From Chloroherpeton thalassium ATCC 35110 (GTDB taxonomy: Bacteria > Bacteroidota > Chlorobiia > Chlorobiales > Chloroherpetonaceae), in assembly GCF_000020525.1 (NCBI RefSeq), contig NC_011026.1, positions 3,206,001 through 3,270,000 on the forward strand: a stretch of 64,000 nucleotides of DNA. Reading direction: 5' to 3'. A program made the translations under genes and the position numbers. The notes beneath the pieces were generated by a model. It did not search any database. It was not told the origin of the DNA and saw only the letters and a program-made list of their open reading frames with translations. This document shows, piece by piece, positions 1 through 64,000 of the stretch; position 1 is the stretch's first letter, and each line of letters starts with the position of its first letter.

Positions 1-803
1 CCAGCGCGAAAGATCTGAACACTTTTTGCACGGAGTTTATTCGCAGCTACCATGCTGAGCCAAGCTTCCTCAATTATGCCGGCTTTCCTCATGCGCTTTG
101 CTTTTCGAACAACGATGAAGTGGTTCACGGCCTTTGCACGCCGGAAAAAATCTTGAAGCCCGGCGATGTGCTGAGCGTGGATTTAGGCGTCAATTACGAA
201 GGACTTTTTTCCGATACCGCGGCCACGTATATCATCACTGAAGACGGCATCGACCGTTCATGCAAGTTTCATTTCATCGAATCGTGGAAAGAAACCAAGC
301 CTACCGTTTTGGACGAAGCGCCGCCGCTTGAGCTAAAGCGAAAACGCGAATTGCTGGATGCGACTTCCAAATCGCTCATGAAGGGCATTGCTGTGGTTCG
401 CCATGGTGCAAAAACAGGAGACATTGGACATGCGGTTGGATCTTTTCTGGCAAGTCGCGGCTACGGCAACGTGACGCAGCTTGGCGGACACGGCTTGGGC
501 TACGAAGTGCATTGCGAGCCGTTTATCAGCCACACCGGGCGAAAAGGCACGGGATCGTTCCTGGTGGAAAACATGGTCATTGCCATCGAACCGATGGTAA
601 CACTTGGCAAAAGTGGCCAAGTGAGATTTGTCAAAAACAACCAATATGGCTGGGAAGAAATCAAGTCGAAGGATGGCACGATTGCCGCACATTTTGAACA
701 CTCGATGCTCGTGACCAAAAAAAGCTGCGAAGTGTTCACGCGCATTCAAGAAAAAGATGTTTTGCCCGTGCAAGCCGAAGTCAGCGAATTGCTGCAAAAG
801 TAA
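1..803 (+). CDS. map: methionine aminopeptidase, type I (5' end cut by window)
   Basis: Removes the N-terminal Met from new proteins in the cytoplasm. The reading frame is already open at base 3, so the true start lies outside the window; the GTG at 120 is the Val of the conserved NDEVVHG motif and not a start. The five metal ligands of the family are visible: Asp in SVDLGVNYEG, Asp in FSDTAA, His in GGHGLGYEVH, Glu in AIEPM and the last Glu in HFEHS. The GGHGLGY motif fits type I enzymes. An intrinsic terminator follows 40 bases after the stop, so this ends its transcript. Confidence 0.95.
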   Translation, partial: SAKDLNTFCTEFIRSYHAEPSFLNYAGFPHALCFSNNDEVVHGLCTPEKILKPGDVLSVDLGVNYEGLFSDTAATYIITEDGIDRSCKFHFIESWKETKPTVLDEAPPLELKRKRELLDATSKSLMKGIAVVRHGAKTGDIGHAVGSFLASRGYGNVTQLGGHGLGYEVHCEPFISHTGRKGTGSFLVENMVIAIEPMVTLGKSGQVRFVKNNQYGWEEIKSKDGTIAAHFEHSMLVTKKSCEVFTRIQEKDVLPVQAEVSELLQK

Positions 804-843
804 GAAAGACGAATTCTGTTTTGCAAGCATGTTTTATGAAATC

Positions 844-873
844 AAAAAAGCCGCTCATCAAAGCGGCTTTTTT
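844..873 (+). terminator. intrinsic terminator after map
   Basis: A 7-bp stem AGCCGCT/AGCGGCT with a 6-base loop is flanked by an A run before it and a T run after it. It can act on both strands and sits between map (+) and the convergent EEP gene (-). Confidence 0.85.
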
Positions 874-923
874 CGTGAAACATTAATAATTATCTGGATT
901 TCAATACGAGGGATTCAAAATCG

Positions 924-2165
924 TTATTTCACCAACATCATTTTTTTCGTCAGTACATTGCCGTTGAATGAAAGTCGATAGAAGTAAAGCCCACTGGGCA
1001 AATTCGCGCTGTTAAACGTTGCTTGGTGCCGCCCCGATGTTTGGCGTTCATCCACAAGCTTTGCGACTTCTCTTCCCAGCAAATCATATACTTTCAAGCT
1101 AACTTCACCCACTTCCGAGAGGTAGTAGCTAATCACCGTTGTTGGATTGAAGGGATTTGGATAATTCTGATAAAGCTGAAAATCAGCTGGCTGCGACACG
1201 GTTGATTCATAAGCAGAGCTCGTGCCGGTAGTTGCTTCAAACTCAGCAATCACAGGAAGATGGTCGGAGGCTCGCCACAAAGCATCGGCCACACTTGTAG
1301 AGACCGCCGTATTGGCCGTGTTGTTGATATCTTTATTTAGCAAATTACCATCATTTCCAAACGGGGTCATACTGTCTGCCACATATTCAATTCGGCTAGC
1401 GTCATTCAAATTCTGAGAGGTCAAAATAAAGTCAAAGCGGTCGTCGAGGCCACCCGTTGAGCCGCCATCGCCCAGGTCGGTTGTTCGGGTAGATTGCGTA
1501 TGAATCGACGCGTAGGTTGAAGAATTGTGCCACGAGCCAGACGCCAACCAGTCTTTGGCGCGCCCGATGTTATTTGTTTCGTCAGCAATCAATTTTTGAT
1601 AGGCGGGTTCTGCATTATCATACAAGTTTAAATCGCCAACAATAATAAACTCCGAATTTTCCGGCAACTCGTTCAGATAGTTGCGCAATGCGGTCACTTC
1701 TCCAAGTCTGGTTTGCTCGTCACTTTCACTACTCGACGCTTTCAAATGGCAGCTATAAATTCGCAAGGTGTCGCTTCCGATTTTAACAACATATTCCCAA
1801 AGGTAGCGAGGCGAGGTTTGAATCGTGTTTTGAGAAATCAATGAAACCACGTCGTCACGATAAAACAGCATATTATCCATGTCGGGGCCGTTGATATAAG
1901 GCGCTCGTGAAAATGAAATGCTGGTTTCATTTAAAAGTGACAATAATGAATCGGCTGCCGCTTCTTCTTTTATTTCCTGAGTCAGGAAAATATCAGGATT
2001 TATCTCATTTATAATGGTTTTAAAATACGATTTCCGACTGTTAAATCCTGATTTATCCAGTTGCAAGCAATTATAAGTTGCCACCTTAAATCTAATCTGA
2101 GAAAAGCTTACAATTGGAAAAAAGAATGTCAAACACAAAAAGATTAGTATTTTTTTATACTTCAT
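924..2165 (-). CDS. secreted endonuclease/exonuclease/phosphatase-family protein with T9SS tail
   Basis: 413 residues. A Sec signal peptide covers about residues 1-22 (hydrophobic core, ending SFSQ). The EEP (DNase I-like) fold follows: ATYNCLQ near the start, a VGDLNLYDN motif for the Asp/Asn pair and a C-terminal SDHLPV motif with the catalytic Asp-His. The last ~80 residues are a type A Por secretion tail (QNYPNPFNPTT, VYDLLGREV, LPSGLYFYRL, ending KKMMLVK), so the protein should cross the outer membrane by type IX secretion and be anchored or released there. The substrate could be extracellular nucleic acid, phosphoester or phospholipid and cannot be told from sequence. It appears to be transcribed alone, converging on map. 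Confidence 0.88.
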   Translation of the reverse strand: MKYKKILIFLCLTFFFPIVSFSQIRFKVATYNCLQLDKSGFNSRKSYFKTIINEINPDIFLTQEIKEEAAADSLLSLLNETSISFSRAPYINGPDMDNMLFYRDDVVSLISQNTIQTSPRYLWEYVVKIGSDTLRIYSCHLKASSSESDEQTRLGEVTALRNYLNELPENSEFIIVGDLNLYDNAEPAYQKLIADETNNIGRAKDWLASGSWHNSSTYASIHTQSTRTTDLGDGGSTGGLDDRFDFILTSQNLNDASRIEYVADSMTPFGNDGNLLNKDINNTANTAVSTSVADALWRASDHLPVIAEFEATTGTSSAYESTVSQPADFQLYQNYPNPFNPTTVISYYLSEVGEVSLKVYDLLGREVAKLVDERQTSGRHQATFNSANLPSGLYFYRLSFNGNVLTKKMMLVK

Positions 2166-2182
2166 AGCGTATTCATTTGAAA

Positions 2183-2428
2183 TTATTCAGAAAATACCGT
2201 TTGAAATGCGGTTCGTTTAATCGCTTCAATTACCGGCTTAAAAAAGCAAAATTGATTTTTTGCTTGAAAATGATATCGTAAAAAATGTATAAATATTAAT
2301 AAAATAACTCCCGGAATGGACACCAGTAACACAATAAACCATTCTAATGAACCGAGAATTGAAATTTCATAAAAGGTTTTAACCCCTTTAAAAATCAAAT
2401 TATCCATTTCAAAAGTAGTGAAGCTCAC
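2183..2428 (-). CDS. C-terminal membrane part of the P-type ATPase, in the -1 frame
   Basis: 81 residues from a GTG five bases past the stop of the ATPase. Read alone it is a small hydrophobic protein. The same frame is open further upstream, however, and reads IWKHILYAAAIVLGYV before the GTG, giving a membrane helix that the ATPase lacks; a last helix follows (LEWFIVLLVSIPGVILLIF). Adding one A to the coding-strand A5 run (T5 on + at 2475-2479) fuses it smoothly to the ATPase as EDIKNIWKHILYAAA and yields 836 residues with six helices after the HAD domain, as expected. I therefore read it as the broken-off C-terminus. A separate coupled membrane protein is the alternative. Confidence 0.7.
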   Translation of the reverse strand: MSFTTFEMDNLIFKGVKTFYEISILGSLEWFIVLLVSIPGVILLIFIHFLRYHFQAKNQFCFFKPVIEAIKRTAFQTVFSE

Positions 2429-2433
2429 ATAAC

Positions 2434-4692
2434 CTAAAACAATAGCTGCTGCATATAAAATATGCTTCCAAATATTTTTATATCCTCAAATGCGACAGCG
2501 CCGATGTAATTTCCAACGGACATTAAAACCAATACCGTTATCATAATATTAGATACAACAACTTCGCCAAGTTGATAAATATCATGACCTAAAAAGTAAC
2601 CAAGATAAGTAACGCCTAAAATCACAGCACAAGAAGTCATAACAAACCAAACAAGCTGCCGATAAAAATGCTTTTGAGGGTTTGTATTTTCATTTTGAAG
2701 AGCAATAAAATACGCAGGCAATCCTATTCCCAATAAGCTTATTAATGCTCCTTTTCTGGGCGTTAATGGATAAATAACATTTAATATCCATGGCAAAATA
2801 CTTAAAACAACCACAAGCGCATTCTTCGAAAGAAATAAATTTGATACATACATCACCGTATTGACAATTTTATTTCCCTCATCAAATATTCTTGGTAATA
2901 TTTCGAATTTATTTTTAAGCAGCACAATGTCCGAGACTTCCTTAGAAATGGTGCTCCCTTCCTCCATCGCAATACCCAAATTGGCCTCTTTCAAAGCCAG
3001 CAAATCATTTACGCCATCGCCAATCATGGCGGTTTGCTTGTGCTGATGCTTCAGTGCTTTGACCAGCGCCAATTTTTGATCGGGTTTTAGCCTAACAAAA
3101 ACGGAATGATGCAATACCGATTCTTCAAGCGCCGGCTGCGAAAGCCCTTCAAGCGCTTTGCCACTAATCACTTTGTCCTCTGTCACATCCCAGCCAATCT
3201 CGTGCAAAGTCGCCAAAACCGAATCGCCCGAATCGCCCGAAATAATTTTCACGTCGATGTTATTGGCGTTGAATAAATGAAGCGCCGTTCCTGCATCCTG
3301 ACGAGCTTCATCCTTTAGTGAAATAATTCCTAACGGAATTAAAGGCGCATCTGCGATAGTTTCGATAGACAGATTGCCTTCTATTGGCGTTTTCAATTTT
3401 GCAAATAGAAGATTTCGACGGCCTTTCAATTGATTCGTCTCAAAAACGGTTTGAACTCGTAATATTTTTTCAACATCCGTTTTTTTCGTTAGGATGTCAT
3501 ATGCACCCAACAAATATGTTTCCGCGTTCCCATTGAGTTCAAGCTTTAGCGCACTCATTTTTATATCGGATCGAAACGGAATTTCGTCCAGACTTTTCGC
3601 CTTCCCTGAAGCCGGAAAAACAGTTAGGGCTTTTAGCGTCGCATTTTGCTCCGAGCTAAGATGGCTAAACTCGCCAAGCAACTTTTCGATGGCCTCTTGG
3701 CTCAATTCGCTCACGGAATGAACCGAGGCGACCTTAATATTATTTTGAGTCAGCGTTCCCGTTTTATCCATGCACACCACATTGATGGCTGGAAAAGTGT
3801 CAATTGCGTTGATTTTCTGAATAACTGCGCCAATTTTGGCAATTCGTATAATGCCAATCGTGAAAGTAATCGAGGAGAAAAAAACCAGCCCTTCCGGAAT
3901 CAACGAGGTGGCTATCGTGGAAATTTTTCGCGCGTCTTCAATGGAAAAATGGCCGCTTAAAAGACTTTGAAAAAACTCGTAGAAAACCATCAATACCGTT
4001 AGGACAAAGGAAAGCACAAAAAGAAAGTTGATCTTCTTTTGTAGCGGCGAGGTGCTAAACTTAAACTTTTTTGCTTGGCCAGTCAGATGCGCGGCAAAGC
4101 TCTCATTTCCAACCTTCTCCGCTTTGTAATAGCCTTGGCCATAAACACAAAAACTGCCCGATAGCAGTTTGTCGCCTGTGGATTTATCTATGGGAATGGA
4201 CTCTCCCGTAACCAGCGATTCGTCAATTTCCAAACGCTCAGAAGCAAGCACTTTTCCATCAACAACAATTTGATCGCCCGTTTTTAATAAAATCACATCA
4301 TCTTTGACCACATCATGTTTTGGTACTTTTATCTTTTCACCATTGCGAATGACAAACACTTCCTGATGCTTTAGCAAATCCATTTTTTCTAACGTATTCG
4401 CTGCTTTTAGCTCTTGCACAATGGCTATTAGCGTGTTGGCAAATGTGACCGTAATAATTCCGATGGAATCTAAAAAAAGGCGAACATCTTGTGTTTTGAA
4501 ATAAAAATAGAGAAGAAAAGAAATGACAGTGAGATTAATAATATTAAAAACATTAAAAGCATTACTAAAAAAAATCTCTGACTTACTTTTAACGTGTGTG
4601 TTTTTTACATGATTTGTAAGACCTTTTTGAACTCGCTCATTTACTTCAGAAGATGAAAGCCCTTTAATTTTCAAATCATCTTTATTAATCAT
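2434..4692 (-). CDS. cation-transporting P-type ATPase (CtpE-like), C-terminus lost by frame break
   Basis: 752 residues. An ATP-driven cation pump of the inner membrane. Seen: N-terminal helix pair (about 45-95), actuator loop with TGES (162-165), membrane motif LIPEGLV (about 264-270), phosphorylation motif DKTGTLT (Asp about 309), nucleotide-binding domain, and hinge GDGVNDLLALKEA, followed by four helices. The PEGL and FPAINVVCMDKTG context resembles CtpE-type pumps (calcium in Mycobacterium). Heavy-metal CPx motifs and an HMA domain are absent, so a metal-efflux P1B role is unlikely. The ion is not determined. The last two helices lie in another frame (2183-2428). Its start is 6 bases from the stop of the upstream 201-aa gene, so the two form an operon. 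Confidence 0.88.
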   Translation of the reverse strand: MINKDDLKIKGLSSSEVNERVQKGLTNHVKNTHVKSKSEIFFSNAFNVFNIINLTVISFLLYFYFKTQDVRLFLDSIGIITVTFANTLIAIVQELKAANTLEKMDLLKHQEVFVIRNGEKIKVPKHDVVKDDVILLKTGDQIVVDGKVLASERLEIDESLVTGESIPIDKSTGDKLLSGSFCVYGQGYYKAEKVGNESFAAHLTGQAKKFKFSTSPLQKKINFLFVLSFVLTVLMVFYEFFQSLLSGHFSIEDARKISTIATSLIPEGLVFFSSITFTIGIIRIAKIGAVIQKINAIDTFPAINVVCMDKTGTLTQNNIKVASVHSVSELSQEAIEKLLGEFSHLSSEQNATLKALTVFPASGKAKSLDEIPFRSDIKMSALKLELNGNAETYLLGAYDILTKKTDVEKILRVQTVFETNQLKGRRNLLFAKLKTPIEGNLSIETIADAPLIPLGIISLKDEARQDAGTALHLFNANNIDVKIISGDSGDSVLATLHEIGWDVTEDKVISGKALEGLSQPALEESVLHHSVFVRLKPDQKLALVKALKHQHKQTAMIGDGVNDLLALKEANLGIAMEEGSTISKEVSDIVLLKNKFEILPRIFDEGNKIVNTVMYVSNLFLSKNALVVVLSILPWILNVIYPLTPRKGALISLLGIGLPAYFIALQNENTNPQKHFYRQLVWFVMTSCAVILGVTYLGYFLGHDIYQLGEVVVSNIMITVLVLMSVGNYIGAVAFEDIKIFGSIFYMQQLLF

Positions 4693-4698
4693 AAAATA

Positions 4699-5304
4699 TT
4701 ATGCAACTTCTCGCAATTGTTTCTTATTCGGCGCAGGACTGGTAGTAATAATAGGTTTAATGGCATAGCGACGTTGAAAATTATCATGCGCATCTTTAAA
4801 AACAGTCTTGTATTTAAGCAATTCTTTTCCGTAGATAGTGATAATTTGGATATTATCAAGCTTCACCAAAGAAATTCGCTTGTAAGAAATACTTTGTAGA
4901 ATGCAAAGCTCCAAGTAATTCAAACTAAAAAGAATCCATTCAAAAAAGTTCGGTTTTCTGGTTTTAAAGCCAAATTTCTTAACGGACGACTCATTTAAGT
5001 AATAAATAAACCCTCTTATTTTTGTATCAGGATTTACTTTCTTATTTTCCACGTCTTCAGCGAGTTTATATAACCCTTCAACAAGATAACTAAATATTGT
5101 TTTCGGGTTTGCTGACTTTAGTTTAAAAAAGTCCCAACTCGTGCCAATGTGAATTTCCAAAACGCGGTAAAAAAGCGGGACGGTGAAAAACATGGGAGAA
5201 TAATACTTGTAATAACCAACGCGTTTTAGAAAAGGCGTTGTGATATAACGTACAAAGCGATAGACAAATAAGAAAATAAGAAAGTGAATGGCGTAGCTTA
5301 CCAT
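4699..5304 (-). CDS. conserved-looking protein of unknown function, operon with P-type ATPase
   Basis: 201 residues, family not recognised. One hydrophobic segment lies at the N-terminus (about residues 3-17), followed by a basic, aromatic-rich region with many Tyr and Lys, a second moderately hydrophobic stretch (FFEWILFSLNYLELCIL, about 121-137) and a basic C-terminal tail. It has the look of a monotopic inner-membrane or membrane-associated protein. Six bases separate its stop from the ATPase start, so it may be an accessory to the pump; this is inferred only from position. Confidence 0.6.
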   Translation of the reverse strand: MVSYAIHFLIFLFVYRFVRYITTPFLKRVGYYKYYSPMFFTVPLFYRVLEIHIGTSWDFFKLKSANPKTIFSYLVEGLYKLAEDVENKKVNPDTKIRGFIYYLNESSVKKFGFKTRKPNFFEWILFSLNYLELCILQSISYKRISLVKLDNIQIITIYGKELLKYKTVFKDAHDNFQRRYAIKPIITTSPAPNKKQLREVA

Positions 5305-5413
5305 AATTTCAATAGGTTTGAGATACGTTCTTTCTTCAACATACTGACAGGGCTAAAGATAAGCGAACCAGGCAAATCGCAGATTACAGAATCATTAATT
5401 CTTTACTTTCTAA

Positions 5414-6067
5414 TTATTTCTTAACATCCTTGAGCTTATCGCTGAACTTGCTTTTAAATTTCTCCAGCTTTGGAGAAATCACAAAACTGCAATATGGCTG
5501 ATACAGATGCTGGTTATAGTAATTTTGATGATAGGACTCGGCCTTGAAAAATTTGGTGTATGGCACAATTTCTGTGACAATTGGCTCACGCCATTCACCT
5601 GAAGCATTGGCTTTCGCTTTGGAAGCCTCCGCAATTTTCTTTTGCTCATTTGAGTGATAGAAAATTACGGAACGATACTGCGTGCCCTCGTCATTGCCTT
5701 GACGATTCAGCGTTGTAGGATTGTGGGTGTGCCAGAAAATCTCCAGCAGCTCTTCGTAAGAAACCTCATTTGGATTGAAAGTGATTTGGGCAACTTCGGC
5801 GTGGCCGGTTGCGCCACTGCAAACCTGCTCATAGGTTGGTTTTTCAACCTCGCCGCCAGCATAGCCAGAAACAACCGATAAAACCCCGTTGACTCGCTGA
5901 AAAACCGCTTCGACGCACCAAAAACATCCTGCGCCAAAAGTTGCCGTATCAAGTCCAGATTTTGATTCATTTACAGATAATGAGTCGCTCATGTTGGTTG
6001 TGTTTGTTTTTGATTCTGTGTTGCACGAAAAAAAGATGAGTGCGAAAAGCAATACCATGATACGCAT
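5414..6067 (-). CDS. msrA: peptide-methionine (S)-S-oxide reductase, lipoprotein form
   Basis: 217 residues. Reduces S-methionine sulfoxide in oxidised proteins. The catalytic motif GAGCFWCVE is at residues 46-53 (nucleophile Cys48), followed by the family motifs VVSGYAGG, YEQVCSGATGHAE and the C-terminal YHQNYY. The N-terminus is a short lipoprotein signal with lipobox FFSC (Cys15), so the enzyme should act in the periplasm attached to a membrane. It then needs periplasmic reducing power, since no MsrB or thioredoxin domain is fused. It stands alone. Confidence 0.93.
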   Translation of the reverse strand: MRIMVLLFALIFFSCNTESKTNTTNMSDSLSVNESKSGLDTATFGAGCFWCVEAVFQRVNGVLSVVSGYAGGEVEKPTYEQVCSGATGHAEVAQITFNPNEVSYEELLEIFWHTHNPTTLNRQGNDEGTQYRSVIFYHSNEQKKIAEASKAKANASGEWREPIVTEIVPYTKFFKAESYHQNYYNQHLYQPYCSFVISPKLEKFKSKFSDKLKDVKK

Positions 6068-6245
6068 AATTCTATTAAGTTTGATTTATCATCAAACATT
6101 GGTTTTGGTGTAATACGTTTTTGTAGAAAGGAATTTGGATAGGTGGCTTGATAAATTCATAACTAACAATAAGTTCAAGCCACTGGATACGCAAAAAAGT
6201 ATTACATTTGTTCTCTTATAAATCGCTCAACTAAAAGACCTCAAC

Positions 6246-7730
6246 ATGAAAACTGAACTTCAGCATTTTTTTGAAGAAAAAACACTTACAAGCCTCATCC
6301 TCATAGCATTAATTGTTAGGTTGTTAGCTGCAATTTTTTCGAAAGGTTTTGGCATGTTCGATGACCACTTTTTAGCAATTGAGGTGGCACAGCGATGGGC
6401 TGACGGATATAATGATTGGTTCAACAGGGGAATTCCTGCTGGCCATAGCATTATTTATCCGGGTCTTCATTATTTGCTGTTCAAATTTTTGGATGCCATG
6501 TCGTTGACAGACCCTCAAGATAAAATGTTAATTGTTCGGTTAATTCACGCAGTCTATTCAACCCTAACAGTTGCCTTTGCCTATAAAACAACAGAAATCC
6601 TTTCAGGAAAAAGCGCCGCGAAAACAGTAGGATTGATAATCGGATTGTTCTGGGTTTTCCCATTTATGAGTGTGCGAAATCTTATTGAGTTTGTGTGTAT
6701 TCCACCGTTAATGATTTCATTCTATTACATTGCTAAAAACGAGAAGGAAAAAACATATCTAAATACCTTATTAGCAGGTGTTTTTATGGGATTCTCGTTC
6801 ATGTTTCGCTATCAGATTTTGCTTATTTTAGGTGGTGTCGGGTTAGTTTTTTTATTTAGAAAAGAAGTAACCAATGCTTTTCTCTACGGCATTGGTTTTC
6901 TTATTTCAGCCTTTCTAACGCAAGGAGTTGTGGATTGGATTGCTTGGGGCTATCCATTTGCAGCCATTTATGCCTACTTTGACTATAACCTTCATCATTC
7001 ACAAAATTATCCATCTGGATTTTTAGGACTCTACACGTTGCTTTTACTAGGGGTTTTTATCCCTCCTACCAGTTTCTTATATGCTTGGGGATATTTTAAG
7101 TCTTTCAAGAAGTACGTTATCCTGGCATTTCCCGCACTGATTTTTTTAATATTTCACTCAATTTTTCCCAACCAACAAGAACGATTTGTTTTACCAGCTA
7201 CGCCATTATTTATTATTTCAGGAGTGATTGGATTTCAAGAGTTGCAGAAAAAATATCAATTTATTTCAAGAGATAGTAAGATTTTGAAAGCTGCTCATAT
7301 CTGGTTTTGGACAATAAATATAATTTTATTATTTGCATTTACTTTTCATTATAGTAAAAAATCACGTGTAGAAACTGTGTATTATTTTCATAACAAACCA
7401 GATGTGCACGCCATTATATTTGACCATGCGAGACAACCACCTATATTTTATATGGATAAATGGGTTGAATATTATCGCGTTGAAAATTCAGAAGATTGGC
7501 ATAAACTAAAAACAAAAATTCAAAACAAAGAAATTATCAAACCAAATTACGCAGTATTTTTAGGGCAAAAGAATATAGAAGAACGAGTTAAAACCATGAA
7601 TGAAGTGCTAAATGTGAAAACAGAAATTGAAAAAGAAATTGAACCAAGCTTTTTAGATAATATTCTTTACCGCTTAAATCCTAAAAGGAATAGAAATAGG
7701 ACGAGTTATATTTATAAAATAGATTGGTAG
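6246..7730 (+). CDS. GT22/Alg9-like mannosyltransferase, integral membrane
   Basis: 494 residues, polytopic with about 9-11 helices. GT-C fold: the first periplasmic loop after helix 1 carries FDDHFLAIEVAQRWADG, the place of the HPDE/acidic motif of GT22 enzymes, and FPNQQERFVLPATPL at about residues 310-325 matches the HKEERF-LP motif of Alg9/PIG-B relatives. It probably moves a sugar from a polyprenyl-phosphate donor to a cell-envelope glycan or lipid. The soluble tail (about 370-494) is richer in Lys and Glu. AT-rich codon use is stronger here than in neighbours. Glycerate kinase follows after 39 bases. Confidence 0.78.
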   Translation: MKTELQHFFEEKTLTSLILIALIVRLLAAIFSKGFGMFDDHFLAIEVAQRWADGYNDWFNRGIPAGHSIIYPGLHYLLFKFLDAMSLTDPQDKMLIVRLIHAVYSTLTVAFAYKTTEILSGKSAAKTVGLIIGLFWVFPFMSVRNLIEFVCIPPLMISFYYIAKNEKEKTYLNTLLAGVFMGFSFMFRYQILLILGGVGLVFLFRKEVTNAFLYGIGFLISAFLTQGVVDWIAWGYPFAAIYAYFDYNLHHSQNYPSGFLGLYTLLLLGVFIPPTSFLYAWGYFKSFKKYVILAFPALIFLIFHSIFPNQQERFVLPATPLFIISGVIGFQELQKKYQFISRDSKILKAAHIWFWTINIILLFAFTFHYSKKSRVETVYYFHNKPDVHAIIFDHARQPPIFYMDKWVEYYRVENSEDWHKLKTKIQNKEIIKPNYAVFLGQKNIEERVKTMNEVLNVKTEIEKEIEPSFLDNILYRLNPKRNRNRTSYIYKIDW

Positions 7731-7769
7731 ATATTTCTGTACTACTGATTTCTTTCACGAAAGAAAAAC

Positions 7770-8891
7770 ATGGTTCAAATACTTATTGCACCTGATAGTT
7801 TCAAAGGTACATTTTCTGCTTTGCAAATAGCACTGCTTATCGAATCATGCATTCCTAACGGTGAAGTGCACAAAACTTTGCTTCAACCACTCGCTGATGG
7901 CGGCGAAGGCACATTGGAAATTCTTGCTGCTGCATACAATGCAAAAACGGTTTCGGCGCAAGTTACAGGCCCTTTTGGCAATCAGGTTGAAGCAAAATAT
8001 GCGGTTTCCGATAGCCTCGCGCTGCTCGAAATGGCCGAAGCCTCTGGGCTTTGTCATGCAAAAAATGGAATATTAAAACCTGAAATTGCAACAACTTATG
8101 GCACGGGAGAACTCATCACAAAAGTAGCGCATGAAGGGTTTCAGAAAATTATTTTGGGACTCGGGGGAAGTGCAACCGTTGATGGTGGCGCCGGTGCACT
8201 GCAAGCGCTTGGCGCGGTTCTGACCAATAAGCAGGGGAAAACGATTTCGTTTGGAAATCAAGGATTGGGCGATTTAGAACATGCCCATTTTGAAAACGCT
8301 ATTTCTAACCTAACAAAATCATGCTTGATTTTAGCAACGGATGTAACCAATCCACTGTTAGGAGAAAATGGTGCGGTTTATGTTTACGGCAAACAAAAAG
8401 GCGTGCGCGAAGAGGATTTACCCGCATTTGAATCAAGAATGCGGCGTTTCGCTGAATGTGTTGAGCGTGCGCAGCAAGAGAGCTTTCGCAACAAACCAGG
8501 CTCGGGCGCGGCAGGCGGGCTGGCGTTTGGACTCATGGCAATCGGCGGCGAAGTGGCTTCCGGTTTTCAACTGATTGCTGAACACGTTCGGCTGGAAGAA
8601 AAAATCCAATACGCAGATTTGGTGATTACCGGAGAGGGAAAATTTGATCGCAGTTCGCTTTGCGGCAAAGTGACGGGAAGCGTGATTCAGCTTTGTGCAA
8701 AATATCAAAAGCCATGCTATGTGATTTGTGGAACAGCAGAAACCGTGTCGCCCGAAATGCTCGCGCCCGATGTAAAAATTGTTCCGCTTTTTTCTCACCA
8801 AAATATAGGCGCCGCCGATTTAAAAACCGAAACAGCAAATCGATTGAAGAGCATCATTGCCACGCTGATGAAAGCGGCTTTCAAAAGCTGA
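7770..8891 (+). CDS. glycerate kinase (GarK/GlxK family)
   Basis: 373 residues, the usual length. ATP-dependent phosphorylation of D-glycerate. The start APDSFKGTFSALQIA and the ADGGEGTLEIL motif are hallmarks of the family, as are LGLGGSATVDGGAGALQALG in the middle and GEGKFDRSSLCGK near the C-terminus, which build the glycerate and nucleotide sites. Whether the product is 2- or 3-phosphoglycerate cannot be decided from sequence. It is probably co-transcribed with the upstream glycosyltransferase, and an intrinsic terminator follows at once. Confidence 0.93.
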   Translation: MVQILIAPDSFKGTFSALQIALLIESCIPNGEVHKTLLQPLADGGEGTLEILAAAYNAKTVSAQVTGPFGNQVEAKYAVSDSLALLEMAEASGLCHAKNGILKPEIATTYGTGELITKVAHEGFQKIILGLGGSATVDGGAGALQALGAVLTNKQGKTISFGNQGLGDLEHAHFENAISNLTKSCLILATDVTNPLLGENGAVYVYGKQKGVREEDLPAFESRMRRFAECVERAQQESFRNKPGSGAAGGLAFGLMAIGGEVASGFQLIAEHVRLEEKIQYADLVITGEGKFDRSSLCGKVTGSVIQLCAKYQKPCYVICGTAETVSPEMLAPDVKIVPLFSHQNIGAADLKTETANRLKSIIATLMKAAFKS

Positions 8892-8895
8892 AAAG

Positions 8896-8925
8896 CAAAA
8901 GGCCGGCATGAAACCGGCCTTTTTA
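8896..8925 (+). terminator. intrinsic terminator after glycerate kinase
   Basis: The 8-bp stem AAGGCCGG/CCGGCCTT with a 7-base loop is followed by TTTTT. It lies between convergent genes and can serve both. Confidence 0.85.
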
Positions 8926-8945
8926 TTCAAAATGAACTTTTCGGA

Positions 8946-10748
8946 TTATTCCACCACAACGGATTCATCGTCTCTGACAAAGGTATCGTCTACCAATTCA
9001 AATTCAGGACTTGGGCCATCCTTCGTGCATTGCATATCGGCAACCCATGTGCTGCTGCTAAAGTCGTTGTTGTAGCTTTCAAATGTCACTTGATAATGAA
9101 CATCGACACCGTTTACCTGAGTCACGGCATTTGGATATTTGTTTGCTAAAAGCACCTTCATTGCATCCACCAAACGGCGGATAATCAATTTGTTTGCCTC
9201 AGTTTCAGAAAGGCCACTAAAGTTTTCCGAATCATATTGTTCTCGTTTGGAAATTCTCAAATCAAAGTTGGAGTAATACGCGCTTGCACCGGAATAAAAC
9301 TCAGCCGTTCCGTAAGAATCCACGTATTTGTCATCGCGTTGATCGACAATGAGTTGGTAATCCGACGAGGTCATGGTAAAGCTGACCGTTGGATCAAACA
9401 CCCATTTTCCACGAGAAGAAGAGACAAGAAACTGCTGGGTTTGCTGATCGATGTAGTTATAAGACGACGTCCAAGCACCGCTTTCATAGGTCATTTGAGT
9501 GGCTAAAGTCGAAGTGCTTTCGCCGTCGTAGAACTTATAAACAATCGTTTTGGAAACACCTTCTCCCGAGCCTGGATATTTGTATTCCATAAAGTTCGGC
9601 AGATAATCATTCGGCAAAGCGGAAGCGGAGAAGTTGTCATACGTGCCTGGCGTTCCCATTCTATCATAATCCGAAGCATTCAGGTAATACGCCTCATCGA
9701 CAATCGCCCATGTTCCGTTTTCGTAGCGATATAAGGTTTTGGTGGTCACAGGATCGGAGCCAACAACCGGCGTTCCAGGATAAGGAATGCTAATGTTGTC
9801 AACTTCCCAAGTAGTGGCACTCGAAGTGGTGGATTTATACCGCAATCCGATGTAGACACTTTTTTCATCCTTGTAATCAGAAAGGTCGACCGTATCAACT
9901 TTGACAAAAGTCCAATCAGAACCGCTGGCTCTGTTTGTCAAAGTAAGTTTTGTCCAGGTTGCACTGCTCGGATCGCCCGATCCAGAATAGTCCGTAGAGA
10001 GATAAGCTTCGTGCCTGTAAGCAAGAGAATCCGTTCCATAATTAATGGCTTCAACAAAGCTGAATTTGAGTTCATCTTTGACGGAAAAATTCATTTTTGG
10101 AGAAATCAACCAATCCTCATTGGCCAACGCGCCACCGGAATAGCCGCTCATTTTAGCGCACGGCGCGGGTTCGCCATAAGAAGTTGTTCCCCAAACTTGA
10201 GCCCCAGAAACGCTATAAGACGAGAACTTTCCGAGATCATCGTCAAACGTTTCAACATAGAAATCTTTGATGGACGCGGTATCGATGATCGGCGTGACAT
10301 CCGATTCCTGATATGAAACCAAAATCAGTTGTCCTTCTTCTGGACTTTCCACCTCGTCGCTCAAAATATCCGGCAAATAAACCTTCGCTGGATAGGTCGG
10401 CGAGAAATAGCCAGCTGTTCCAACTTCATAGTTTACTGAGGCATACGCTTCATCTGAAAGCGTAATTGTTTCGGCTTGGGTGTATTCCTCTAAATCGTCG
10501 GGAACTTCCCCATTGTAATCAAACGTGATCAGCGCGCTTGAACCAATGCCATACGCCGTATATTCCTCGCCAAGCAAAAGCGGGACATATTTTGCTGCGG
10601 TGATCTCGTCCGTAAAGAAATGATTGGCCGCGATAAAAGCCGCATCTGCCGAATCGGCTGCATCGTTACTTTTTGCAAGGCTGGCTATGGTGTTATAGTC
10701 ATCACTTGTTAAAGTGAGCGTGATGCTGCCTTTGTAGCCGGTTCTTTT
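8946..10748 (-). CDS. surface/periplasmic lipoprotein, choice-of-anchor-J-like, main part (frame-broken N-terminus)
   Basis: Open back to an in-frame stop at 10749-10751; the only starts in frame are rare ones such as TTG at 10577, so no natural beginning exists here. Joined to the signal peptide in the other frame (10709-10849) by adding one A to a six-A run it becomes a 634-residue lipoprotein. A jelly-roll-like region (around DFYVETFDDDLGKFSSY ... NEDWLISPKMNFS ... WEVDNISIPYP) resembles the choice-of-anchor J / DUF5017 type of Bacteroidetes surface proteins. The rest is Tyr/Ser/Asp-rich. It lies 19 bases downstream of a TonB receptor gene, so it is probably that receptor's lipoprotein partner. 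The ligand is unknown. Confidence 0.7.
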   Translation of the reverse strand, partial: KRTGYKGSITLTLTSDDYNTIASLAKSNDAADSADAAFIAANHFFTDEITAAKYVPLLLGEEYTAYGIGSSALITFDYNGEVPDDLEEYTQAETITLSDEAYASVNYEVGTAGYFSPTYPAKVYLPDILSDEVESPEEGQLILVSYQESDVTPIIDTASIKDFYVETFDDDLGKFSSYSVSGAQVWGTTSYGEPAPCAKMSGYSGGALANEDWLISPKMNFSVKDELKFSFVEAINYGTDSLAYRHEAYLSTDYSGSGDPSSATWTKLTLTNRASGSDWTFVKVDTVDLSDYKDEKSVYIGLRYKSTTSSATTWEVDNISIPYPGTPVVGSDPVTTKTLYRYENGTWAIVDEAYYLNASDYDRMGTPGTYDNFSASALPNDYLPNFMEYKYPGSGEGVSKTIVYKFYDGESTSTLATQMTYESGAWTSSYNYIDQQTQQFLVSSSRGKWVFDPTVSFTMTSSDYQLIVDQRDDKYVDSYGTAEFYSGASAYYSNFDLRISKREQYDSENFSGLSETEANKLIIRRLVDAMKVLLANKYPNAVTQVNGVDVHYQVTFESYNNDFSSSTWVADMQCTKDGPSPEFELVDDTFVRDDESVVVE

Positions 10749-10849
10749 TTATCCAACTCATCATAAAGCTCCTCATTCGGATCGCAAGCGCCTAAAAAGA
10801 GCAAGCTGAGAAGCGTTAATAGAGATAAAAACTTTCTATTCAGGGTCAT
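10709..10849 (-). CDS. N-terminal fragment of the frame-broken lipoprotein (signal peptide)
   Basis: 46 codons from an ATG preceded by AGGAG at good spacing. It encodes MTLNRKFLS, a Leu-rich core and the lipobox LGAC followed by DPNEELYDELDKK, then runs out of frame to a TAA. The coding-strand run of six A at 10744-10749 after GGAT is where the frame is lost. This fragment and the ORF that follows are clearly halves of one lipoprotein gene. Confidence 0.72.
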   Translation of the reverse strand: MTLNRKFLSLLTLLSLLFLGACDPNEELYDELDKKEPATKAASRSL

Positions 10850-10868
10850 TTTTGTCTCCTTTTATGGG

Positions 10869-13439
10869 TTAAAATTTAAGTCTTAAAGTTGCCGACCAGG
10901 TTCTTCCAAAACCATAATAGACCGGGGAGGTCGCTGCATCGTGGTCGTCACCGTCGGAAGCTTCAGAAATGTATTCGGTATCGAACAGGTTATCCACGTT
11001 GCCGGTTAAGGTTGCCAAGTAGTCACCAAATTGGAAATCATAAGAGCAGCGCAAGTTGACCAATTGGTAATCAGGAAGTTTCCACGCATCGACGCCTTCT
11101 TCGTCGGCTGAGGTTCGGTTATTGACGTCAAAATCGGCGTAAATGTCATCGAAGTGATAGAAGGTGACGCCGAGCTTAAATTTATTTAAGACTTGGTAAT
11201 CCACGGAGATAGAGGCGGTTGTTTGCGCAGCGTTTCCAACGTACAAACCTTTCGCATACACATTGACTTCAGCAATCAATGAGTCGCGCTCTTCGTTGAA
11301 AATCTTCGCATTCACATTGTCGATCCATTTCCAATCGCCCAATGACAACATGCCCGAAATGCTCAAGTTATCTACTGGCTTGTACTGCGCTTCAAACTCG
11401 ATGCCTTGGTGGCGCGCATTCAAACCGGTAAAGTTTGCGACTTGGTCGTTGCCGATGCTTTTTGTCAGGGTTTTATCTAACCAAAGTGTGTGATAAAGCG
11501 CCACATCCAAGTTGAACTTCGGCGTGCTAATGCCATAGCCAAGCTCACCGGAGAAAATGCGCTGCATTTTGGCATCTTCATTGACCGTGTTTGTGTAGTT
11601 CAAGAAGATATCGTCGAAGTAAGGCGCGCGGGTGAAATAACCGGTATTTGCAAAGACGTGCTGCAAGTCGGTGAGGTTGTAGTTGGCACCGCCCTTTATG
11701 CTATACGCGTAGAATGGCTCCCAATCCGAAACCTGATTCGGATCATCGTCATCGTAGTTGAAGTAATCCGTTCTGCGATACGACTGGTTAATAACCGAGC
11801 CGCTCAAGAAAGCCGTGTACTTTTTCTGAACATACTCGGCTTGCGCAAACAGACCTGCCCAGAAAACTTCGCCTAAGTTGTAATAGTCGATTTTATCGCC
11901 TTCTTTCAGTGGCGTATTGGCATCACGATTGACGTTAGAGTCATCGAGGTAATAATCGCCGCCGAGTAAATCGGTGATTTCGATATAGTGGAAACCTTTG
12001 TAGTATCGGCCATCAAAACCAGCGGTGATGTTAAAATCTTTATACTTGGTATTGTATGACGAAAGAATGCCATACCAATTGTGCTTATTGACCGCAAAGG
12101 AGATAACAGCCTGCGAGCCCGTGGTTGAAGCCGCATTTTCAGCCATCACGGCGTCGTAGTCCAAAAGGCCATCAGCTGTTAGCTTAGTGATTTCATACGG
12201 CTCGCCAGATGGATATTCAAATTCAAGCCAGTGATCATTTTCACCATTGACGCGCCGGGCACCGCCACTTGAAAATGACGCATAAATCGCCGTAGAAAGG
12301 CTTGAGTTCTCATTGATGTCCCAATAATGGTTTAATGAAATTTGGGGCTTATGATACTCATTGTAACCATAACCGCTGGGATAAATTTCGCCCTCGCGAA
12401 TGCCATAGTGCGTGTTTAAGCGAATGCCATCTTCGCTATTGCGGTACTCCTCAATCAAGTGCATCGAGCCGCGTTGATTGTGCCACTGCGGCGCGCCAAA
12501 AGCGGTAAAAGAAAGCGAGTGCTTGTCGTTGATCTTTTTAAAGACATTCACAAAGTAAGTGTAAGCTTCAAAGTTCAAGGCTTTTGCATAGCCATCTCCA
12601 GTTGTGAGCGCACCGCTCAAAGTAACCGCCCAATCATTTTCCATCAAACCCGTGGAAACGGTTAAGGCTCTTTTTGTGTAGCCGTCATTTCCGGTAGCCA
12701 ACTGAAGAATGCCACCTTGCATCGGATCAGCCGAGCTGGTTAGAATGTTAATCGTACCGCCAACGGAGGAAATCGCCAGCTTTGAAGCCCCAAGCCCGCG
12801 CTGCACCTGCATGGTACGCGACACATCGGAAAGTCCCGCCCAGTTTGACCAATACACCTTGCCATCTTCCATGCCGTTCACAGGCACGCCGTTAATGAGC
12901 ACCGCAAAGTTGTTGGAGTCGAAACCGCGCAGATTCACGCGACCGTCGCCATAGCCGCCGCCCGTTTTTGTGGCATAGACGCTCGGCGTGGTATTCAGAA
13001 TTTCTGGAAATTCTTTTGAGCCTAATCTTTCTTGAATGTCAATGGTTTTGATAGTGGAAACGGAAACAGGGGTTTCACGATCCTTTGCATAAGACGCCAC
13101 CACTTTAATTTCCTCTAAACCGATAGCGTCTGGCTGCATGGCAATAACGCCCAAATGGAGGTCTTTGGTAGAATCCACGTCAATGAACATTTCTTTTCTT
13201 ACGTAGCCTACATAACTAATCGTTAGGTCATATCGCCCTGAAGGCGCATGAAAGGAAAATCCGCCGTCCAGCCCGCTAATAGAACCGATAGATTTTCCTT
13301 TTAGAAAAACAGTGGCGCCAATCAGCGGCTCATTGGAGTCCTTCTCCAGAATAGTTCCGCTAACGATTTGCGCAAAGCTTCTTGCCCCCGAAAAAAGCAT
13401 CAAGAAAAGGAGCAACGAGATGAGTTTCATTTTTCTCAT
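10869..13439 (-). CDS. TonB-dependent receptor with carboxypeptidase-like N-terminal domain
   Basis: 856 residues, outer membrane. Signal peptide about 1-23 (ending SFAQ); CarboxypepD_reg-like domain about 24-110 (SGTILEKDSNEPLIGATV, YVGYVRKE); plug about 118-235 with NLRGFDSNNFAVLINGVPVNG; and a 22-strand barrel ending in an aromatic residue (ATLRLKF), the usual outer-membrane signature. It takes up a scarce ligand using proton-motive force through TonB. The ligand is unknown; a SusD-type partner is absent, but a lipoprotein gene follows 19 bases downstream. About 590 bases upstream carry no gene and may hold a regulated leader. Confidence 0.93.
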   Translation of the reverse strand: MRKMKLISLLLFLMLFSGARSFAQIVSGTILEKDSNEPLIGATVFLKGKSIGSISGLDGGFSFHAPSGRYDLTISYVGYVRKEMFIDVDSTKDLHLGVIAMQPDAIGLEEIKVVASYAKDRETPVSVSTIKTIDIQERLGSKEFPEILNTTPSVYATKTGGGYGDGRVNLRGFDSNNFAVLINGVPVNGMEDGKVYWSNWAGLSDVSRTMQVQRGLGASKLAISSVGGTINILTSSADPMQGGILQLATGNDGYTKRALTVSTGLMENDWAVTLSGALTTGDGYAKALNFEAYTYFVNVFKKINDKHSLSFTAFGAPQWHNQRGSMHLIEEYRNSEDGIRLNTHYGIREGEIYPSGYGYNEYHKPQISLNHYWDINENSSLSTAIYASFSSGGARRVNGENDHWLEFEYPSGEPYEITKLTADGLLDYDAVMAENAASTTGSQAVISFAVNKHNWYGILSSYNTKYKDFNITAGFDGRYYKGFHYIEITDLLGGDYYLDDSNVNRDANTPLKEGDKIDYYNLGEVFWAGLFAQAEYVQKKYTAFLSGSVINQSYRRTDYFNYDDDDPNQVSDWEPFYAYSIKGGANYNLTDLQHVFANTGYFTRAPYFDDIFLNYTNTVNEDAKMQRIFSGELGYGISTPKFNLDVALYHTLWLDKTLTKSIGNDQVANFTGLNARHQGIEFEAQYKPVDNLSISGMLSLGDWKWIDNVNAKIFNEERDSLIAEVNVYAKGLYVGNAAQTTASISVDYQVLNKFKLGVTFYHFDDIYADFDVNNRTSADEEGVDAWKLPDYQLVNLRCSYDFQFGDYLATLTGNVDNLFDTEYISEASDGDDHDAATSPVYYGFGRTWSATLRLKF

Positions 13440-14026
13440 GTTTTGCTAAAATTAATTTTGGTATTGAAAGGTCGTGAGCGAAATGAGGCACTTTTTAGGA
13501 GACTGGGGATGCGGGAGAATGTGAATCACTTTACTTTTCCAAAACGCGGCCACAGTGCAGAATGCCTCAACCAACGCCGTCGACTCTTGGGTTTCGATAT
13601 TTGTTTCTCAAGAATTGCTTTCACGGCATTTCATATTAATCATTGGCTTAATTCCAATCTTTAACGAATGGTTATTTCCTTATTACCTTTTTATTAACAG
13701 CCCGATTTTTGAAACAAAATGGCTTCATTGGAAAGAAATCATTCTCGGCTTCGCGAAGTGGAAAATTGGTGTTGAAGAAAGAGGTTCGTGCGGAAAAGTC
13801 TCGCAACTGGCAGAGGAAAGAACGCAAAGAACACTTACAAACGATGCCGCAAAAAAACGTGCAAATTAATTGCATTTAGTAAGAGACGATGAAATCGGGG
13901 AATGAAGATGCCTTCACAATGTTTGGATCAGCTTTCAGAGAAAAGTTCTCTTAGGCTTCACATTTTGAAAAATGCTGGGGAAACTTGGTTTTTTTTAGTG
14001 TTTTCTAATTTAGAAGTGTTTTCATC
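13440..14026. other. 587-base intergenic stretch with possible structured leader
   Basis: No convincing gene. Upstream of the TonB receptor, on the - strand, TGAGGCA and TGCCTCA (13563-13569 and 13484-13490 on +) can pair and would enclose about 70 nt containing further G/C-rich short pairings. I compared it by eye with cobalamin riboswitches, common before such receptors, but the core GGTGAAA and B12-box motifs are absent. A 104-codon GTG-initiated ORF on + at 13555 looks like chance. Confidence 0.35.
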
Positions 14027-14536
14027 TCATTTTTTTATGGCATATAAACAGGCGCAACCATCAAGCAACATTTTTGCGGATTCTTCAGAAATGCCGGTTT
14101 CTTCCATTGCCATTTGCGCAAGTTCAGTTCTTCCGGTTGACGCACTTCGACATCCGATGCTAACGATTCCCGCGTTTAATGCACTCCGAACCCCTTTATG
14201 CACCAAGCAAAGAGGATGCAATGCACCGCCGCCATCTTCTCGCTGATTATAAGCATTGACCAAATTCGTGGCATGTTCTCCCCATTCAGGAATCCCTTGG
14301 TAGACTTCCGAGAACGGGCATTTTTTAATGACGACAAACGTATATTTATTATTATCGTCAAATACCTCATAATTTTTTTCGCCATCCAGCTGAGCCAATT
14401 TTTCCAGAATGGTATCGCCTTCCAAAGAACCGGCAATTGCTCTGCCTGCCTGCAATGCTGGCAAAAGCCCCATTTCTTCTATATTGCCGACGAGCATGCC
14501 CCACAGTGCAAACGTCACAGGATTCTTGGCCATCAT
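14027..14536 (-). CDS. Cys-rich protein of unknown function
   Basis: 169 residues, soluble, family not recognised. A good ribosome site (AAGAAGGGA) precedes the tandem ATGATG start. Five Cys residues sit in separate motifs: KCPF (73), PLCLVHK (110), IGCRS (129) and GCACLY (161 and 163), with His107 and His113 close by. That pattern suggests metal or Fe-S binding or redox chemistry. The CPF plus late Cys layout distantly recalls ATC-hydrolase-like proteins, but I would not assign that. Monocistronic, with about 400 empty bases upstream. Confidence 0.65.
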   Translation of the reverse strand: MMAKNPVTFALWGMLVGNIEEMGLLPALQAGRAIAGSLEGDTILEKLAQLDGEKNYEVFDDNNKYTFVVIKKCPFSEVYQGIPEWGEHATNLVNAYNQREDGGGALHPLCLVHKGVRSALNAGIVSIGCRSASTGRTELAQMAMEETGISEESAKMLLDGCACLYAIKK

Positions 14537-14945
14537 TTACGTCCCTTCTTTACTTTTGTAAAATTAACAGAATTACTAACACGATTAGACCGCTTCAAAC
14601 AAAATGCGTTTAATTGCCAAGTAGCAAATATGAATGAAAACCAAATTTTTAAGAATTTTTTCAACCATATCCTTACCGGACAAATTCAGCTTTACTTCAA
14701 TGTTTAAATATAGTGATACTTTATTTAAAATACCGCTATGGGTCAACATTCATGCCTACATGAAAAAATGTGAATCGATTATTTGCGCAAATGATAAGAA
14801 ATGTTCAATGGGAAAGGTCAAAATATAGCTTCGGATGAAAGTCTATATTTTCAAAAGTCAAGTTAAGTTCGTGCTTATTTATCACAATTCTATCACAATG
14901 AACTTTAAGTTAGCCGTATTTTTCGCCATTGCACGATGAACCTGC
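14537..14945. other. 409-base intergenic stretch, no gene seen
   Basis: AT-rich. The only ORF (14634-14828, +) has no ribosome site or protein-like composition. A short tandem ATCACAAT motif occurs at 14881 and 14892. The region should hold the promoter of the Cys-rich gene and the 3' end of the toxin-antitoxin transcript. Confidence 0.5.
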
Positions 14946-15407
14946 TTATCGGAACAATCTCGCGTCGAATGGAAATGGAGAGGTTTTTACAATTTTGATC
15001 TTTTTGAAATCCTGATGTTTGGGATTTAGGATGTAGTTAAAATCCTCCGACACCACAACACTTGGGACTTTGAGAACCGCGTATTTGTTTTCAGAAACAA
15101 AACGATCGCCGATTACGCGGCTGCTTGGCACACTTGGAATAAAATTCCACCCAATTGGCAATTGGTCGGTTGGGATTTCCTGGATCGCAACGGTGTCGGG
15201 GATCTCAATTTCAACCATGAAATAATCTTTTGGCAATATGCCCATGGGAACATGCACTGCAACTTCGGCGCAAGCCAAAGCTCGCGATTCAGCGGTGTAT
15301 ATCACCTCAGTTCCTTTGGAATTCCACCGCTGGCCGTTCAATGAAGCCCCGTAGCCCGAAAGCTGCTCTTTGTATTTTGCCTTGCTGAGTCTAAAAACCT
15401 TCATCAC
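14946..15407 (-). CDS. RES-domain toxin (NAD+-degrading type)
   Basis: 153 residues. RES family proteins of toxin-antitoxin pairs degrade NAD+ and stop growth. Seen: VFRLSKAKY with the conserved Arg at the start, GQRWNSKG with Arg/Asn/Ser, AESRALACAEVAVH with conserved Ser and Glu, and PSSRVIGDRFV towards the end. The length is typical. Its ATG overlaps the stop of the antitoxin gene by 4 bases (ATGA), so translation is coupled. Toxicity is inferred from the family. Confidence 0.88.
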   Translation of the reverse strand: MMKVFRLSKAKYKEQLSGYGASLNGQRWNSKGTEVIYTAESRALACAEVAVHVPMGILPKDYFMVEIEIPDTVAIQEIPTDQLPIGWNFIPSVPSSRVIGDRFVSENKYAVLKVPSVVVSEDFNYILNPKHQDFKKIKIVKTSPFPFDARLFR

Positions 15408-15886
15408 ACAAAAATGCCATATTCAATATTATTGAGCTCGGCCAAAACGAGATCTTTCCCATAAGATGTATCCAATAAATCGATCGGTTTTTCGTTTCCC
15501 AATGCTGGCGATGGCATGTTGAGCCAACTATTAAACTGTTCAGGAGAATCAAACACTTCGTTTCCCAAATTGATCACCTCGGCAAGCTCAAATATTTTCT
15601 CACTTTGAATGGGTTTGAAAATATGATCTTTAGCTTTCCGATACCGCTGGAGCGTTCGGATATTGATATTTAAAAAGCTTGACCACCAGCGGTCATCAAA
15701 AGGTGAGTTCGTATTAATTTCTTCAAATAAAACACCTGGCACGCCACGCTTAACGGCATGCGCCACTAAAAGCTTATCCGCCAATACAACCTGATAGGTG
15801 ATCTCTTTTGCCGGTAAAGTTTCATCAAAAGATATGATAAACTCTTTGAGCTTCTCATCTTTTAAAGCCGCTTCTTTTTCACTCAT
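15404..15886 (-). CDS. ParS/Xre-type antitoxin of the RES toxin
   Basis: 160 residues. Cognate antitoxin of the MbcA/ParS/Xre class. An N-terminal helical region (about 60-100: WWSSFLNINIRTLQRYRKAK) corresponds to the Xre-like helix-turn-helix with the typical RTLQRYR. The C-terminal toxin-binding part has LGNEVFDSPEQFNSWLNMPSPALGNEKPIDLLDT, the hallmark of this family. The order antitoxin-toxin with a 4-base overlap is standard. Autoregulation at the AT-rich promoter just upstream is likely. Confidence 0.88.
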   Translation of the reverse strand: MSEKEAALKDEKLKEFIISFDETLPAKEITYQVVLADKLLVAHAVKRGVPGVLFEEINTNSPFDDRWWSSFLNINIRTLQRYRKAKDHIFKPIQSEKIFELAEVINLGNEVFDSPEQFNSWLNMPSPALGNEKPIDLLDTSYGKDLVLAELNNIEYGIFV

Positions 15887-15915
15887 TGGGCATCATTTTT
15901 AACTTGATTGACATC

Positions 15916-15928
15916 TATACTTTATATA
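15916..15928. promoter_or_regulatory. possible operator of the toxin-antitoxin operon
   Basis: TATACTTTATATA lies about 30 bases before the antitoxin ATG and is partly self-complementary (TATA-N5-TATA). It overlaps the probable -10 region, where an antitoxin-toxin complex could repress. Weak evidence. Confidence 0.25.
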
Positions 15929-16066
15929 ACGACAAATATACATATTCAGTTTAAACCGGAAAACAGAAGATTCTCCACCGCCACAGCTGCTCTCGCTATA
16001 AATTATTTGTGTTGGACATCGAACATCAGGAATATGGCGCGGCGAACCGAAAAGCATTTTCATAAA

Positions 16067-16104
16067 ACAAAAAAAAGGGAAAGCCTCAGCTTCCCCTTTT
16101 TTTC
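16067..16104 (-). terminator. intrinsic terminator after sucD
   Basis: An 8-bp stem (GGGAAAGC with GCTTCCCC, one imperfect pair) has a CTCA loop, and runs of seven or more A/T flank both sides. On the - strand it ends the gatA-sucD transcript. Confidence 0.8.
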
Positions 16105-16191
16105 TTTATAGTTATGATTTTTCCCTTCCCTCTTGCAATTGGTAGCAATCAAGCGAAGGCAGGGAAAACGCATAAGGTGTAGTTAAGAAAA

Positions 16192-17091
16192 TTAGCGACC
16201 CAGCGCCTTTAGCATGGTTTCGCCAATATCTGCGGGATTTTCAACAACATAAATGCCTGCGCTCCGCATGGCAGCCAGTTTATCTTCCGCAGTTCCTTTT
16301 CCGCCAGAGACGATTGCACCTGCATGTCCCATACGACGTCCGGGAGGTGCGGTGCGCCCTGCAATAAATCCCACAACTGGTTTTTTGTAGTTGCGCTTAA
16401 TATACGCGGCGGCTTCTTCTTCGGCGTTTCCACCAATTTCGCCAATCACGACCAAGCCTTCCGTATCAGGATCTTTCGCAAAGAGCTTAACTGCGTCGAG
16501 AAACTTTGTGCCGATAATTGGATCGCCACCGATGCCAATGCAAGTCGATTGACCAAGTCCAACTTGGGTTAACTGATTTACCGCTTCGTAGGTGAGCGTA
16601 CCGCTTCTTGAAATGACACCGATAGAACCTGGCTTGTGAATAAAGCCAGGCATAATACCGATTTTGGCTTCACCTGGCGTGATCACTCCTGGGCAATTCG
16701 GCCCAACCAGTACTGCCCCTTTTTCTTTCACAAAGAAATACGCCTTCATCATATCATTGACAGGAATCCCTTCTGTGATGCAAATAATCACTTTAATTCC
16801 GGCTTCCGCTGCTTCCATGATCGCATCGCCAGCAAACGCCGCAGGAACAAAAATAACCGAAGTGTTGGCCTCTGCTTTTTTAACCGCATCTTTAACGGTA
16901 TTGAAAATCGGCACTTCGCGGATAAATGGGTCTTTTTCGTTGCCGTTGTATTGCATTCCCCCTTTACCTGGCGTTACACCGGCGACGACATTCGTCCCGT
17001 ATTCCAGCATTTGTGAGGTATGAAATGTGCCTTCACCGCCAGTAATGCCTTGCACAACCAGGCGAGTGTCTTTGTTTACTAATACGCTCAT
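16192..17091 (-). CDS. sucD: succinate--CoA ligase, ADP-forming, alpha subunit
   Basis: 299 residues. Catalyses succinyl-CoA/succinate interconversion with the beta subunit SucC, which is not in this window. CoA-binding Rossmann fold at the N-terminus ([26 protein letters not shown]), [12 protein letters not shown] in the middle, ligase domain with [14 protein letters not shown], and the phosphohistidine motif [17 protein letters not shown] near 247-263. In a green sulfur bacterium this works in the reductive TCA cycle. It is separated from gatA by 54 bases and probably shares its transcript. Confidence 0.97.
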
Positions 17092-17145
17092 TGTTTTTTG
17101 ATTTAGTTTTTTATTGTCATAGTTGTTTGAAAGAACTAAAAATCC

Positions 17146-18579
17146 TTACAGCGATGCTACTGCTTTGGCAATGCTCAAAATAGTGCCTTCACCAAAAGGC
17201 TTTCCAATAAACTGAATGCCAACTGGCAGGTTTTCCTTTGTGCTTCCAGCAGGCACGCTAATAGCCGGAATGCCGCTGAGATTGGCGGTAACGGTGTAAA
17301 TATCGGCAAGATACATCGCAAGCGGATCGTCCATTTTCTCGCCCAGCGTGAACGGCGGAATTGGAGAAGTTGGGCCAGCAATCACATCTACCGTTTCAAA
17401 CGCTTTCAGATAATCCTCACGAATCAAGCGACGCACTTTTTGCGCCTTACGATAATACGCATCGTAGTAGCCAGCTGAAAGCACATACGTGCCAAGCATG
17501 ATGCGGCGCTTAACTTCCATTCCAAAACCTTCACTGCGCGAGGCGGTGTACATTTCCATCAAATCCGATTGCTTTTCAGAACGATAGCCATAACGAGCGC
17601 CGTCGAAACGCGCCAAGTTGGAAGAAGCTTCAGCGGTTGCCAAAATGTAGTAAGTTGCAAGCGCATATTCGCTTCTTGGCAGCGAGACAGGAATGAGCTC
17701 CGCGCCACCAGCCTTCAAAGCTTCCAATTTTGCCTTCACCACCGCTTCGATTTCCTTATCCAATGCGTCGGTGAAAAATTCGTTAGGAATACCGATTTTT
17801 AAGCCGCTTAGCTTGAACGAAGCCACTTCATTGACATACGGCTTTACCGGTTCATCGCTTGTCGTTGAATCTTGCGCGTCTTCACCTGCAATCACTTCGA
17901 GAACCAACGCCGCGTCTTCGGCTGTTTTTGAAAGCACGCCAATTTGATCGAACGACGAGCCATACGCGACCAACCCAAATCGTGAAACGCGCCCATAAGT
18001 TGGTTTCAAACCGATGATGTTACAAAACGAGGCCGGCTGACGAACCGAGCCGCCCGTGTCGGAGCCCAGCGCAACTAACGCACAGTCCGAAGCCACCGCC
18101 ACCGCTGAACCACCGGAACTTCCGCCAGGAACTTTTGTTGGGTCAACTGAATTTTTCGTTGCACCGAAGTATGACGTCTCGGTTGAGCTGCCCATTGCAA
18201 ACTCATCCATGTTTGCCGAACCTAAAAAGACGGCATCTTCAGCCAGGAGCTTCTTTATGGCTGTTGCGTCGTAAATGCTGTTAAATTTGGAGAGAATTTT
18301 TGAGCCACAAGTGAGCCTTTCGCCTTCAATGGCGATGTTATTTTTGATTGCCATGGGCAAACCAAAAAGTTTTCCTGGCGCATTGCCATCTGCAAGCTTT
18401 GCATCCAACGCTTTTGCTCGGGCGAGCGCTGTTTCTTTAAAAACAGCAATAAATGCGTTTAATTCTTTCTTTTCCTCAATCCTGTTTAGGTATGCTGCTG
18501 TAACAGCCTCACAACTGACTTTTTTTGAAAGCAGCTTTTCTCTCAGCTCTGAATAAGAACGAAAAATAAGTTCAGACAC
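17146..18579 (-). CDS. gatA: Asp-tRNA(Asn)/Glu-tRNA(Gln) amidotransferase subunit A
   Basis: 477 residues, the usual length. Amidase subunit of GatCAB that releases ammonia from Gln to amidate mischarged tRNA. The Ser-cisSer-Lys triad is visible: Lys in [11 protein letters not shown] (about 77), [13 protein letters not shown] (about 152-164) and the nucleophile Ser in [14 protein letters not shown]. The N-terminal helical part and [21 protein letters not shown] are family-typical. gatB and gatC are elsewhere. The presence of gltX in the same window fits a non-discriminating GluRS feeding this enzyme. Confidence 0.97.
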
Positions 18580-19082
18580 GGACTTAATTTTTTATGATTG
18601 ATATATAAAGAAACCTTTTGTGTCGGGTTGAACCGAACATTTTTTCCAAAGCGAAAAAGTTATTTGCTAGAACTGGCTGAAAATAGACCGGCCAAAAGCC
18701 ATTTTTTTATTTTATTTATTTGACTTTAATACGCACCTAAATTTTTCTACCGAAGGCGGCTTTCGGATTTCAAAATTTCACAAAGTGCTTCAATATACCT
18801 TATCGCTTTGGAAAAGTTCTTCTCTGAACATCGCCTTTAAGCGGCTTTTTACGGTGAATTCCCCAAAGGAATATTGATAAAATTGGTATATCTTTTGTAT
18901 TTTGAAATTCCATCAAAATAAAAAAGACTACGATTTTTTCAATACACCATCAACTTTTGTGCGAATAAGCTGCTTTTAAATAGAAATGCACAATTAGGTA
19001 AAAACTCATAGGTTGTTTTTTCTTTTTGCAGAAGATAAATTTTGAACGGGCTAATCACTGATTAAGGGATAGAAAACACATC
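18580..19082. other. 503-base divergent intergenic region
   Basis: No gene seen. It separates gatA (-) from uppS (+) and must carry both promoters. It is very AT-rich with long T and A tracts. A small hairpin CCGAA-N7-TTCGG lies near 18750-18767 without a T run. Confidence 0.5.
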
Positions 19083-19988
19083 GTGCATACAGTTCTAAAA
19101 TCAATCAAGCAAGTAGCGGCTGATCTGAAAAGTAATCCAGAAGCCAGCACGCGGAGCACTCAAGACCCTCAAGATGCGAAGCTACAAGAATCTTTGAAAG
19201 TATCGGGTGCAATTCCCGAACACATTGCCATCATTATGGATGGAAACGGGCGTTGGGCAAAAAGCCAAGGCCAAGTGCGTGTTTCAGGCCATCATGCAGG
19301 CCTAAAATCTGTGCGAGATATTGTAGAAGCATGTGCTCAATTAGGGGTGAAATACCTAACCTTGTACGCATTCTCAAAAGAAAATTGGCGTCGGCCAAAA
19401 ACAGAAGTTGCTGCGCTGATGCGCCTGCTGGTTCGGGCGTTGCGCGAGGAAACGCAAAAACTTCATGAAAATAATATTCGGCTCAACGTCATTGGCAATA
19501 TGCAAGACCTACCGCAGAAAGTTTCAGCCGTTTTGCATGACTCGATGGCGCTCATGAAGCAAAACACCAAGATGACTTTAACGCTGGCCTTAAGTTATAG
19601 TGGGCGTTGGGAAATTTTGCAAGCAACCAAACGCATTGCCGAAGAAGTGAAAAAAGGCTTTCTTCATCCAGATGAAATTACTGACGCAACTTTTGAGCAA
19701 TATTTAGCCACTGCCGGCATGCCAAACCCTGAGTTGCTGATTCGCACCAGCGGAGAGTTCAGATTGAGCAACTTTTTGCTTTGGCAGCTTGCCTATACTG
19801 AAATTTATATTTCTAATAATTTTTGGCCGGATTTTCGTCGCAATCAACTCTACGATGCCATTCGCGCTTTCCAACAGCGTGAACGCCGCTATGGACTTAC
19901 CAGCGAACAAATCGGGACACTTAAACCAGCCATGAAGTCCGCGGCTGGAACCATGACAGCTGTCTTACCTTCAGATAATCAACGTTAA
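19083..19988 (+). CDS. uppS: isoprenyl transferase (undecaprenyl diphosphate synthase family)
   Basis: 301 residues. Condenses isopentenyl diphosphate onto farnesyl diphosphate to give the C55 carrier lipid. IAIIMDGNGRWAKSQG carries the catalytic Asp53; SGHHAGLKSVRDIV, LTLYAFSKENWRRP and PELLIRTSGEFRLSNFLLWQLAYTE are the conserved regions II-V. A GTG start gives about 45 extra residues before the domain; GGGATAG lies upstream but a later start (TTG at 19195) is possible. bamA starts 6 bases after its stop, so the two are co-transcribed. Confidence 0.95.
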   Translation: MHTVLKSIKQVAADLKSNPEASTRSTQDPQDAKLQESLKVSGAIPEHIAIIMDGNGRWAKSQGQVRVSGHHAGLKSVRDIVEACAQLGVKYLTLYAFSKENWRRPKTEVAALMRLLVRALREETQKLHENNIRLNVIGNMQDLPQKVSAVLHDSMALMKQNTKMTLTLALSYSGRWEILQATKRIAEEVKKGFLHPDEITDATFEQYLATAGMPNPELLIRTSGEFRLSNFLLWQLAYTEIYISNNFWPDFRRNQLYDAIRAFQQRERRYGLTSEQIGTLKPAMKSAAGTMTAVLPSDNQR

Positions 19989-19994
19989 ACCTAA

Positions 19995-22472
19995 ATGCCA
20001 AGTCGACATTTGAATTGTATTCATCAGAATAAGCAGTTTCGCATTGTTATTTCTCTTTTTTTTGCCTTTTCCATGATCAGTTTGATGCCATTGCATCCAA
20101 AAGTGTTTGCCCAACAATCCGGCGCAAACAACTTAGGAACGCCGGCAGAAAAAACGGTCAAAGTGCTTGGCATTTCGGTTGAAGGTCTTAGTACCATCGA
20201 TGAAAAAGATGTGCTCGCACGCTTTTCCATTCAGGAGGGAGAGGAAATTAAAATTCCTGGAACGGCGGCGGCTTCAGCGATTAAACGCCTTTGGCGTCAG
20301 CGCCTTTTTAGCGACATCAAGCTTGAGATTGAGCGGGAAACAAGCGAAGGCATTTATCTAAAACTCATCGTCAAGGAATATCCCATTTTAACCGAAGTCG
20401 TTTATATCGGAAATGATGAGTACGATGCAGAAGACCTGGATGAAAAAGTAATGCTCATCAAAGGTTCAACGGCCACAGAACAATCAATTGAAGCTGCGCG
20501 CCAACGAATTTTGAAGTTCTATGAAGAAGAAGGCTACCTGCGCGCCAATGTTACAACAGAAGTTAGGGAAACTGCCAAAAACTACGCGACGGTTGTTTTC
20601 AACATCGAGGAAAACCCGAGAGTTATCATTGAAAAAATCACGTTTCACGGGAATAACGCCTTTGATGATGATGAACTTCGCGGTGAGCTTGACGAAACCA
20701 AGCAAAACAATTTCTTGAGAAGCATTTTTGGTCGGCCTGTTTTAGAGCGGGAAAAATTTGAAAAGGACAAAGAGCTTTTGGTCGATTTTTACCGGGAAAA
20801 TGGTTATCGCGATGCTCGCGTTGTTGAGGATTCAATTTCGTATTCTCAAGACAAAGAATCCCTTTATTTAGACATCTTCGTTTCAGAAGGGCCCAAATAT
20901 GTCATCCGAAATATCTCTTGGGAAGGCAATACCCAACCTTTCGCCACAACGCCTATTCTTCAAGAGCGCTTCGGCATTCAAAAAGGCGATGTGTATAACA
21001 AACGCTTGCTGCAAGAGCGATTGAACTTCTCTCAAGAAGGCGACGATATTAGCTCGCTGTACTTAGATCGCGGTTATCTTTCTTTTCGCCCATATATGGA
21101 TGAATCCGTTGTGGCCGGCGATTCAGTTGATCTGAAAATCTATTTAACTGAAGGCGAGCAATTTCGCGTGCGCCGTGTTGATATTTCCGGCAATACGAAG
21201 ACGAAAGAGCATGTCATCCGCCGCGAACTTTACACACAGCCGGGTGATTTATTCAGCCGACAAAAAATTGTGAGAAGTATTCGCCAGCTTGCCACCCTCA
21301 ATTATTTCGACCAAGAACACATTACGCCAGATGTTAAGCCCGACCCGAAGAAAAACGAAGTGGACATTACTTTTGGCCTGATTGAAAAGCAAACCGACAC
21401 ATTCAACGCGTCGGCAGGTTATAGCGCCTCGGTTGGAATGACCGGCGCACTTGGCTTAACATTCAACAACTTCTCCCTGCAAGACATGCTGAAAGGCGAT
21501 GCCTACACGCCGCTTCCACATGGCGATGGCCAACAGCTTAGTTTTACCTGGCAATTTGGGAATTATAGCTATCGCACACTATCAATTGGATTTACTGAAC
21601 CTTGGGCATTTGGCACACCCACATCCGTTGGCGTAAATATCTACGACACGCGCCAAAACTATGGCAGTTATATCCGTCAAAGCGGTGTTTCTTTAACAGT
21701 TGGACGCCGCCTGACTTGGCCTGATGACTATTTTAGCATTAGCTGGACTCTGAAATATCAACGCAACATCGGCGGCTTTATTAACTTCGCATCAGCAGAA
21801 AATGAACCGGTCGAAGCAACCGAAATTGCGATTTCACAAACGATTGGTCGCAATAGCTTCGACAATCCGATTTATCCACGTCGCGGCAGCAAAGTGTCAT
21901 TTACGTCACAGCTTTCAGGTGGCGTGCTTCCTGGCTCGGTTGATTTCTATAAGCTAACTGGCAGCTACGCATTTCATAAACCGCTCTCAAAAGATTTAGT
22001 TCTTCGCGTTGCTTCAGAACACGGCTACATAGGGCTTTTCGACAAAAACGATTATGTGCCCTACATCAACTTTTTCTACATGGGCGGTAGCGGCATTTCT
22101 TCTCTGCCAACCGTTCAACTTCGCGGATACGACGACCAAAGCCTCGGCGTGTATGACTCAGACATTGACCTCTACACTGGAATGATGTATTCCAAGTTTA
22201 GTACGGAAATTCGCTATCCTTTAACCCTGAATCCTTCTGCGAGTGTTTATGTCCTGGCGTTTGCCGAAGCGGGAAACCTTTGGGGACAAGCCGCAAATGT
22301 CAACTTCGCCGATTTGAAACGCTCTGTGGGATTTGGCATCCGCGTCTACCTTCCAATTATCGGCCTGATTGGACTTGACTATGGCTATGGATTTGATCCG
22401 ATTCCTGAATCGCCTGATGTTGAAAATCAAGGATGGAGCTTCCAATTTACTTTTGGCCAATTTGCGCAATAG
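19995..22472 (+). CDS. bamA: outer membrane protein assembly factor BamA
   Basis: 825 residues. Central subunit of the BAM machine that inserts beta-barrel proteins. A signal peptide lies at about 14-40 (ending KVFAQ), then five POTRA repeats (about 48-430, seen as repeated V..I.I.GN......L and FY...GY.....), and an Omp85 barrel with NSFDNPIYPRRGSKVSF and the lid-lock-type LRGYDDQSLG motif (about 710). The C-terminus SFQFTFGQFAQ ends in an aromatic-rich strand. Co-transcribed with uppS. It converges tail to tail with the sirtuin gene, 3 bases apart. Confidence 0.96.
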   Translation: MPSRHLNCIHQNKQFRIVISLFFAFSMISLMPLHPKVFAQQSGANNLGTPAEKTVKVLGISVEGLSTIDEKDVLARFSIQEGEEIKIPGTAAASAIKRLWRQRLFSDIKLEIERETSEGIYLKLIVKEYPILTEVVYIGNDEYDAEDLDEKVMLIKGSTATEQSIEAARQRILKFYEEEGYLRANVTTEVRETAKNYATVVFNIEENPRVIIEKITFHGNNAFDDDELRGELDETKQNNFLRSIFGRPVLEREKFEKDKELLVDFYRENGYRDARVVEDSISYSQDKESLYLDIFVSEGPKYVIRNISWEGNTQPFATTPILQERFGIQKGDVYNKRLLQERLNFSQEGDDISSLYLDRGYLSFRPYMDESVVAGDSVDLKIYLTEGEQFRVRRVDISGNTKTKEHVIRRELYTQPGDLFSRQKIVRSIRQLATLNYFDQEHITPDVKPDPKKNEVDITFGLIEKQTDTFNASAGYSASVGMTGALGLTFNNFSLQDMLKGDAYTPLPHGDGQQLSFTWQFGNYSYRTLSIGFTEPWAFGTPTSVGVNIYDTRQNYGSYIRQSGVSLTVGRRLTWPDDYFSISWTLKYQRNIGGFINFASAENEPVEATEIAISQTIGRNSFDNPIYPRRGSKVSFTSQLSGGVLPGSVDFYKLTGSYAFHKPLSKDLVLRVASEHGYIGLFDKNDYVPYINFFYMGGSGISSLPTVQLRGYDDQSLGVYDSDIDLYTGMMYSKFSTEIRYPLTLNPSASVYVLAFAEAGNLWGQAANVNFADLKRSVGFGIRVYLPIIGLIGLDYGYGFDPIPESPDVENQGWSFQFTFGQFAQ

Positions 22473-22475
22473 CAA

Positions 22476-23210
22476 CTATGAATTGCCATTAGCAATTAAT
22501 TGATCAACCAACAAAGGCATTTTCTCTGAAGCCGAGCCATTCAGCACTTCAAAATCACTTAACACGCTGTATGCCGGCTTCGGGTCGATGAAGTATTTGT
22601 CCCTCACCTTTTCAAAAATAGATAGCAGGCCAGCTGCCGGATAAACCTGCGCCGACGTTCCCACGCCAATAAAAATATCCGTTGTCCGAACCAACTCTTG
22701 AAGATAGCTCTGGCGCATGTCAACAGCTTCACCAAACCAAACCACATCTGGGCGAAGTTGCCCGCCACACACCGGACACGCGTCGCCAAAGGCAATCGGC
22801 CTTTTTATCGCACCGCTAAAATCGCACTGAAACCGCTCGTCATAATAAGCGGGAATGCTTTTATGCCACTCGCATTTTTGCACATCGATGCGGCCATGCA
22901 AATGCCAAACCGTTTCTACACCTGCCTGTTCAAGTAAATTATCAATGTTCTGCGTAATGCAAATCACTTCGTGGCGCAAGGAAAGTTTCGCAATCGCTTC
23001 ATGAGCCGAATTGGGTTTGCAGGTTTGCATTTTTTCGTATCGCTTGGCGTAAAAATCCAGCACGAGCGCCGGATTGCGCTGCCAGCCTTCCGGCGATGCC
23101 ACATCCTCAATGCGATGCGATTCCCAAAGCCCATTCGAATCTCGAAAAGTTGGAATGTCGCTTTCCGCTGAAAGCCCTGCGCCACTGAAAATAACAATGC
23201 GTTTTTTCAT
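22476..23210 (-). CDS. cobB: NAD-dependent protein deacylase, sirtuin class III
   Basis: 244 residues from the ATG at 23210; the longer ORF upstream adds a Phe/Ser/Lys-rich stretch unlike any sirtuin. NAD-binding motif FSGAGLSAESDIPTFRD, catalytic His in VWHLHGRI, TQNIDNLLEQAG, and the Zn site CPVCGG. FYAKRYEK has the Tyr-x-x-Arg pair of SIRT5-like enzymes, which prefer succinyl- or malonyl-lysine. The first half of the Zn site is KCEWHK (C-x2-H) instead of C-x2-C. It may act on proteins succinylated by succinyl-CoA; this is inferred from family. Confidence 0.92.
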   Translation of the reverse strand: MKKRIVIFSGAGLSAESDIPTFRDSNGLWESHRIEDVASPEGWQRNPALVLDFYAKRYEKMQTCKPNSAHEAIAKLSLRHEVICITQNIDNLLEQAGVETVWHLHGRIDVQKCEWHKSIPAYYDERFQCDFSGAIKRPIAFGDACPVCGGQLRPDVVWFGEAVDMRQSYLQELVRTTDIFIGVGTSAQVYPAAGLLSIFEKVRDKYFIDPKPAYSVLSDFEVLNGSASEKMPLLVDQLIANGNS

Positions 23211-23359
23211 TTGTAAAAAGGAGTTCGTCTTTTTAGAAATTGATTTGGAGAGAAAAAATACAAAATCGATGCCGTATGAGAAGATTGAAAAAAAGAAAAG
23301 GAACTGGGAAAATGGAAACGCAAAAACGGGAAAGTCTTTTTTCTTTTGGGGAAATAGCC

Positions 23360-23386
23360 CCGCAGCGCACCTCAAATACGCTGCGG
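23360..23386. other. strong hairpin downstream of gltX
   Basis: A perfect 8-bp stem CCGCAGCG/CGCTGCGG with an 11-base loop lies 16 bases past the gltX stop. No T run follows directly on either strand, so it is a weak terminator or an mRNA 3' stabiliser. Confidence 0.5.
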
Positions 23387-23401
23387 AACAACGAATAAAA
23401 T

Positions 23402-24913
23402 TTATGCTTCTTGATAATCTAATTTATCCACAGCGCGCTCAATTCGGCGCAAACACGCTTCTTTGCCAATGACTTCCATCAAATGATAGAGACTTGGGCC
23501 AAAGCTGACACCGGAAACGGCCAAACGAATCGGGTGAATTAAGGCCGCATTTTTCACGCCTTTTAGCTCTGCATATTTCGCCAACGCTTCTTCGATCGCG
23601 GCAGAATTAAAATTATCTAAACCAGCAAGAATGCCTTTAAATTCAGAAAGCAGGTCGTTGGTATTTTCCTTCCAGCGCTTTTTGATGGCCGCTTCTTCGT
23701 AAGCTTCTGGCTCAAAGAAGAAATACTCGCTGAACGTGACAAATTCATGGACAAAATTCACACGATCGTGCATCAACTCAACAACATTTAGCAGGTAAGC
23801 ATCATCGGTGATTTTCTCGCTCGGCATCATCGACTCGCGCTCTTTTAATTTCTCCACCAAAATGGCTTTGGCTTGTTTTGCTAAATCCTCATGCGAAACC
23901 AATTTCAAATGTTGCTTCTGAATCCAATTCAACTTTTCAACATTGAAAACCGCACCGGATTTGCCAACTTTTTCAAGCGTGAATTTTTCAATGAGTTCGT
24001 TCATCGAATAAACTTCCTGCTCAACGCCTTCGCCTTCGTTCCAGCCGAGCAGCGCCACGAAATTCACCAAAGCGTCCTTGCTATAACCTTTTGCCATGTA
24101 ATCTTCCACAGCCACATCGCCTTGGCGCTTGCTGAGTTTCGAACGATCTGGGTTTAGCAATAATGGCAGATGCGCAAACTCGGGTTTTTCCCATCCGAAA
24201 AAGTCATAAAGCAAAAGATGTTTCGGCGTTGAAGAAAGCCATTCTTCGCCGCGAATAACATGCGTGATGTTCATCAAGTGATCGTCGACAACGCTGGCCA
24301 GGTGGTAAGTTGGAAATCCGTCCGACTTCATCAAAACTTGATCGTCGACGGTTGAAGAGTCGAACCAAACGATGCCACGGATAATATCGTCGTGGCGAAT
24401 ACGTGTATGATCGGGAATTTTCATGCGAATGACACAGGGTTCACCCGCGTCCAAGCGCTTTTGAATTTCGCTCTGTGGCATCGAGCCGCCCATATCTTCG
24501 GGCAGCCACTTGCGGTTATATTTTGGCTGCACGCCCTGCTTAATCTGGAGTTGGCGACTTTCTTCTAACTCGTCAGGCGTTGCAAAACAGTAATAGGCTT
24601 TTTTCTCGTCAAGCAGTTGCTGGACATATTGCTTATAAATATCCAATCGCTCCGACTGGACATACGGCCCAAAATCCCCACCATGCTTTGGGCTTTCATC
24701 TGGGATGATGCCTGCCCACTCTAAGGAACTCAAAAGGTTTTCAACAGCGCCTTCCACAAGGCGTGCTCTGTCTGTATCTTCAAGTCTCAACAGAAACTGG
24801 CCGCCATTTTTTTTGGCGAAAAGAAAATTGTACAGCGCGGTTCTCAGACCACCGACATGAAGATAACCGGTTGGTGATGGCGCAAAACGGGTACGAATTG
24901 TTTGTTCCGACAT
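23402..24913 (-). CDS. gltX: glutamate--tRNA ligase
   Basis: 503 residues from the ATG at 24913, just before the core [17 protein letters not shown]; the frame is open 47 codons further up but without family similarity. Class I synthetase: HVGG for [16 protein letters not shown] for [16 protein letters not shown] and the anticodon-binding helical C-terminus. It charges tRNA(Glu) and, given gatA, probably also tRNA(Gln). The zinc-type Cys motif of the E. coli enzyme is absent at the usual place. A terminator hairpin lies upstream at 25081-25105. Confidence 0.97.
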
Positions 24914-25080
24914 ATTCGTTTTTAATGTGTATGGTGTGTAATCTTGTTGGTTTTTTAGCAGGGGCAATCTAAAAAAAATGTTCTTATTCAAAAACCCTTC
25001 ATCTTGATTAACACAGATAAATTCACCAAACCCGAGAATAAGCGCACTTGCCAAGACGAAAACAAGCTGAGATCGAAATA

Positions 25081-25105
25081 AAAAAGGCGTTTTTCAACGC
25101 CTTTT
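25081..25105 (-). terminator. intrinsic terminator upstream of gltX
   Basis: The 10-bp stem AAAAGGCGTT/AACGCCTTTT with a 4-base loop is followed on the - strand by TTTTTTA. It would end a - strand transcript coming from the small ORF at 25247-25414, which supports that ORF being expressed. Confidence 0.8.
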
Positions 25106-25246
25106 CTATCTACAAAAACAGGTGAAGCCGTTTTTTAATTAGCTCCGAAGAATCAACGATTTACGCTAGATTTACGCTAATTTATCGAGACGCAAAACAA
25201 GGAACTTGAAGCTTAGTTTTGTGTCAAAACAGCTTTCCTTCGATGA

Positions 25247-25414
25247 TCATTTTCTCATCCGGCTAAGGTACTGACGACGCAAAATCTCAGAAGCGGAAAG
25301 AGAACGCTGCCTAGCATACTTCATTTTCGGTGATGCGCCACTTTGTTGTTGAAGTTTTGCCGCTAAAAAAAGCAACAGAATGGACGCCACGCTAATACCA
25401 ACAAAAATTTCCAT
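25247..25414 (-). CDS. small single-helix membrane protein, 55 aa
   Basis: Short ORF not resembling a family I know. It reads MEIFVGISVASILLLFLAAK, one membrane helix at the N-terminus, followed by a basic tail rich in Arg, Ser and Gln (SLSASEILRRQYLSRMRK). The N-out hydrophobic helix plus positive tail is a typical small membrane protein. A rho-independent terminator lies about 140 bases downstream and nothing else occupies this 600-base gap. The ribosome site is weak (GGTAG). Confidence 0.5.
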   Translation of the reverse strand: MEIFVGISVASILLLFLAAKLQQQSGASPKMKYARQRSLSASEILRRQYLSRMRK

Positions 25415-25714
25415 GATTCTACCGTTTTAAAGTTACCGGTTTCCCGAAAAAAATTTTCTGACGCGCCGAGGTGAAACCAAATTTTTATTCTTTCAAATCA
25501 TTTTCACCATCGGTACACGATTCATTGCTGAACTCATTTTCCGTTCTTTGCCGCACTTTTGATTTATTTTGCCAGAGAAAATCTACCACGATTTTCAGAG
25601 GGGTTACTTTTTGCAGTACCGATCAAATCAGACGAAAAATTCAAGAAAGCTTAAGAACAACAATTGGGTTTTCAAAGAACCGTTTTTCTGCGGGTGGAAG
25701 TTTCTGAACGCAAT
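25415..25714. other. 300-base stretch with no gene seen
   Basis: It lies between iscA (-) and the small ORF (-). The + strand ORFs here are unsupported. It probably holds the promoter of the small ORF and the 3' end of the isc transcript. Confidence 0.4.
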
Positions 25715-26041
25715 CTATACCGAGAATGATTCACCACAACCGCAGGTACGATTTGCATTTGGATTGATAAAATGAAAGCCTTTTCCATTCAAGCCATCCG
25801 AAAAATCAAGAGTTGTTCCGGCCAAATAGAGGAAGCTTTTCATATCTACAAATACTTTCACACCTTTATCTTCAAAAACTTGATCGCCATTTTTCGTCTC
25901 ATTGTCAAAATCAAGTCCGTAAGACAGACCGGAGCAACCGCCTCCTTTTACACTCACCCGAAGCCCAAAATCATCGGTGAGGTTTTGTTCTGTTTTCAAC
26001 CGCTTGACTTGCTGAGCCGCTTTATCAGTTACTGTGATCAT
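25715..26041 (-). CDS. iscA: A-type iron-sulfur carrier (IscA/HesB family)
   Basis: 108 residues. Carries Fe-S clusters or iron to target proteins. The three ligand Cys are in GGGCSGLSYG (about 36) and the C-terminal CGCGESF; the HesB signature FxxPNAxxxCGCGxSF is complete (HFINPNANRTCGCGESF). It lies 87 bases after iscU in the same direction, so it probably closes an isc operon. Confidence 0.95.
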   Translation of the reverse strand: MITVTDKAAQQVKRLKTEQNLTDDFGLRVSVKGGGCSGLSYGLDFDNETKNGDQVFEDKGVKVFVDMKSFLYLAGTTLDFSDGLNGKGFHFINPNANRTCGCGESFSV

Positions 26042-26128
26042 AATTCAAGAGCGTTGTTTTCCTTAGTTGAAAAATTTTAAAGAAGGCACGTATCGACATT
26101 GAAGCGCCAAGATACGTGCTAAACGAAA

Positions 26129-26545
26129 TTAAGACGCGCTGGTTTCCGATTTGGCGTGCTTGGCCGCTTGCTTTTTGCGAAAATCATCAATTGCTGCTTT
26201 AATGGCATCTTCTGCAAGCACTGAGCAGTGAATTTTCACAGGCGGAAGGCTCAATTCACTAACAAGCGCCGTATTCTTGATTTCACTTGCTTCGTCGATT
26301 GTTTTTCCCTTCAGCATTTCCGTTGCGAGCGAGGAAGAAGCAATTGCCGAACCGCAACCAAAAGTTTTAAACCTTGCATCTTCGATGATGCCTGTTTTTT
26401 CGTCTACTTTAATCTGAAGTTTCATCACATCGCCGCACTCTGGCGCGCCCACAACGCCTGTTCCGACTTGCTCATCTTTCTGGTCTAAGCTACCAACATT
26501 GCGTGGGTTATTGTAATGATCCATCACTTTGTCCGAGTAAGCCAT
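26129..26545 (-). CDS. iscU: Fe-S cluster assembly scaffold IscU
   Basis: 138 residues. Scaffold on which sulfur from IscS and iron form [2Fe-2S]. The three cluster Cys are in GAPECGDVMKLQ, KTFGCGSAIASSS and PPVKIHCSVLAEDAI, with the Asp after the first Cys. The LPPVK-like motif recognised by HscA is present (LPPVKIHC). A strong ribosome site (GGAGGAT) precedes the ATG. It follows iscS by 39 bases. Confidence 0.96.
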   Translation of the reverse strand: MAYSDKVMDHYNNPRNVGSLDQKDEQVGTGVVGAPECGDVMKLQIKVDEKTGIIEDARFKTFGCGSAIASSSLATEMLKGKTIDEASEIKNTALVSELSLPPVKIHCSVLAEDAIKAAIDDFRKKQAAKHAKSETSAS

Positions 26546-26584
26546 ATTATCCTCCGTGTAATTAAAAATAAAATTAGGTTGATT

Positions 26585-27814
26585 TTAGTGTTGTGTCCAT
26601 TGAACCGTTTTCAAATCGATGCCAGCCTTCGCCATTTCATATAACGGAGACATTTCACGAAGGCGATTTACCGCACTAACGGTTTGCTCAATGGCAAAAT
26701 CGATCTCCTCTTCAGTGGTAAATCGTCCAATGCTATAACGGATAGAAGAGTGCGCCAGTTCATCACCCACGCCCAATGCTTTGAGCACGTGGCTTGGCTC
26801 AAGCGAGGCCGATGTACAAGCACTACCGCTCGAAACCGCTAAATCCTTCATGCCCATCAAAAGGCCTTCGCCTTCCACATAGGCAAAACTGAGATTCAAG
26901 TTTCCAGGCAAGCGATGCGCCATCGATCCATTCACATAAACATCTTCCAATCTTGCCATAATGCCATCTTTGAGCCGATCTCGAAAAGTTGTGAGTCGCA
27001 CCATTTCCTCATCGAGCTCTTCCATGCAAAGCGCAATCGCTTTTCCCAAACCAACAATACCTGGCACATTGAGCGTGCCGCTGCGCATGCCGCGTTCGTG
27101 CCCGCCACCATCAATGACCGGCGAGAGTTTCACGCGAGGCTTTTTACGACGAACATAAAGCGCCCCAACGCCTTTTGGCCCATAAATTTTATGCCCAGAA
27201 AGCGCAAGGACATCGATATTCATGGCATTGACATCCACTGGCACTTTTCCAACAGCCTGAACGGCATCCGTAAAGAAAACCACATTATGCTTGCGACATA
27301 TTTCACCAATTTCCCGAATTGGCTGAATCACACCGATTTCATTATTCACAAACATGATTGCAACCATAATGGTCTTTTCTGTAATGGCGGCTTCGAGCTC
27401 TTTAAGATCGACAAGGCCATCTGGCTTCGGAGTTAAATAAGTGACTTCGGCTTGACCTTCACGTTCCAGTCTATGGCATGTATCCAAAACGGCTTTATGC
27501 TCGGTCAAAACGGTGATGATGTGATTGCCTTTTTCTTTGTACATCTGCACAGCACCTTTAATGGCAATATTATCGCTTTCTGTTGCGCCGCTGGTAAAAA
27601 CAATTTCCTTCGGGTCAGCACCAATTGCATTGGCAACACGCTCTCTTGCTTGCTCAACGGCCTCTTCCGCTTCCCAACCATACGCATGATTGCGGGACGC
27701 CGCATTCCCAAATTTTTCAGTCATGTATGGAATCATCGCTTCCAAAACACGCGTGTCCATCGGTGTAGTTGCCTGGTAATCCATGTATATCGGGCGGCTC
27801 AAATCAAGTGCCAT
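26585..27814 (-). CDS. iscS: cysteine desulfurase IscS
   Basis: 409 residues. PLP enzyme that removes sulfur from Cys as a persulfide for Fe-S and thio-cofactor synthesis. Seen: [11 protein letters not shown] start, [15 protein letters not shown], the PLP Lys in [16 protein letters not shown] and the catalytic loop Cys in [17 protein letters not shown] (class I, IscS-like long loop). A good AGAAATCTCATGGC start region. Co-transcribed with the Rrf2 regulator 44 bases upstream and iscU downstream. Confidence 0.97.
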
Positions 27815-27858
27815 GAGATTTCTCCGTTTTTGGTTTTGTAAAAATTAAATTTGTGAAA

Positions 27859-28257
27859 TTACAAAATTTCATCCACTGTCGCTTGATCAAAAATGTGCTG
27901 AAAGCGCTGCTGAATGTGGACAAGAGACTTTTTAATCGCACAGGTAGAATACAAGTGACAAGTGTCCTGAGTTGCTTGGCATTCCGTTAGGTTTAACGGG
28001 CCTTCAATTGCCTCTGCAATTTCACCCAGTGTGATCTGTTTTGGCGGTCTGGATAATTTGTACCCGCCCTTCACACCTTGCACTGAAGTAATCACCCCCG
28101 CTTTTGTCAGTCGCTGCAATGTTTTGGCTAGCAGCTCGTAAGGAATTCCCATTCTTTCAGAGATTTCCTTAGCAGTTGCTACCTCGCCATTGCTTGTCAT
28201 GGCAATGTAACGCACCGCAATTAATCCATACTCGAATTTTTTCGTAACTTTCAACAT
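27859..28257 (-). CDS. Rrf2-family regulator, IscR-like
   Basis: 132 residues. Winged helix-turn-helix (about 1-75: ATAKEISERMGIPYELLAKTLQRLTKAGVI, then the wing VQGVKGGYKLSRPP) and a Cys triad C93-x6-C100-x5-C106 that in IscR binds a [2Fe-2S] cluster. As first gene of the iscS-iscU-iscA cluster it probably senses Fe-S status and represses the operon. Spacing of the first Cys pair is one residue longer than in E. coli IscR. A dyad overlaps its leader (28263-28277). Confidence 0.92.
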   Translation of the reverse strand: MLKVTKKFEYGLIAVRYIAMTSNGEVATAKEISERMGIPYELLAKTLQRLTKAGVITSVQGVKGGYKLSRPPKQITLGEIAEAIEGPLNLTECQATQDTCHLYSTCAIKKSLVHIQQRFQHIFDQATVDEIL

Positions 28258-28625
28258 TAATCAGACCTTTTTAGTCTTAATTTTGGATAAAAAGGACATT
28301 TTTGAAACACTCGCTGCCGAACCAAACATAGTTTCTAATCATATCCGTATAACGATTCGAATTTTTCCTGAGTTGCATAATACGATTTTTTTACTCGTAT
28401 TTTCTGTTTAAAATCTTTTATTCAAAATTTTGAAGTCAAATCTTTTTTCGGAACACCGGATTTCATCGATCCACCATAACATTGCGGCGCAAAGCGCTTT
28501 CTTGTGTTTTGGAACAAAAAAGGCCTGTTTAGTTTTATAGTACATTGCACATCAGCCTGACAAAGTAGGCGATCTCAAATTTCAGATTTGACTACTTTCA
28601 TTTACCAAACAACCAACGCACGAAA
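28258..28625. other. 368-base divergent intergenic region
   Basis: Carries the promoters of the isc operon (-) and the hydrolase (+). Apart from the dyad at 28263-28277 I see no gene or clear element. Confidence 0.5.
28263..28277. promoter_or_regulatory. candidate operator before the isc operon
   Basis: AGAC-N7-GTCT lies 6-20 bases upstream of the IscR-like start. On the - strand it reads AAGACTAAAAAGGTCT, flanked by TTAA at both ends. Its place within the leader would allow autorepression. No footprint evidence. Confidence 0.4.
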
Positions 28626-29516
28626 ATGAGGCAAGACAGCTTTTTTAATTGGACGTACGAACCTGGAAAAACCGCCAAAATCAGGTTTCAAGAATATGGC
28701 AATGCCCACTCCTCAAAAACGCCGATGTTATTTATTCATGGCTATGGCGCCATGCTCGAACATTGGAACGAAAATATTCCACACTTCTCCGCTGACTACA
28801 AAATCTACGCAATGGACCTAATGGGGCTGGGCGGCTCTGAAAAACCTAACACAAAATATTCGCTTAAACTTTGGGGAAAACAGATAGAGGCGTTCTTGGA
28901 TTTTATGAATCTGGAAAAAGTCATTTTAGTTGGCCATTCGATGGGTGGCGCAACAAGCCTCATGTTTGCACACCATCAACCAGATCGCCTCGATACGCTT
29001 GTGCTTGTTGATCCATCAGGCATTTTTGCTGATAATGTTGGCGACTTTGAACGAATGCTATATCGCCTTGTTGGCACACCAGTTATTGGAGATTTTATGT
29101 TTGGGCTTTTTGCCAACTCGTTTGGCGCCAAGCAAAGTTTGATTCCAACTTATTACGACCAAAGCAAGGTTACCGATGAATTGGTTGAGCAATTTGCCAA
29201 GCCGTTGCGCTCGCCTGGCGCAATTTGGGCATACCTTTCGCCATCCCGACATCCGCATGAGTTTCTCCTGGATCAGTTGGCCAGACCAACCTGCTTCACT
29301 GGAAACGCCCTGATTGTTTGGGGCGAATTCGACAAAGGACTTCCAGCTGATAAGCTCGTACCTGAATTCCAAAAGCTTTTGCCACAAGCCGAAGTTCAAA
29401 TTATTCCAAAAGCAGCGCACTGCGCCCACCATGATGCCCCCGAAATTTTCAACGAAGGGCTCTCGTCGTTTTTAAATCGCGTGCAGCAACGTCTCGAAAC
29501 AAATCCAGCACATTGA
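28626..29516 (+). CDS. alpha/beta hydrolase
   Basis: 296 residues. Alpha/beta-hydrolase fold with FIHGYGAMLEHWNE (oxyanion region), nucleophile elbow GHSMGG (Ser about 105), a catalytic acid near WGEFDKGLPADK and the catalytic His in KAAHCAHHD (about 264). No signal peptide, so cytoplasmic. It resembles the BchO/haloalkane-type branch acting on small esters or lipophilic substrates, but the substrate cannot be named. It appears to be a single-gene unit with a long inverted repeat after the stop. Confidence 0.85.
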   Translation: MRQDSFFNWTYEPGKTAKIRFQEYGNAHSSKTPMLFIHGYGAMLEHWNENIPHFSADYKIYAMDLMGLGGSEKPNTKYSLKLWGKQIEAFLDFMNLEKVILVGHSMGGATSLMFAHHQPDRLDTLVLVDPSGIFADNVGDFERMLYRLVGTPVIGDFMFGLFANSFGAKQSLIPTYYDQSKVTDELVEQFAKPLRSPGAIWAYLSPSRHPHEFLLDQLARPTCFTGNALIVWGEFDKGLPADKLVPEFQKLLPQAEVQIIPKAAHCAHHDAPEIFNEGLSSFLNRVQQRLETNPAH

Positions 29517-29547
29517 GCTCTTTCTCAGAAAATTCTACTATGATCGA

Positions 29548-29599
29548 AAAGGCAAAGCTAACGTATTTAACCGGGTTTTTCGTTTTTAGCTTTGCCTTT
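29548..29599 (+). terminator. long inverted repeat, probable terminator
   Basis: A perfect 14-bp stem AAAGGCAAAGCTAA/TTAGCTTTGCCTTT has a 24-base loop that itself contains a T run. It lies 30 bases past the hydrolase stop. The T tract after the stem is only three bases, so termination may be modest. Confidence 0.6.
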
Positions 29600-29903
29600 A
29601 AAACATTGCCTCTCAGCTGATTCGCAAAAACCTTTTGCGCTGTATGGAAATAGCCGTTCTTTTTAAAAGAAAAAATTTGTAAAGTGTTATATAAAGCGTA
29701 CTTTTTATTAGCGATTCACATAAAAGTGCACTTAAAAATTATTGGTTAAAGTTTTGTAGCACAGAATCATTTCGTAGCCTTATTCAGTGTTCAGCGGTGC
29801 AAGCACGCAATATTTTACCAGTCCATATTCCCATTTTGACTCTATTTGAAGCGATAGATCTTTGTGTTTTTATTATTGAATAACGGAATTAAACAGAAAA
29901 GAT
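29600..29903. other. 304-base stretch, promoter region, no gene seen
   Basis: AT-rich. Presumed promoter region of the degenerate kinase and its regulator. No convincing element recognised. Confidence 0.4.
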
Positions 29904-30692
29904 TTGAATAGCAATTTGCTTAGCTCTGCGGAAAAGCTAAAACTATATCAACACTATATACTCGGTCAATTATCTGAGTTGTTAGTCCCTGCACTTGGTG
30001 AGCCATTAACGTCTATTGGACTAACGGTCGATTGCATCGATTTAATCGACCCAAACGCTGGAGAGATACCGGCAAACACCCTATTATCGATTAGCGAGGA
30101 TATTAAAGCTCGATTAAAAGAGATCTCCGAAATGACGCATCAATTTAATCAATTGACAAAAGGCGCCAACAAGCCTCGCTTGGTCAATTTTAACCAGCTC
30201 ATAGACGAAACGCTATCGATTTTTTCAGAGCGATTTCGAAGCATGAATATCGTCTCCCAAACCCATCTTGATTATGCAGCGCCGAATGTGCTCGTTAATC
30301 CGATTCTCAGCAAATATTTCATTTTAGATTTGCTTCTGATGGCGCACGATTTTTTAGGAGAACAAGTATTTGATCCTTCGCGCCAAACAAAAATTCGAAA
30401 GAGCTTGAGCCTGAAGTATTATGGTTTGGGTAGCAAAAATGTTTTATCTTTAAGGTTTATGTCTGGCTCTAATTTGAACGGAAGCGAAGGAGACTTCCAA
30501 CCAGAAAACCATCTTGTACCGAAAAAACTATCAAACCTGAATTTGATGATTGCCGAAGAGCTTTCGGCTGCGTTAGGGATTGATTTTAGAACAACGACAC
30601 AGCTCGATAGCCAATATGGTACTCTCATTCATTGCGAAGCCCAATTTCCAGTGGATGCCAATCTCAACCATGTGCTTGAACAGGTTTCTTAA
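29904..30692 (+). CDS. degenerate histidine-kinase-like protein
   Basis: 262 residues from a TTG, the only usable start after an in-frame stop at 29877. The layout copies a kinase core: a first helix pair LVPALGEPLTSIGLTVD (about 30-46) stands where the H-box (SHELRNPLTSI) should be, a second helix about 70-90, then an ATPase-like half (LSKYFILDLLLMAHDFL for the N-box, about 145). The phospho-acceptor His, the N-box Asn and the DxG motif are all missing, so it should bind neither phosphate nor ATP. A REC-SARP regulator follows 69 bases on; this may be its non-catalytic partner. Confidence 0.7.
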   Translation: MNSNLLSSAEKLKLYQHYILGQLSELLVPALGEPLTSIGLTVDCIDLIDPNAGEIPANTLLSISEDIKARLKEISEMTHQFNQLTKGANKPRLVNFNQLIDETLSIFSERFRSMNIVSQTHLDYAAPNVLVNPILSKYFILDLLLMAHDFLGEQVFDPSRQTKIRKSLSLKYYGLGSKNVLSLRFMSGSNLNGSEGDFQPENHLVPKKLSNLNLMIAEELSAALGIDFRTTTQLDSQYGTLIHCEAQFPVDANLNHVLEQVS

Positions 30693-30761
30693 CGAAAAGT
30701 ACCTGCATAGCATTGTTGTTCCTGCTGAGTGATTTAGAATAAGCCTGAAATCAGAAAGTTC

Positions 30762-32027
30762 ATGAAGTTGCCAAATAAACGCAAACATACAGTTAAGCAA
30801 CTTGATCCTGTTGTAGAGAAATCGTCATCCAAAATTCTTCTTGTAGACGATGACGACGATATCTGCAAAATTTGCCAACGCGCCCTTTCCATGCTTGGCT
30901 ACGAAGTGCTGATTGCTTCGTGCGGCGAAACGGCGTTGCAAATGTTCAAAGAACATGAACCGGAAATTATTCTGCTCGACATTTTCATGCCCGACCTCGA
31001 CGGTTTCGACGTTCTTAGAAGCATTAGAAGCCAAAGCGATTTTCCCGAGGTAATTCTCATCACCGGCTACGGCGATATGAATCTCGTTATCAGCGCCATG
31101 CGAAACGGCGCAACGGATTTTCTAACCAAGCCTTTTGACTTGGAAAACCTTCGTTCCGTTATCGATAATGCCCGAAAACGATTAGAGAAGAAAAAAGAGA
31201 ACCAATCCGCGTTGCTTGATACAACTGAGCTCGAACCGGCAGCGGCATTGTCCATCAATGCCATTGATATTCATCAAGACGTGCCGCTTCGAATTCGGAC
31301 TTTCGGAAATTTGATCATTAACCTTACCGATAAAGAAATCACTTCGAAAGATTGGCACAGCAATAAAACTGAAGCCGTTTTTAAGTTGCTGCTTATCAAC
31401 CATAAGCGCCTCGTCACCACAGATGAATTTATCGATAAGCTTTGGCCTGACGCCCGAAGAAGAAGCGGCGAGGTTATGCTCTACACGGCGATATCGTCCA
31501 TTCGATATTTGTTAGAACCGCAGCTTAAAACGGCCAGAAAATCGAAGTTCGTTTTCACGCATGAAAATGGCTATGAACTCAACTTAGGCGAACTCGGTAC
31601 GGACTATTTATACGATGCTGACCTTTTTGAGTCGTATTGCGCGAAAGCCAAAGATCTGGGCGGCGACTATGACTTATATAAAGAAGCCGTTGAACTTTAT
31701 AGTGATGATTTTCTTAAGTCTGATACATTTGAAGAATGGACTTTCTACGCTCGTGAAAGTTTGAAAGATCAATATTTAGCCGCGCTTCAGTATTTAGCCG
31801 AACACGAACGGAATCTAAAAAACTATCGTGCCGCTGCAATTTATGCACGAAAAATGGTTGAAGCGGACAACTTATCTGTAACAGGATATGAGCTGTTAAT
31901 TGAAGCTTACCTCAATGAGGAACGAATCGGTGAAGCCATGCGGATTTTTAAGCAGTGCAAAGAAGTCTTCCAAAAAGAGTTAAATATGCCAGTGCCACAG
32001 CGCCTGGTCGATTTGCTTCCAAGGTAG
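30762..32027 (+). CDS. response regulator with SARP-type DNA-binding and BTAD domains
   Basis: 421 residues. Receiver about 24-145 with acidic pocket VDDDDD, phospho-acceptor Asp73 in LLDIFMPD, ITGYGD and Lys in LTKPFD. Then a winged helix (about 175-265; IRTFGNLII, LLINHKRLVTTDEFIDKLWPD, AISSIRYLLEP) of OmpR/SARP type and a bacterial transcriptional activation domain of TPR-like helices (about 275-415). It is therefore a phosphorylation-controlled transcriptional activator. Transcribed with the degenerate kinase, so the true kinase must be encoded elsewhere, perhaps the PAS kinase at 38-45 kb (guess). Confidence 0.88.
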   Translation: MKLPNKRKHTVKQLDPVVEKSSSKILLVDDDDDICKICQRALSMLGYEVLIASCGETALQMFKEHEPEIILLDIFMPDLDGFDVLRSIRSQSDFPEVILITGYGDMNLVISAMRNGATDFLTKPFDLENLRSVIDNARKRLEKKKENQSALLDTTELEPAAALSINAIDIHQDVPLRIRTFGNLIINLTDKEITSKDWHSNKTEAVFKLLLINHKRLVTTDEFIDKLWPDARRRSGEVMLYTAISSIRYLLEPQLKTARKSKFVFTHENGYELNLGELGTDYLYDADLFESYCAKAKDLGGDYDLYKEAVELYSDDFLKSDTFEEWTFYARESLKDQYLAALQYLAEHERNLKNYRAAAIYARKMVEADNLSVTGYELLIEAYLNEERIGEAMRIFKQCKEVFQKELNMPVPQRLVDLLPR

Positions 32028-32425
32028 CCGCTTTTGCAAGTTTTTTTGTTGTCATATTTAAAACCCAAAAAAACACTTTTTGAATTTTGCCATCGCAAAT
32101 GGCTTAGCGAAATGGCTGGCCGTTGTTTCAGCTGCCGCACTCTAAACGGATTGCCTACATCGGAATGCCACGTTGAAAATTCTTCACTCCACACAAGCGA
32201 CTTTATCCTTTTACCTTTCTTCCCTGGCTTATTTAACCCATTTGGTATTTATTTGTGAAAAAATAACAACTGCTTAATAATGGTATCATTTTTGATAGGT
32301 TGAATGAAGATGTGCGATTAGCGGAATTGTAAAAAAATCTAATAAAGCATCTTAAGACGTTAATATTTAATAAAATCAATTGATTAACTTGAGGGAAATT
32401 TGACGCGCTCTATTGCCTGAAGAAC
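32028..32425. other. 398-base stretch, no gene seen
   Basis: It lies between the regulator and the MerR gene. ATCAATTGAT, a perfect 10-base palindrome, is about 55 bases before the MerR ATG and might be an operator. No T-tailed hairpin after the regulator. Confidence 0.4.
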
Positions 32426-32827
32426 ATGAAAAAAAATTTTGAAGCCAAAAAGTTATACTATACCATCGGGGAAGTCAGCAAAATTACGGGCTTACCGGCA
32501 TACTTACTTCGCTCTTGGGAAAACGAGTTTTCGCAGCTTGCCCCATCACGCAATGCAAAAGGAAACCGAACTTACACAAACAAAGATATCTCGAATATTC
32601 TATCAATTAAAAACTTCATGTACGATCAGGGCTATACGCTGGAGCGAACCAAAGCACTGATGCTTGGGCATGATGCGTCGCCCGACCAAGTGGAAGCAAC
32701 CAACCAACTACTTAGAGCGCATCAAACCTCCATTAAAGAACAAATCCAAGCCAACCAAGAGAAAAGAAAAGAAACTTTATTAGAAGCGAAATCTATATTT
32801 GAAGAGCTTTTGAAAATTCTTGCCTAA
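32426..32827 (+). CDS. MerR-family transcriptional regulator
   Basis: 133 residues. Winged helix at the N-terminus: YTIGEVSKITGLPAYLLRSWENEF, then NRTYTNKDISNILSIKNFMYDQGYTLERTKALM, which fits MerR-like proteins of the CarA/LitR or HspR-like short type. The C-terminus is a helical coiled-coil (about 85-133) without Cys ligands or a ligand-binding domain, so it does not look like a metal sensor. Stop is 6 bases from the convergent rfbD stop. The ligand and targets are unknown. Confidence 0.88.
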   Translation: MKKNFEAKKLYYTIGEVSKITGLPAYLLRSWENEFSQLAPSRNAKGNRTYTNKDISNILSIKNFMYDQGYTLERTKALMLGHDASPDQVEATNQLLRAHQTSIKEQIQANQEKRKETLLEAKSIFEELLKILA

Positions 32828-32833
32828 AAAATC

Positions 32834-33757
32834 TTATTCTCCAAACACTTCCGTGTACTGCTTCTTAAAAATTCGCAAACTTTCGTTCAACGAGAAAAAG
32901 CGAATTCCCAATTCAGTTTCTGCTTTCAGTGTAATCAACCCTGACTTCATCGGACGCTCGGCCAGTTGGCTCAAATCCGCAGTTTTTATAGGTGTAATCA
33001 AATTTTTATCAAAGCCAAAGACTTCGGCCAGTCTCAGCGCAAACTCATAGCGAGATACATTATCACCGCCAACCATATTATAAACCCCATGCTTGGCTTT
33101 ATTGACCAGCATATAAATTCCGCGAGCCAAGTCATCGGCAAGCGTTGTGTTTCCAAATTGATCGTCTACAATGCGTACTTGCTTACCTGCTTTCAATTCA
33201 CCAGCAAGCCATAAGGCAAAGTTTTTTTTGCACTGCGCAGCCACACCATACACAACCATCGTTCTAATAATCGCCCAATGCTCCCCACTATTGCGAAGGA
33301 CATTTTCCGAAGCCAATTTGCTTCGCCCATAGTAGCTTAAAGGATTTGGCTGCTGGGCTTCATCATATGGGCCGTTTTTGCCATCGAAAATGTAGTCCGT
33401 TGACACATGAACGACTTGAGCCTTTACCAATCTTGCGGCGGCAGCCAAATTTTCGACTGCAATCACATTGCCTTTCCAGCAAAGATCTTTTTCTTTTTCA
33501 CAACCGTCGACGTTGGTGTATGCACCCGCATTCACAATAAAGTTGGGCTCAAAATTCCATACCAATTCTTTCACAGCCTGGCGGTCGAGCATATCGAGGG
33601 AAATAAAGCCGAAGCTTGCGGTTTGATTATAAGGAGTTGGTTGGCGAGCTGTGGCTAAAAGATCATAGGCTCTATCGGCGGCAAAACAATCCGTTAGCTT
33701 TTGCCCCAATAACCCATTTGCACCAGTTATTAGCACGCGCTTATATGACTTTGACAT
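32834..33757 (-). CDS. rfbD: dTDP-4-dehydrorhamnose reductase (RmlD-like)
   Basis: 307 residues. NAD(P)H-dependent last step of dTDP-L-rhamnose synthesis. Extended SDR fold: VLITGANGLLGQKL (Rossmann), NAGAYTNVDGCEKEKDLCW, VHVSTDYIFDG, and the catalytic Tyr and Lys in YYGRSKLASE. The remaining rml genes are not nearby, so a related role in another deoxysugar pathway, or a SDR of similar shape, remains possible. Single gene on the - strand. Confidence 0.87.
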   Translation of the reverse strand: MSKSYKRVLITGANGLLGQKLTDCFAADRAYDLLATARQPTPYNQTASFGFISLDMLDRQAVKELVWNFEPNFIVNAGAYTNVDGCEKEKDLCWKGNVIAVENLAAAARLVKAQVVHVSTDYIFDGKNGPYDEAQQPNPLSYYGRSKLASENVLRNSGEHWAIIRTMVVYGVAAQCKKNFALWLAGELKAGKQVRIVDDQFGNTTLADDLARGIYMLVNKAKHGVYNMVGGDNVSRYEFALRLAEVFGFDKNLITPIKTADLSQLAERPMKSGLITLKAETELGIRFFSLNESLRIFKKQYTEVFGE

Positions 33758-34139
33758 ATTTTCGGTCCCAAAAACTTTTTCTATTTCTGATAATGCACGT
33801 CTTCATTGAAAAGTAAAAGATACAAGAAAATGCCAGTAAAATCGATTTTGCAAGAAACAAATCCGACGCATTGCGCCGCGCCTCCCTATCTTCATTGCAA
33901 TTGAATAAAAACGATTTTTATTATACTTTCTTCTAATTATCAAATCCTTATCAAAAACCTCAGATTTTCTACAAAAGACGGCGTTTTTATCGAGCAATTA
34001 TCAGCTATTTGTTCTGATGCTTATTCTTAAGTCTTAATATTTCATTGTTCAGACTTGAAAAGTCGCTTACCCAATGAAGGCCGTCTTTTAAGTCGCCAAA
34101 GCTAACCGCTTTATCAGATCAATTTTAAATTGTCGAGCC
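33758..34139. other. 382-base divergent intergenic region
   Basis: It lies between rfbD (-) and the WD40-haem gene (+). AT-rich; no gene or element recognised beyond presumed promoters. Confidence 0.4.
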
Positions 34140-35684
34140 ATGAAAAAAATGATGATCTCTTCGGTAACGATTGCAACATTATTATTCGGAAATTCCTTTG
34201 ACAATCGCTCAAGTCTTGGGAGCAATCGTGTGGAAAGAACTTCTTCACCAGATGCTGTGGTTTGCGCTTATAACACCCCTTCAAATGGCGTCAGCACAAA
34301 TTTGTTGCTTCATTCTTCAAACTCATTACAAGAAAATCTTTTTGCCAGCACGTCGAACAGCACGGCAACCAACACGAAACGCAGTAGCCGAATAGAAGCG
34401 GTTGAAAACGTAGATGACGCCGACCTCATCTTAAGCTTGAGCGGCCATACGGAAAGCGTTTCCTCTATTTCATTTAGCCGCGACGGAAAATATCTTGCAA
34501 GCGGAAGCTGGGATAACACGGTTAAAGTTTGGGATGTAAACACAGGAAAAGTTTTATTCGACCTAAAAGGACACTCGGCAGGCGTTTCCGCTGTTGCTTT
34601 CAGTCCAAGCAGCCTGATGCTGGCTTCCGTCTCATTAGATAGCACGCTAAGAGTTTGGGAAATCAGAAAAGAAGCGGCTAATAGCACCAACGCGAGCAGC
34701 TCAAGCCAGCTCAGCAATCCCTCATCCAAGACGCAGTTTGCCTCGTCGAACGCAACAAATAGTTTAACCGAAGGCGTGCTGAAAGCTTATCCCGCTTATA
34801 GCATCAAAGCGCATCCAAATTGGATTAGCGCGGTTGCATTCAGCAACAATGGTCAATTTATCGCCACTGGCGGCTGGGACAATCAAGTCAAGCTGTGGGA
34901 CGCTCAAACCGGAAAATTGGTTCAAACTTTCAAAGGCCACATGTCGGCTATCCTTGACTTGAAATTTACAAACGACGGGAAAACGCTTATTAGCAGCAGC
35001 CGCGACGAATCCATCATATTTTGGAATCTTCGCAATGGTGAAATCACATATAAAATCACCGGCCATTCTGGATGGATCACCTCAATTGCGCTTAATGAGA
35101 AAAACACGCTTTTGGCCAGCGGCGGCTCAGACGAAACTGTCAGCCTTTGGGATATTGCCTCACAACCTGATAGCGCCATCGAATTGCGCCGTTTCCCTGG
35201 ACATAAAGATTACGTTCGCTCCATCGCCTTCGCTCCAGATGGGAAAATTTTAGCCAGCGGCGGCGACGACCGCACCCTAAAATTCTGGAATGTTGAAACC
35301 GGTCGCGAGATCTACGAAATTGAAGGCCATGCCAGCTGGGTTCGCTCAATTGCTTATAGCCCGAATGGAAAAATTATCGCAACAGCCGGCGATGATAAAC
35401 TAATTAAGCTTTGGAATGCTGAAAAACCAATTGAAGTGGCCGCTCAAAATGCTGAGGTTGTGAAAAAAGTTGCGGTTTCCGAAGCCAGACAGGCAAGATT
35501 GGAACAAGAAGCGCTTCTCAAAAGAAAATGCAATCGCTGCCATACATTCAAGGCTGTTGAACAGGCTTTTACACGCGAAAACTTGAGCAGCACCGTAGAG
35601 CGCATGAGAAACATGCCAAACTCAGGCATCACCAAACAAGAAGCTTATGAGATTATCAGATACTTGCGCAAAGTCGTTAAGTAA
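34140..35684 (+). CDS. secreted WD40 beta-propeller with C-terminal c-type haem site
   Basis: 514 residues. An N-terminal signal-like segment (MKKMMISSVTIATLLFG) is followed by a low-complexity Ser/Asn linker, then seven WD40 repeats (about 100-435), each with GH...V/I...F and a final WD/WN/WE: one complete propeller. After a helical stretch a CNRCH motif occurs at residues 464-468, the CXXCH signature for covalent haem c. Candidate Met ligands are 489 and 492 in ERMRNMPNS, and the end EAYEIIRYLRKVVK resembles the last helix of a class I cytochrome c. Export is consistent with periplasmic haem attachment. A small electron-transfer tail on a protein-binding propeller is unusual. Confidence 0.85.
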   Translation: MKKMMISSVTIATLLFGNSFDNRSSLGSNRVERTSSPDAVVCAYNTPSNGVSTNLLLHSSNSLQENLFASTSNSTATNTKRSSRIEAVENVDDADLILSLSGHTESVSSISFSRDGKYLASGSWDNTVKVWDVNTGKVLFDLKGHSAGVSAVAFSPSSLMLASVSLDSTLRVWEIRKEAANSTNASSSSQLSNPSSKTQFASSNATNSLTEGVLKAYPAYSIKAHPNWISAVAFSNNGQFIATGGWDNQVKLWDAQTGKLVQTFKGHMSAILDLKFTNDGKTLISSSRDESIIFWNLRNGEITYKITGHSGWITSIALNEKNTLLASGGSDETVSLWDIASQPDSAIELRRFPGHKDYVRSIAFAPDGKILASGGDDRTLKFWNVETGREIYEIEGHASWVRSIAYSPNGKIIATAGDDKLIKLWNAEKPIEVAAQNAEVVKKVAVSEARQARLEQEALLKRKCNRCHTFKAVEQAFTRENLSSTVERMRNMPNSGITKQEAYEIIRYLRKVVK

Positions 35685-35723
35685 CAAATTTTTTTGCTTT
35701 ACCATAGTGCCATGTTCTTTACA

Positions 35724-35757
35724 AAAAACCCCGCCTTTTTAAAGAGGCGGGGTTTTT
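35724..35757. terminator. bidirectional intrinsic terminator
   Basis: A 13-bp stem AAAAACCCCGCCT/AGGCGGGGTTTTT serves both the WD40-haem gene (+) and the convergent helicase gene (-). The stem itself supplies the T tract on either strand. Confidence 0.92.
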
Positions 35758-35862
35758 CATCTTAGATTGCCAAACCGTTTAACAGTTCATAAGCGTGCAA
35801 AAATTTATCCCACGCGCGTTTGTGCAAACTCGCAAATGCAAAATCGAAGCGAGCAAAGCTAT

Positions 35863-38160
35863 TTATTCAACCACCGTGAGGTTTGCGTATTTCAACACGA
35901 GTGTTTTTTCACCAGCCCCTCGGAAAAAGACCTTTATTTTCGTGTCATCTCCTGAGCCTTGCACAGCCATCACTTTTCCTGTGCCAAAAATTTTATGCTG
36001 CACTTTCATCCCAACGGCAATCGCACTTTTTTTTGCCGATGAACTTGTTAACGAAGTTTGGCGCGAAGCAGCTGGCGCAACACGCCGCGATTGTGCTCGG
36101 TCCGAAAAGTTGCTTCGGCTTGTATATTCAGAATCGTCATAGTGATAACGACTTTTCTCGGCGTCTTGCAAGCGAATTTCATCTAAAAGCTTTCCACCTT
36201 CCGTAACAACCGAACCACCATCCAGCTCTTCAATAAACCGCGAACGTTTCGCCGGAAACGACTGACCAAATTTGTAGCGACTTTTTGCAAACGAGACATA
36301 AAGTTTCTTCTCGGCACGTGTGAGCGCCACATAAAACAAGCGTCGCTCTTCTTCCAGTTCGCGCGGCTCATCAGGATTGAGCGGGAAAAGTCGCTCCTCA
36401 AGCCCCGTCACAAACACAACCGGAAACTCCAGTCCTTTGGCAGCATGAATGGTCATGAGCGTCACCTGATTGCCGTTTGCGTCCGCATTATCTTGATCTG
36501 TGGCAAGCGATGCACTTTGCAAAAACGCATTGAGCGAAGGATCTTCGGCGCTTTTGTCGCAAAATTGACGCGCAAAGTTCAGAAATTCCTGAAGATTATC
36601 GTAGCGAGCGTTGGCTTCTGCGGTGTTTTCGTTTTTGAGAATTTCAAGCAATCGTGTTTTTCGAAGCAACTCTGCAACTACTTCATAGGCCGTATGCTGC
36701 TGGGCAATTTCGCGCAAATCTTCAATGAGCATTCGAAAATCGTTTAAGGCGGAAATTAACCGATTTTGCAGATCGTAGTGCGTTGCGCGACAAATCGCCT
36801 CATAAAGCGAAAAACCTTCCTCGATGGCAATATCTTTGAGGCGCTTCAGGCTTGTTTCGCCCACGCCGCGCGCCGGAAAATTGATAATTCGCAACAGAGA
36901 TTCTTCATCACGGCTATTCAAAATGAAGCGCAGGTAGGCGACAATATCTTTGATTTCTTTTCGTTTATAAAATGAAACCCCGCCAAACACACGATACGCA
37001 ATGCCGTTGAAACGCAGCGCGTCTTCCAACGCACGCGACTGCGCGTTGGTTCGATAAAAAATTGCAAAGTCGCTGTTTTGGTTTCCGCTGGAAAGTTTTC
37101 GTTCGCGAATAGCCATAGCCACTTTTTCGGCCTCGCGCCGTTCATCGGTGGCTTCAAATAGCGTGACTGGCTCACCGGTTTCGTTGCTGGTGTAAAGCGT
37201 TTTTTCCAACTGCTCTTTGTTGTTGGAAATCACCGTATTGGCAACTTTCAAGATTGTTTTCGTGCAGCGGTAATTTTCTTCCAAACGGCAAATTGTGGCT
37301 TCCTTGTAATCATTTTGAAACCCTAAAATGTTCGCAATATCAGCGCCGCGCCAGGAGTAAATCGATTGTGCATCGTCGCCGACAACGCAAATATTGCGAT
37401 GCTGGCCGGCCAGCATTTTCGCAACAATGTACTGAGCGCGGTTTGTATCTTGATACTCATCGATCATAATGTATTGGAAGCGCTCTTGATAGTGCGCCAA
37501 AATCTCAGGATGTTCATTAAATAGCTTGATGGGTTTGATGAGCAGATCGTCGAAATCGAGCGCATTATTTTTCTGCAAACGCTCATTGTATTTATAAAAA
37601 ACTTCCGCCGTTTTTTCAGAAATAAAATCCGAGGCGTTTTGGCTCATCTGTTCCGGCGTGACGAGCCGGTTTTTGGCCATGCTAATTTTTCCTTGCACCG
37701 CATTTGGCGCCAGCACGTCTGTGGCAATTCCCAGTTCCGTGATGATTTGCTTGATTAAATTTTTGCTGTCGTCGGCATCGTAAATGGTGTAATCACTGGT
37801 AAAACCCAAGCGATCGGCATGTTGACGCAAAAGGCGCGCAAAATTTGAGTGAAACGTACCGATCCAAAGCCCACGCGTGCTGCCGGTCCCGAGAATCTCT
37901 TCGACGCGCGATCGCATTTCATTTGCCGCCTTGTTGGTAAAAGTGAGCGCCAGAATTTGATTGGGTGCGCAATTTTCTTTGTTGATGATATAAGCAATTC
38001 GAAACGTAATCACGCGAGTTTTCCCCGAACCCGCGCCCGCAATAATCATTACAGGTCCTTTGGTTGTTTCAACCGCTTTTTTTTGCTCTGTATTTAAACT
38101 TTTAAGAAGCGTTTCCAATTTAGCTAATAGTTTTTGCGTGTCTAAAATCCCGTTTATCAA
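35863..38160 (-). CDS. pcrA: ATP-dependent DNA helicase, UvrD/PcrA family
   Basis: 765 residues. 3'-5' superfamily 1A helicase for repair and replication-fork clearance. All motifs are present: GAGSGKT (I), DEYQDTN (II), VVGDDAQSIYSWRGA (III), LEENYRCT (IV), MTIHAAKGLEFPVVF (V) and LFYVALTRAEKKLYV (VI). The C-terminal Tudor-like domain (VQHKIFGTGKVMAVQG, about 715-760), which in PcrA/UvrD contacts RNA polymerase, is present. A standard single-gene unit. Confidence 0.96.
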   Translation of the reverse strand: MINGILDTQKLLAKLETLLKSLNTEQKKAVETTKGPVMIIAGAGSGKTRVITFRIAYIINKENCAPNQILALTFTNKAANEMRSRVEEILGTGSTRGLWIGTFHSNFARLLRQHADRLGFTSDYTIYDADDSKNLIKQIITELGIATDVLAPNAVQGKISMAKNRLVTPEQMSQNASDFISEKTAEVFYKYNERLQKNNALDFDDLLIKPIKLFNEHPEILAHYQERFQYIMIDEYQDTNRAQYIVAKMLAGQHRNICVVGDDAQSIYSWRGADIANILGFQNDYKEATICRLEENYRCTKTILKVANTVISNNKEQLEKTLYTSNETGEPVTLFEATDERREAEKVAMAIRERKLSSGNQNSDFAIFYRTNAQSRALEDALRFNGIAYRVFGGVSFYKRKEIKDIVAYLRFILNSRDEESLLRIINFPARGVGETSLKRLKDIAIEEGFSLYEAICRATHYDLQNRLISALNDFRMLIEDLREIAQQHTAYEVVAELLRKTRLLEILKNENTAEANARYDNLQEFLNFARQFCDKSAEDPSLNAFLQSASLATDQDNADANGNQVTLMTIHAAKGLEFPVVFVTGLEERLFPLNPDEPRELEEERRLFYVALTRAEKKLYVSFAKSRYKFGQSFPAKRSRFIEELDGGSVVTEGGKLLDEIRLQDAEKSRYHYDDSEYTSRSNFSDRAQSRRVAPAASRQTSLTSSSAKKSAIAVGMKVQHKIFGTGKVMAVQGSGDDTKIKVFFRGAGEKTLVLKYANLTVVE

Positions 38161-38563
38161 GAAATGAACTTGTAAGATAACAGTCTTTCGGCAAGATGCC
38201 GTTTAAAAATTGGCGTTTTTGAGGAGAAATCTCAACCTGCTTATCATCTTCAGTACCCTTTTTCAGGAGCTTCTTTGTTAGGAATTTTTCTATTTTAAAT
38301 CCTTACTATTTAAACTTTTTTATAAGTACGCTGTCAAAGCCCTTAACGCACTTGTAAAAAAACCGCCAATACGAGATTCCAACGTAACTTTTGTAAGTAT
38401 AGCAGGAAAGTGTAACTTGTTTTAGCAGTTAGTCTCGGAAGAAGCAACGGAACATTACTTTAGCTATGAACACATGTTGATGAAAAAACGGAACAAGCCT
38501 TGCTGATCAATCAGATATAAGTGCTTTGTTTAAAGTATTGATAGACATAACACCAAACCCCTG
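38161..38563. other. 403-base divergent intergenic region
   Basis: It carries the promoters of pcrA (-) and the giant PAS kinase (+). No gene or clear element recognised. Confidence 0.4.
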
Positions 38564-40234
38564 ATGGATAGGAATCCTCACATTCTCAGCATCGACGAGT
38601 CCCAGTCGGTAGCAAGAAAATTAGAGACGTTTTTAGGACATGATGAACACACGATTCACGTTGTTCCTGATTTTCAAAGCTGTATCAATCGATTTTTGAT
38701 CAGCCCGCCGGACATTGTTTTAGCCGGAAGATTTACCTTAGACTATCCGCCACATGTATTCATTCATAAACTGAGAAACTTAAAAAAGTCGCTGACGATT
38801 TTTATTCTTCTCGAACAGGAGAATATGAAAACGGCTGTCAACTGTATCAAAGCCGGTGCGGATGATGTTTTTCTGAAAACAGATATCGCCGCAATTGGCG
38901 CTGCGATACAAAGCCATTTTCCATCGGCCAACGGCCACGCATCTAAGTTCGTGCAGCCTGCATTCGTTAATGACGCGTGTGTTCATCTTACCAATGAAGC
39001 AACCTGCCGGCTCACCTACCTGCCTGATGGCTCTATAAAAACAGAATATGTGAGTGATGGCATTTGGGAACTGATGGGCAAAACACCCGAAGACGACTTA
39101 TTCGACTTAGAACATCTTTATGACTTCGTTCATCCTGACGATAGAACCCTCTACCAGTCTTTGCGCACCAACGCATTAGAGCGTTTAGAGCCGATTTCCT
39201 ACGAAATGCGCCTCATCACAGCAGATGGGGGACTCAAATGGATTCGTGAAAATAATCTCTTTCTGAAAGAAGCCAATGGCAACATTATTGTTGAAAAACA
39301 CTTGGCCGACATTACCAAATGCAAAGAAATTGAAGCGCAGTTACATCACTATAAAAAACTACTCGAAACGCAAGAACTTGAAGAGGCCTGCCGCTATGAA
39401 GATTTTGAGGAGGACTATCGCCGGCGCGAGGCGTTTTATCTGAAGCTTTTTGAGCATTTTTCCGACATCATTGTCGTTCTTGACCAAAACGGAATTATCA
39501 AATATGAAAGCCCCTCTGTCACGAAGGTTTTGGGCTATTCATTGGGCGAGCGTTTAGATCACTCAGCCTTTGAGCTGATACATCCCGATGATACCGCATT
39601 TTTAAAAAAATTTCTACACAAGTATAAAGATAAAGCGGGAGAGATTCCCCGATTTGAATTTAAAGCACATCAAAAAGATGGCCGCTGGCTACACTTTGAG
39701 TGCAACGGATATAATTTATTGGATGACCCGATCATCAACGGGATATTGATGATCGTACGCGATGTGACCCTTCGCAAACAAGCAGAGGAAAAATCGAAAG
39801 CCTCTGAACAACTATTTCGCTCCCTTTTTATCAGCGCAGCCGTTCCAATGTGCTTAATTGATGAAAAGGGCAACTTTGTCGATATCAATCCGGCGTGCTG
39901 TTTGCTATCGGATTATTCCGCCGAAGAACTGAAAGGAAGATTTTTCGCCACGCTCATCTGCGACGACCAGCGCGACGCCGCCCTGTTAGCATTCAAAACA
40001 TTTGTTGATACCTCCGTTTATAAATCAACCGAACATTGGATAGGGCAAACCAAATACGGCAGGAAAATTGAACTGAACACCAGCGCAGCCTCTTTCTGCG
40101 ATTATAATGGCAATCGATTTATTATTCTCAGCTTTGAAGACATTACTGATCGGAATCGCGCCATTCGCGAACTCACTGAAATCAAGCAGCAGCTTCAAGT
40201 TAAGGTTGAGGAAAAACACAGGAACTGCGCTTAA
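38564..40234 (+). CDS. N-terminal half of giant PAS sensor kinase (pseudo-receiver plus three PAS)
   Basis: 556 residues. About 1-120 is receiver-like (ILSIDESQSV, PDIVLAGRFT, ADDVFLKTD), but the phospho-acceptor Asp is Gly and so cannot be phosphorylated. Three PAS domains with PAC tails follow (about 145-260, 290-410, 420-535; tails ending DITKCKEIE, DVTLRKQAE, DITDRNRA). The protein then runs into a coiled linker QLQVKVEEK and stops after HRNCA. Adding one A to the A5 run at 40212-40216 makes the linker read VEEKTQELRLTN and continue into the next ORF, giving one 2,209-residue kinase. This half therefore has no output domain by itself. Confidence 0.8.
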   Translation: MDRNPHILSIDESQSVARKLETFLGHDEHTIHVVPDFQSCINRFLISPPDIVLAGRFTLDYPPHVFIHKLRNLKKSLTIFILLEQENMKTAVNCIKAGADDVFLKTDIAAIGAAIQSHFPSANGHASKFVQPAFVNDACVHLTNEATCRLTYLPDGSIKTEYVSDGIWELMGKTPEDDLFDLEHLYDFVHPDDRTLYQSLRTNALERLEPISYEMRLITADGGLKWIRENNLFLKEANGNIIVEKHLADITKCKEIEAQLHHYKKLLETQELEEACRYEDFEEDYRRREAFYLKLFEHFSDIIVVLDQNGIIKYESPSVTKVLGYSLGERLDHSAFELIHPDDTAFLKKFLHKYKDKAGEIPRFEFKAHQKDGRWLHFECNGYNLLDDPIINGILMIVRDVTLRKQAEEKSKASEQLFRSLFISAAVPMCLIDEKGNFVDINPACCLLSDYSAEELKGRFFATLICDDQRDAALLAFKTFVDTSVYKSTEHWIGQTKYGRKIELNTSAASFCDYNGNRFIILSFEDITDRNRAIRELTEIKQQLQVKVEEKHRNCA

Positions 40235-40242
40235 CCAATCAT

Positions 40243-43200
40243 TTGCTGCAAGAGCAAATTACCGAGAAGGAAAAAGCAGAAAGCACCTTAAAACATAACG
40301 AAGAATTTTTTAGGCTATCGTTCTCAGAATCGCCTGTTGCAACGGCGATTATCGATCTCAACTTTAGATTGCTGAAAGTCAATCGTGCCTTTTTCAGCAT
40401 GATGGGCTGCGACGAAGTCGGCTTATCGCCATTTCGCTTCTATGATTTTCTTCATCACGAAGATCTTTCTCGCCATAGCAGCCAGCTCGAGACGCTCAGA
40501 AAATCGCCGCGCAAGCCGCTTTCATTTGATGCCCGCTATATTAGAAAAGATGGCCAAGTGATTTGGGGACATACGGTTTTTGGCTTGATTGAAGATAATC
40601 ATAAAAATCCGCTCTACTACCTTGCACAAATTCAGGATATCTCTGAACGCAAAGCATATCAGGATGTCCTAAACAAGAAAAACCGCCTGCTGCGCAGCAT
40701 TGCCGACGGCACAAAATATTTACTTACCATCACCAGGCCGGAAGATGCTGTCCCAAAATTCTTAGAAAACATTGGCCAAGCGCTCGATGTCGATAGGATT
40801 TATTTGATGCAAGAAAAGCTCAACGCGTCCACCCAAAATATTCGCCTAACGCTTCGGTATGAATGGTCAAGACCTGGCGTGCCATCACAGAGTGAGCTGG
40901 TGCAATCGGGAACGGTGGTTGCCACAGAAAGTGCCAAAGTTTTCAGCAAGGAGCACTTTAACTGGGATGGACTTGTGCACGGCGAGCCCGTTGCAAAACT
41001 GACCAAAGATTTTCCGGCAAAACAGCAGCATTTTTTTGAACACTTGGGAATCAAATCCACGCTCTTGGTTCCAATTATGGCTGAAGGTGGATTCTGGGGA
41101 ATTCTCGGTTTTGACGAATGCAAGTACGAGCGCGTTTGGTCGCCGGATGAAATATCGATTTTGATTGCTGCCGCCAGCAACATCGGAAGCGCATTTTCTC
41201 GTGCCACAACCCTTAAAGCGCTTCAGGCAAGCGAGATTCGCTATCGCACGCTGGCCGCTAATTTTCCAAACGGCGCATTAGCCCTTTTCAACGAAGAGTT
41301 GCTTCCCGTCGTTATCAGCGGCGATGGATTTTTGGGAGATAAAAACAAGCAAAGCGAGCTTGTTGGCAAACCGCTGAGCGATATATGGCCACCCAAAATC
41401 GCACATGAATTTGAAAAGGCACTGACAAAAGCCTTTAGCGGCAAAAAAAATTCGTTTGAACTTCGCCATCAGGAAAAAGACTGGCAAATTTGGGCTGTTC
41501 CAAACACAGAAAAAGATGAGCATATCGGAACCGTTACGGCCATTTGCATCGATATCACGGAGCAAAAAAATGCGCACCGCCTTCTTTTGGAATCTGAGCG
41601 CGACTATCGCGGATTTTTCCAAAACGTTCACGATGCGATTTTGATATGCAATATTTATGATGAAATCTTAGAGGTCAATCATCGTGCGAGCGAAATTTAC
41701 GGCTATGCGGAAAGCGAGCTGATTGGCCAAAGCATGGACATTCTTTGCAAATACCCCGCTCGTGGACGCATCCATTTGAACGATACGCGCCGGCATGGAC
41801 AATCCGTCGGATTTGAAGCGATTCATATCAAGAAAGATGGCTTTGAGTTGTACATGGAAATCAATTCCAAAACGGCAACTTATAAAGGGCAAACCGTCAC
41901 GATCAGCATTTGCCGAGATATCAACGATAAAAAAATTGCTGAGATCGCGTTGCGCGATAGCGAACGCCGAAGCCGACGCATTATAGACACCACCGCCGAA
42001 GGCATTTGGATTATCAATAGCCATCACCGCACCTGTTTCGTGAATCATCAAACAACCGAAATGCTCGGCTACAGCGAAGATGAAATGCTCGGCAAAGCCA
42101 TTGAGACCTTCCTTAGCGATGACCAAAACATTCAGGGCTTGTTTCTTATGCCGCAAAGCAAAAAACAAAAAATTGTTTGCGACATTCAATTTGTGAAAAA
42201 ATCTGGCGAGCTGCTTTGGGCGATGGTTTCAGCATCGAGAATGGCAAGCGAGAACAGCAAAGAGGGCAACTTGCTGCTGATGTTTAGCGACATTACCGAG
42301 CGAAAAATCATCGAACAGGCCTTGCACAAAAGCGAGCGAAACTACAAAACCTTAGCAGAAAATCTTCCTCGCGGTGCGGCTTTGATCATCGATAAAGACT
42401 TCAATTGTATTCTGGCTGCCGGAAATGCGTTTCATCGTCAAGGCAACCTTCGCCCAAACACCGAAGGAAAACCTACGGATAATGTAAAACCCACCGACTT
42501 AGCAGAACGCCTAAAAGATCATTACAGCTTAGCGTTTACAGGCGAAAAAATAGATTTCCAATTGGAATATTTAGAGCGCTGGTGGCAAGTGTATGTTGTC
42601 CCTAATCAGGATAATGACGACAACTTGATTGAAACCATCACGCTGATTGCCTACGACATTACCCAGCATAAAAAACAAGAAGCGGCGCTTATTGAAAGTG
42701 AATCGCGATTCCGAGATATTTTCAATACGATGCCATTGGGAATGGTTCTTGCAGACAACAACGGGGATATTCGCTTGGTGAATCCCGCGTTCGAAAAGAT
42801 GCTGGGCTACTCGGATGCTGAACTTTATAAGAAAAACGTGCGCGACCTCACTCACGAGGACGATATCGAACGGTCAATTTTGAAGCATAGAAATATCCTT
42901 CTTTTAAAAAAACAGGGCTATCAACTTGAAAAGCGATATATCCGAAAAGATGGAAAATCTATTTTAGCCAAACTCACAGCAAAAGCGCTATGCAACGATA
43001 AAGACCGTTCCTTTTTTGCGCTTGGCATTGTGGAAGACATCACCGAGGCCAAAGTCACACAGGAGAGACTCCGAGAAACGCAAGAGCAATATTTTACTTT
43101 AGTGAAAAACTTCCCCGAAGGCCTGGTGATGGTTATCGATGAAGATTATCGTTGCCTGCTGGCCAGCGGAGAAGCCATAAAACTTGGAACGCGCCTGATT

Positions 43201-45192
43201 GGACGCCATCCTCAAGACTATTGCGATGCGGAGTCGTTACAAATTCTTTCCCAAAAATACGCGCAGGCATTTACTGGAGAAAAGCAATCTTTTGAACTCG
43301 AATTTTTAAATGGCTACTGGATGACCCACGTCGTGCCAAATACTTGGGATAAAAATGGCACGGTGAAAACCGTTTCTGTCATCTGCATTGATATTACCAA
43401 GCGGAAAAAAATTGAAGATGCGCTTTCGCGTAGTCGCGAACGCTACCGCGCGATTGTCAATGAAATGGAAGCATTCGTTTGTCGATGCACTCCAGATGGC
43501 AACATCGCATTTATTAATGACACTTATTGTAAGGTTCTCTCAAAAAGCGGCCAGGAACTTTTGGGGATAAATTTTTCAGAAATTATTTCCGTAGAAGACC
43601 AACCTCGATTTTTGACTTCATTCAAAAACATCACGGCGCAGCATCCTGTCCATTCTTCAGAATACCGTGTTTTGGTCAATCAAGAGGTGCACTGGCACAA
43701 ATATTCAGCAACGGGCATTTTTAAAGACGATGGCTTGGAAGAAGTGCAAATTATTGGCCACGACATAACAGAAAGAAAAAACATAGAAATTAGGCTTCAA
43801 GCAAGCGAAGAACATTTTCGTTTCCTTGCCGAACACGCCAGCGATTTGATTATTCACCTTTCTGTACAACATGAATATCAGGCAAAGGTGACTTACATTA
43901 GCACGTCCTGCCAAAATATTTTGGGTTACACGCGCGAGGAGCTTATGTCGTTTCAGCTTAGTGATATGATTCACCCTGAAGATCTTCCGCTATTCTACAA
44001 AGCCTATGCGAAGCTCGTTCAACAGCCCAATTTACCGGCTCCGATTTTATATCGCCATAAGCATCGCTCTGGAAAATATATTTGGCTTGAAACGCTCATC
44101 AAGCCCATTTGTGATGAAGACGGCAAAATTTTGAGCGCGGTCATGGCATCGCGCAATGTTACGGAGCGCAAACGAGCGGAAATGGCGCTTCAAGAGAGCG
44201 AAGAACGCTATCGGCAAGTGGTCGAAAATTCACCCAATCCGATTTTTTCTGCTGACCGCGCAGGAGTTCTTCACACATGGAACATTGCTTGCGAACAAAG
44301 CTTTGAATGTCCGCAAATAGAAATGCTTGGTAAAAATTGGCACGCGCTTTTAGCGCATCCTGAAAATGCTGCGACTTTATCAAAAACTGTGGACGCTATT
44401 TTTCGGGGCGAGCGCGAAAGTGCAGAACTCAGCGTTTCGTATCAGAATAAGCGCGGGGAGGAACTTTACATGGTTTGCCGGCTTTATCCGCTAAAGAATT
44501 TATTTGGCGAAATTGCATTTTGTGTTTTTGCCAACATGGACATTTCCGAGCGATTCAAATACGAACAAAAACTAAAAGCTTCGCTCGGAGAACGAGACAC
44601 ACTGTTAAAAGAAGTTCATCATCGGGTTAAAAACAACTTGCAGGTCATTTCCAGTTTGCTTCACCTGCAAAAATCAAAACTGCAAGACCCGCAGGCCATC
44701 CAAATCTTTATCGACAGCCAAAATCGCATTCATTCGATGGCGCTGATTCATCAGCATTTATATCAATCCGACGATCTCAACAACGTGGATTTTGCGGCAT
44801 ACATTGATCGCTTATTGATTCAGCTTGAAATCACTTATGGCAATCCAGGCGTTGAATTCAAAACGAACGTTCAAAACATCAAGCTAAGCTTAGACTATGC
44901 GATTCCTTGCGGCCTTTTAATTAACGAGATTATTGCCAATTCGCTGAAACACGCCTTTCAAGCCATTGAACAAAAGGGCGAAATTTATGTAGAAATGCTT
45001 TACCTTGAAGCCGAAAAAGCCCTGAAAATTTGCATTACGGATAATGGCTCAGGCTTTAACGAGAATATCACTTTTGAAAATGCACAGACGCTTGGCTTCA
45101 AGTTGATTCGCTCGTTTGTCACCCAGCTCAATGGCACTGTAACAGTTTGTGGTGAAAATGGCACACGATTCGACATCACGCTGCCATGCTAA
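40243..45192 (+). CDS. C-terminal half of giant PAS sensor kinase (ten PAS, GAF, HisKA_2 kinase)
   Basis: 1,649 residues from a TTG that is only nominal: the frame opens inside the coiled linker of the preceding ORF. Domains: PAS (about 15-135), GAF (about 145-320), then nine more PAS (about 325-1435), most with a DITERK-type PAC end, three of them a special repeated type. The end is HisKA_2 with intact phospho-acceptor in EVHHRVKNNLQVISSLL (about 1465) and an ATPase domain with NEIIANSLKHAF, DNGSGF and LGFKLIRSF. It is soluble, with no membrane helix, so its signals must be intracellular, such as redox, light, gas or flavin/haem ligands. Its likely partner is the receiver of the next gene. 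Confidence 0.88.
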   Translation: MLQEQITEKEKAESTLKHNEEFFRLSFSESPVATAIIDLNFRLLKVNRAFFSMMGCDEVGLSPFRFYDFLHHEDLSRHSSQLETLRKSPRKPLSFDARYIRKDGQVIWGHTVFGLIEDNHKNPLYYLAQIQDISERKAYQDVLNKKNRLLRSIADGTKYLLTITRPEDAVPKFLENIGQALDVDRIYLMQEKLNASTQNIRLTLRYEWSRPGVPSQSELVQSGTVVATESAKVFSKEHFNWDGLVHGEPVAKLTKDFPAKQQHFFEHLGIKSTLLVPIMAEGGFWGILGFDECKYERVWSPDEISILIAAASNIGSAFSRATTLKALQASEIRYRTLAANFPNGALALFNEELLPVVISGDGFLGDKNKQSELVGKPLSDIWPPKIAHEFEKALTKAFSGKKNSFELRHQEKDWQIWAVPNTEKDEHIGTVTAICIDITEQKNAHRLLLESERDYRGFFQNVHDAILICNIYDEILEVNHRASEIYGYAESELIGQSMDILCKYPARGRIHLNDTRRHGQSVGFEAIHIKKDGFELYMEINSKTATYKGQTVTISICRDINDKKIAEIALRDSERRSRRIIDTTAEGIWIINSHHRTCFVNHQTTEMLGYSEDEMLGKAIETFLSDDQNIQGLFLMPQSKKQKIVCDIQFVKKSGELLWAMVSASRMASENSKEGNLLLMFSDITERKIIEQALHKSERNYKTLAENLPRGAALIIDKDFNCILAAGNAFHRQGNLRPNTEGKPTDNVKPTDLAERLKDHYSLAFTGEKIDFQLEYLERWWQVYVVPNQDNDDNLIETITLIAYDITQHKKQEAALIESESRFRDIFNTMPLGMVLADNNGDIRLVNPAFEKMLGYSDAELYKKNVRDLTHEDDIERSILKHRNILLLKKQGYQLEKRYIRKDGKSILAKLTAKALCNDKDRSFFALGIVEDITEAKVTQERLRETQEQYFTLVKNFPEGLVMVIDEDYRCLLASGEAIKLGTRLIGRHPQDYCDAESLQILSQKYAQAFTGEKQSFELEFLNGYWMTHVVPNTWDKNGTVKTVSVICIDITKRKKIEDALSRSRERYRAIVNEMEAFVCRCTPDGNIAFINDTYCKVLSKSGQELLGINFSEIISVEDQPRFLTSFKNITAQHPVHSSEYRVLVNQEVHWHKYSATGIFKDDGLEEVQIIGHDITERKNIEIRLQASEEHFRFLAEHASDLIIHLSVQHEYQAKVTYISTSCQNILGYTREELMSFQLSDMIHPEDLPLFYKAYAKLVQQPNLPAPILYRHKHRSGKYIWLETLIKPICDEDGKILSAVMASRNVTERKRAEMALQESEERYRQVVENSPNPIFSADRAGVLHTWNIACEQSFECPQIEMLGKNWHALLAHPENAATLSKTVDAIFRGERESAELSVSYQNKRGEELYMVCRLYPLKNLFGEIAFCVFANMDISERFKYEQKLKASLGERDTLLKEVHHRVKNNLQVISSLLHLQKSKLQDPQAIQIFIDSQNRIHSMALIHQHLYQSDDLNNVDFAAYIDRLLIQLEITYGNPGVEFKTNVQNIKLSLDYAIPCGLLINEIIANSLKHAFQAIEQKGEIYVEMLYLEAEKALKICITDNGSGFNENITFENAQTLGFKLIRSFVTQLNGTVTVCGENGTRFDITLPC

Positions 45193-45362
45193 ATGCGTGG
45201 ATTGCAGAACAAGAGGCCGCTCAATTTCGTATTGGAAAAAAATCCCTTTTCTTCAAAATTATCTATCTTTAAGGCTTATCATAAAAAAGCAGTTGTTATT
45301 GATGACTTATCATCATGTGCTATCTTTAAGCGGCTTAAGAAAATTTTAAGCGATCATACTTT

Positions 45363-46907
45363 ATGAAGTATAAAGTTTTAATCGTTGAAGATGAAAGCGT
45401 TGTGGCGTGGCATCTTCAAGATATTTTAGAACAATCCGGCTATGAAGTTGTCGCATCTGTGGGCAGCGGTGAAGATGCGGTAAAACTGACCCAAACACTC
45501 GCCCCTGACTTGATATTAATGGATATCTCTCTCAAAGGAGATATGGACGGCATTGAAGCCGCATCTCAAATTTTGAAGATTTGCAAAATCCCTGTGATCT
45601 TCTTAACGGCTCACGCCGATAAACATACGCTGAATCGAGCCAAAAATGCCATGCCTTATGGCTACATCGTGAAACCATTTCAAGAAAAAGATGTGGTTAG
45701 CGCCATCGAAATTGTCCTTAATAAACATCAGCAAGTTTCATTAGAGAAGGAGATGGAGATTTGGCTCGAAAATTTGCTCCATAGCGTTGGCGAATCGGTC
45801 ATTGCAACCGACGAAAAAGGGCGCATTAAGTTTATGAACCCGACTGCCGAAGAAATGACGGGTTGGAAACTCAACGACGCTAGCGGGCGGGATATTTCTG
45901 AAGTGTTTCAACTTTTTGACACCAAAACCCGCGAGCCCATCGAGAATCCGGCGAAACTGGCGCTCAAAGAAAATCGCTTGGTTGAGCTCGATAAAAGCGT
46001 GCTGCTCAGAGCCAAAGATGGCAGCGAACTTGAAATCACCGATAGTGCCGCGCCTATAAAAGATAGCAACGGAAAGTTATCCGGCGTTGTCATCATATTT
46101 TTTGACTGCAACAAGTGTTCGCTCACCAACCCAAAAGAAAAGCAATTATTGGAACATTTGCGGCGAATCAAAAAAATGGATGTGTTCAATACGCTTAGCA
46201 GCGGTTTTGCAAATAACTTCAATAGTTTGCTAACTGGCATTTTGGGAAATATCGCTTTGCTGAAGCGCGATGATTACATGAATCCAGACTTGGAAAAAAA
46301 GTTGGATCGCATTGAAGGAGCAGCTTCCAGAGCGGCGCTGCTTGTAAAACAATTGATGATTTTTTCGCGCCAAGCAGGACTTTCACCTGAACCAGTTAAC
46401 CTCAATCAAGAAGTCGCGCATGTAGTTGAAACGCTGCGAAAGCTAACCGATCCTCGAATCGAAATTCATGCGGAATTTAATGCGGATCGCCCGATTGTGA
46501 TTGGCGATCGTTCGCAAATTAGCGAAATGCTACTGGCCATTGGGCTGAACGCACACGAGGCCATTGTTCCCACCTTAACCAAAAGAAGACAAGGGAAAAT
46601 GGGATTTTCGACTCATGTGGAATCACTTTCCCCTGTCTTTTGTGCAGAACATCGATTAGACCCCGAAAAATTATATGTGCATGTTGCCATTGCCGACTCA
46701 GGCATTGGCATTAAAAATGAATTGAAAGAACGTGTTTTCGAGCCGTTTTTCTCTACCAAAGGTTCAGGTCGAGGACTCGGCCTTTCGATCGTTTTTGGGA
46801 TTATCAAAAATCACCACGGAGCCATTTCCTTTACTTCCATTCCTGGACAAGGCAGCCTTTTTGACATTTATCTTCCTGTCTCCGCACACTTGGATATTGT
46901 CGAATAA
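45363..46907 (+). CDS. REC-PAS-HATPase hybrid protein without phospho-acceptor His
   Basis: 514 residues. Receiver about 1-122 with VEDESV, phospho-acceptor Asp in LILMDISLKGD, and Lys in IVKPFQ; PAS about 130-245 (GESVIATDEKGRIKFMNPTAEEMTG). A dimerisation helix pair about 270-335 reads LSSGFANNFNSLLTGILGN where hybrid kinases have AHDFNNLLTGI: the His is Asn. The ATPase domain is otherwise complete (LNAHEAI, ADSGIGIK, FFSTKGSGRGLGLSIV). It may bind ATP but should not autophosphorylate. Lying 170 bases after the giant kinase, it could be its phosphorylation target. Confidence 0.85.
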   Translation: MKYKVLIVEDESVVAWHLQDILEQSGYEVVASVGSGEDAVKLTQTLAPDLILMDISLKGDMDGIEAASQILKICKIPVIFLTAHADKHTLNRAKNAMPYGYIVKPFQEKDVVSAIEIVLNKHQQVSLEKEMEIWLENLLHSVGESVIATDEKGRIKFMNPTAEEMTGWKLNDASGRDISEVFQLFDTKTREPIENPAKLALKENRLVELDKSVLLRAKDGSELEITDSAAPIKDSNGKLSGVVIIFFDCNKCSLTNPKEKQLLEHLRRIKKMDVFNTLSSGFANNFNSLLTGILGNIALLKRDDYMNPDLEKKLDRIEGAASRAALLVKQLMIFSRQAGLSPEPVNLNQEVAHVVETLRKLTDPRIEIHAEFNADRPIVIGDRSQISEMLLAIGLNAHEAIVPTLTKRRQGKMGFSTHVESLSPVFCAEHRLDPEKLYVHVAIADSGIGIKNELKERVFEPFFSTKGSGRGLGLSIVFGIIKNHHGAISFTSIPGQGSLFDIYLPVSAHLDIVE

Positions 46908-46949
46908 CTCAAGCCATTGGAAAAAGCAACTGCTTCTTGACCCGTAAAG

Positions 46950-47483
46950 CTATATGCTTTGCGGTTCGGGAAGTTTCCCCATCTGCTTTAAAACAAGAAA
47001 CACAACACCCACTAAAATTGACGCGATCACACCTGCGGCAACATTGAACAGTGAGGCGGTAAGAATATGAACAAAAGTTAGCTGAACATCCATCTTGAGG
47101 AAACCAGCTAACAGCATGTAAGTTGCAGCCGTCAAAACCCCAAAACCAAAGCTCGTTGCCAAGCTGCCCGCAAATGAAACAAAAAGTTTTTCTCGTTTGC
47201 CTGCCAAAACCTCTCGTTGGCGTTGAAGCTGCTTCTCACCGGTTGGGTCAAGCACTTGTTTAACGCTTCTGGCCACAAGTGCGGTTAAAACCATAACGAT
47301 CGAAAACATGGCATACACCATCATGGACTGACCGAAAGTTGGGTTAAACGAGTTCGTTCCCAGCCAAGCGCCTGCCTTGTGTAGCATAAAAAGAGAAGTG
47401 AAATGGAAAATAGAGCCCCACAGTAAAGTGACCCATATCCATGTCCATAAACTAATTGGATTCATTTCTTTTTTTGTAGTCAT
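46950..47483 (-). CDS. four-helix membrane protein of unknown function
   Basis: 177 residues, not recognised. Four hydrophobic helices (about 15-33, 52-70, 100-125, 137-165) with a basic loop after helix 2 (EKQLQRQREVLAGKREKL) that should face the cytoplasm. No conserved charged residues within the helices point to a transporter. The gene is last on the - strand after the efflux/redox cluster, but a terminator at 47619-47664 separates it from that cluster, so it is probably expressed on its own. Confidence 0.7.
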   Translation of the reverse strand: MTTKKEMNPISLWTWIWVTLLWGSIFHFTSLFMLHKAGAWLGTNSFNPTFGQSMMVYAMFSIVMVLTALVARSVKQVLDPTGEKQLQRQREVLAGKREKLFVSFAGSLATSFGFGVLTAATYMLLAGFLKMDVQLTFVHILTASLFNVAAGVIASILVGVVFLVLKQMGKLPEPQSI

Positions 47484-47618
47484 TTCGAAATCGATTTAAT
47501 GATTGATAATACCCGTTGAACTGTAAGGCTATAAACTCATCACGGTGAATTTGCATTCCTTTTTTAACGCAGCAGAAAAGGAATTCTTTTTTATCAGCAA
47601 AAACGCAAAGTGACAAAC

Positions 47619-47664
47619 AAAAAAAGCCCTGACAAAAAATCAACGAAGGATTTCTTGTCAGGGC
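47619..47664 (-). terminator. intrinsic terminator after YgaP-type gene
   Basis: The stem GCCCTGACAA/TTGTCAGGGC is followed on the - strand by TTTTTTTG. It ends transcription from the small membrane protein gene at 47691. Confidence 0.88.
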
Positions 47665-47690
47665 CCACGCCCATTGTCAAAACTTATGCC

Positions 47691-47897
47691 TTAATCAAAC
47701 GCTTGGCCAGGTTTTACACCAAGAGCCTTCAAAATCAGCGCAAGCGGACAAAATCCGGTAAAGGCCGCTTGAAACATGTTTAAACCGACAAACCCGGTTA
47801 GCCAAAGCCAATTGGTGTTTTCAGTTAAATGAGCGATGCCTAAGGTTGCTAAAATAATCGTGCCGGCAACAGCAAAAACAATACGATCTATGGACAT
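47691..47897 (-). CDS. YgaP-type (DUF2892) small membrane protein
   Basis: 68 residues, two membrane helices. The pattern [23 protein letters not shown] is the signature of the membrane part of YgaP, where it is fused to a rhodanese. Here it stands alone, as often near sulfur or metal genes. The Cys of TGFCP is conserved and may take part in sulfur or thiol chemistry. A strong terminator follows. Confidence 0.9.
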
Positions 47898-48048
47898 TGT
47901 GCTTTCCGAATTAATTTAGGTTAAAGAAACTTATTCGCCTTTTATTGCTTTCGGCAGCTTCTGTTTTAGGCAAATCAAAGCTGCCGAAAAACCATTCAAT
48001 CAAACAACGCGCGCTAAAGCTACAAGCGATATTTCTCTTATCGTATTT

Positions 48049-48405
48049 TTAGTTGGCGTTTTCCTCGACCACTTCAATCGCTTCGAGAGCTGTTGCTGCA
48101 ATCTCTACACAGCTTCGGCAAGTGATTTTACCCGCCATGCGAATATCTCCGCATTTGGTTGAACCCGCTGCTGATGCAAATTTTTGAGCAACTTGCTTGA
48201 CCATTTCAGGATTTTCTTGAACAGACATCGCGGCAAAAAGTGCCCCGCAAAGTCCGCCTTTTGCAAACCCGCCACCATACATCATGAACTCTCTTAGCTT
48301 CTTGTCATCTTGAATGCCATGCTCATCTTGATACGCTTTTAATACTGCTTGAGCGCAATTATACCCTTCCAAACCCATGAAATATTGCAATGCTTTTTCA
48401 CGCAT
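48049..48405 (-). CDS. C_GCAxxG_C_C family redox protein, copy 1
   Basis: 118 residues. Family of small proteins with conserved Cys, thought to be redox or metal binding. The pattern is complete: Cys17 in NCAQAV, Cys53 in GGLCGALFA, Cys85 in TKCGDIR, and Cys96/Cys99 in TCRSCV. Soluble. The neighbouring gene encodes a second member with Cys at the same positions, so they arose by duplication. It follows the RND/PII-like cluster in the same direction. Confidence 0.9.
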   Translation of the reverse strand: MREKALQYFMGLEGYNCAQAVLKAYQDEHGIQDDKKLREFMMYGGGFAKGGLCGALFAAMSVQENPEMVKQVAQKFASAAGSTKCGDIRMAGKITCRSCVEIAATALEAIEVVEENAN

Positions 48406-48477
48406 AAGTGTGACTGTGTACCTCCGTTTAAGTTTATGATTATTTGATCAGAATTATTTTTATAAAAAAGCAGCTCT

Positions 48478-48843
48478 TTATTGAACCGGTTTCATTTCGC
48501 ATTTCGTCTCAAGAATTTTCTGGAAAAGCTGGCAGTTTAAATCGACACATGCGTGGCATGAGTATTTATCCACCGAACGAATTTCCCAACACACCGCAGA
48601 ACCGATATACTTTACAAAACTCCTATGGAGCAAGTCGGCTAACTCTTCATCCTTTAATACTTGCTTTGCCGCATACAACGAGCCACAAATACCACCTTCA
48701 ACACGGCCTCGCCCGGCAGTAAAGAGCGCGTCGATATCATCTTGATTTTCACAACCATACTCTTCCTGATAAGCTTTCAAAGTTGCCTGAGCACAGTTAA
48801 ATCCATTTTGAAAATATTTTAATGCTCGCTTGTTAATTGCCAC
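48478..48843 (-). CDS. C_GCAxxG_C_C family redox protein, copy 2
   Basis: 121 residues. Same family: Cys17 in NCAQAT, Cys53 in GGICGSLYA, Cys85 in AVCWEIR, Cys96/Cys99 in SCHACV, at positions identical to copy 1, plus two or three extra Cys (31, 104 and near the C-terminus). A good ribosome site GGAGGATTTTAC precedes the start. The two copies are 72 bases apart. The extra Cys may let it bind metal differently from copy 1. Confidence 0.9.
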   Translation of the reverse strand: MAINKRALKYFQNGFNCAQATLKAYQEEYGCENQDDIDALFTAGRGRVEGGICGSLYAAKQVLKDEELADLLHRSFVKYIGSAVCWEIRSVDKYSCHACVDLNCQLFQKILETKCEMKPVQ

Positions 48844-48942
48844 CGGTAAAATCCTCCTATCAATCTATTGTGTTATCATAAGTTTGAAGCCGCCTGACAT
48901 TAAGAAGTATTCTTCTGCAAACCAAATGCTTTTTTGAAAAAA

Positions 48943-49245
48943 CTATATCATGCGTTGCACATCCAGCAAAAAGGCTCGGGCAGGATGGCCTGTACCATCT
49001 TCTTTGGAAATTTTTTCGATGCCGTCCATGATTTCTTCTGCTTTCTCATCTGAAACAATGGCAAAACATAGTGAGGAGTAATTCGGAACGTCACCATCAC
49101 TTGGCCACCAACCGTAGCTAATCGGCTTGTTTGGCGCATGACCGCGTATATCCAATTCGCTAAAAACCGACACTTCGTATTGCTTAAAAATGTTGCGGAC
49201 ATTTTTAGAGCAATGTTCCAAACACATAATGGCTATCAGTTTCAT
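48943..49245 (-). CDS. PII-like regulatory protein associated with RND efflux
   Basis: 100 residues. The start KLIAIMCLEHCSKNVRNIFKQYEVSVFSELDIRGHAP and the ending HPARAFLLDVQRMI follow the ferredoxin-like PII fold (beta-alpha-beta twice). The T-loop Tyr51 region of GlnB is replaced by a short Trp-rich segment (YGWWPSDGDVPNY), so it is not a nitrogen PII. Such proteins (DUF3240-like) sit next to RND efflux genes. It follows the RND gene, separated by a hairpin. The Cys and Trp residues in the loop could bind a metal or small ligand. Confidence 0.7.
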   Translation of the reverse strand: MKLIAIMCLEHCSKNVRNIFKQYEVSVFSELDIRGHAPNKPISYGWWPSDGDVPNYSSLCFAIVSDEKAEEIMDGIEKISKEDGTGHPARAFLLDVQRMI

Positions 49246-49272
49246 AAGTCTTAGAAATTTAGATTGATAAGC

Positions 49273-49305
49273 AAAGACCTGCCTTCATAGAAAGCAGGTC
49301 TTTTT
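49273..49305. terminator. hairpin between RND and PII-like genes
   Basis: The stem AAAGACCTGC/GCAGGTCTTT is perfect over 10 bp with an 11-base loop. The T run is better on +, but no + gene uses it. On - it is followed by TTTGCTTAT. It probably reduces transcription from the RND gene into the PII-like gene. Confidence 0.65.
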
Positions 49306-49320
49306 GTTACGACTTAAGCT

Positions 49321-52300
49321 TTAGCTTTTTTTCGGCTCAGATTCATTTTTCTTTTCTACAATGTAGTAAATCAGCGGCACCATGCCGAGTGTGAGAACCG
49401 TTGAAAGCAGTGAACCCCACATCAGCGAAATGGCCAACCCTTGGAAAATTGGGTCAAACAGGATAACCACAGCACCGATTACAACCGTTCCGGCTGTGAG
49501 CAAAATCGGGCGCGTACGAACCACCGCCGATTCCAACACCGCCTCTTTTAAGCTGACGCCTTCATTGCGACGAAGCTCAATAAAGTCAATGAGCAAGACG
49601 CCGTTACGCACCATGATACCGGCGAGCGCAATCATACCGATCATGGATGTCGCCGTGAAAAACGCACCGTGAATAAAGTGTCCCGGAATAATTCCGACCA
49701 AGCTAAGCGGAATCGAGACCATCATCACCAGCGGCGTTTTGAACGATTGGAACCAACCAATGATCAAGAGGTAAATCACCACAAGCACAACGGCAAACGC
49801 AGCGCCAAGATCACGAAATACCTCAAAGGTAATTTGCCATTCACCGTCCCACTTCATGGCGAGCTTGTCCTCAAGGAATGGCTCGGAAGTGTAAAGCGGA
49901 TCAATGGAATAACCTTCCGGCAAATCAATCTTCTTGATTTTTTCATCCATGTTGAGCATGGCGTAAACCGGACTTTCCACAACACCAGCCACATCAGCCG
50001 TCACATATACGACGCGCTTCAAGTTTTTGCGGTAAATGGACTTATCCTCCATTTTTTCTTCTACACGCACCACATCCGAAACAGGGATGAGCTGGTTCGT
50101 CATAGAACGCACATAGACATGCGCAAGGTCGCGGATAGAAGTACGCTCTTCTTTGGCCAAACGTAGCTCAATGCCAACCGGCTCAATATCATTTTCGGAG
50201 TGCAACAAACCAACCTGCGAACCGGCAAGCGCCATACGCAAGGTCTGCACAATTTGCTCCGTACTGACCCCACGAAGCGCGGCTTTTTCTTTATCAACGT
50301 CTAAATTATAAACGGTTTGATCATCTTCAACCAACCAGTCTACATCAACCACACCTTCTGTTTCCTCAAAGACATTGCGAATTTTTTTCGCAATCTCAAT
50401 TTGCTTGTCATAGTCCGGGCCATAAACTTCAGCAACCAGCGTCGAAAGCACCGGCGGGCCTGGTGGAACTTCAACCACTTTCACCTGCGCATTGTATTTT
50501 TTCGCGATTTCCTGAATTTGCGGACGAACGCGCTTTGCAATCGGGTGGCTCTGTTCCGAACGCTCCTCTTTCGACACCAAGTTCACTTGAATATCCGCCA
50601 TATTCGGACCTTGACGCAAGTAATAATGCCGCACCAACCCGTTAAAGTTAATCGGAGCATTTGTGCCAACGTAATACTGATAGTTGGTCACTTCCGGCAC
50701 CGTTTTCAAATATCCAGCGATTTCCTTCGTCACGCGAGCGGTTTGCTCCAAAGTTGTGCCTTCAGGCATGTCGATAATCACCTGGAATTCACTCTTGTTA
50801 TCAAACGGAAGCATTTTCAGCTCTACCATTTTGAAAGGGATCATCATAATCGCGCCAACGAGCATCAACGTTACGATGCCAATCGCAATCCATGCCTTCT
50901 TAGAATCTTCAATCAGCGGGGTTAAAACGCTGTTGTACATTTTATAGGCAGGATTTTTCTTAATATCATACTCGTCTTCACCGCCATGGTGGGCGCCTCT
51001 CAACAGTCGATACGCCAGCCAAGGCGTTCCAATCAACGCGACCATCAAAGAGAACATCATGGCAAGCGACGCACCAATCGGCATCGGGCTCATGTATGGA
51101 CCCATCAAGCCAGATACGAAGATCATCGGCAAGACAGACGCAATAACGGTGAATGTTGCCAAAATGGTTGGGTTACCAACTTCGCTAATCGCAGCAAGCG
51201 CGGCTTGCAACGGCGGAAGCTTCTTCATTTGGAAGTGGCGCTCCACGTTTTCCGCAATGATAATGGAGTCATCAACAACGATACCCGTTACAAAGATCAG
51301 CGCGAACAGCGTTACCCGGTTCAGCGTGTAATCAAACACATAATACACAAACAGCGTGAGCGCGAAGGTGATTGGTACGGATGCGAACACAACCAAACCG
51401 CCACGCCAGCCAAGAAATATGCCGACTACAATCGTAACGGAAAGAATCGCGCCTATCAAATGCTCAATGAGCGTGTATACTTTATCGGACGCCGTTCTTC
51501 CATAGTTTCTCGTCTCGGTAACGTGAATATCAGCTGGAATCAAAGTGCCTTTGAGCATGTCAACTTTATTGACCACTTGCTCAGCCACATTCATCGCGTC
51601 AGAACCTTTGCGCTTGGCGATTTCCAATGTGACGGCTGGATACTCTTTAAACCGATCGACGCCATCAGGCACATCATGAGTAGCCGAGCCGATTCCCATA
51701 AAGGAATACGACGCGACTTCTTCAGGTCCATCCACAATGTTGGCAACATCTTTTAAATAAATTGGGCTGTTGCCAGAAATGCCAACCACAAGTTGGGAGA
51801 CGTCTTCAATGGATTTGAAGAATTCACCCGTTCTCACAACAAATTCTTGGTTAACTTTCTGGAAGTAACCCGTTGTGACCTGCTGGTTGGCCGCTTCAAT
51901 TTGTTGCGCAATTTGCAGCGGGGTGATTTGATAGGATTTTAGTTTGGCTTGATCAAGAATAACACGAACCTGACGCCTTAGGCCTCCTTTTACCTCAACA
52001 TCGGCTACATCATTAATTTTCTTAATCTCATCCATCATCTCCGTTCCAACCTGCCTTAACTGATAAGGCGTATAGCGATCACTCCAAAGCGTCAGATTCA
52101 ATATGGAAACATCATCGATACTGACATTTTTCAGCAATGGAAATTGCGTGCCGGGAGGCATTTTTTCCATGTACTTCATCATGGTTGACCAGAGCTTTAC
52201 CAAGCTGGCTTCGGTATTTTCACCAACTTCATAACGAACGGTAATCAGCGCAAAATCTGGACGAGAGGTTGAATACACATACTTCACGCCGGGAATTTCA

Positions 52301-52530
52301 TTGACCGCTTTTTCGAGCGGCTTTGCCACACGCTCTTCAACTTCTTTTGCGCTGCCACCGGGATAGGAAACGTAGATATCGACCATCGGGACCACAATCT
52401 GAGGCTCTTCCTCCTTCGGCGTCATGGATGTGGATAAAATACCCACCAAAAGCGCCGCAATCATCAAAAGTGGCGTGACCTTCGAATCGATAAATGCGCT
52501 TGCTATATTTCCCGCAAGTCCTTCTCTCAT
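49321..52530 (-). CDS. RND efflux transporter permease (HAE type)
   Basis: 1,069 residues, 12 helices. Proton-driven export of toxic compounds across both membranes, together with MFP and TolC. Seen: N-terminal helix and PGGSAKEVEERVAKPLE, the helix 4 acidic motif GIVVDDSIIIAENVERH that couples protons, two large porter loops (about 40-340 and 600-900), and the second helix bundle with ALAGIMVRNGVLLIDF. VDD rather than the DFGxxVD of CusA/CzcA suggests a drug/organic substrate (HAE) class, so heavy metals are less likely. Overlaps the MFP stop by 4 bases (ATGA). Confidence 0.95.
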   Translation of the reverse strand: MREGLAGNIASAFIDSKVTPLLMIAALLVGILSTSMTPKEEEPQIVVPMVDIYVSYPGGSAKEVEERVAKPLEKAVNEIPGVKYVYSTSRPDFALITVRYEVGENTEASLVKLWSTMMKYMEKMPPGTQFPLLKNVSIDDVSILNLTLWSDRYTPYQLRQVGTEMMDEIKKINDVADVEVKGGLRRQVRVILDQAKLKSYQITPLQIAQQIEAANQQVTTGYFQKVNQEFVVRTGEFFKSIEDVSQLVVGISGNSPIYLKDVANIVDGPEEVASYSFMGIGSATHDVPDGVDRFKEYPAVTLEIAKRKGSDAMNVAEQVVNKVDMLKGTLIPADIHVTETRNYGRTASDKVYTLIEHLIGAILSVTIVVGIFLGWRGGLVVFASVPITFALTLFVYYVFDYTLNRVTLFALIFVTGIVVDDSIIIAENVERHFQMKKLPPLQAALAAISEVGNPTILATFTVIASVLPMIFVSGLMGPYMSPMPIGASLAMMFSLMVALIGTPWLAYRLLRGAHHGGEDEYDIKKNPAYKMYNSVLTPLIEDSKKAWIAIGIVTLMLVGAIMMIPFKMVELKMLPFDNKSEFQVIIDMPEGTTLEQTARVTKEIAGYLKTVPEVTNYQYYVGTNAPINFNGLVRHYYLRQGPNMADIQVNLVSKEERSEQSHPIAKRVRPQIQEIAKKYNAQVKVVEVPPGPPVLSTLVAEVYGPDYDKQIEIAKKIRNVFEETEGVVDVDWLVEDDQTVYNLDVDKEKAALRGVSTEQIVQTLRMALAGSQVGLLHSENDIEPVGIELRLAKEERTSIRDLAHVYVRSMTNQLIPVSDVVRVEEKMEDKSIYRKNLKRVVYVTADVAGVVESPVYAMLNMDEKIKKIDLPEGYSIDPLYTSEPFLEDKLAMKWDGEWQITFEVFRDLGAAFAVVLVVIYLLIIGWFQSFKTPLVMMVSIPLSLVGIIPGHFIHGAFFTATSMIGMIALAGIMVRNGVLLIDFIELRRNEGVSLKEAVLESAVVRTRPILLTAGTVVIGAVVILFDPIFQGLAISLMWGSLLSTVLTLGMVPLIYYIVEKKNESEPKKS

Positions 52531-53636
52531 TGAGCCCCTCCCGCATTTTGCTGATTAACAACTTTCACTTTTTGAACATCTCTTAAAGGAGCATCTTTCT
52601 CCAAAACGATCATCTCGCCGGAATCCAGACCGGATAACACTTCAACGTATTCACCAAATTCACGCCCCGTGCGAATCCAGCGAAGGTTGGCACGATTGTC
52701 ACTGACAATAAAAATGCCTTCAAGCTGACCGCGTGAAAAAACCGCTGATTTCGGAACCAATAGGGTTTTTTGTTTCGTCTTGGAAATCGCAATACGCGCA
52801 AACATTCCCGGCTTGATAGAACCATCCACATTTGGCATATCCACTTTCACTTTAAACTGATGGCTCATCGCATCGGCAGAAGGGACAACCTGGCTGATCT
52901 TTGCATCGTATGCGAGATCCTCTTTGCTAACTGAATTGGCGGGCATAATGACCTTTACTGGCATCCCAACACTGAGGAAACCGATTTCGCTTTCCGGCAC
53001 AGAAGCCGTTACTTTCAATTTGCTTGCACGCTCCACCACAACGACGGGCATACCTGGTGTCGCTAAATCGCCTTCATCAACAAACTTGTCAGCCACAACA
53101 CCGCCAAATGGCGCGGTAATGCGAACATAGTGAAGCAATTCTTCGACCTCGTTCTTCATCTCTTCCGCTGCTTTTTTCTGAGCTTTTGCGCTCTCATAAG
53201 CCAAACGGACATCATCCATTTCCTTTTCGGTGGCTGCTTTTTTGGCATAAAGCGCTTCAAAACGATTGTAGTTTTTTTCCGCGTTTTCGAAGTTTGCTGT
53301 TGCTGCGGCTATTTGAGCTTCAATCTGACCCAATTTTGCATCAATATCGTTGCTGGAAATTTTCACCAACAATTGTCCCGCATTGACATAATCGCCTTCT
53401 TTAACATAAACGCCTGTAATTCTACCCATCACTTTAGTGCCGATTTCCGCCCGATCGCCTGCCTCCACAGTGGCCGAATAAATGATTGGCTCTTCGGTTG
53501 TTTCGGCAACCACTTGAGAGGTTTTAACTGGCACAGGCGCGCTGTTGTCCTCAGCCACTTTAGGGGTTTCGCCTCCACCACAACCAGTCATCCAACCGGC
53601 TGCAACCATTAAAAATAAGTACAAGGTTCTCCGCAT
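52527..53636 (-). CDS. RND periplasmic adaptor (membrane fusion protein), lipoprotein
   Basis: 369 residues. Lipobox GWMTGCGGG near Cys19. Barrel-sandwich (lipoyl-like) halves MGRITGVYVKEGDYVNAGQLLVKI and VRITAPFGGVVADKFVDEGDLATPG flank a helical hairpin (about 85-150). The beta-barrel (PESEIGFLSVGMPVKVIMP) and the membrane-proximal domain with PKSAVFSRGQLEGIFIV follow. It links the RND pump to TolC. Stop overlaps the permease start by 4 bases and the TolC gene is 38 bases upstream. Confidence 0.95.
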   Translation of the reverse strand: MRRTLYLFLMVAAGWMTGCGGGETPKVAEDNSAPVPVKTSQVVAETTEEPIIYSATVEAGDRAEIGTKVMGRITGVYVKEGDYVNAGQLLVKISSNDIDAKLGQIEAQIAAATANFENAEKNYNRFEALYAKKAATEKEMDDVRLAYESAKAQKKAAEEMKNEVEELLHYVRITAPFGGVVADKFVDEGDLATPGMPVVVVERASKLKVTASVPESEIGFLSVGMPVKVIMPANSVSKEDLAYDAKISQVVPSADAMSHQFKVKVDMPNVDGSIKPGMFARIAISKTKQKTLLVPKSAVFSRGQLEGIFIVSDNRANLRWIRTGREFGEYVEVLSGLDSGEMIVLEKDAPLRDVQKVKVVNQQNAGGAQ

Positions 53637-53674
53637 TATTATTTGTCCTCTTTTTTAGTTCTGTTGTATGATTT

Positions 53675-55111
53675 CTACTTTTCCAAATTTTCTGCACCGG
53701 CATAGTTCCCACTATAAAAGCGAAGATCGCTTGCGGCTATTCTGAAATCGTATTTCGCTTTCAGCAAACGGAGGCGGGAATTGGTAAGGCTGGCTTCACT
53801 TGTCAGCATTTCTGAAGGACGCTGAAGACCTTCCGCAAACCTTTGACTTGAAATTTTATAACTGGCTTCGGCTTGGCTCACGGACTTTTCCGCAATTTCT
53901 ACACGATCTTTCGCCGATAACAAATTGCGAAACGCCTTGCGAACATCCACGAGCCCTTGTTCTTTGGCTTCCTCATACTTCACACGCATTTCTTGAGCAT
54001 CCGCCGACGCTTGACGCACACGCCCTAAACGACCGAGTCCATCAAAAATATTCCATTGCAGGCTAACCCCAATTGTCCAGTTCTCGCCGTCGCTGCCAAG
54101 CACTTCATCACCATTCCAATCGTAGCGGCCAAACGCATTAAGCCTTGGCATCCAACCTAAGCATTCCATGGTTTCTTTTCGGCTGGCGGCGTGCTCAAAA
54201 GATTCCAACGCTTTAATGTCGGAACGATCCATTGGAGCATTGTCCGAATTGACTTGAGGCAAATTTGTTGCAACGATCAAATCATCCGTTGGCTCAATCG
54301 TGACGTTCTCTTCGATTCGCAATAAAAAGCGAAGCATGTCGCTTGCATTGCGAATGTCGTTTTCAGCCACCATTTTTTGATCTTGCAATTCCGACAAACG
54401 CACCTGCGCAGCAAGCAAATCAGCTTCAGTAATTAAGCCTTTCTCAAAAGAGGCTTTTGCTTCATTTGCATAAGCTTGAATCGCTTCAAGGGCTTTTTCA
54501 ATAGCAACCAGCTTTTGTTTGGCCAAAACCATCCCGAAGTAAGCTTTTTCAACCCCCAAAGCAATGGCTTCCTCCGTGCGCTTCAAGCTAAACTCGTAGC
54601 CTTCAGCTGCTGCTGCTGCGGCTGATTTTCCCCAAATAGCATCGAGGTTTAAAAGCGGCTGTTGAACTTCAATGGCTGTATTGAAATTGTTGATTTCATT
54701 GGGATCATTCAATAATGGCAGATTCGGATCCATGTAGTTCGTTAGAGAAGTTCCTCCTGGACCGCTAAAATCACCCATGTTAAAAATACCTTGACGAAGT
54801 TTTGCGCCAAATACGGCTACAGGATCGTTTGAGCGAACAAAAGTTTCAGAAACCGTCACCTTGGGAAGAAACCCACTCCAACTTTCTAAACTCTGTGCTT
54901 CGGCTTTTTCAAGCTGATGACGAGCAATCGTTACCTGATGGTTTTTTGATTTTGCCAGTTCCAACGCCTCGCTGAGCGTTAATTTTCGTGTCGCGCCGTC
55001 TTGCGCGTAAACCGGCGAAAATCCGCAACACACAACCAGCACAAAAGCCAGTAACCACGCTTTTTGCTTTACATGTTTTTGATACAAAATTTTTGTCCCC
55101 CTGTTAGACAT
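53675..55111 (-). CDS. TolC-family outer membrane efflux protein
   Basis: 478 residues from the ATG at 55111. A longer frame exists, but the extra 26 residues are not signal-like. Signal peptide about 15-37 (WLLAFVLVVCCGFSPVYAQ). Two repeats of long helices with LTLSEALELAKSKNHQVTIARHQLEKAEAQ and, in the second half, GVSLQWNIFDGLGRLGRVRQA, typical of OEP family. It forms the outer membrane tunnel of the RND pump. First gene of the tolC-MFP-RND operon; an inverted repeat lies about 135 bases upstream. Confidence 0.95.
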   Translation of the reverse strand: MSNRGTKILYQKHVKQKAWLLAFVLVVCCGFSPVYAQDGATRKLTLSEALELAKSKNHQVTIARHQLEKAEAQSLESWSGFLPKVTVSETFVRSNDPVAVFGAKLRQGIFNMGDFSGPGGTSLTNYMDPNLPLLNDPNEINNFNTAIEVQQPLLNLDAIWGKSAAAAAAEGYEFSLKRTEEAIALGVEKAYFGMVLAKQKLVAIEKALEAIQAYANEAKASFEKGLITEADLLAAQVRLSELQDQKMVAENDIRNASDMLRFLLRIEENVTIEPTDDLIVATNLPQVNSDNAPMDRSDIKALESFEHAASRKETMECLGWMPRLNAFGRYDWNGDEVLGSDGENWTIGVSLQWNIFDGLGRLGRVRQASADAQEMRVKYEEAKEQGLVDVRKAFRNLLSAKDRVEIAEKSVSQAEASYKISSQRFAEGLQRPSEMLTSEASLTNSRLRLLKAKYDFRIAASDLRFYSGNYAGAENLEK

Positions 55112-55553
55112 ATTTGTTTGCCTTATAATTTTGTCAATATGATTTGGTGATTTCCATTCGTAAAAAAACCGAAAAGTCCTACTCGCCATCTTTTTCCATC
55201 GACTTTACTACCTTTTTTCCAAGCAAATCCTATAACTCTAAAAATTATATAACTACATGGTTATATACTACAAATATTTCAAAAAAAAAGCAAATGCGTT
55301 TTCAGTTATCTTTTGCAAAAAAGTGATACTTACGCGAGACTTAAAGGTACGGGTAGACTTGATCGCGCGTGAAAATATGGTGTTAAGCGTTCTTTTGCAA
55401 GATTTTTTCACGCTGATTTTTTAAACCTAATACAGGATGCGAAAATTAGTCTAATTTTCGTTTGGATGTATTTGGGCGAATTGTTAGTATAGGCCGCTTA
55501 TTTTTTTAATAAAAAATTCACTTCACCGTCCCTTTTAACTAATTATATCAATA
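55112..55553. other. 442-base divergent control region
   Basis: It lies between the TolC operon (-) and the DUF302 lipoprotein gene (+), so it holds both promoters. AT-rich, with the dyad described separately. No gene seen. Confidence 0.5.
55246..55267. promoter_or_regulatory. palindromic operator candidate between efflux operon and DUF302 gene
   Basis: TATATAAC-TACATG-GTTATATA is a perfect 8-bp inverted repeat with a 6-base spacer, the shape of a TetR, MarR or ArsR-type site. It lies 135 bases before the TolC start and 287 before the DUF302 start. No regulator gene is adjacent. Confidence 0.45.
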
Positions 55554-56555
55554 ATGATTTGCGATATGAAAACACTGCTTCAACGTACGGTTGCACTCTT
55601 TTGGATTGCCACATTCGCTTTAACCGGCTGCGACGATGATTCATCAAGCTCCTCAAAATTGCTCGACCCACGCGACATGGTTATTGAGGTTGAAAGTCCC
55701 TACGACACGAAAACCACCGTCGACACCATCGTTCAAAACATCATTGATTTATCTGGTTGGGGACTGGCGCATGGCGCTGCCGTCAGTTTTAGCGACTTGC
55801 TCAACAAAGGCTGGACAGGCACGCAATATGACAGCATTTATGCAATTGAAATTTGCAACCCGTCTTATTCCGGCACGATTCTTTCCGATCCAACGGCAAA
55901 GTTTGCCTCAGTGATGATGCCTTGCGTGATTTCGGTTTATCAAAAGGACGATGGAAAAACTTACGTGTCCTACATGAATGCCAGATTAATGGGCGAAGTT
56001 TTCCAAGATTATCCGATTATTCGCGATATGATGGGCTCAAACATTGCAGCTGACCAAGACAAAATGCTTAACTTTTTGGATTTGCCTGAAAATGATTGGG
56101 GCTCTTCGCTTCCTGGCTTGAATAAAGACGAAATGGTTTTGGACAAACAAAGCCTTTATGACGATATCGATACCACTGTCGCGAAAATTCGCGAAGCCAT
56201 TGAAGCCGATTCTGTCAACACCGTCAATTGGGAATTCTTCCTTAAGCGCGAAACCGACGAACTTGATGAAACCATCAAAACCAAAAAGCCTGGCGAATTC
56301 GACGATCTCGGCAGAGTTTGCTTAATTGAAATTTGCAACAAAACTTATTCTCGCCAAATCCTGCAAGCCGCTGACGACCGCTTCATCACAACATTCTTGC
56401 CTTGCACCATCGCCGTTTATGAAAAAGAAGATGGCACGGTTTGGATTGCCAGAATGAACACCAAGCGCTTGGGACAGGTTTGGGGCGGAACAATTGAAGA
56501 TGTGATGAGCCAGCTTGTCACACCAGATGTTGCCAAATTTGTTGTTGGAAAATAG
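55554..56555 (+). CDS. lipoprotein with two DUF302 domains
   Basis: 333 residues; a second ATG at codon 5 is also possible. Lipobox ALTGC near Cys25. Two tandem copies of a fold with YAIEICNPSYSGTIL ... VMMPCVISVYQKDDGKTYVSYMN (about 55-170) and LIEICNKTYSRQIL ... TFLPCTIAVYEKEDGTVWIARMN (about 200-310). Each copy has the same two Cys (EICN and PC). DUF302 proteins occur near metal, sulfur and redox genes; the function is unknown. It is divergent from the efflux operon, sharing its control region, so co-regulation is likely. Confidence 0.85.
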   Translation: MICDMKTLLQRTVALFWIATFALTGCDDDSSSSSKLLDPRDMVIEVESPYDTKTTVDTIVQNIIDLSGWGLAHGAAVSFSDLLNKGWTGTQYDSIYAIEICNPSYSGTILSDPTAKFASVMMPCVISVYQKDDGKTYVSYMNARLMGEVFQDYPIIRDMMGSNIAADQDKMLNFLDLPENDWGSSLPGLNKDEMVLDKQSLYDDIDTTVAKIREAIEADSVNTVNWEFFLKRETDELDETIKTKKPGEFDDLGRVCLIEICNKTYSRQILQAADDRFITTFLPCTIAVYEKEDGTVWIARMNTKRLGQVWGGTIEDVMSQLVTPDVAKFVVGK

Positions 56556-56576
56556 ATTTTTCCGCGTACTACATTT

Positions 56577-56602
56577 TAGCCGGCTTCATGCCGGCTTTTT
56601 TT
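56577..56602 (+). terminator. intrinsic terminator after DUF302 gene
   Basis: A 7-bp stem AGCCGGC/GCCGGCT with a 5-base loop is followed by seven T. Its position also argues against any upstream start for the following glycosyltransferase. Confidence 0.88.
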
Positions 56603-56635
56603 ATTTGTATTTTACAGCAAACAGAATGTTGTGCT

Positions 56636-57829
56636 ATGAAATGTAAAATCGGTGTGGCCTATCCGTTTGGCTGCCAAAATCTCGTGAAGCCCTCAAACGG
56701 CGCAGAATATAAAGTCTCGTTGCTAGCAAAATTTCTCAAAGAGGAAAAATTCGCAGATGTTCGTTTTTTGAGCATAAACCGTTGCGAATTTAAAAAGCAG
56801 GACGAAAATATCACCTATCACGACGCGCCCTACCCAACCGTCGGCTGGGTCAAATCGCTGGATTTTCTTATTCGTCGCATTTTATATAGAAAGCCCATTG
56901 AGCTGGATTTCTCACTTTGGGCGATGTACAAGCTTCCCAGCTACGATTCGAAAGTCATTGCAGAATTTGAGGAGCTGGCCAAATGGGCGGACATTGTTCT
57001 GTTCGAGTGCGTGCATTTTGCACCGATGGGCATTCCGATTTTGCAAAAACATGGCAAAAAATCCATCGTGATTATTCACGATGTCGTCTTCGAGCTGTTC
57101 CAACCAAAATATAAATGGATTACGAAGATTGTCAGCAAAATTGAAATAGACGCTGTGCAACAGGCCGACCACATCATTTCGCTGACCGAACACGATGCCA
57201 AACGATTTCAACAGCTTGGCGTCAAGAAGCCCATGACCGTTCTACCTTTGCCAACTGAAAAACCCGTGATTCAACGCGACGCCGTGAAAAGCGTTCAGGA
57301 AAAATATCAAATTGACGAAAAATCCTTGATGTTCATCGGCGGCTATAATCACAATGTGCACGCAGCGGAAAAAATCATGGACATCATCGCGCCAAAATTG
57401 CCAGAGTATAAATTCTACATTTTGGGCAGCGTCTGCAACGCGAAGGAAATCGTGCAGCGCGAAGCCAAAAATGTGATTAAAGTTGGGCGCGTTTCAGACG
57501 ACGAAAAGCACGCATTTTACGAACTCTGCACGTTTTGCTTGGTGCCTGTTTTCGGCGTTCCCGGCGGATTTTCGACCAAGCTTGTCGAGGCGCTTTCCTA
57601 CGGCATGGTCATCTTGACAACGGCACTGGGCGCACGAGGCGTTACTTTCGAACACGATAAACACGGCGTGGTTTGCGACGATTTTGAATCTTACCCCGAG
57701 CGCATTCGCTCGCTTAACGATTCGCAAAAACAAGCGTACTCACAAGCTGCCTTAGAACTTTCCGAAAAGTATAATTACAAAACCGTTTATCGGGACTATT
57801 TGCCAATTATCGAGTCGCTTTTGAAATAA
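56636..57829 (+). CDS. glycosyltransferase, GT4-like
   Basis: 397 residues from the ATG at 56636; an earlier start would lie within the terminator. GT-B fold. The N-terminal domain begins KIGVAYPFGCQNLVKPSNGAEYKVS, the linker has QADHIISLTEHDAKRF, and the C-terminal nucleotide-sugar site has GVPGGFSTKLVEALSYGMVILTTA, in which Lys/Glu follow the E-x7-E pattern of this class. The donor sugar is not determined. Cell-envelope or capsule synthesis is likely. It converges on the deacetylase gene. Confidence 0.85.
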   Translation: MKCKIGVAYPFGCQNLVKPSNGAEYKVSLLAKFLKEEKFADVRFLSINRCEFKKQDENITYHDAPYPTVGWVKSLDFLIRRILYRKPIELDFSLWAMYKLPSYDSKVIAEFEELAKWADIVLFECVHFAPMGIPILQKHGKKSIVIIHDVVFELFQPKYKWITKIVSKIEIDAVQQADHIISLTEHDAKRFQQLGVKKPMTVLPLPTEKPVIQRDAVKSVQEKYQIDEKSLMFIGGYNHNVHAAEKIMDIIAPKLPEYKFYILGSVCNAKEIVQREAKNVIKVGRVSDDEKHAFYELCTFCLVPVFGVPGGFSTKLVEALSYGMVILTTALGARGVTFEHDKHGVVCDDFESYPERIRSLNDSQKQAYSQAALELSEKYNYKTVYRDYLPIIESLLK

Positions 57830-57880
57830 TAGCGCTCATTTTGCCAGTGCAAAAAGTTTTTTCAAAACTTCTGATTTGCC

Positions 57881-59848
57881 TTAGTGCGCTGGTTGCGCAA
57901 TCAAATTGAAGAATAATTTTAGCGCTCCCGTGTGAAACTGCCGAAGCTGGCGATACAAGGCAAGCGAAGTGTAGGTATAAGTTCCCTTTCCATATTTTGC
58001 CCAAAGCAGTGAAGTTGGCGGTGCGTTTTCCCCAGTATCGCTCATCTGAAGCAATCGCTGATATTTCGCGGAAGTTTGCGCAGTGTCGTTTTCGGGCAAA
58101 TATAAATTTCGTTCTTGCACCCAGCCCCACCAATCAATTGGCTCAATTTTATTTGGCTCGTTTAAAAGCGGGTGATTTGGCAAAAGCATTTTCACCGGCG
58201 CAGATTCCTCCGTCACGCGCTTTCGTGAAAGCATTAGCGGATACGGCGCAAAGTCATGGCCGTTCCAATCAAATGTTTTGTGATAAAAACAGACCACATT
58301 CCCACCATTTTTGACATACTCGAGCAAATTTTCATTCAGCTTGACCAAATCCGAGCGGTAAGCATACGCTCGCAAATCCAGCAAAATGGTGGAATATTTA
58401 TGAAGTTTTTTGCTGGCCAGCGCTGCAGAGTCGAGCAGCGCATAATTGATTTGAAACGAGTTTAGAAAATCTGGCAAGGTGTAATCATACGTTTGCACCA
58501 AACCAATTTTCACATTTTGCGGAACATGAACAGCAATCGGCTTTAGCTCCACGGTTTCAACTTGCGGCGATAATCCATTTTCTTTGGCGAATCCGCCCGC
58601 AGGCCTTGCCTTAACCGTAAGGGAAACTCCTTCCGATTCGTACGGCTTTTTAATTTTTACCAAAATGGTGTCGGAAATCAAGCGTTTGTTTTCGCCCGAA
58701 AACACATACGGCTTGCGAAAAATGACTTCGCCTGATTGTTCAACAGAAAGCATCACGGGCAAAATTTTCTCATAACGATTCAGCATGTTCACTCTGAACA
58801 AAAGCGCGTAAGTTGCTGGCTCAAGCTGCTGCGATTCCGACAAAGTTGCAAAACGAAGCGGCGCAAATTTTGGAAAAACTTGCAAACGGAACGGCGCTAA
58901 ATCTGCATCGGCGGTTTCTTGCTCGGGCAAAAGTGCTGGCTTTTCGGAAGGAGGAATTCCCGACAAAAGACTGGTATCGTTTCTTAAGGCAAAGCCTTTC
59001 GCGTGTTTCATCAATTGGTAACGATGCCGCTGATTGAAAAGCCAAGGCGCGGTTTCGGGCGTGACTTTATCCATGCCTTGCGAGCGGTGCTCGGCAAGCG
59101 CCTGAATTGCCACATCTTGCGCAGAATTTCCCAAGCAATCCCTCGCGTGCATGTTTAGCTGAACCAACGAAGTTTCAGAAACAACCTCGTTTTGAAACGT
59201 GCGATAAAAAAGCCGTTTGATTTGCCATGCAGGAAGTCGTTCACCCCAAAATTGCTCGGGCTGATAATTGGAATCGGCGGCTTTCTGAAAAGCGTCATAG
59301 GCGCAAAGTCCAACGACTTGATGCTGCCCATGTTGCCGGCGCTCGCCTGTCGTTACGGTATCGTGGTTTGTGATGATGACATCCGGTTGCAGCTTGCGAA
59401 TGAAATAAACCAGTTTTGCCAGAACGGCTTCTTTTCCACCCCATTTTTCAAAAGTTTCTGAGGCTGTTTTTGAATAGCCAAAATCGGGAAAGCTGAGAAA
59501 GTAGGGCGTAGAGCCTAAAATCTTTGCTGCGGCTCGGGTTTCCTTTTGACGAATCGCGGCAAGCTCATCTTGCAAAGCGCCACCGATTTCGTTTTGCCCG
59601 CCTTCGCCGTTTGTAAAAAAGAGCGTCGCGGTTTCGGTAAGCGAATCTTGACGCATGAGTGCGAGTGTGCCGCCGTCTTCGTCGTCGGGATGCGCGGCAA
59701 GGGAAAGCACCAATCGATGTTTCGAAACGGACGCGCTATCGGAAAAATGTTCGGCGGAATAAAGAAAAGTGGATGCCGAAAAAATCCGGCATCCGCAAAA
59801 AATCACACAAAGGAGAAAAAACTTAGAAAGTCGCAAGTGCTTTAACAT
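57881..59848 (-). CDS. PIG-L (LmbE-like) deacetylase with C-terminal amidotransferase-like domain
   Basis: About 655 residues. A start at 59848 (MLKHLRLSK) or the adjacent ATG at 59851 gives a signal/lipobox region (FFLLCVIFCGC). The first domain (about 40-250) has the Zn motif AHPDDEDGG, the loop NGEGGQNEIGG, ITNHD and GQHQ of PIG-L enzymes that remove N-acetyl groups from sugars. The second (about 410-655) has ThuA/GATase-like features (VGLVQTYDYTLPDFL, YVKNGGNVVCFYHK). It overlaps apt by 26-29 bases. Likely secreted glycan processing. Confidence 0.85.
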   Translation of the reverse strand: MLKHLRLSKFFLLCVIFCGCRIFSASTFLYSAEHFSDSASVSKHRLVLSLAAHPDDEDGGTLALMRQDSLTETATLFFTNGEGGQNEIGGALQDELAAIRQKETRAAAKILGSTPYFLSFPDFGYSKTASETFEKWGGKEAVLAKLVYFIRKLQPDVIITNHDTVTTGERRQHGQHQVVGLCAYDAFQKAADSNYQPEQFWGERLPAWQIKRLFYRTFQNEVVSETSLVQLNMHARDCLGNSAQDVAIQALAEHRSQGMDKVTPETAPWLFNQRHRYQLMKHAKGFALRNDTSLLSGIPPSEKPALLPEQETADADLAPFRLQVFPKFAPLRFATLSESQQLEPATYALLFRVNMLNRYEKILPVMLSVEQSGEVIFRKPYVFSGENKRLISDTILVKIKKPYESEGVSLTVKARPAGGFAKENGLSPQVETVELKPIAVHVPQNVKIGLVQTYDYTLPDFLNSFQINYALLDSAALASKKLHKYSTILLDLRAYAYRSDLVKLNENLLEYVKNGGNVVCFYHKTFDWNGHDFAPYPLMLSRKRVTEESAPVKMLLPNHPLLNEPNKIEPIDWWGWVQERNLYLPENDTAQTSAKYQRLLQMSDTGENAPPTSLLWAKYGKGTYTYTSLALYRQLRQFHTGALKLFFNLIAQPAH

Positions 59849-60371
59849 CATATTTGCTGAGTTTTGCGCGACCGTTGAGGAAGCCAAGCTCCGTTAGGAA
59901 GCAAACTCCGGCGATTTCGCCGCCAAGTCGCTCAATTAATTTGCAAGTTGCTTCGGCTGTGCCGCCGGTTGCGAGCAAGTCGTCGTGAATCAAAACGCGG
60001 TCGCCTTTTTCGATTCCATCAACATGAATTTCCAACGCATCGGTGCCGTATTCGAGCTCATATTCTTCCTTAATGGTTTCGGCAGGAAGTTTGCCCGGTT
60101 TGCGCACCAAAATGAGGCCGGCGTCCAATTTGTAGGCCAGCGCTGCGCCAAAAATAAATCCACGAGATTCAATTCCGACAATTTTATTGATGTTTTTGTC
60201 CTTATACATCTCGGTTAAAACATCAACCGTTTCGGCAAACACGGCTTTGTCCTTCAAAACGGTGGTCAAATCTTTGAACTGAATGCCTGGTTTTGGAAAG
60301 TCAGGAATGTTGCGAAATGCGTTGATAAAGCGTTCTTGAAACGCCTTGAAAGCTTGTTCATCCAATGCCAT
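59823..60371 (-). CDS. apt: adenine phosphoribosyltransferase
   Basis: 182 residues from the ATG at 60371, the usual length; the frame is open 24 codons further up but without similarity. Salvages adenine to AMP with PRPP. Seen: IPDFPKPGIQFKDLTTVLKD start, GIESRGFIFGAALAY, RKPGKLPAET and the PRPP-binding loop VLIHDDLLATGGTAEATCKLIE. Co-transcribed with the PIG-L gene, whose start it overlaps. Confidence 0.97.
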   Translation of the reverse strand: MALDEQAFKAFQERFINAFRNIPDFPKPGIQFKDLTTVLKDKAVFAETVDVLTEMYKDKNINKIVGIESRGFIFGAALAYKLDAGLILVRKPGKLPAETIKEEYELEYGTDALEIHVDGIEKGDRVLIHDDLLATGGTAEATCKLIERLGGEIAGVCFLTELGFLNGRAKLSKYDVKALATF

Positions 60372-60809
60372 TGTAACTTGGTTTTTTATTAGTGAGAAAA
60401 ATCCGTGATTAAAATCCGCACGTGCTTCAATCATCTCAAGCATGTGTGAAAGAAGCTGGAAAGTTAAACGGACTGTGCGGTTTTCACAAGGTTTAAAAGT
60501 TGCCGGTAATTGAAAAATTCATGAATGACACCTTTATTTTTATTTGAAGCGCCACTTATTTTGTTAGCCCGTTTTTCAAAGCTTTATTTTTCATCGATAT
60601 TCTGACTCGATTATTTTTAATTTTTGGCAAAAATATTTGATTGAAGTGTACTCAACCCTATATAAAAAAGGAACTTACACGATAAAATCCCTTATAAATA
60701 GTAAAAATTACTCTTTGTGATTTTTTTGTGATAAAAAAGAAACTTATCTTTTTTGGATTCGTGTTATAGCCCTTATGATGAGTTTTTTCACCCAAACCTC
60801 AGTACCACC
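60372..60809. other. 438-base divergent intergenic region
   Basis: Very AT-rich. It contains the apt and TPR-gene promoters and a short direct repeat TTTGTGAT at 60713 and 60725. No gene seen. Confidence 0.4.
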
Positions 60810-61214
60810 ATGAAAAGTAATTCTCAATTTTCGCATGGGAGCCTCAAGCTTGCGGACTACTACATGCAAGCAGGGTTATTCTCTGAAGCTGTTACAATGT
60901 ACAGAGAAGCCTTGCGCGCCGAACCAATGTCAAATACGCTTTATCTCCCACTTGGCTTAGCGCTTTACAAGTCTGGCCAGGAGAGCATCGCTTTAGAAAT
61001 CCTGTATCGAGGCGGAATCATTTGCTTGCGAAACGGCAAATTGACGAGAGCACAAAAGATACACGACGAAATGAAATCCATTGATAAAACAGCAAGAACG
61101 ACCTTACTTTTAGGAAAAGAGATTCAATCTCGTTCTGTGCTTTCCCTGTATATTAAATCGCAGATTACCCAATCCATAGACGCCTTAACTCGCTACGAAA
61201 ACACCAACAATTAG
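60810..61214 (+). CDS. small tetratricopeptide-repeat protein
   Basis: 134 residues from the ATG at 60810; a TTG 57 bases earlier is less likely. One to two TPR units: LADYYMQAGLFSEAVTMYREALRAEP and YLPLGLALYKSGQESIALEILYRGG. No signal peptide or enzymatic domain is seen, so it is a cytoplasmic helical protein-interaction module. The partner is unknown; there is no operon partner nearby. A strong hairpin follows 59 bases after the stop. Confidence 0.75.
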   Translation: MKSNSQFSHGSLKLADYYMQAGLFSEAVTMYREALRAEPMSNTLYLPLGLALYKSGQESIALEILYRGGIICLRNGKLTRAQKIHDEMKSIDKTARTTLLLGKEIQSRSVLSLYIKSQITQSIDALTRYENTNN

Positions 61215-61272
61215 CCGATTTATTTTAGGCAACCTTCAGAGAATCTCAAATTTTACCCATTCAACAAATTGA

Positions 61273-61298
61273 CGGCGTCCTCAAACCTGAGGGCGTCG
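61273..61298. other. very stable hairpin after the TPR gene
   Basis: An 11-bp stem (two G-U pairs) closed by AACC: CGGCGTCCTCA/TGAGGGCGTCG. No T run on either side, so it is not a standard terminator. It could be an RNA end or processing signal. Confidence 0.45.
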
Positions 61299-61525
61299 AA
61301 ATAGGTTTTGGCATATCAGCCAACAAGCAACCTGAACTTTTTCTTGGCTTGCTTACTTGACCCAGACAGACTTTACATCAGAGTTATGCTTTCTTTTTGG
61401 CGATGTTTGCCCCCAACGGATTTTGGCCTATATTTGCATTTTAGCAGGGCAAAACTTAAATATGTGAAAATAATTACGGAACAAATACCCTCATTTTCGC
61501 CAAAGGCGATCTGACTTTTATCAGG

Positions 61526-62446
61526 ATGCAAGAGCAAAAAACAATACAGGACGCGAAAAATTTTTGGAATGTTGAAGCCTGCGGCACGCAGTTTATTCAA
61601 GAAAGAAAAAGCGAGAAAGATTTCTTTTTAAAATATATCGATTTCAGGTATAAGACGGAGTGGCATATTCCGCAGCTCGTGCCATTTGAGCAATCGAAGG
61701 GCAAAAAAGTGCTTGAAATCGGCTGTGGCAACGGCGCAGACGGCTATATGTTTGCGAAAAACGGCGCGATTTACACGGGCGTAGACCTCACGGAAACCGC
61801 CGTTCAAACCACGCAAAAACATTTTGAATTGCTGGGCGCAAACGGCACGTTCCAAGTTGAAAATGCAGAAAAATTGTCCTTTGCTGACAATTCTTTTGAC
61901 ATTGTTTATTCGCACGGCGTACTGCATCATACACAAAACCCGCCCGATACGTTTAAAGAAGTCCATCGCGTCTTAAAGCCCGGCGGCACAGCGATCATCA
62001 TGCTTTATCATAAAAATAGTTTTAATCATTATATCCGAATTTTGGGCTATATGAGGCTGCGTTTGCTGATAAAAATCTTGCAACGCATCGGTCGGTGGGA
62101 CGTCGATAGAAAGAAAATTGCCGGAAAAGAGCTGTCTAAATTTCGCGGGAACGAGGGAAGTTATATATGGGAATTACATTATGAAAATTTTCTCACATAC
62201 GGTTGGGCATATTTAAAGCCGGAAAATTTCGTTCATCATTGCACCGACGGCCCCGAATGTCCTTATGCTTATGTTTATTCAAAAACCGACATAAAATCCT
62301 TATTTTCTCAGTTTAAAGAGCTTTCGTTTACAGTTGCGCACTTTCCACTCAAAAAATATTCGTTCGGTAAATTTATTCCTCTCGCACTTGAAAAAAGCTT
62401 GGCGCCAACAATGGGTTGGTATTTGTTTATTTATGCAAAAAAATAA
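61526..62446 (+). CDS. class I SAM-dependent methyltransferase
   Basis: 306 residues. Rossmann motif VLEIGCGNGADGYMFAKNG (motif I), TGVDLTETAVQTT (II), SFDIVYSHGVLHH (the D-x-V of IV) and RVLKPGGTAIIM (VI): a Methyltransf_11/25 type domain about 50-170. The C-terminal part is a family-specific insert. With two glycosyltransferases on the same strand it probably modifies a glycan, sugar or lipid. The target is unknown. Confidence 0.87.
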   Translation: MQEQKTIQDAKNFWNVEACGTQFIQERKSEKDFFLKYIDFRYKTEWHIPQLVPFEQSKGKKVLEIGCGNGADGYMFAKNGAIYTGVDLTETAVQTTQKHFELLGANGTFQVENAEKLSFADNSFDIVYSHGVLHHTQNPPDTFKEVHRVLKPGGTAIIMLYHKNSFNHYIRILGYMRLRLLIKILQRIGRWDVDRKKIAGKELSKFRGNEGSYIWELHYENFLTYGWAYLKPENFVHHCTDGPECPYAYVYSKTDIKSLFSQFKELSFTVAHFPLKKYSFGKFIPLALEKSLAPTMGWYLFIYAKK

Positions 62447-62564
62447 TTACGAATTGTTCTTTTCGGTTCATCCGTATCTGTCGAATGATTTTAAAATGCG
62501 GCTTCTTCAAGCGAGCTATCAATTGCAAGTCATGCTCATATTGATTTTAATATAATTGCAATTC

Positions 62565-63695
62565 ATGGAAAAATTACGAATTTTATTTATAGGCCCAACC
62601 CCACCGCCATATCACGGAGTTACCGTAATGAATAAAATCCTGCTAAGTTCTCAATTCTGCAACGTTTTTCATGTTGATATAATCGAGACGAACTACTCGG
62701 AAAAAATCACAGATTTGAATTCTCTTAGCTTGGATAAAATCAAAAAGCTTTTATCTCATATAAATAAGATTATTAAACTTTCATCAAAAAACAAATACGA
62801 CTTCGTTTGCTATCCGATTAACTTTACACGTAATGCACTTCTGAGAGATTTCTTATTACTTTTCGCGATCAAATTATTTCCATATAAAATCATTTATTAT
62901 ACACATGGAAATAATCTTCCGTCTTTTATTAAAAATGAAAATGCTCTTATAAAAGGAATCATTCATAAAGTCATGCGTTATGCGGATGGGGCGGTTGTTG
63001 TTGGCGAAAATTTAAGATTTAATTATAAAGGCATTTTGCCGGATGAGCTTGTCGTTCCGGTGCATCATGGCATGGAAGGCTTTGTAACCAAGCCGAAAGC
63101 GCGACAGGCATCTGATGAAATTCGTGTTCTGTATTTATCGAACTTAGTTCTTACAAAAGGATTTTTTGTTCTTATTCAAGCCATTCCGAAAATCGTTCAA
63201 CAAGTTAAAAATATTAAATTTATTTTTGGCGGCGAGTGGGAAAATGCGCAAACGAAAGAAGACGTGATGCGCTATATTGAAGAAAATAATTTATCCGAGT
63301 TTATAGAATTTAAAGGCCGCGTCATCGGAGAGGAGAAAGAGAAACTTTATTACGATTCCGATATTTTTGTTTTCCCCACATTTTATCCGCTGGAAACATT
63401 CGGCATCGTCAATTTGGAAGCCATGCAAGCCGGTTTGCCGATTATCACCACAGGGCGCGGCGCCATTCCCGAGATCGTGGAAGAAGGCAAAAACGGGTTT
63501 ATTGTGCCGGAACAAAATCCCGAAGCCATTGCGGATAAAATCATTTTACTTTTTCAAAATAAAGAGTTGAGAGAAAATATTAGAAATAATAATATTCAGC
63601 GCTTTAAAGATTTTTATACAAAAGAAAAGTATGCACAAAGAATGATTGATGCGTTTTTGTATCTCCATAAAAAACTTGATAAAAACCCTGACTAA
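62565..63695 (+). CDS. glycosyltransferase family 4 (GT-B)
   Basis: 376 residues from the ATG at 62565. RILFIGPTPPPYHGVTVMNK at the N-terminus, VVVGENLRFNYKG in the linker, LVLTKGFFVLIQAIPK and FGGEWENAQTKEDV in the nucleotide domain, and YPLETFGIVNLEAMQAGLPIITT, the E-x7-E motif. Transfers a sugar from a UDP- or GDP-sugar to a lipid-linked or surface glycan. It belongs to the envelope-glycan group with the methyltransferase 118 bases upstream. Confidence 0.9.
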   Translation: MEKLRILFIGPTPPPYHGVTVMNKILLSSQFCNVFHVDIIETNYSEKITDLNSLSLDKIKKLLSHINKIIKLSSKNKYDFVCYPINFTRNALLRDFLLLFAIKLFPYKIIYYTHGNNLPSFIKNENALIKGIIHKVMRYADGAVVVGENLRFNYKGILPDELVVPVHHGMEGFVTKPKARQASDEIRVLYLSNLVLTKGFFVLIQAIPKIVQQVKNIKFIFGGEWENAQTKEDVMRYIEENNLSEFIEFKGRVIGEEKEKLYYDSDIFVFPTFYPLETFGIVNLEAMQAGLPIITTGRGAIPEIVEEGKNGFIVPEQNPEAIADKIILLFQNKELRENIRNNNIQRFKDFYTKEKYAQRMIDAFLYLHKKLDKNPD

Positions 63696-63721
63696 AAATT
63701 ATTTAATAAATGCTTGAATTC

Positions 63722-63853
63722 TGTCATCTTGAGCGAGTCATTTTTCCGAAGCGGGAAACGATGATTTTTTGAATGACAAGAACGTTGTCATGCTGAACGG
63801 AGTGAAGCATCCATCAGGCATCTGGATTCTTCGCCTACCGGCTCAGAATGACA
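63722..63853. repeat. dispersed intergenic repeat, two imperfect units
   Basis: Two units, 63722-63778 and 63786-63853, each start TGTCATnnTGA and end AATGACA. The second unit has CTGAACGGAGTGAAGCATC and ends GATTCTTCGCC...CTCAGAATGACA, so its ends are inverted repeats of each other. Repeats of this type are widespread in Chlorobi and Bacteroidetes genomes. No ORF crosses it. Confidence 0.75.
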
Positions 63854-63936
63854 TGGTAATGAGTAGTTTTTTTTTGTTATTCCATTCAGTCCGGGTACTT
63901 AAAAAACGAAAACGCTTCATTTTAATTTATCTCGAA

Positions 63937-64000
63937 ATGAAATTCACAAGATTTTTTACAGTCATTTTTCTTCTTTCAAATTTTGTTTTTTCCTGCAAAA
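63937..64000 (+). CDS. lipoprotein, N-terminus only (cut by window)
   Basis: The ATG opens a frame still open at the window end after 21 codons. It encodes MKFTRFFTVIFLLSNFVFSC then K, a lipoprotein signal peptide with lipobox FVFSC (Cys20). Function not visible. Confidence 0.65.
   Translation, partial: MKFTRFFTVIFLLSNFVFSCK

Follow-up and report, generated by a model that had tools for sequence, protein, structure and literature searches.

Three long genes of Chloroherpeton thalassium ATCC 35110, a harmless green sulfur bacterium, each lose their reading frame once near a short run of A. The question raised by this locus is whether the cell reads across these breaks or whether they are plain lesions. 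The window analysed here is the whole stretch of 64,000 nucleotides at positions 3,206,001-3,270,000 of the genome, which is a single contig of 3,293,456 bp with a completeness of 99.86. In PMC2613243, CP001100 of this species is given as a JGI genome of 3,293,456 bp.

Layout of the three frame breaks

Analysis of the window sequence and its open reading frames (ORFs) revealed a one-base frame break at all three loci, namely a P-type ATPase, a lipoprotein and a PAS kinase. This is what the initial annotation had claimed, including the lengths of 836, 634 and 2,209 residues for the rejoined genes. Its further observation that a zero-frame AAA codon preceded by A lies at each break was also found to hold at all three sites.

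The upstream ORF of the ATPase (2434-4692, minus strand) has 752 amino acids as read, with 739 codons before the break, and matches the Pfam families E1-E2_ATPase and Hydrolase. The break is at an A5 run (2475-2479, minus strand), where the zero frame on the minus strand reads GAG GAT ATA AAA ATA. The continuing frame (2183-2476, minus strand) supplies 97 codons and a stop (739 + 97 = 836) and shows 29/91 identities to the homologue L005, with a score of 136 and a shuffled maximum of 51.

The lipoprotein starts as a 46-amino-acid ORF (10709-10849, minus strand) with a strong SD-like AAAGGAG upstream, a signal peptide and the sequence LFLGAC, which we take to be the lipobox. The A6 run at its break occupies 10745-10750 (minus strand) and not 10744-10749 as first described, an offset of one, whereas the positions given for the other two runs were correct. 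The continuing frame (8946-10745, minus strand) has 599 codons and a stop (35 + 599 = 634), belongs to no Pfam family and shows a coding gain of 32.8 before its first plausible start.

The upstream ORF of the PAS kinase (38564-40234, plus strand) has 556 amino acids, with PAS domains and a receiver-like N-terminal end that scores below its cut-off. The A5 run is at 40212-40216 (plus strand). The continuing frame (40213-45192, plus strand) contains a PAS array, GAF, HisKA_2 and HATPase_c, as found by Pfam run on 40243-45192; its 1,659 codons complete the rejoined gene (550 + 1,659 = 2,209). No second frame lesion was flagged in any of the three genes by a frame-lesion scan, and old pseudogenes are therefore unlikely.

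Comparison with relatives: one gene or two

In the closest relative the head and the tail of the ATPase lie in a single open frame, and in L005 the match to the tail follows the match to the head. Seven of the eight homologues compared have a single open frame of 809-856 amino acids; the gene at L013 is itself split, at another place, in genome G013. The score of the tail exceeded the shuffled maximum in seven of the eight (L012 being the exception), with a small margin in L009, L010, L011 and L013. A ninth locus, L008, was left out because it is cut by a contig end. When the genome contigs were scanned with the ATPase, a single distant relative turned up, and the relatives searched include no second genome of this genus. 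The FMO family is present in this genome and in all 12 relatives searched, and in none of 14 control genomes.

For the PAS kinase, residues 75-251 of the upstream piece match contig 49 of genome G001 at 11579-12085 and the downstream piece matches the same contig at 12131-13210. Both matches are in order, in phase and within a reported open frame of 1,209 amino acids. Residues 252-556 of the upstream piece have no counterpart in this frame, so that it shows the two pieces together and not the junction itself. A signalling-helix linker motif gave no hit in the 158 sequences searched and so lends no support to the junction. For both the ATPase and the PAS kinase, the break is unshared and a homologous product lies in one frame in relatives.

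Of 61 genomes, two contain matches to the lipoprotein, its own genome being one of them, and none of the matches reaches the junction. It is probably one gene, as judged from its start signals and its coding potential.

Fission, in which each locus would encode two separate working proteins, agrees with the complete domains found in both pieces of the PAS kinase. Against it, coding signal precedes any plausible start in the downstream frames, and the 97-codon tail of the ATPase would probably have no plausible role alone. For the downstream piece of the kinase, the first start listed is TTG, with no SD by eye. Two proteins at the kinase site were rejected because the start signal is missing and a relative has both pieces in one frame; for the three loci as a whole we consider fission scarcely credible.

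Analysis of the break sites for recoding

Poly-A realignment in dnaX of the Chlorobi has been described in PMC3711429, which gives A9 for C. thalassium, and dnaX served here as positive control. In 12 of 13 genomes examined the zero frame of dnaX meets a stop 13-37 nt from the start of the run, and another frame continues 566-662 nt past that stop; in the remaining one (L119) the zero frame is itself long, with 657 codons. The window sites resemble dnaX in lineage, in the presence of an A run and in the direction of the frame change, which is the same at all three. The shared direction, and the real poly-A site that the lineage owns, speak for programmed recoding, in which the ribosome shifting by -1, or the polymerase realigning, at the A run would give a short and a long product. 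Unlike dnaX, however, where the run is A9 or A10 in all 13 genomes, the three sites have unshared A5 or A6 runs.

The lesion interval was defined as running from the upstream stop of the new frame to the stop of the old frame (55, 43 and 28 nt for the ATPase, lipoprotein and PAS kinase). These intervals were inspected for in-phase heptamers of the form X_XXY_YYZ and for the seven A-rich heptamers listed in PMC3711429. No X_XXY_YYZ is in phase at any of the three sites, and by our own reading none of the seven listed heptamers is in phase at the ATPase and PAS kinase sites. The lipoprotein site has T_AAA_AAA in phase, which is among the seven listed at frameshift sites and counts in favour of recoding, yet is not X_XXY_YYZ and is common, occurring in phase 89 times in 372 long ORFs (552 kb). 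The runs of A5, A6 and A5 are shorter than the eight or more usual for realignment (PMC3711429). The A5 run at the ATPase junction is absent from the junction DNA of the seven unbroken homologues. Downstream stimulatory folds were unremarkable in 75 nt (z 0.58, -1.60 and -0.62) under a model of nested folds, with pseudoknots outside it. On these four grounds (heptamer, run length, conservation and fold) we rejected programmed recoding and regard it as extremely improbable. The option raised in the initial annotation, that a -1 slip of tRNA-Lys repairs the breaks, finds no support, since the features of programmed -1 frameshifting (heptamer, fold and conservation of the ATPase site) were not found.

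Real lesions might also be rescued adventitiously, with unprogrammed slippage at short runs giving some full-length protein and so keeping the genes under selection. The ATPase tail, which has no excess divergence (see below), is in line with this, although a recent or unreal lesion accounts for it equally well. Bypass in repeats of 3-8 bases is described under laboratory selection (PMC3812077), and transcriptional slippage has been proposed to rescue homopolymer-tract frameshifts in Blochmannia (PMC3017870). On the other side, slippage by the E. coli polymerase was undetectable in reporters below seven T's or eight A's, and at one A5 insertion amounted to 0.062% (PMC6260861). In E. coli and Buchnera, transcription insertions climb exponentially with run length and no frame-restoring error was reported among the transcripts (PMC5574713). 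In the same 372 long ORFs, 2,495 coding-strand A runs of five or more were counted, so that strong slippage at A5 would be expected to disturb very many genes. Given the bypass in PMC3812077, which at its low level in the laboratory we counted against plain lesions, trace rescue may occur at short runs; rescue that sustains selection is decidedly unlikely. It is very unlikely that, in a lineage using poly-A realignment in dnaX, the polymerase or ribosome bypasses lesions at A5 and A6 enough to keep these genes working.

The Blochmannia frameshifts (PMC3017870) resemble the window breaks in that otherwise intact genes are broken once in an A or T tract, but they belong to endosymbionts whose genomes are very AT-rich and have many tracts of nine or more, whereas here the runs are A5 and A6 in a free-living organism. 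The tssM1 gene of Citrobacter rodentium (PMC4256274) is also interrupted, with an A run before the stop; unlike the window genes it has A11, and its slippage was shown by experiment. The GeneTack singletons (Antonov et al. 2013, PMC3711429) share with the window genes a one-base transition not found in relatives and are attributed there to sequencing error or recent indel. Nothing in the available part of that paper was found to set the three window genes apart from them.

Association of the breaks with A runs

The probability of an equal or longer A run in a random coding stretch of the length of the lesion interval was 0.205, 0.056 and 0.107 for the three sites (20,000 draws each), with a Fisher combination of about 0.04. 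When any homopolymer was allowed instead of an A run, the values were 0.325, 0.089 and 0.181, and about 0.1 combined. The association of the breaks with A runs is thus weak. The claim that random decay would not favour one type of lesion fails, since indels concentrate in homopolymers through polymerase slippage and their formation rises with repeat length (PMC3812077). For this reason lesions at A runs need no special cause. Homopolymers are favoured by replication slippage and base-calling error alike.

Genome-wide scan for frame lesions

The scan sample comprised the window together with 60 further stretches of this genome, in total 1,245,456 bases with about 12 kb counted twice, of which about 1.17 Mb lie outside the window. 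Training of the coding model used the window plus the first 40 of these stretches. The ab initio scan flagged one of the three sites in its first form, two in its second and all three in its third, the rule having been loosened with the sites in view. The strict rule gave eight rows, four for the three window sites, one of which appears twice, and four for L067, L068, L079 and L097; on simulated lesions it recovered 91/300 deletions and 61/300 insertions. The filter left 22 candidates in the window and first 40 stretches (three being the window sites) and six in the last 20, one of which repeats the ATPase site.

Outside the window two one-base breaks were accepted, in thiE (L079) and in an HU/SPOR-type gene (L068), both in the same direction as the window breaks. 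The halves of thiE match profile positions 1-95 and 88-180, and two other members of this family in the genome are unbroken. By eye the lesion lies before the A6 run of thiE, and apparently not at an A run. In the second gene the HU-like and SPOR parts are in different frames; in a comparison limited to its first part, 9 of 12 relatives have matches, which lie in open frames of 381-597 amino acids. Such lesions are therefore not special to the three window sites.

Four candidates were set aside. L145 534 consists of two genes, the first for an amino acid kinase and the second for an ornithine carbamoyltransferase. L067 8848, a row of the strict rule, appears to join the end of one gene and the start of the next, as does L107 11148, both judged by eye only. 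L097 16242, a strict-rule row in the opposite direction, combines a DNA methylase piece and an MjaI-type endonuclease piece; this probable decayed restriction system was left out of the count. The outside count of two is soft, as the remaining candidates were dismissed on scores or by eye rather than by individual homology searches.

With three of the five lesions in the window, the binomial probability is about 0.0013, or about 0.065 over some 51 windows. This unevenness flatters the window, since the reader who described it also chose it, and the scan rule was adjusted to its sites. The idea of a badly sequenced neighbourhood was rejected, no further lesion being accepted in 3,100,001-3,206,000 and 3,270,001-3,293,456. 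The direction is the same in all five breaks, three in the window and two in the sample (0.6^5 = 0.08), which is not significant because the sensitivity of the scan is unequal for deletions and insertions. The uneven clustering, and the A-run association nominally below 0.05, were counted against plain lesions.

Age and origin of the lesions

The breaks are real in the record but of an ordinary kind, and nothing points to a reading mechanism. Our preferred explanation, with a probability of about 0.9, is that the frame of all three genes is broken by a plain lesion of one base, located at a short A run or next to one. Such a lesion would have arisen by an under-call in the 2008 assembly or by a recent deletion through replication slippage in this strain, and nothing programmed would read across it. 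The origin of each lesion, and all that is said of the products, is what we infer.

The ratio of identity after the ATPase junction to that before it was 0.40-0.56 when the window gene was compared with seven homologues. When its unbroken sister L005 was compared with the remaining six, the ratio was 0.37-0.60. The broken tail has no excess divergence, which means that the lesion is very recent, absent from the cell or somehow bypassed. This comparison covered the ATPase, the other two genes having no suitable homologues. Homopolymer sequencing error, proposed in the initial annotation as the plain alternative, stands as a reading, but not alone, with recent slippage mutation beside it. Between assembly error and recent mutation our analysis is about even. 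Counted for error are the undiverged ATPase tail and the lack of a flagged second lesion in these genes. Counted for mutation are the thiE break with its unbroken relatives in the genome, the completeness of 99.86 and, in our own judgement, that no obvious core gene is among the five that are broken. In a literature search on the species, nothing on the three lesions or the sequencing chemistry was found among the entries listed or in the available parts of PMC3711429 and PMC2613243.

Implications

The results call for caution, as mutation and base-calling error can both be expected to place frame breaks at short A runs, and the conserved poly-A site of dnaX in the same genome shows how different a recoding site looks. 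Bypass at A5 and A6, if true, would mean that many genes written off as pseudogenes need rereading. If the lesions are in the cell, the organism would have an ATPase lacking its last part, a 46-amino-acid lipoprotein stub and a PAS protein without its kinase; if they are only in the record, the genes would be whole.

The dnaX gene, which served as the positive control of a conserved poly-A realignment site, carries a run of nine to ten A in all 13 genomes (loci L109-L121, L114 being the locus of C. thalassium itself). The zero frame ends shortly past this run and a different frame carries on in 12 of the 13. This arrangement is already on record for the lineage of Chloroherpeton thalassium (PMC3711429).

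Outside the window, a single frame change splits thiE (minus strand, L079:10916-11664; coordinates in this paragraph are local to each scanned genome stretch L) and apparently lies away from the A6 run of the gene; two further TMP-TENI family members of the same genome are unbroken. An HU-CCDC81-like piece and a SPOR piece in differing frames (L068:12691-14210, minus strand) apparently represent one gene. At L097:15957-16701 (plus strand), a DNA methylase piece covering profile positions 18-84 of 221 leads into an MjaI-type endonuclease piece in a different frame, and the two are probably a decayed restriction system.

The ATPase homologue of a relative (L013; genome G013, contig 6, 9780-11959) itself occupies two frames, with the break close to query residue 270-280. 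Adjoining the broken ATPase gene in the window is an Endonuclease/exonuclease/phosphatase-family protein (924-2165, minus strand) whose C-terminus bears a secretion sorting domain (Por_Secre_tail).

Follow-up and report, generated by a model that had tools for sequence, protein, structure and literature searches.

In quinohaemoprotein alcohol dehydrogenases and in cytochrome cd1, a single exported polypeptide contains both a beta-propeller and a haem c domain; the propellers of these two enzyme groups are eight-bladed and hold catalytic PQQ or haem d1. In green sulfur bacteria, PscC (i.e., cytochrome c-z/c551) is the electron donor to P840. Its N terminus forms three transmembrane helices, and its haem domain is mobile and lies close to P840 on the periplasmic side (PMC9529944). 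WD40 repeats are also combined with a c-type haem domain in one chain in PSCyt proteins of Planctomycetes and Verrucomicrobia; their haem domains belong to the families PSCyt1-3 rather than to PscC, they are found in the PVC phyla and not in Chlorobi, and most of the PSCyt-WD40 proteins bear other planctomycete-specific domains (PMC5615132).

We analyzed a 64,000-nucleotide stretch of the Chloroherpeton thalassium ATCC 35110 genome (hereafter, the window; positions 3,206,001 to 3,270,000 of NC_011026.1), which lies on a single contig of 3,293,456 bases. A 514-aa open reading frame (ORF) with an ATG start (window positions 34140 to 35684, plus strand) was found to encode a WD40 propeller followed by a PscC-type haem c domain, as identified by matches to Pfam WD40 and PF10643. 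The full fusion is present in both Chloroherpetonaceae genomes compared (53% identity), and the second copy is referred to here as the ortholog. This architecture is real and well supported, whereas the function is one that we infer. It represents two known modules in a new combination, and a literature search for a WD40-PscC-type fusion protein found no paper.

The fusion differs from the quinohaemoprotein alcohol dehydrogenases and cytochrome cd1 in having a seven-bladed canonical WD40 propeller, whose best Pfam matches included no cofactor family. With PscC/c-z (PF10643; 3A9F), it shares the haem sequence, CN[KR]CHT, an aligned Met, a P-x-S-G turn, and a C-terminal helix, and the predicted folds of the haem domains are weakly alike. 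However, it has no N-terminal three-helix anchor, and its haem domain is placed behind the propeller. Nor does it match PF10643 over the full length: in both fusions, the match spans only positions 154 to 213 of the 216 profile positions (i.e., the haem part). Because of this partial match and because a genuine PscC, with a second C-terminal haem domain, is encoded elsewhere in this genome (C1:2218057-2219022), the fusion itself is not a PscC. The likeness to planctomycete-type proteins proposed in the initial annotation extends to the architecture only, since the haem domain is of the PscC type and not PSCyt; a Pfam scan of the C-terminal domain, read up to an E value of 10, gave no PSCyt family.

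Propeller and N-terminal region

The WD40 family (PF00400) matched seven stretches of the protein (E value, 1.3e-82). In an AlphaFold2 model, run with two aligned sequences only, residues 96 to 426 (34425 to 35417) form 28 strands (i.e., 7 x 4), mostly with pLDDT values of >90, and a Foldseek search with this region retrieved seven-bladed WD40 proteins. The seven Pfam stretches and 28 predicted strands bear out the full seven-repeat propeller of the initial annotation, and the propeller is closed. The model places a disordered S/N-rich insert (residues 181 to 210) between blades 2 and 3. The top-face residues were picked by hotspot rules for WD40 proteins. The aromatic top-face positions (i.e., W124, W228, W246, W312, Y358, and W400) are identical in the ortholog, and the excess conservation of the top face between the fusion and the ortholog is weak (Fisher p, 0.06).

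The N terminus consists of MKK and a hydrophobic stretch (mean Kyte-Doolittle value, 2.0 over 12 residues), the peak hydropathy of which ranks 10th among the 33 window ORFs of at least 200 aa. Only 22 of the 92 N-terminal residues are identical in the ortholog, in which MKK and the hydrophobic core (2.4) are kept. On the basis of hydropathy and this common pattern, residues 1 to about 17 (MKKMMISSVTIATLLFG; 34140 to 34190) are a putative signal sequence, moderately hydrophobic and weak but plausible. Residues 1 to 92 are disordered in the model (pLDDT, <50); beyond the putative signal sequence, they form an S/N/T-rich stretch that is poorly conserved in the ortholog (residues 18 to 92; 34191 to 34415). 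CcmF/CcmC/CcsA-type genes, of the kind used in haem c maturation, are present in the genome, and no ResB was detected in the genome search. We regard export and haem loading as likely predictions, with export as the weakest element.

C-terminal haem domain

A helical linker in the AlphaFold2 model (residues 428 to 455; 35421 to 35504) connects the propeller to the haem domain (residues 456 to 514; 35505 to 35681), which is modeled with a helical pattern at low confidence (mean pLDDT, 66). The attachment motif CNRCH (residues 464 to 468; 35529 to 35543) is conserved in the ortholog. The C-terminal 85 aa scored 28.8 bits against PF10643 (cutoff, 27.1 bits; ortholog, 29.8 bits). The C-terminal haem c motif that had been noted earlier is therefore upheld by the motif itself, by a profile match above the cutoff, and by helices in the last 60 residues. 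The crystallized c-z domain (3A9F) was both the best sequence match in the PDB (E value, 0.0017) and the top Foldseek match, the latter a weak fold match of low confidence (probability, 0.72; E value, 0.39). Alignment of the haem domain with Chlorobiaceae PscC by hhalign gave a probability of 98.8%. A hidden Markov model (HMM) of 41 Chlorobiaceae PscC haem domains scored 48.9 and 47.0 bits against the two fusions; since the top score among 10,000 shuffled sequences with CNRCHT held constant was 25.7 bits, this match is not due to chance. By sequence, then, the C-terminal domain is a haem domain of the PscC (cytochrome c-z/c551) type. It is strongly basic in both fusions (pI, 10.0 and 10.9). 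In a haem-domain tree, the two fusions were joined with support of 100/99 and were tentatively grouped, on a long branch, with Chlorobiaceae PscC and not with a diheme protein described below (88/80).

Across 10 aligned PscC-type domains, no variation is seen at either Cys, at the His and Thr of the motif, or at Met489, Pro493, and Ser495. The initial annotation had named Met489 and Met492 together. The former (35604 to 35606) is retained in 10 of the 10 domains, while the latter is variable and is replaced by Tyr in the only ortholog. Since Met489 is invariant and Met492 is not, Met489 is likely the axial haem ligand; no statement on the axial ligands of c-z was found in the literature searched. 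The region between CxxCH and the Met is 5 to 6 residues shorter than in most PscC proteins, and the redox properties and docking could therefore differ from those of PscC. The haem domain is conserved as much as the propeller (37 of 59 residues identical in the ortholog).

Small cytochrome c modules weakly similar to this domain occur in the haem-binding region of QhpA (PF09098, TIGR03908) and in SorB (NF052246). Identity with the QhpA alpha subunit was rejected at 20.2 bits for PF09098 (cutoff, 25.2 bits) and 24.5 bits for TIGR03908 (cutoff, 274.35 bits), as was identity with SorB at 20.5 bits (cutoff, 93 bits); no other domains or subunits of the QhpA or SorB systems were seen.

Genomic context and possible function

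The fusion gene has no neighbor on the same strand: it is flanked by an rfbD-like gene (32834 to 33757, minus strand) and a uvrD-like gene (35863 to 38160, minus strand), both named by eye from the ORF list. On its 3' side (35720 to 35760), an inverted repeat of high GC content and the T-run after it resemble an intrinsic terminator, which was missed by the terminator scan probably because its loop is long. A REC-BTAD response regulator is encoded nearby (30762 to 32027, plus strand) and is 47% identical to one that, in the second genome, precedes the fusion by 137 bp. Because regulators of this family also occur in the sister family, where the fusion is missing, and because the second genome has another, equally similar copy, the link is suggestive only, with this protein as a possible regulator of the fusion. 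The gene directly downstream in the second genome, oriented tail to tail with the fusion, is pscD; in this genome, it is far away (C1:1482337), and a conserved fusion-pscD linkage was rejected. No conserved gene order that would name a partner was found in the two Chloroherpetonaceae genomes. Further along the window (40243 to 45192), a 1,649-aa protein has many PAS-like segments and a histidine-kinase-like C terminus, as judged by eye.

The best reading of the fusion is a propeller protein that would dock on a partner and carry an electron. It appears to join the electron-carrying end of a reaction-center cytochrome to a protein-docking propeller, and we consider it somewhat probable that the protein acts as an exported, soluble, periplasmic monohaem carrier. 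A PscC-type haem domain freed of the three-helix membrane anchor would sit at the end of the closed seven-bladed propeller. The propeller would dock on a periplasmic partner, probably via its top face, and the haem domain, on its Lys-rich helical linker, would shuttle electrons between this partner and a second redox protein, either of the c type or in the membrane. The analogy is with PscC, whose haem domain passes electrons between menaquinol oxidoreductase and P840. His468/Met489 ligation, docking, electron transfer, and the tie to the reaction center are steps that we infer from the two modules. As for the electron transfer pathways suggested by the initial annotation, the photosynthetic one gains support from the homology of the haem domain with that of PscC of the P840 reaction center, while no evidence was found for a role in sulfur metabolism. 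It is conceivable, though rather unlikely, that Chloroherpetonaceae cut the haem domain from its anchor and turned it into a soluble carrier, guided by the propeller, that delivers electrons to P840 or takes them from the same menaquinol oxidoreductase as PscC, in a second periplasmic branch of type I photosynthetic electron transfer.

The main rival to the electron-carrier reading is a redox or ligand sensor-scaffold, in which the propeller would organize a periplasmic complex and the haem would report to a signaling chain on the redox state, on electron flow driven by light, or on O2 or NO, net electron transfer not being its task. WD40 propellers are classical scaffolds, and a REC-BTAD regulator is encoded near the fusion in both genomes. 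We nevertheless give this role a low probability: the electron-carrier pattern of PscC is kept, including the Met that would render the iron six-coordinate and therefore poor for gas sensing, and the regulator is neither confined to genomes with the fusion nor unique in the second one. The PscC-type haem domain, together with the position of pscD in the second genome, would also fit a soluble donor that is specific to the P840 reaction center and parallel to PscC. Such specificity is doubtful given that the genome has its own PscC with an extra haem, that pscD is not adjacent here, and that the other phototrophs of the order do without such a fusion.

We regard as very unlikely a protein that is not a functional cytochrome at all, whether because it stays unexported or because its CxxCH is unloaded, with the C terminus serving only as a tail, folded or metal binding, of a scaffold made of WD40 repeats. 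The weak signal sequence, the undetected ResB, and the deletion within the haem domain point in that direction, but two genera whose proteins are only 53% identical overall both keep CNRCHT and Met489, CcmF/CcmC/CcsA-type genes are present, and unstructured segments rich in S and N are in keeping with export. Returning to the soluble docking carrier, a PscC-type domain on such a propeller would imply that this electron transfer module is reusable. The fusion would also offer a natural soluble version, the partner choice of which could be compared with that of the membrane-tethered PscC.

Distribution and other PscC-type proteins

The initial annotation had suggested a search for the same architecture in Chlorobi. 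It was recovered in the second Chloroherpetonaceae genome and in none of the other 96 Chlorobiales genomes scanned. When 394 Bacteroidota genomes were searched with a profile, matches outside Chlorobiales appeared only at E values of 1e-4 or worse; none of the seven that were read among the best of these was a WD40 fusion, and several were membrane proteins with multiple passes and a cytochrome c at the C terminus. A scan of 84,980 species with two very specific peptide patterns returned the known ortholog only, and more distant fusions may exist in other phyla. The best relatives of the propeller in Chlorobiaceae are mostly WD40 proteins of ~320 to 370 aa that start with MGFLSK(I/F/L)FGKK; the only CxxCH found in them is the CAACH of L044, which lies in an extended reading frame.

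The lineage appears to have an expanded set of PscC-type haem domains, found in the fusion, in a diheme protein, and in a PscC that bears a second haem. The PscC proteins of both Chloroherpetonaceae genomes (L005:1084-2067 and L036:1090-2103) have an extra C-terminal class I haem domain that is missing from the Chlorobiaceae PscC proteins examined. The diheme protein (211 aa; L006:1417-2049, minus strand; C1:3170506-3170880 in this genome) looks exported and consists of two tandem PscC-type haem domains, the first of which contains CDEGCH (i.e., CxxxCH rather than CxxCH spacing); the second Chloroherpetonaceae genome showed no evident counterpart. A further Chlorobiales family (f3; L119-L125) contains PscC-like proteins of ~310 to 390 aa with CxxCHS haem domains that score below the PF10643 cutoff, and these represent a divergent form.
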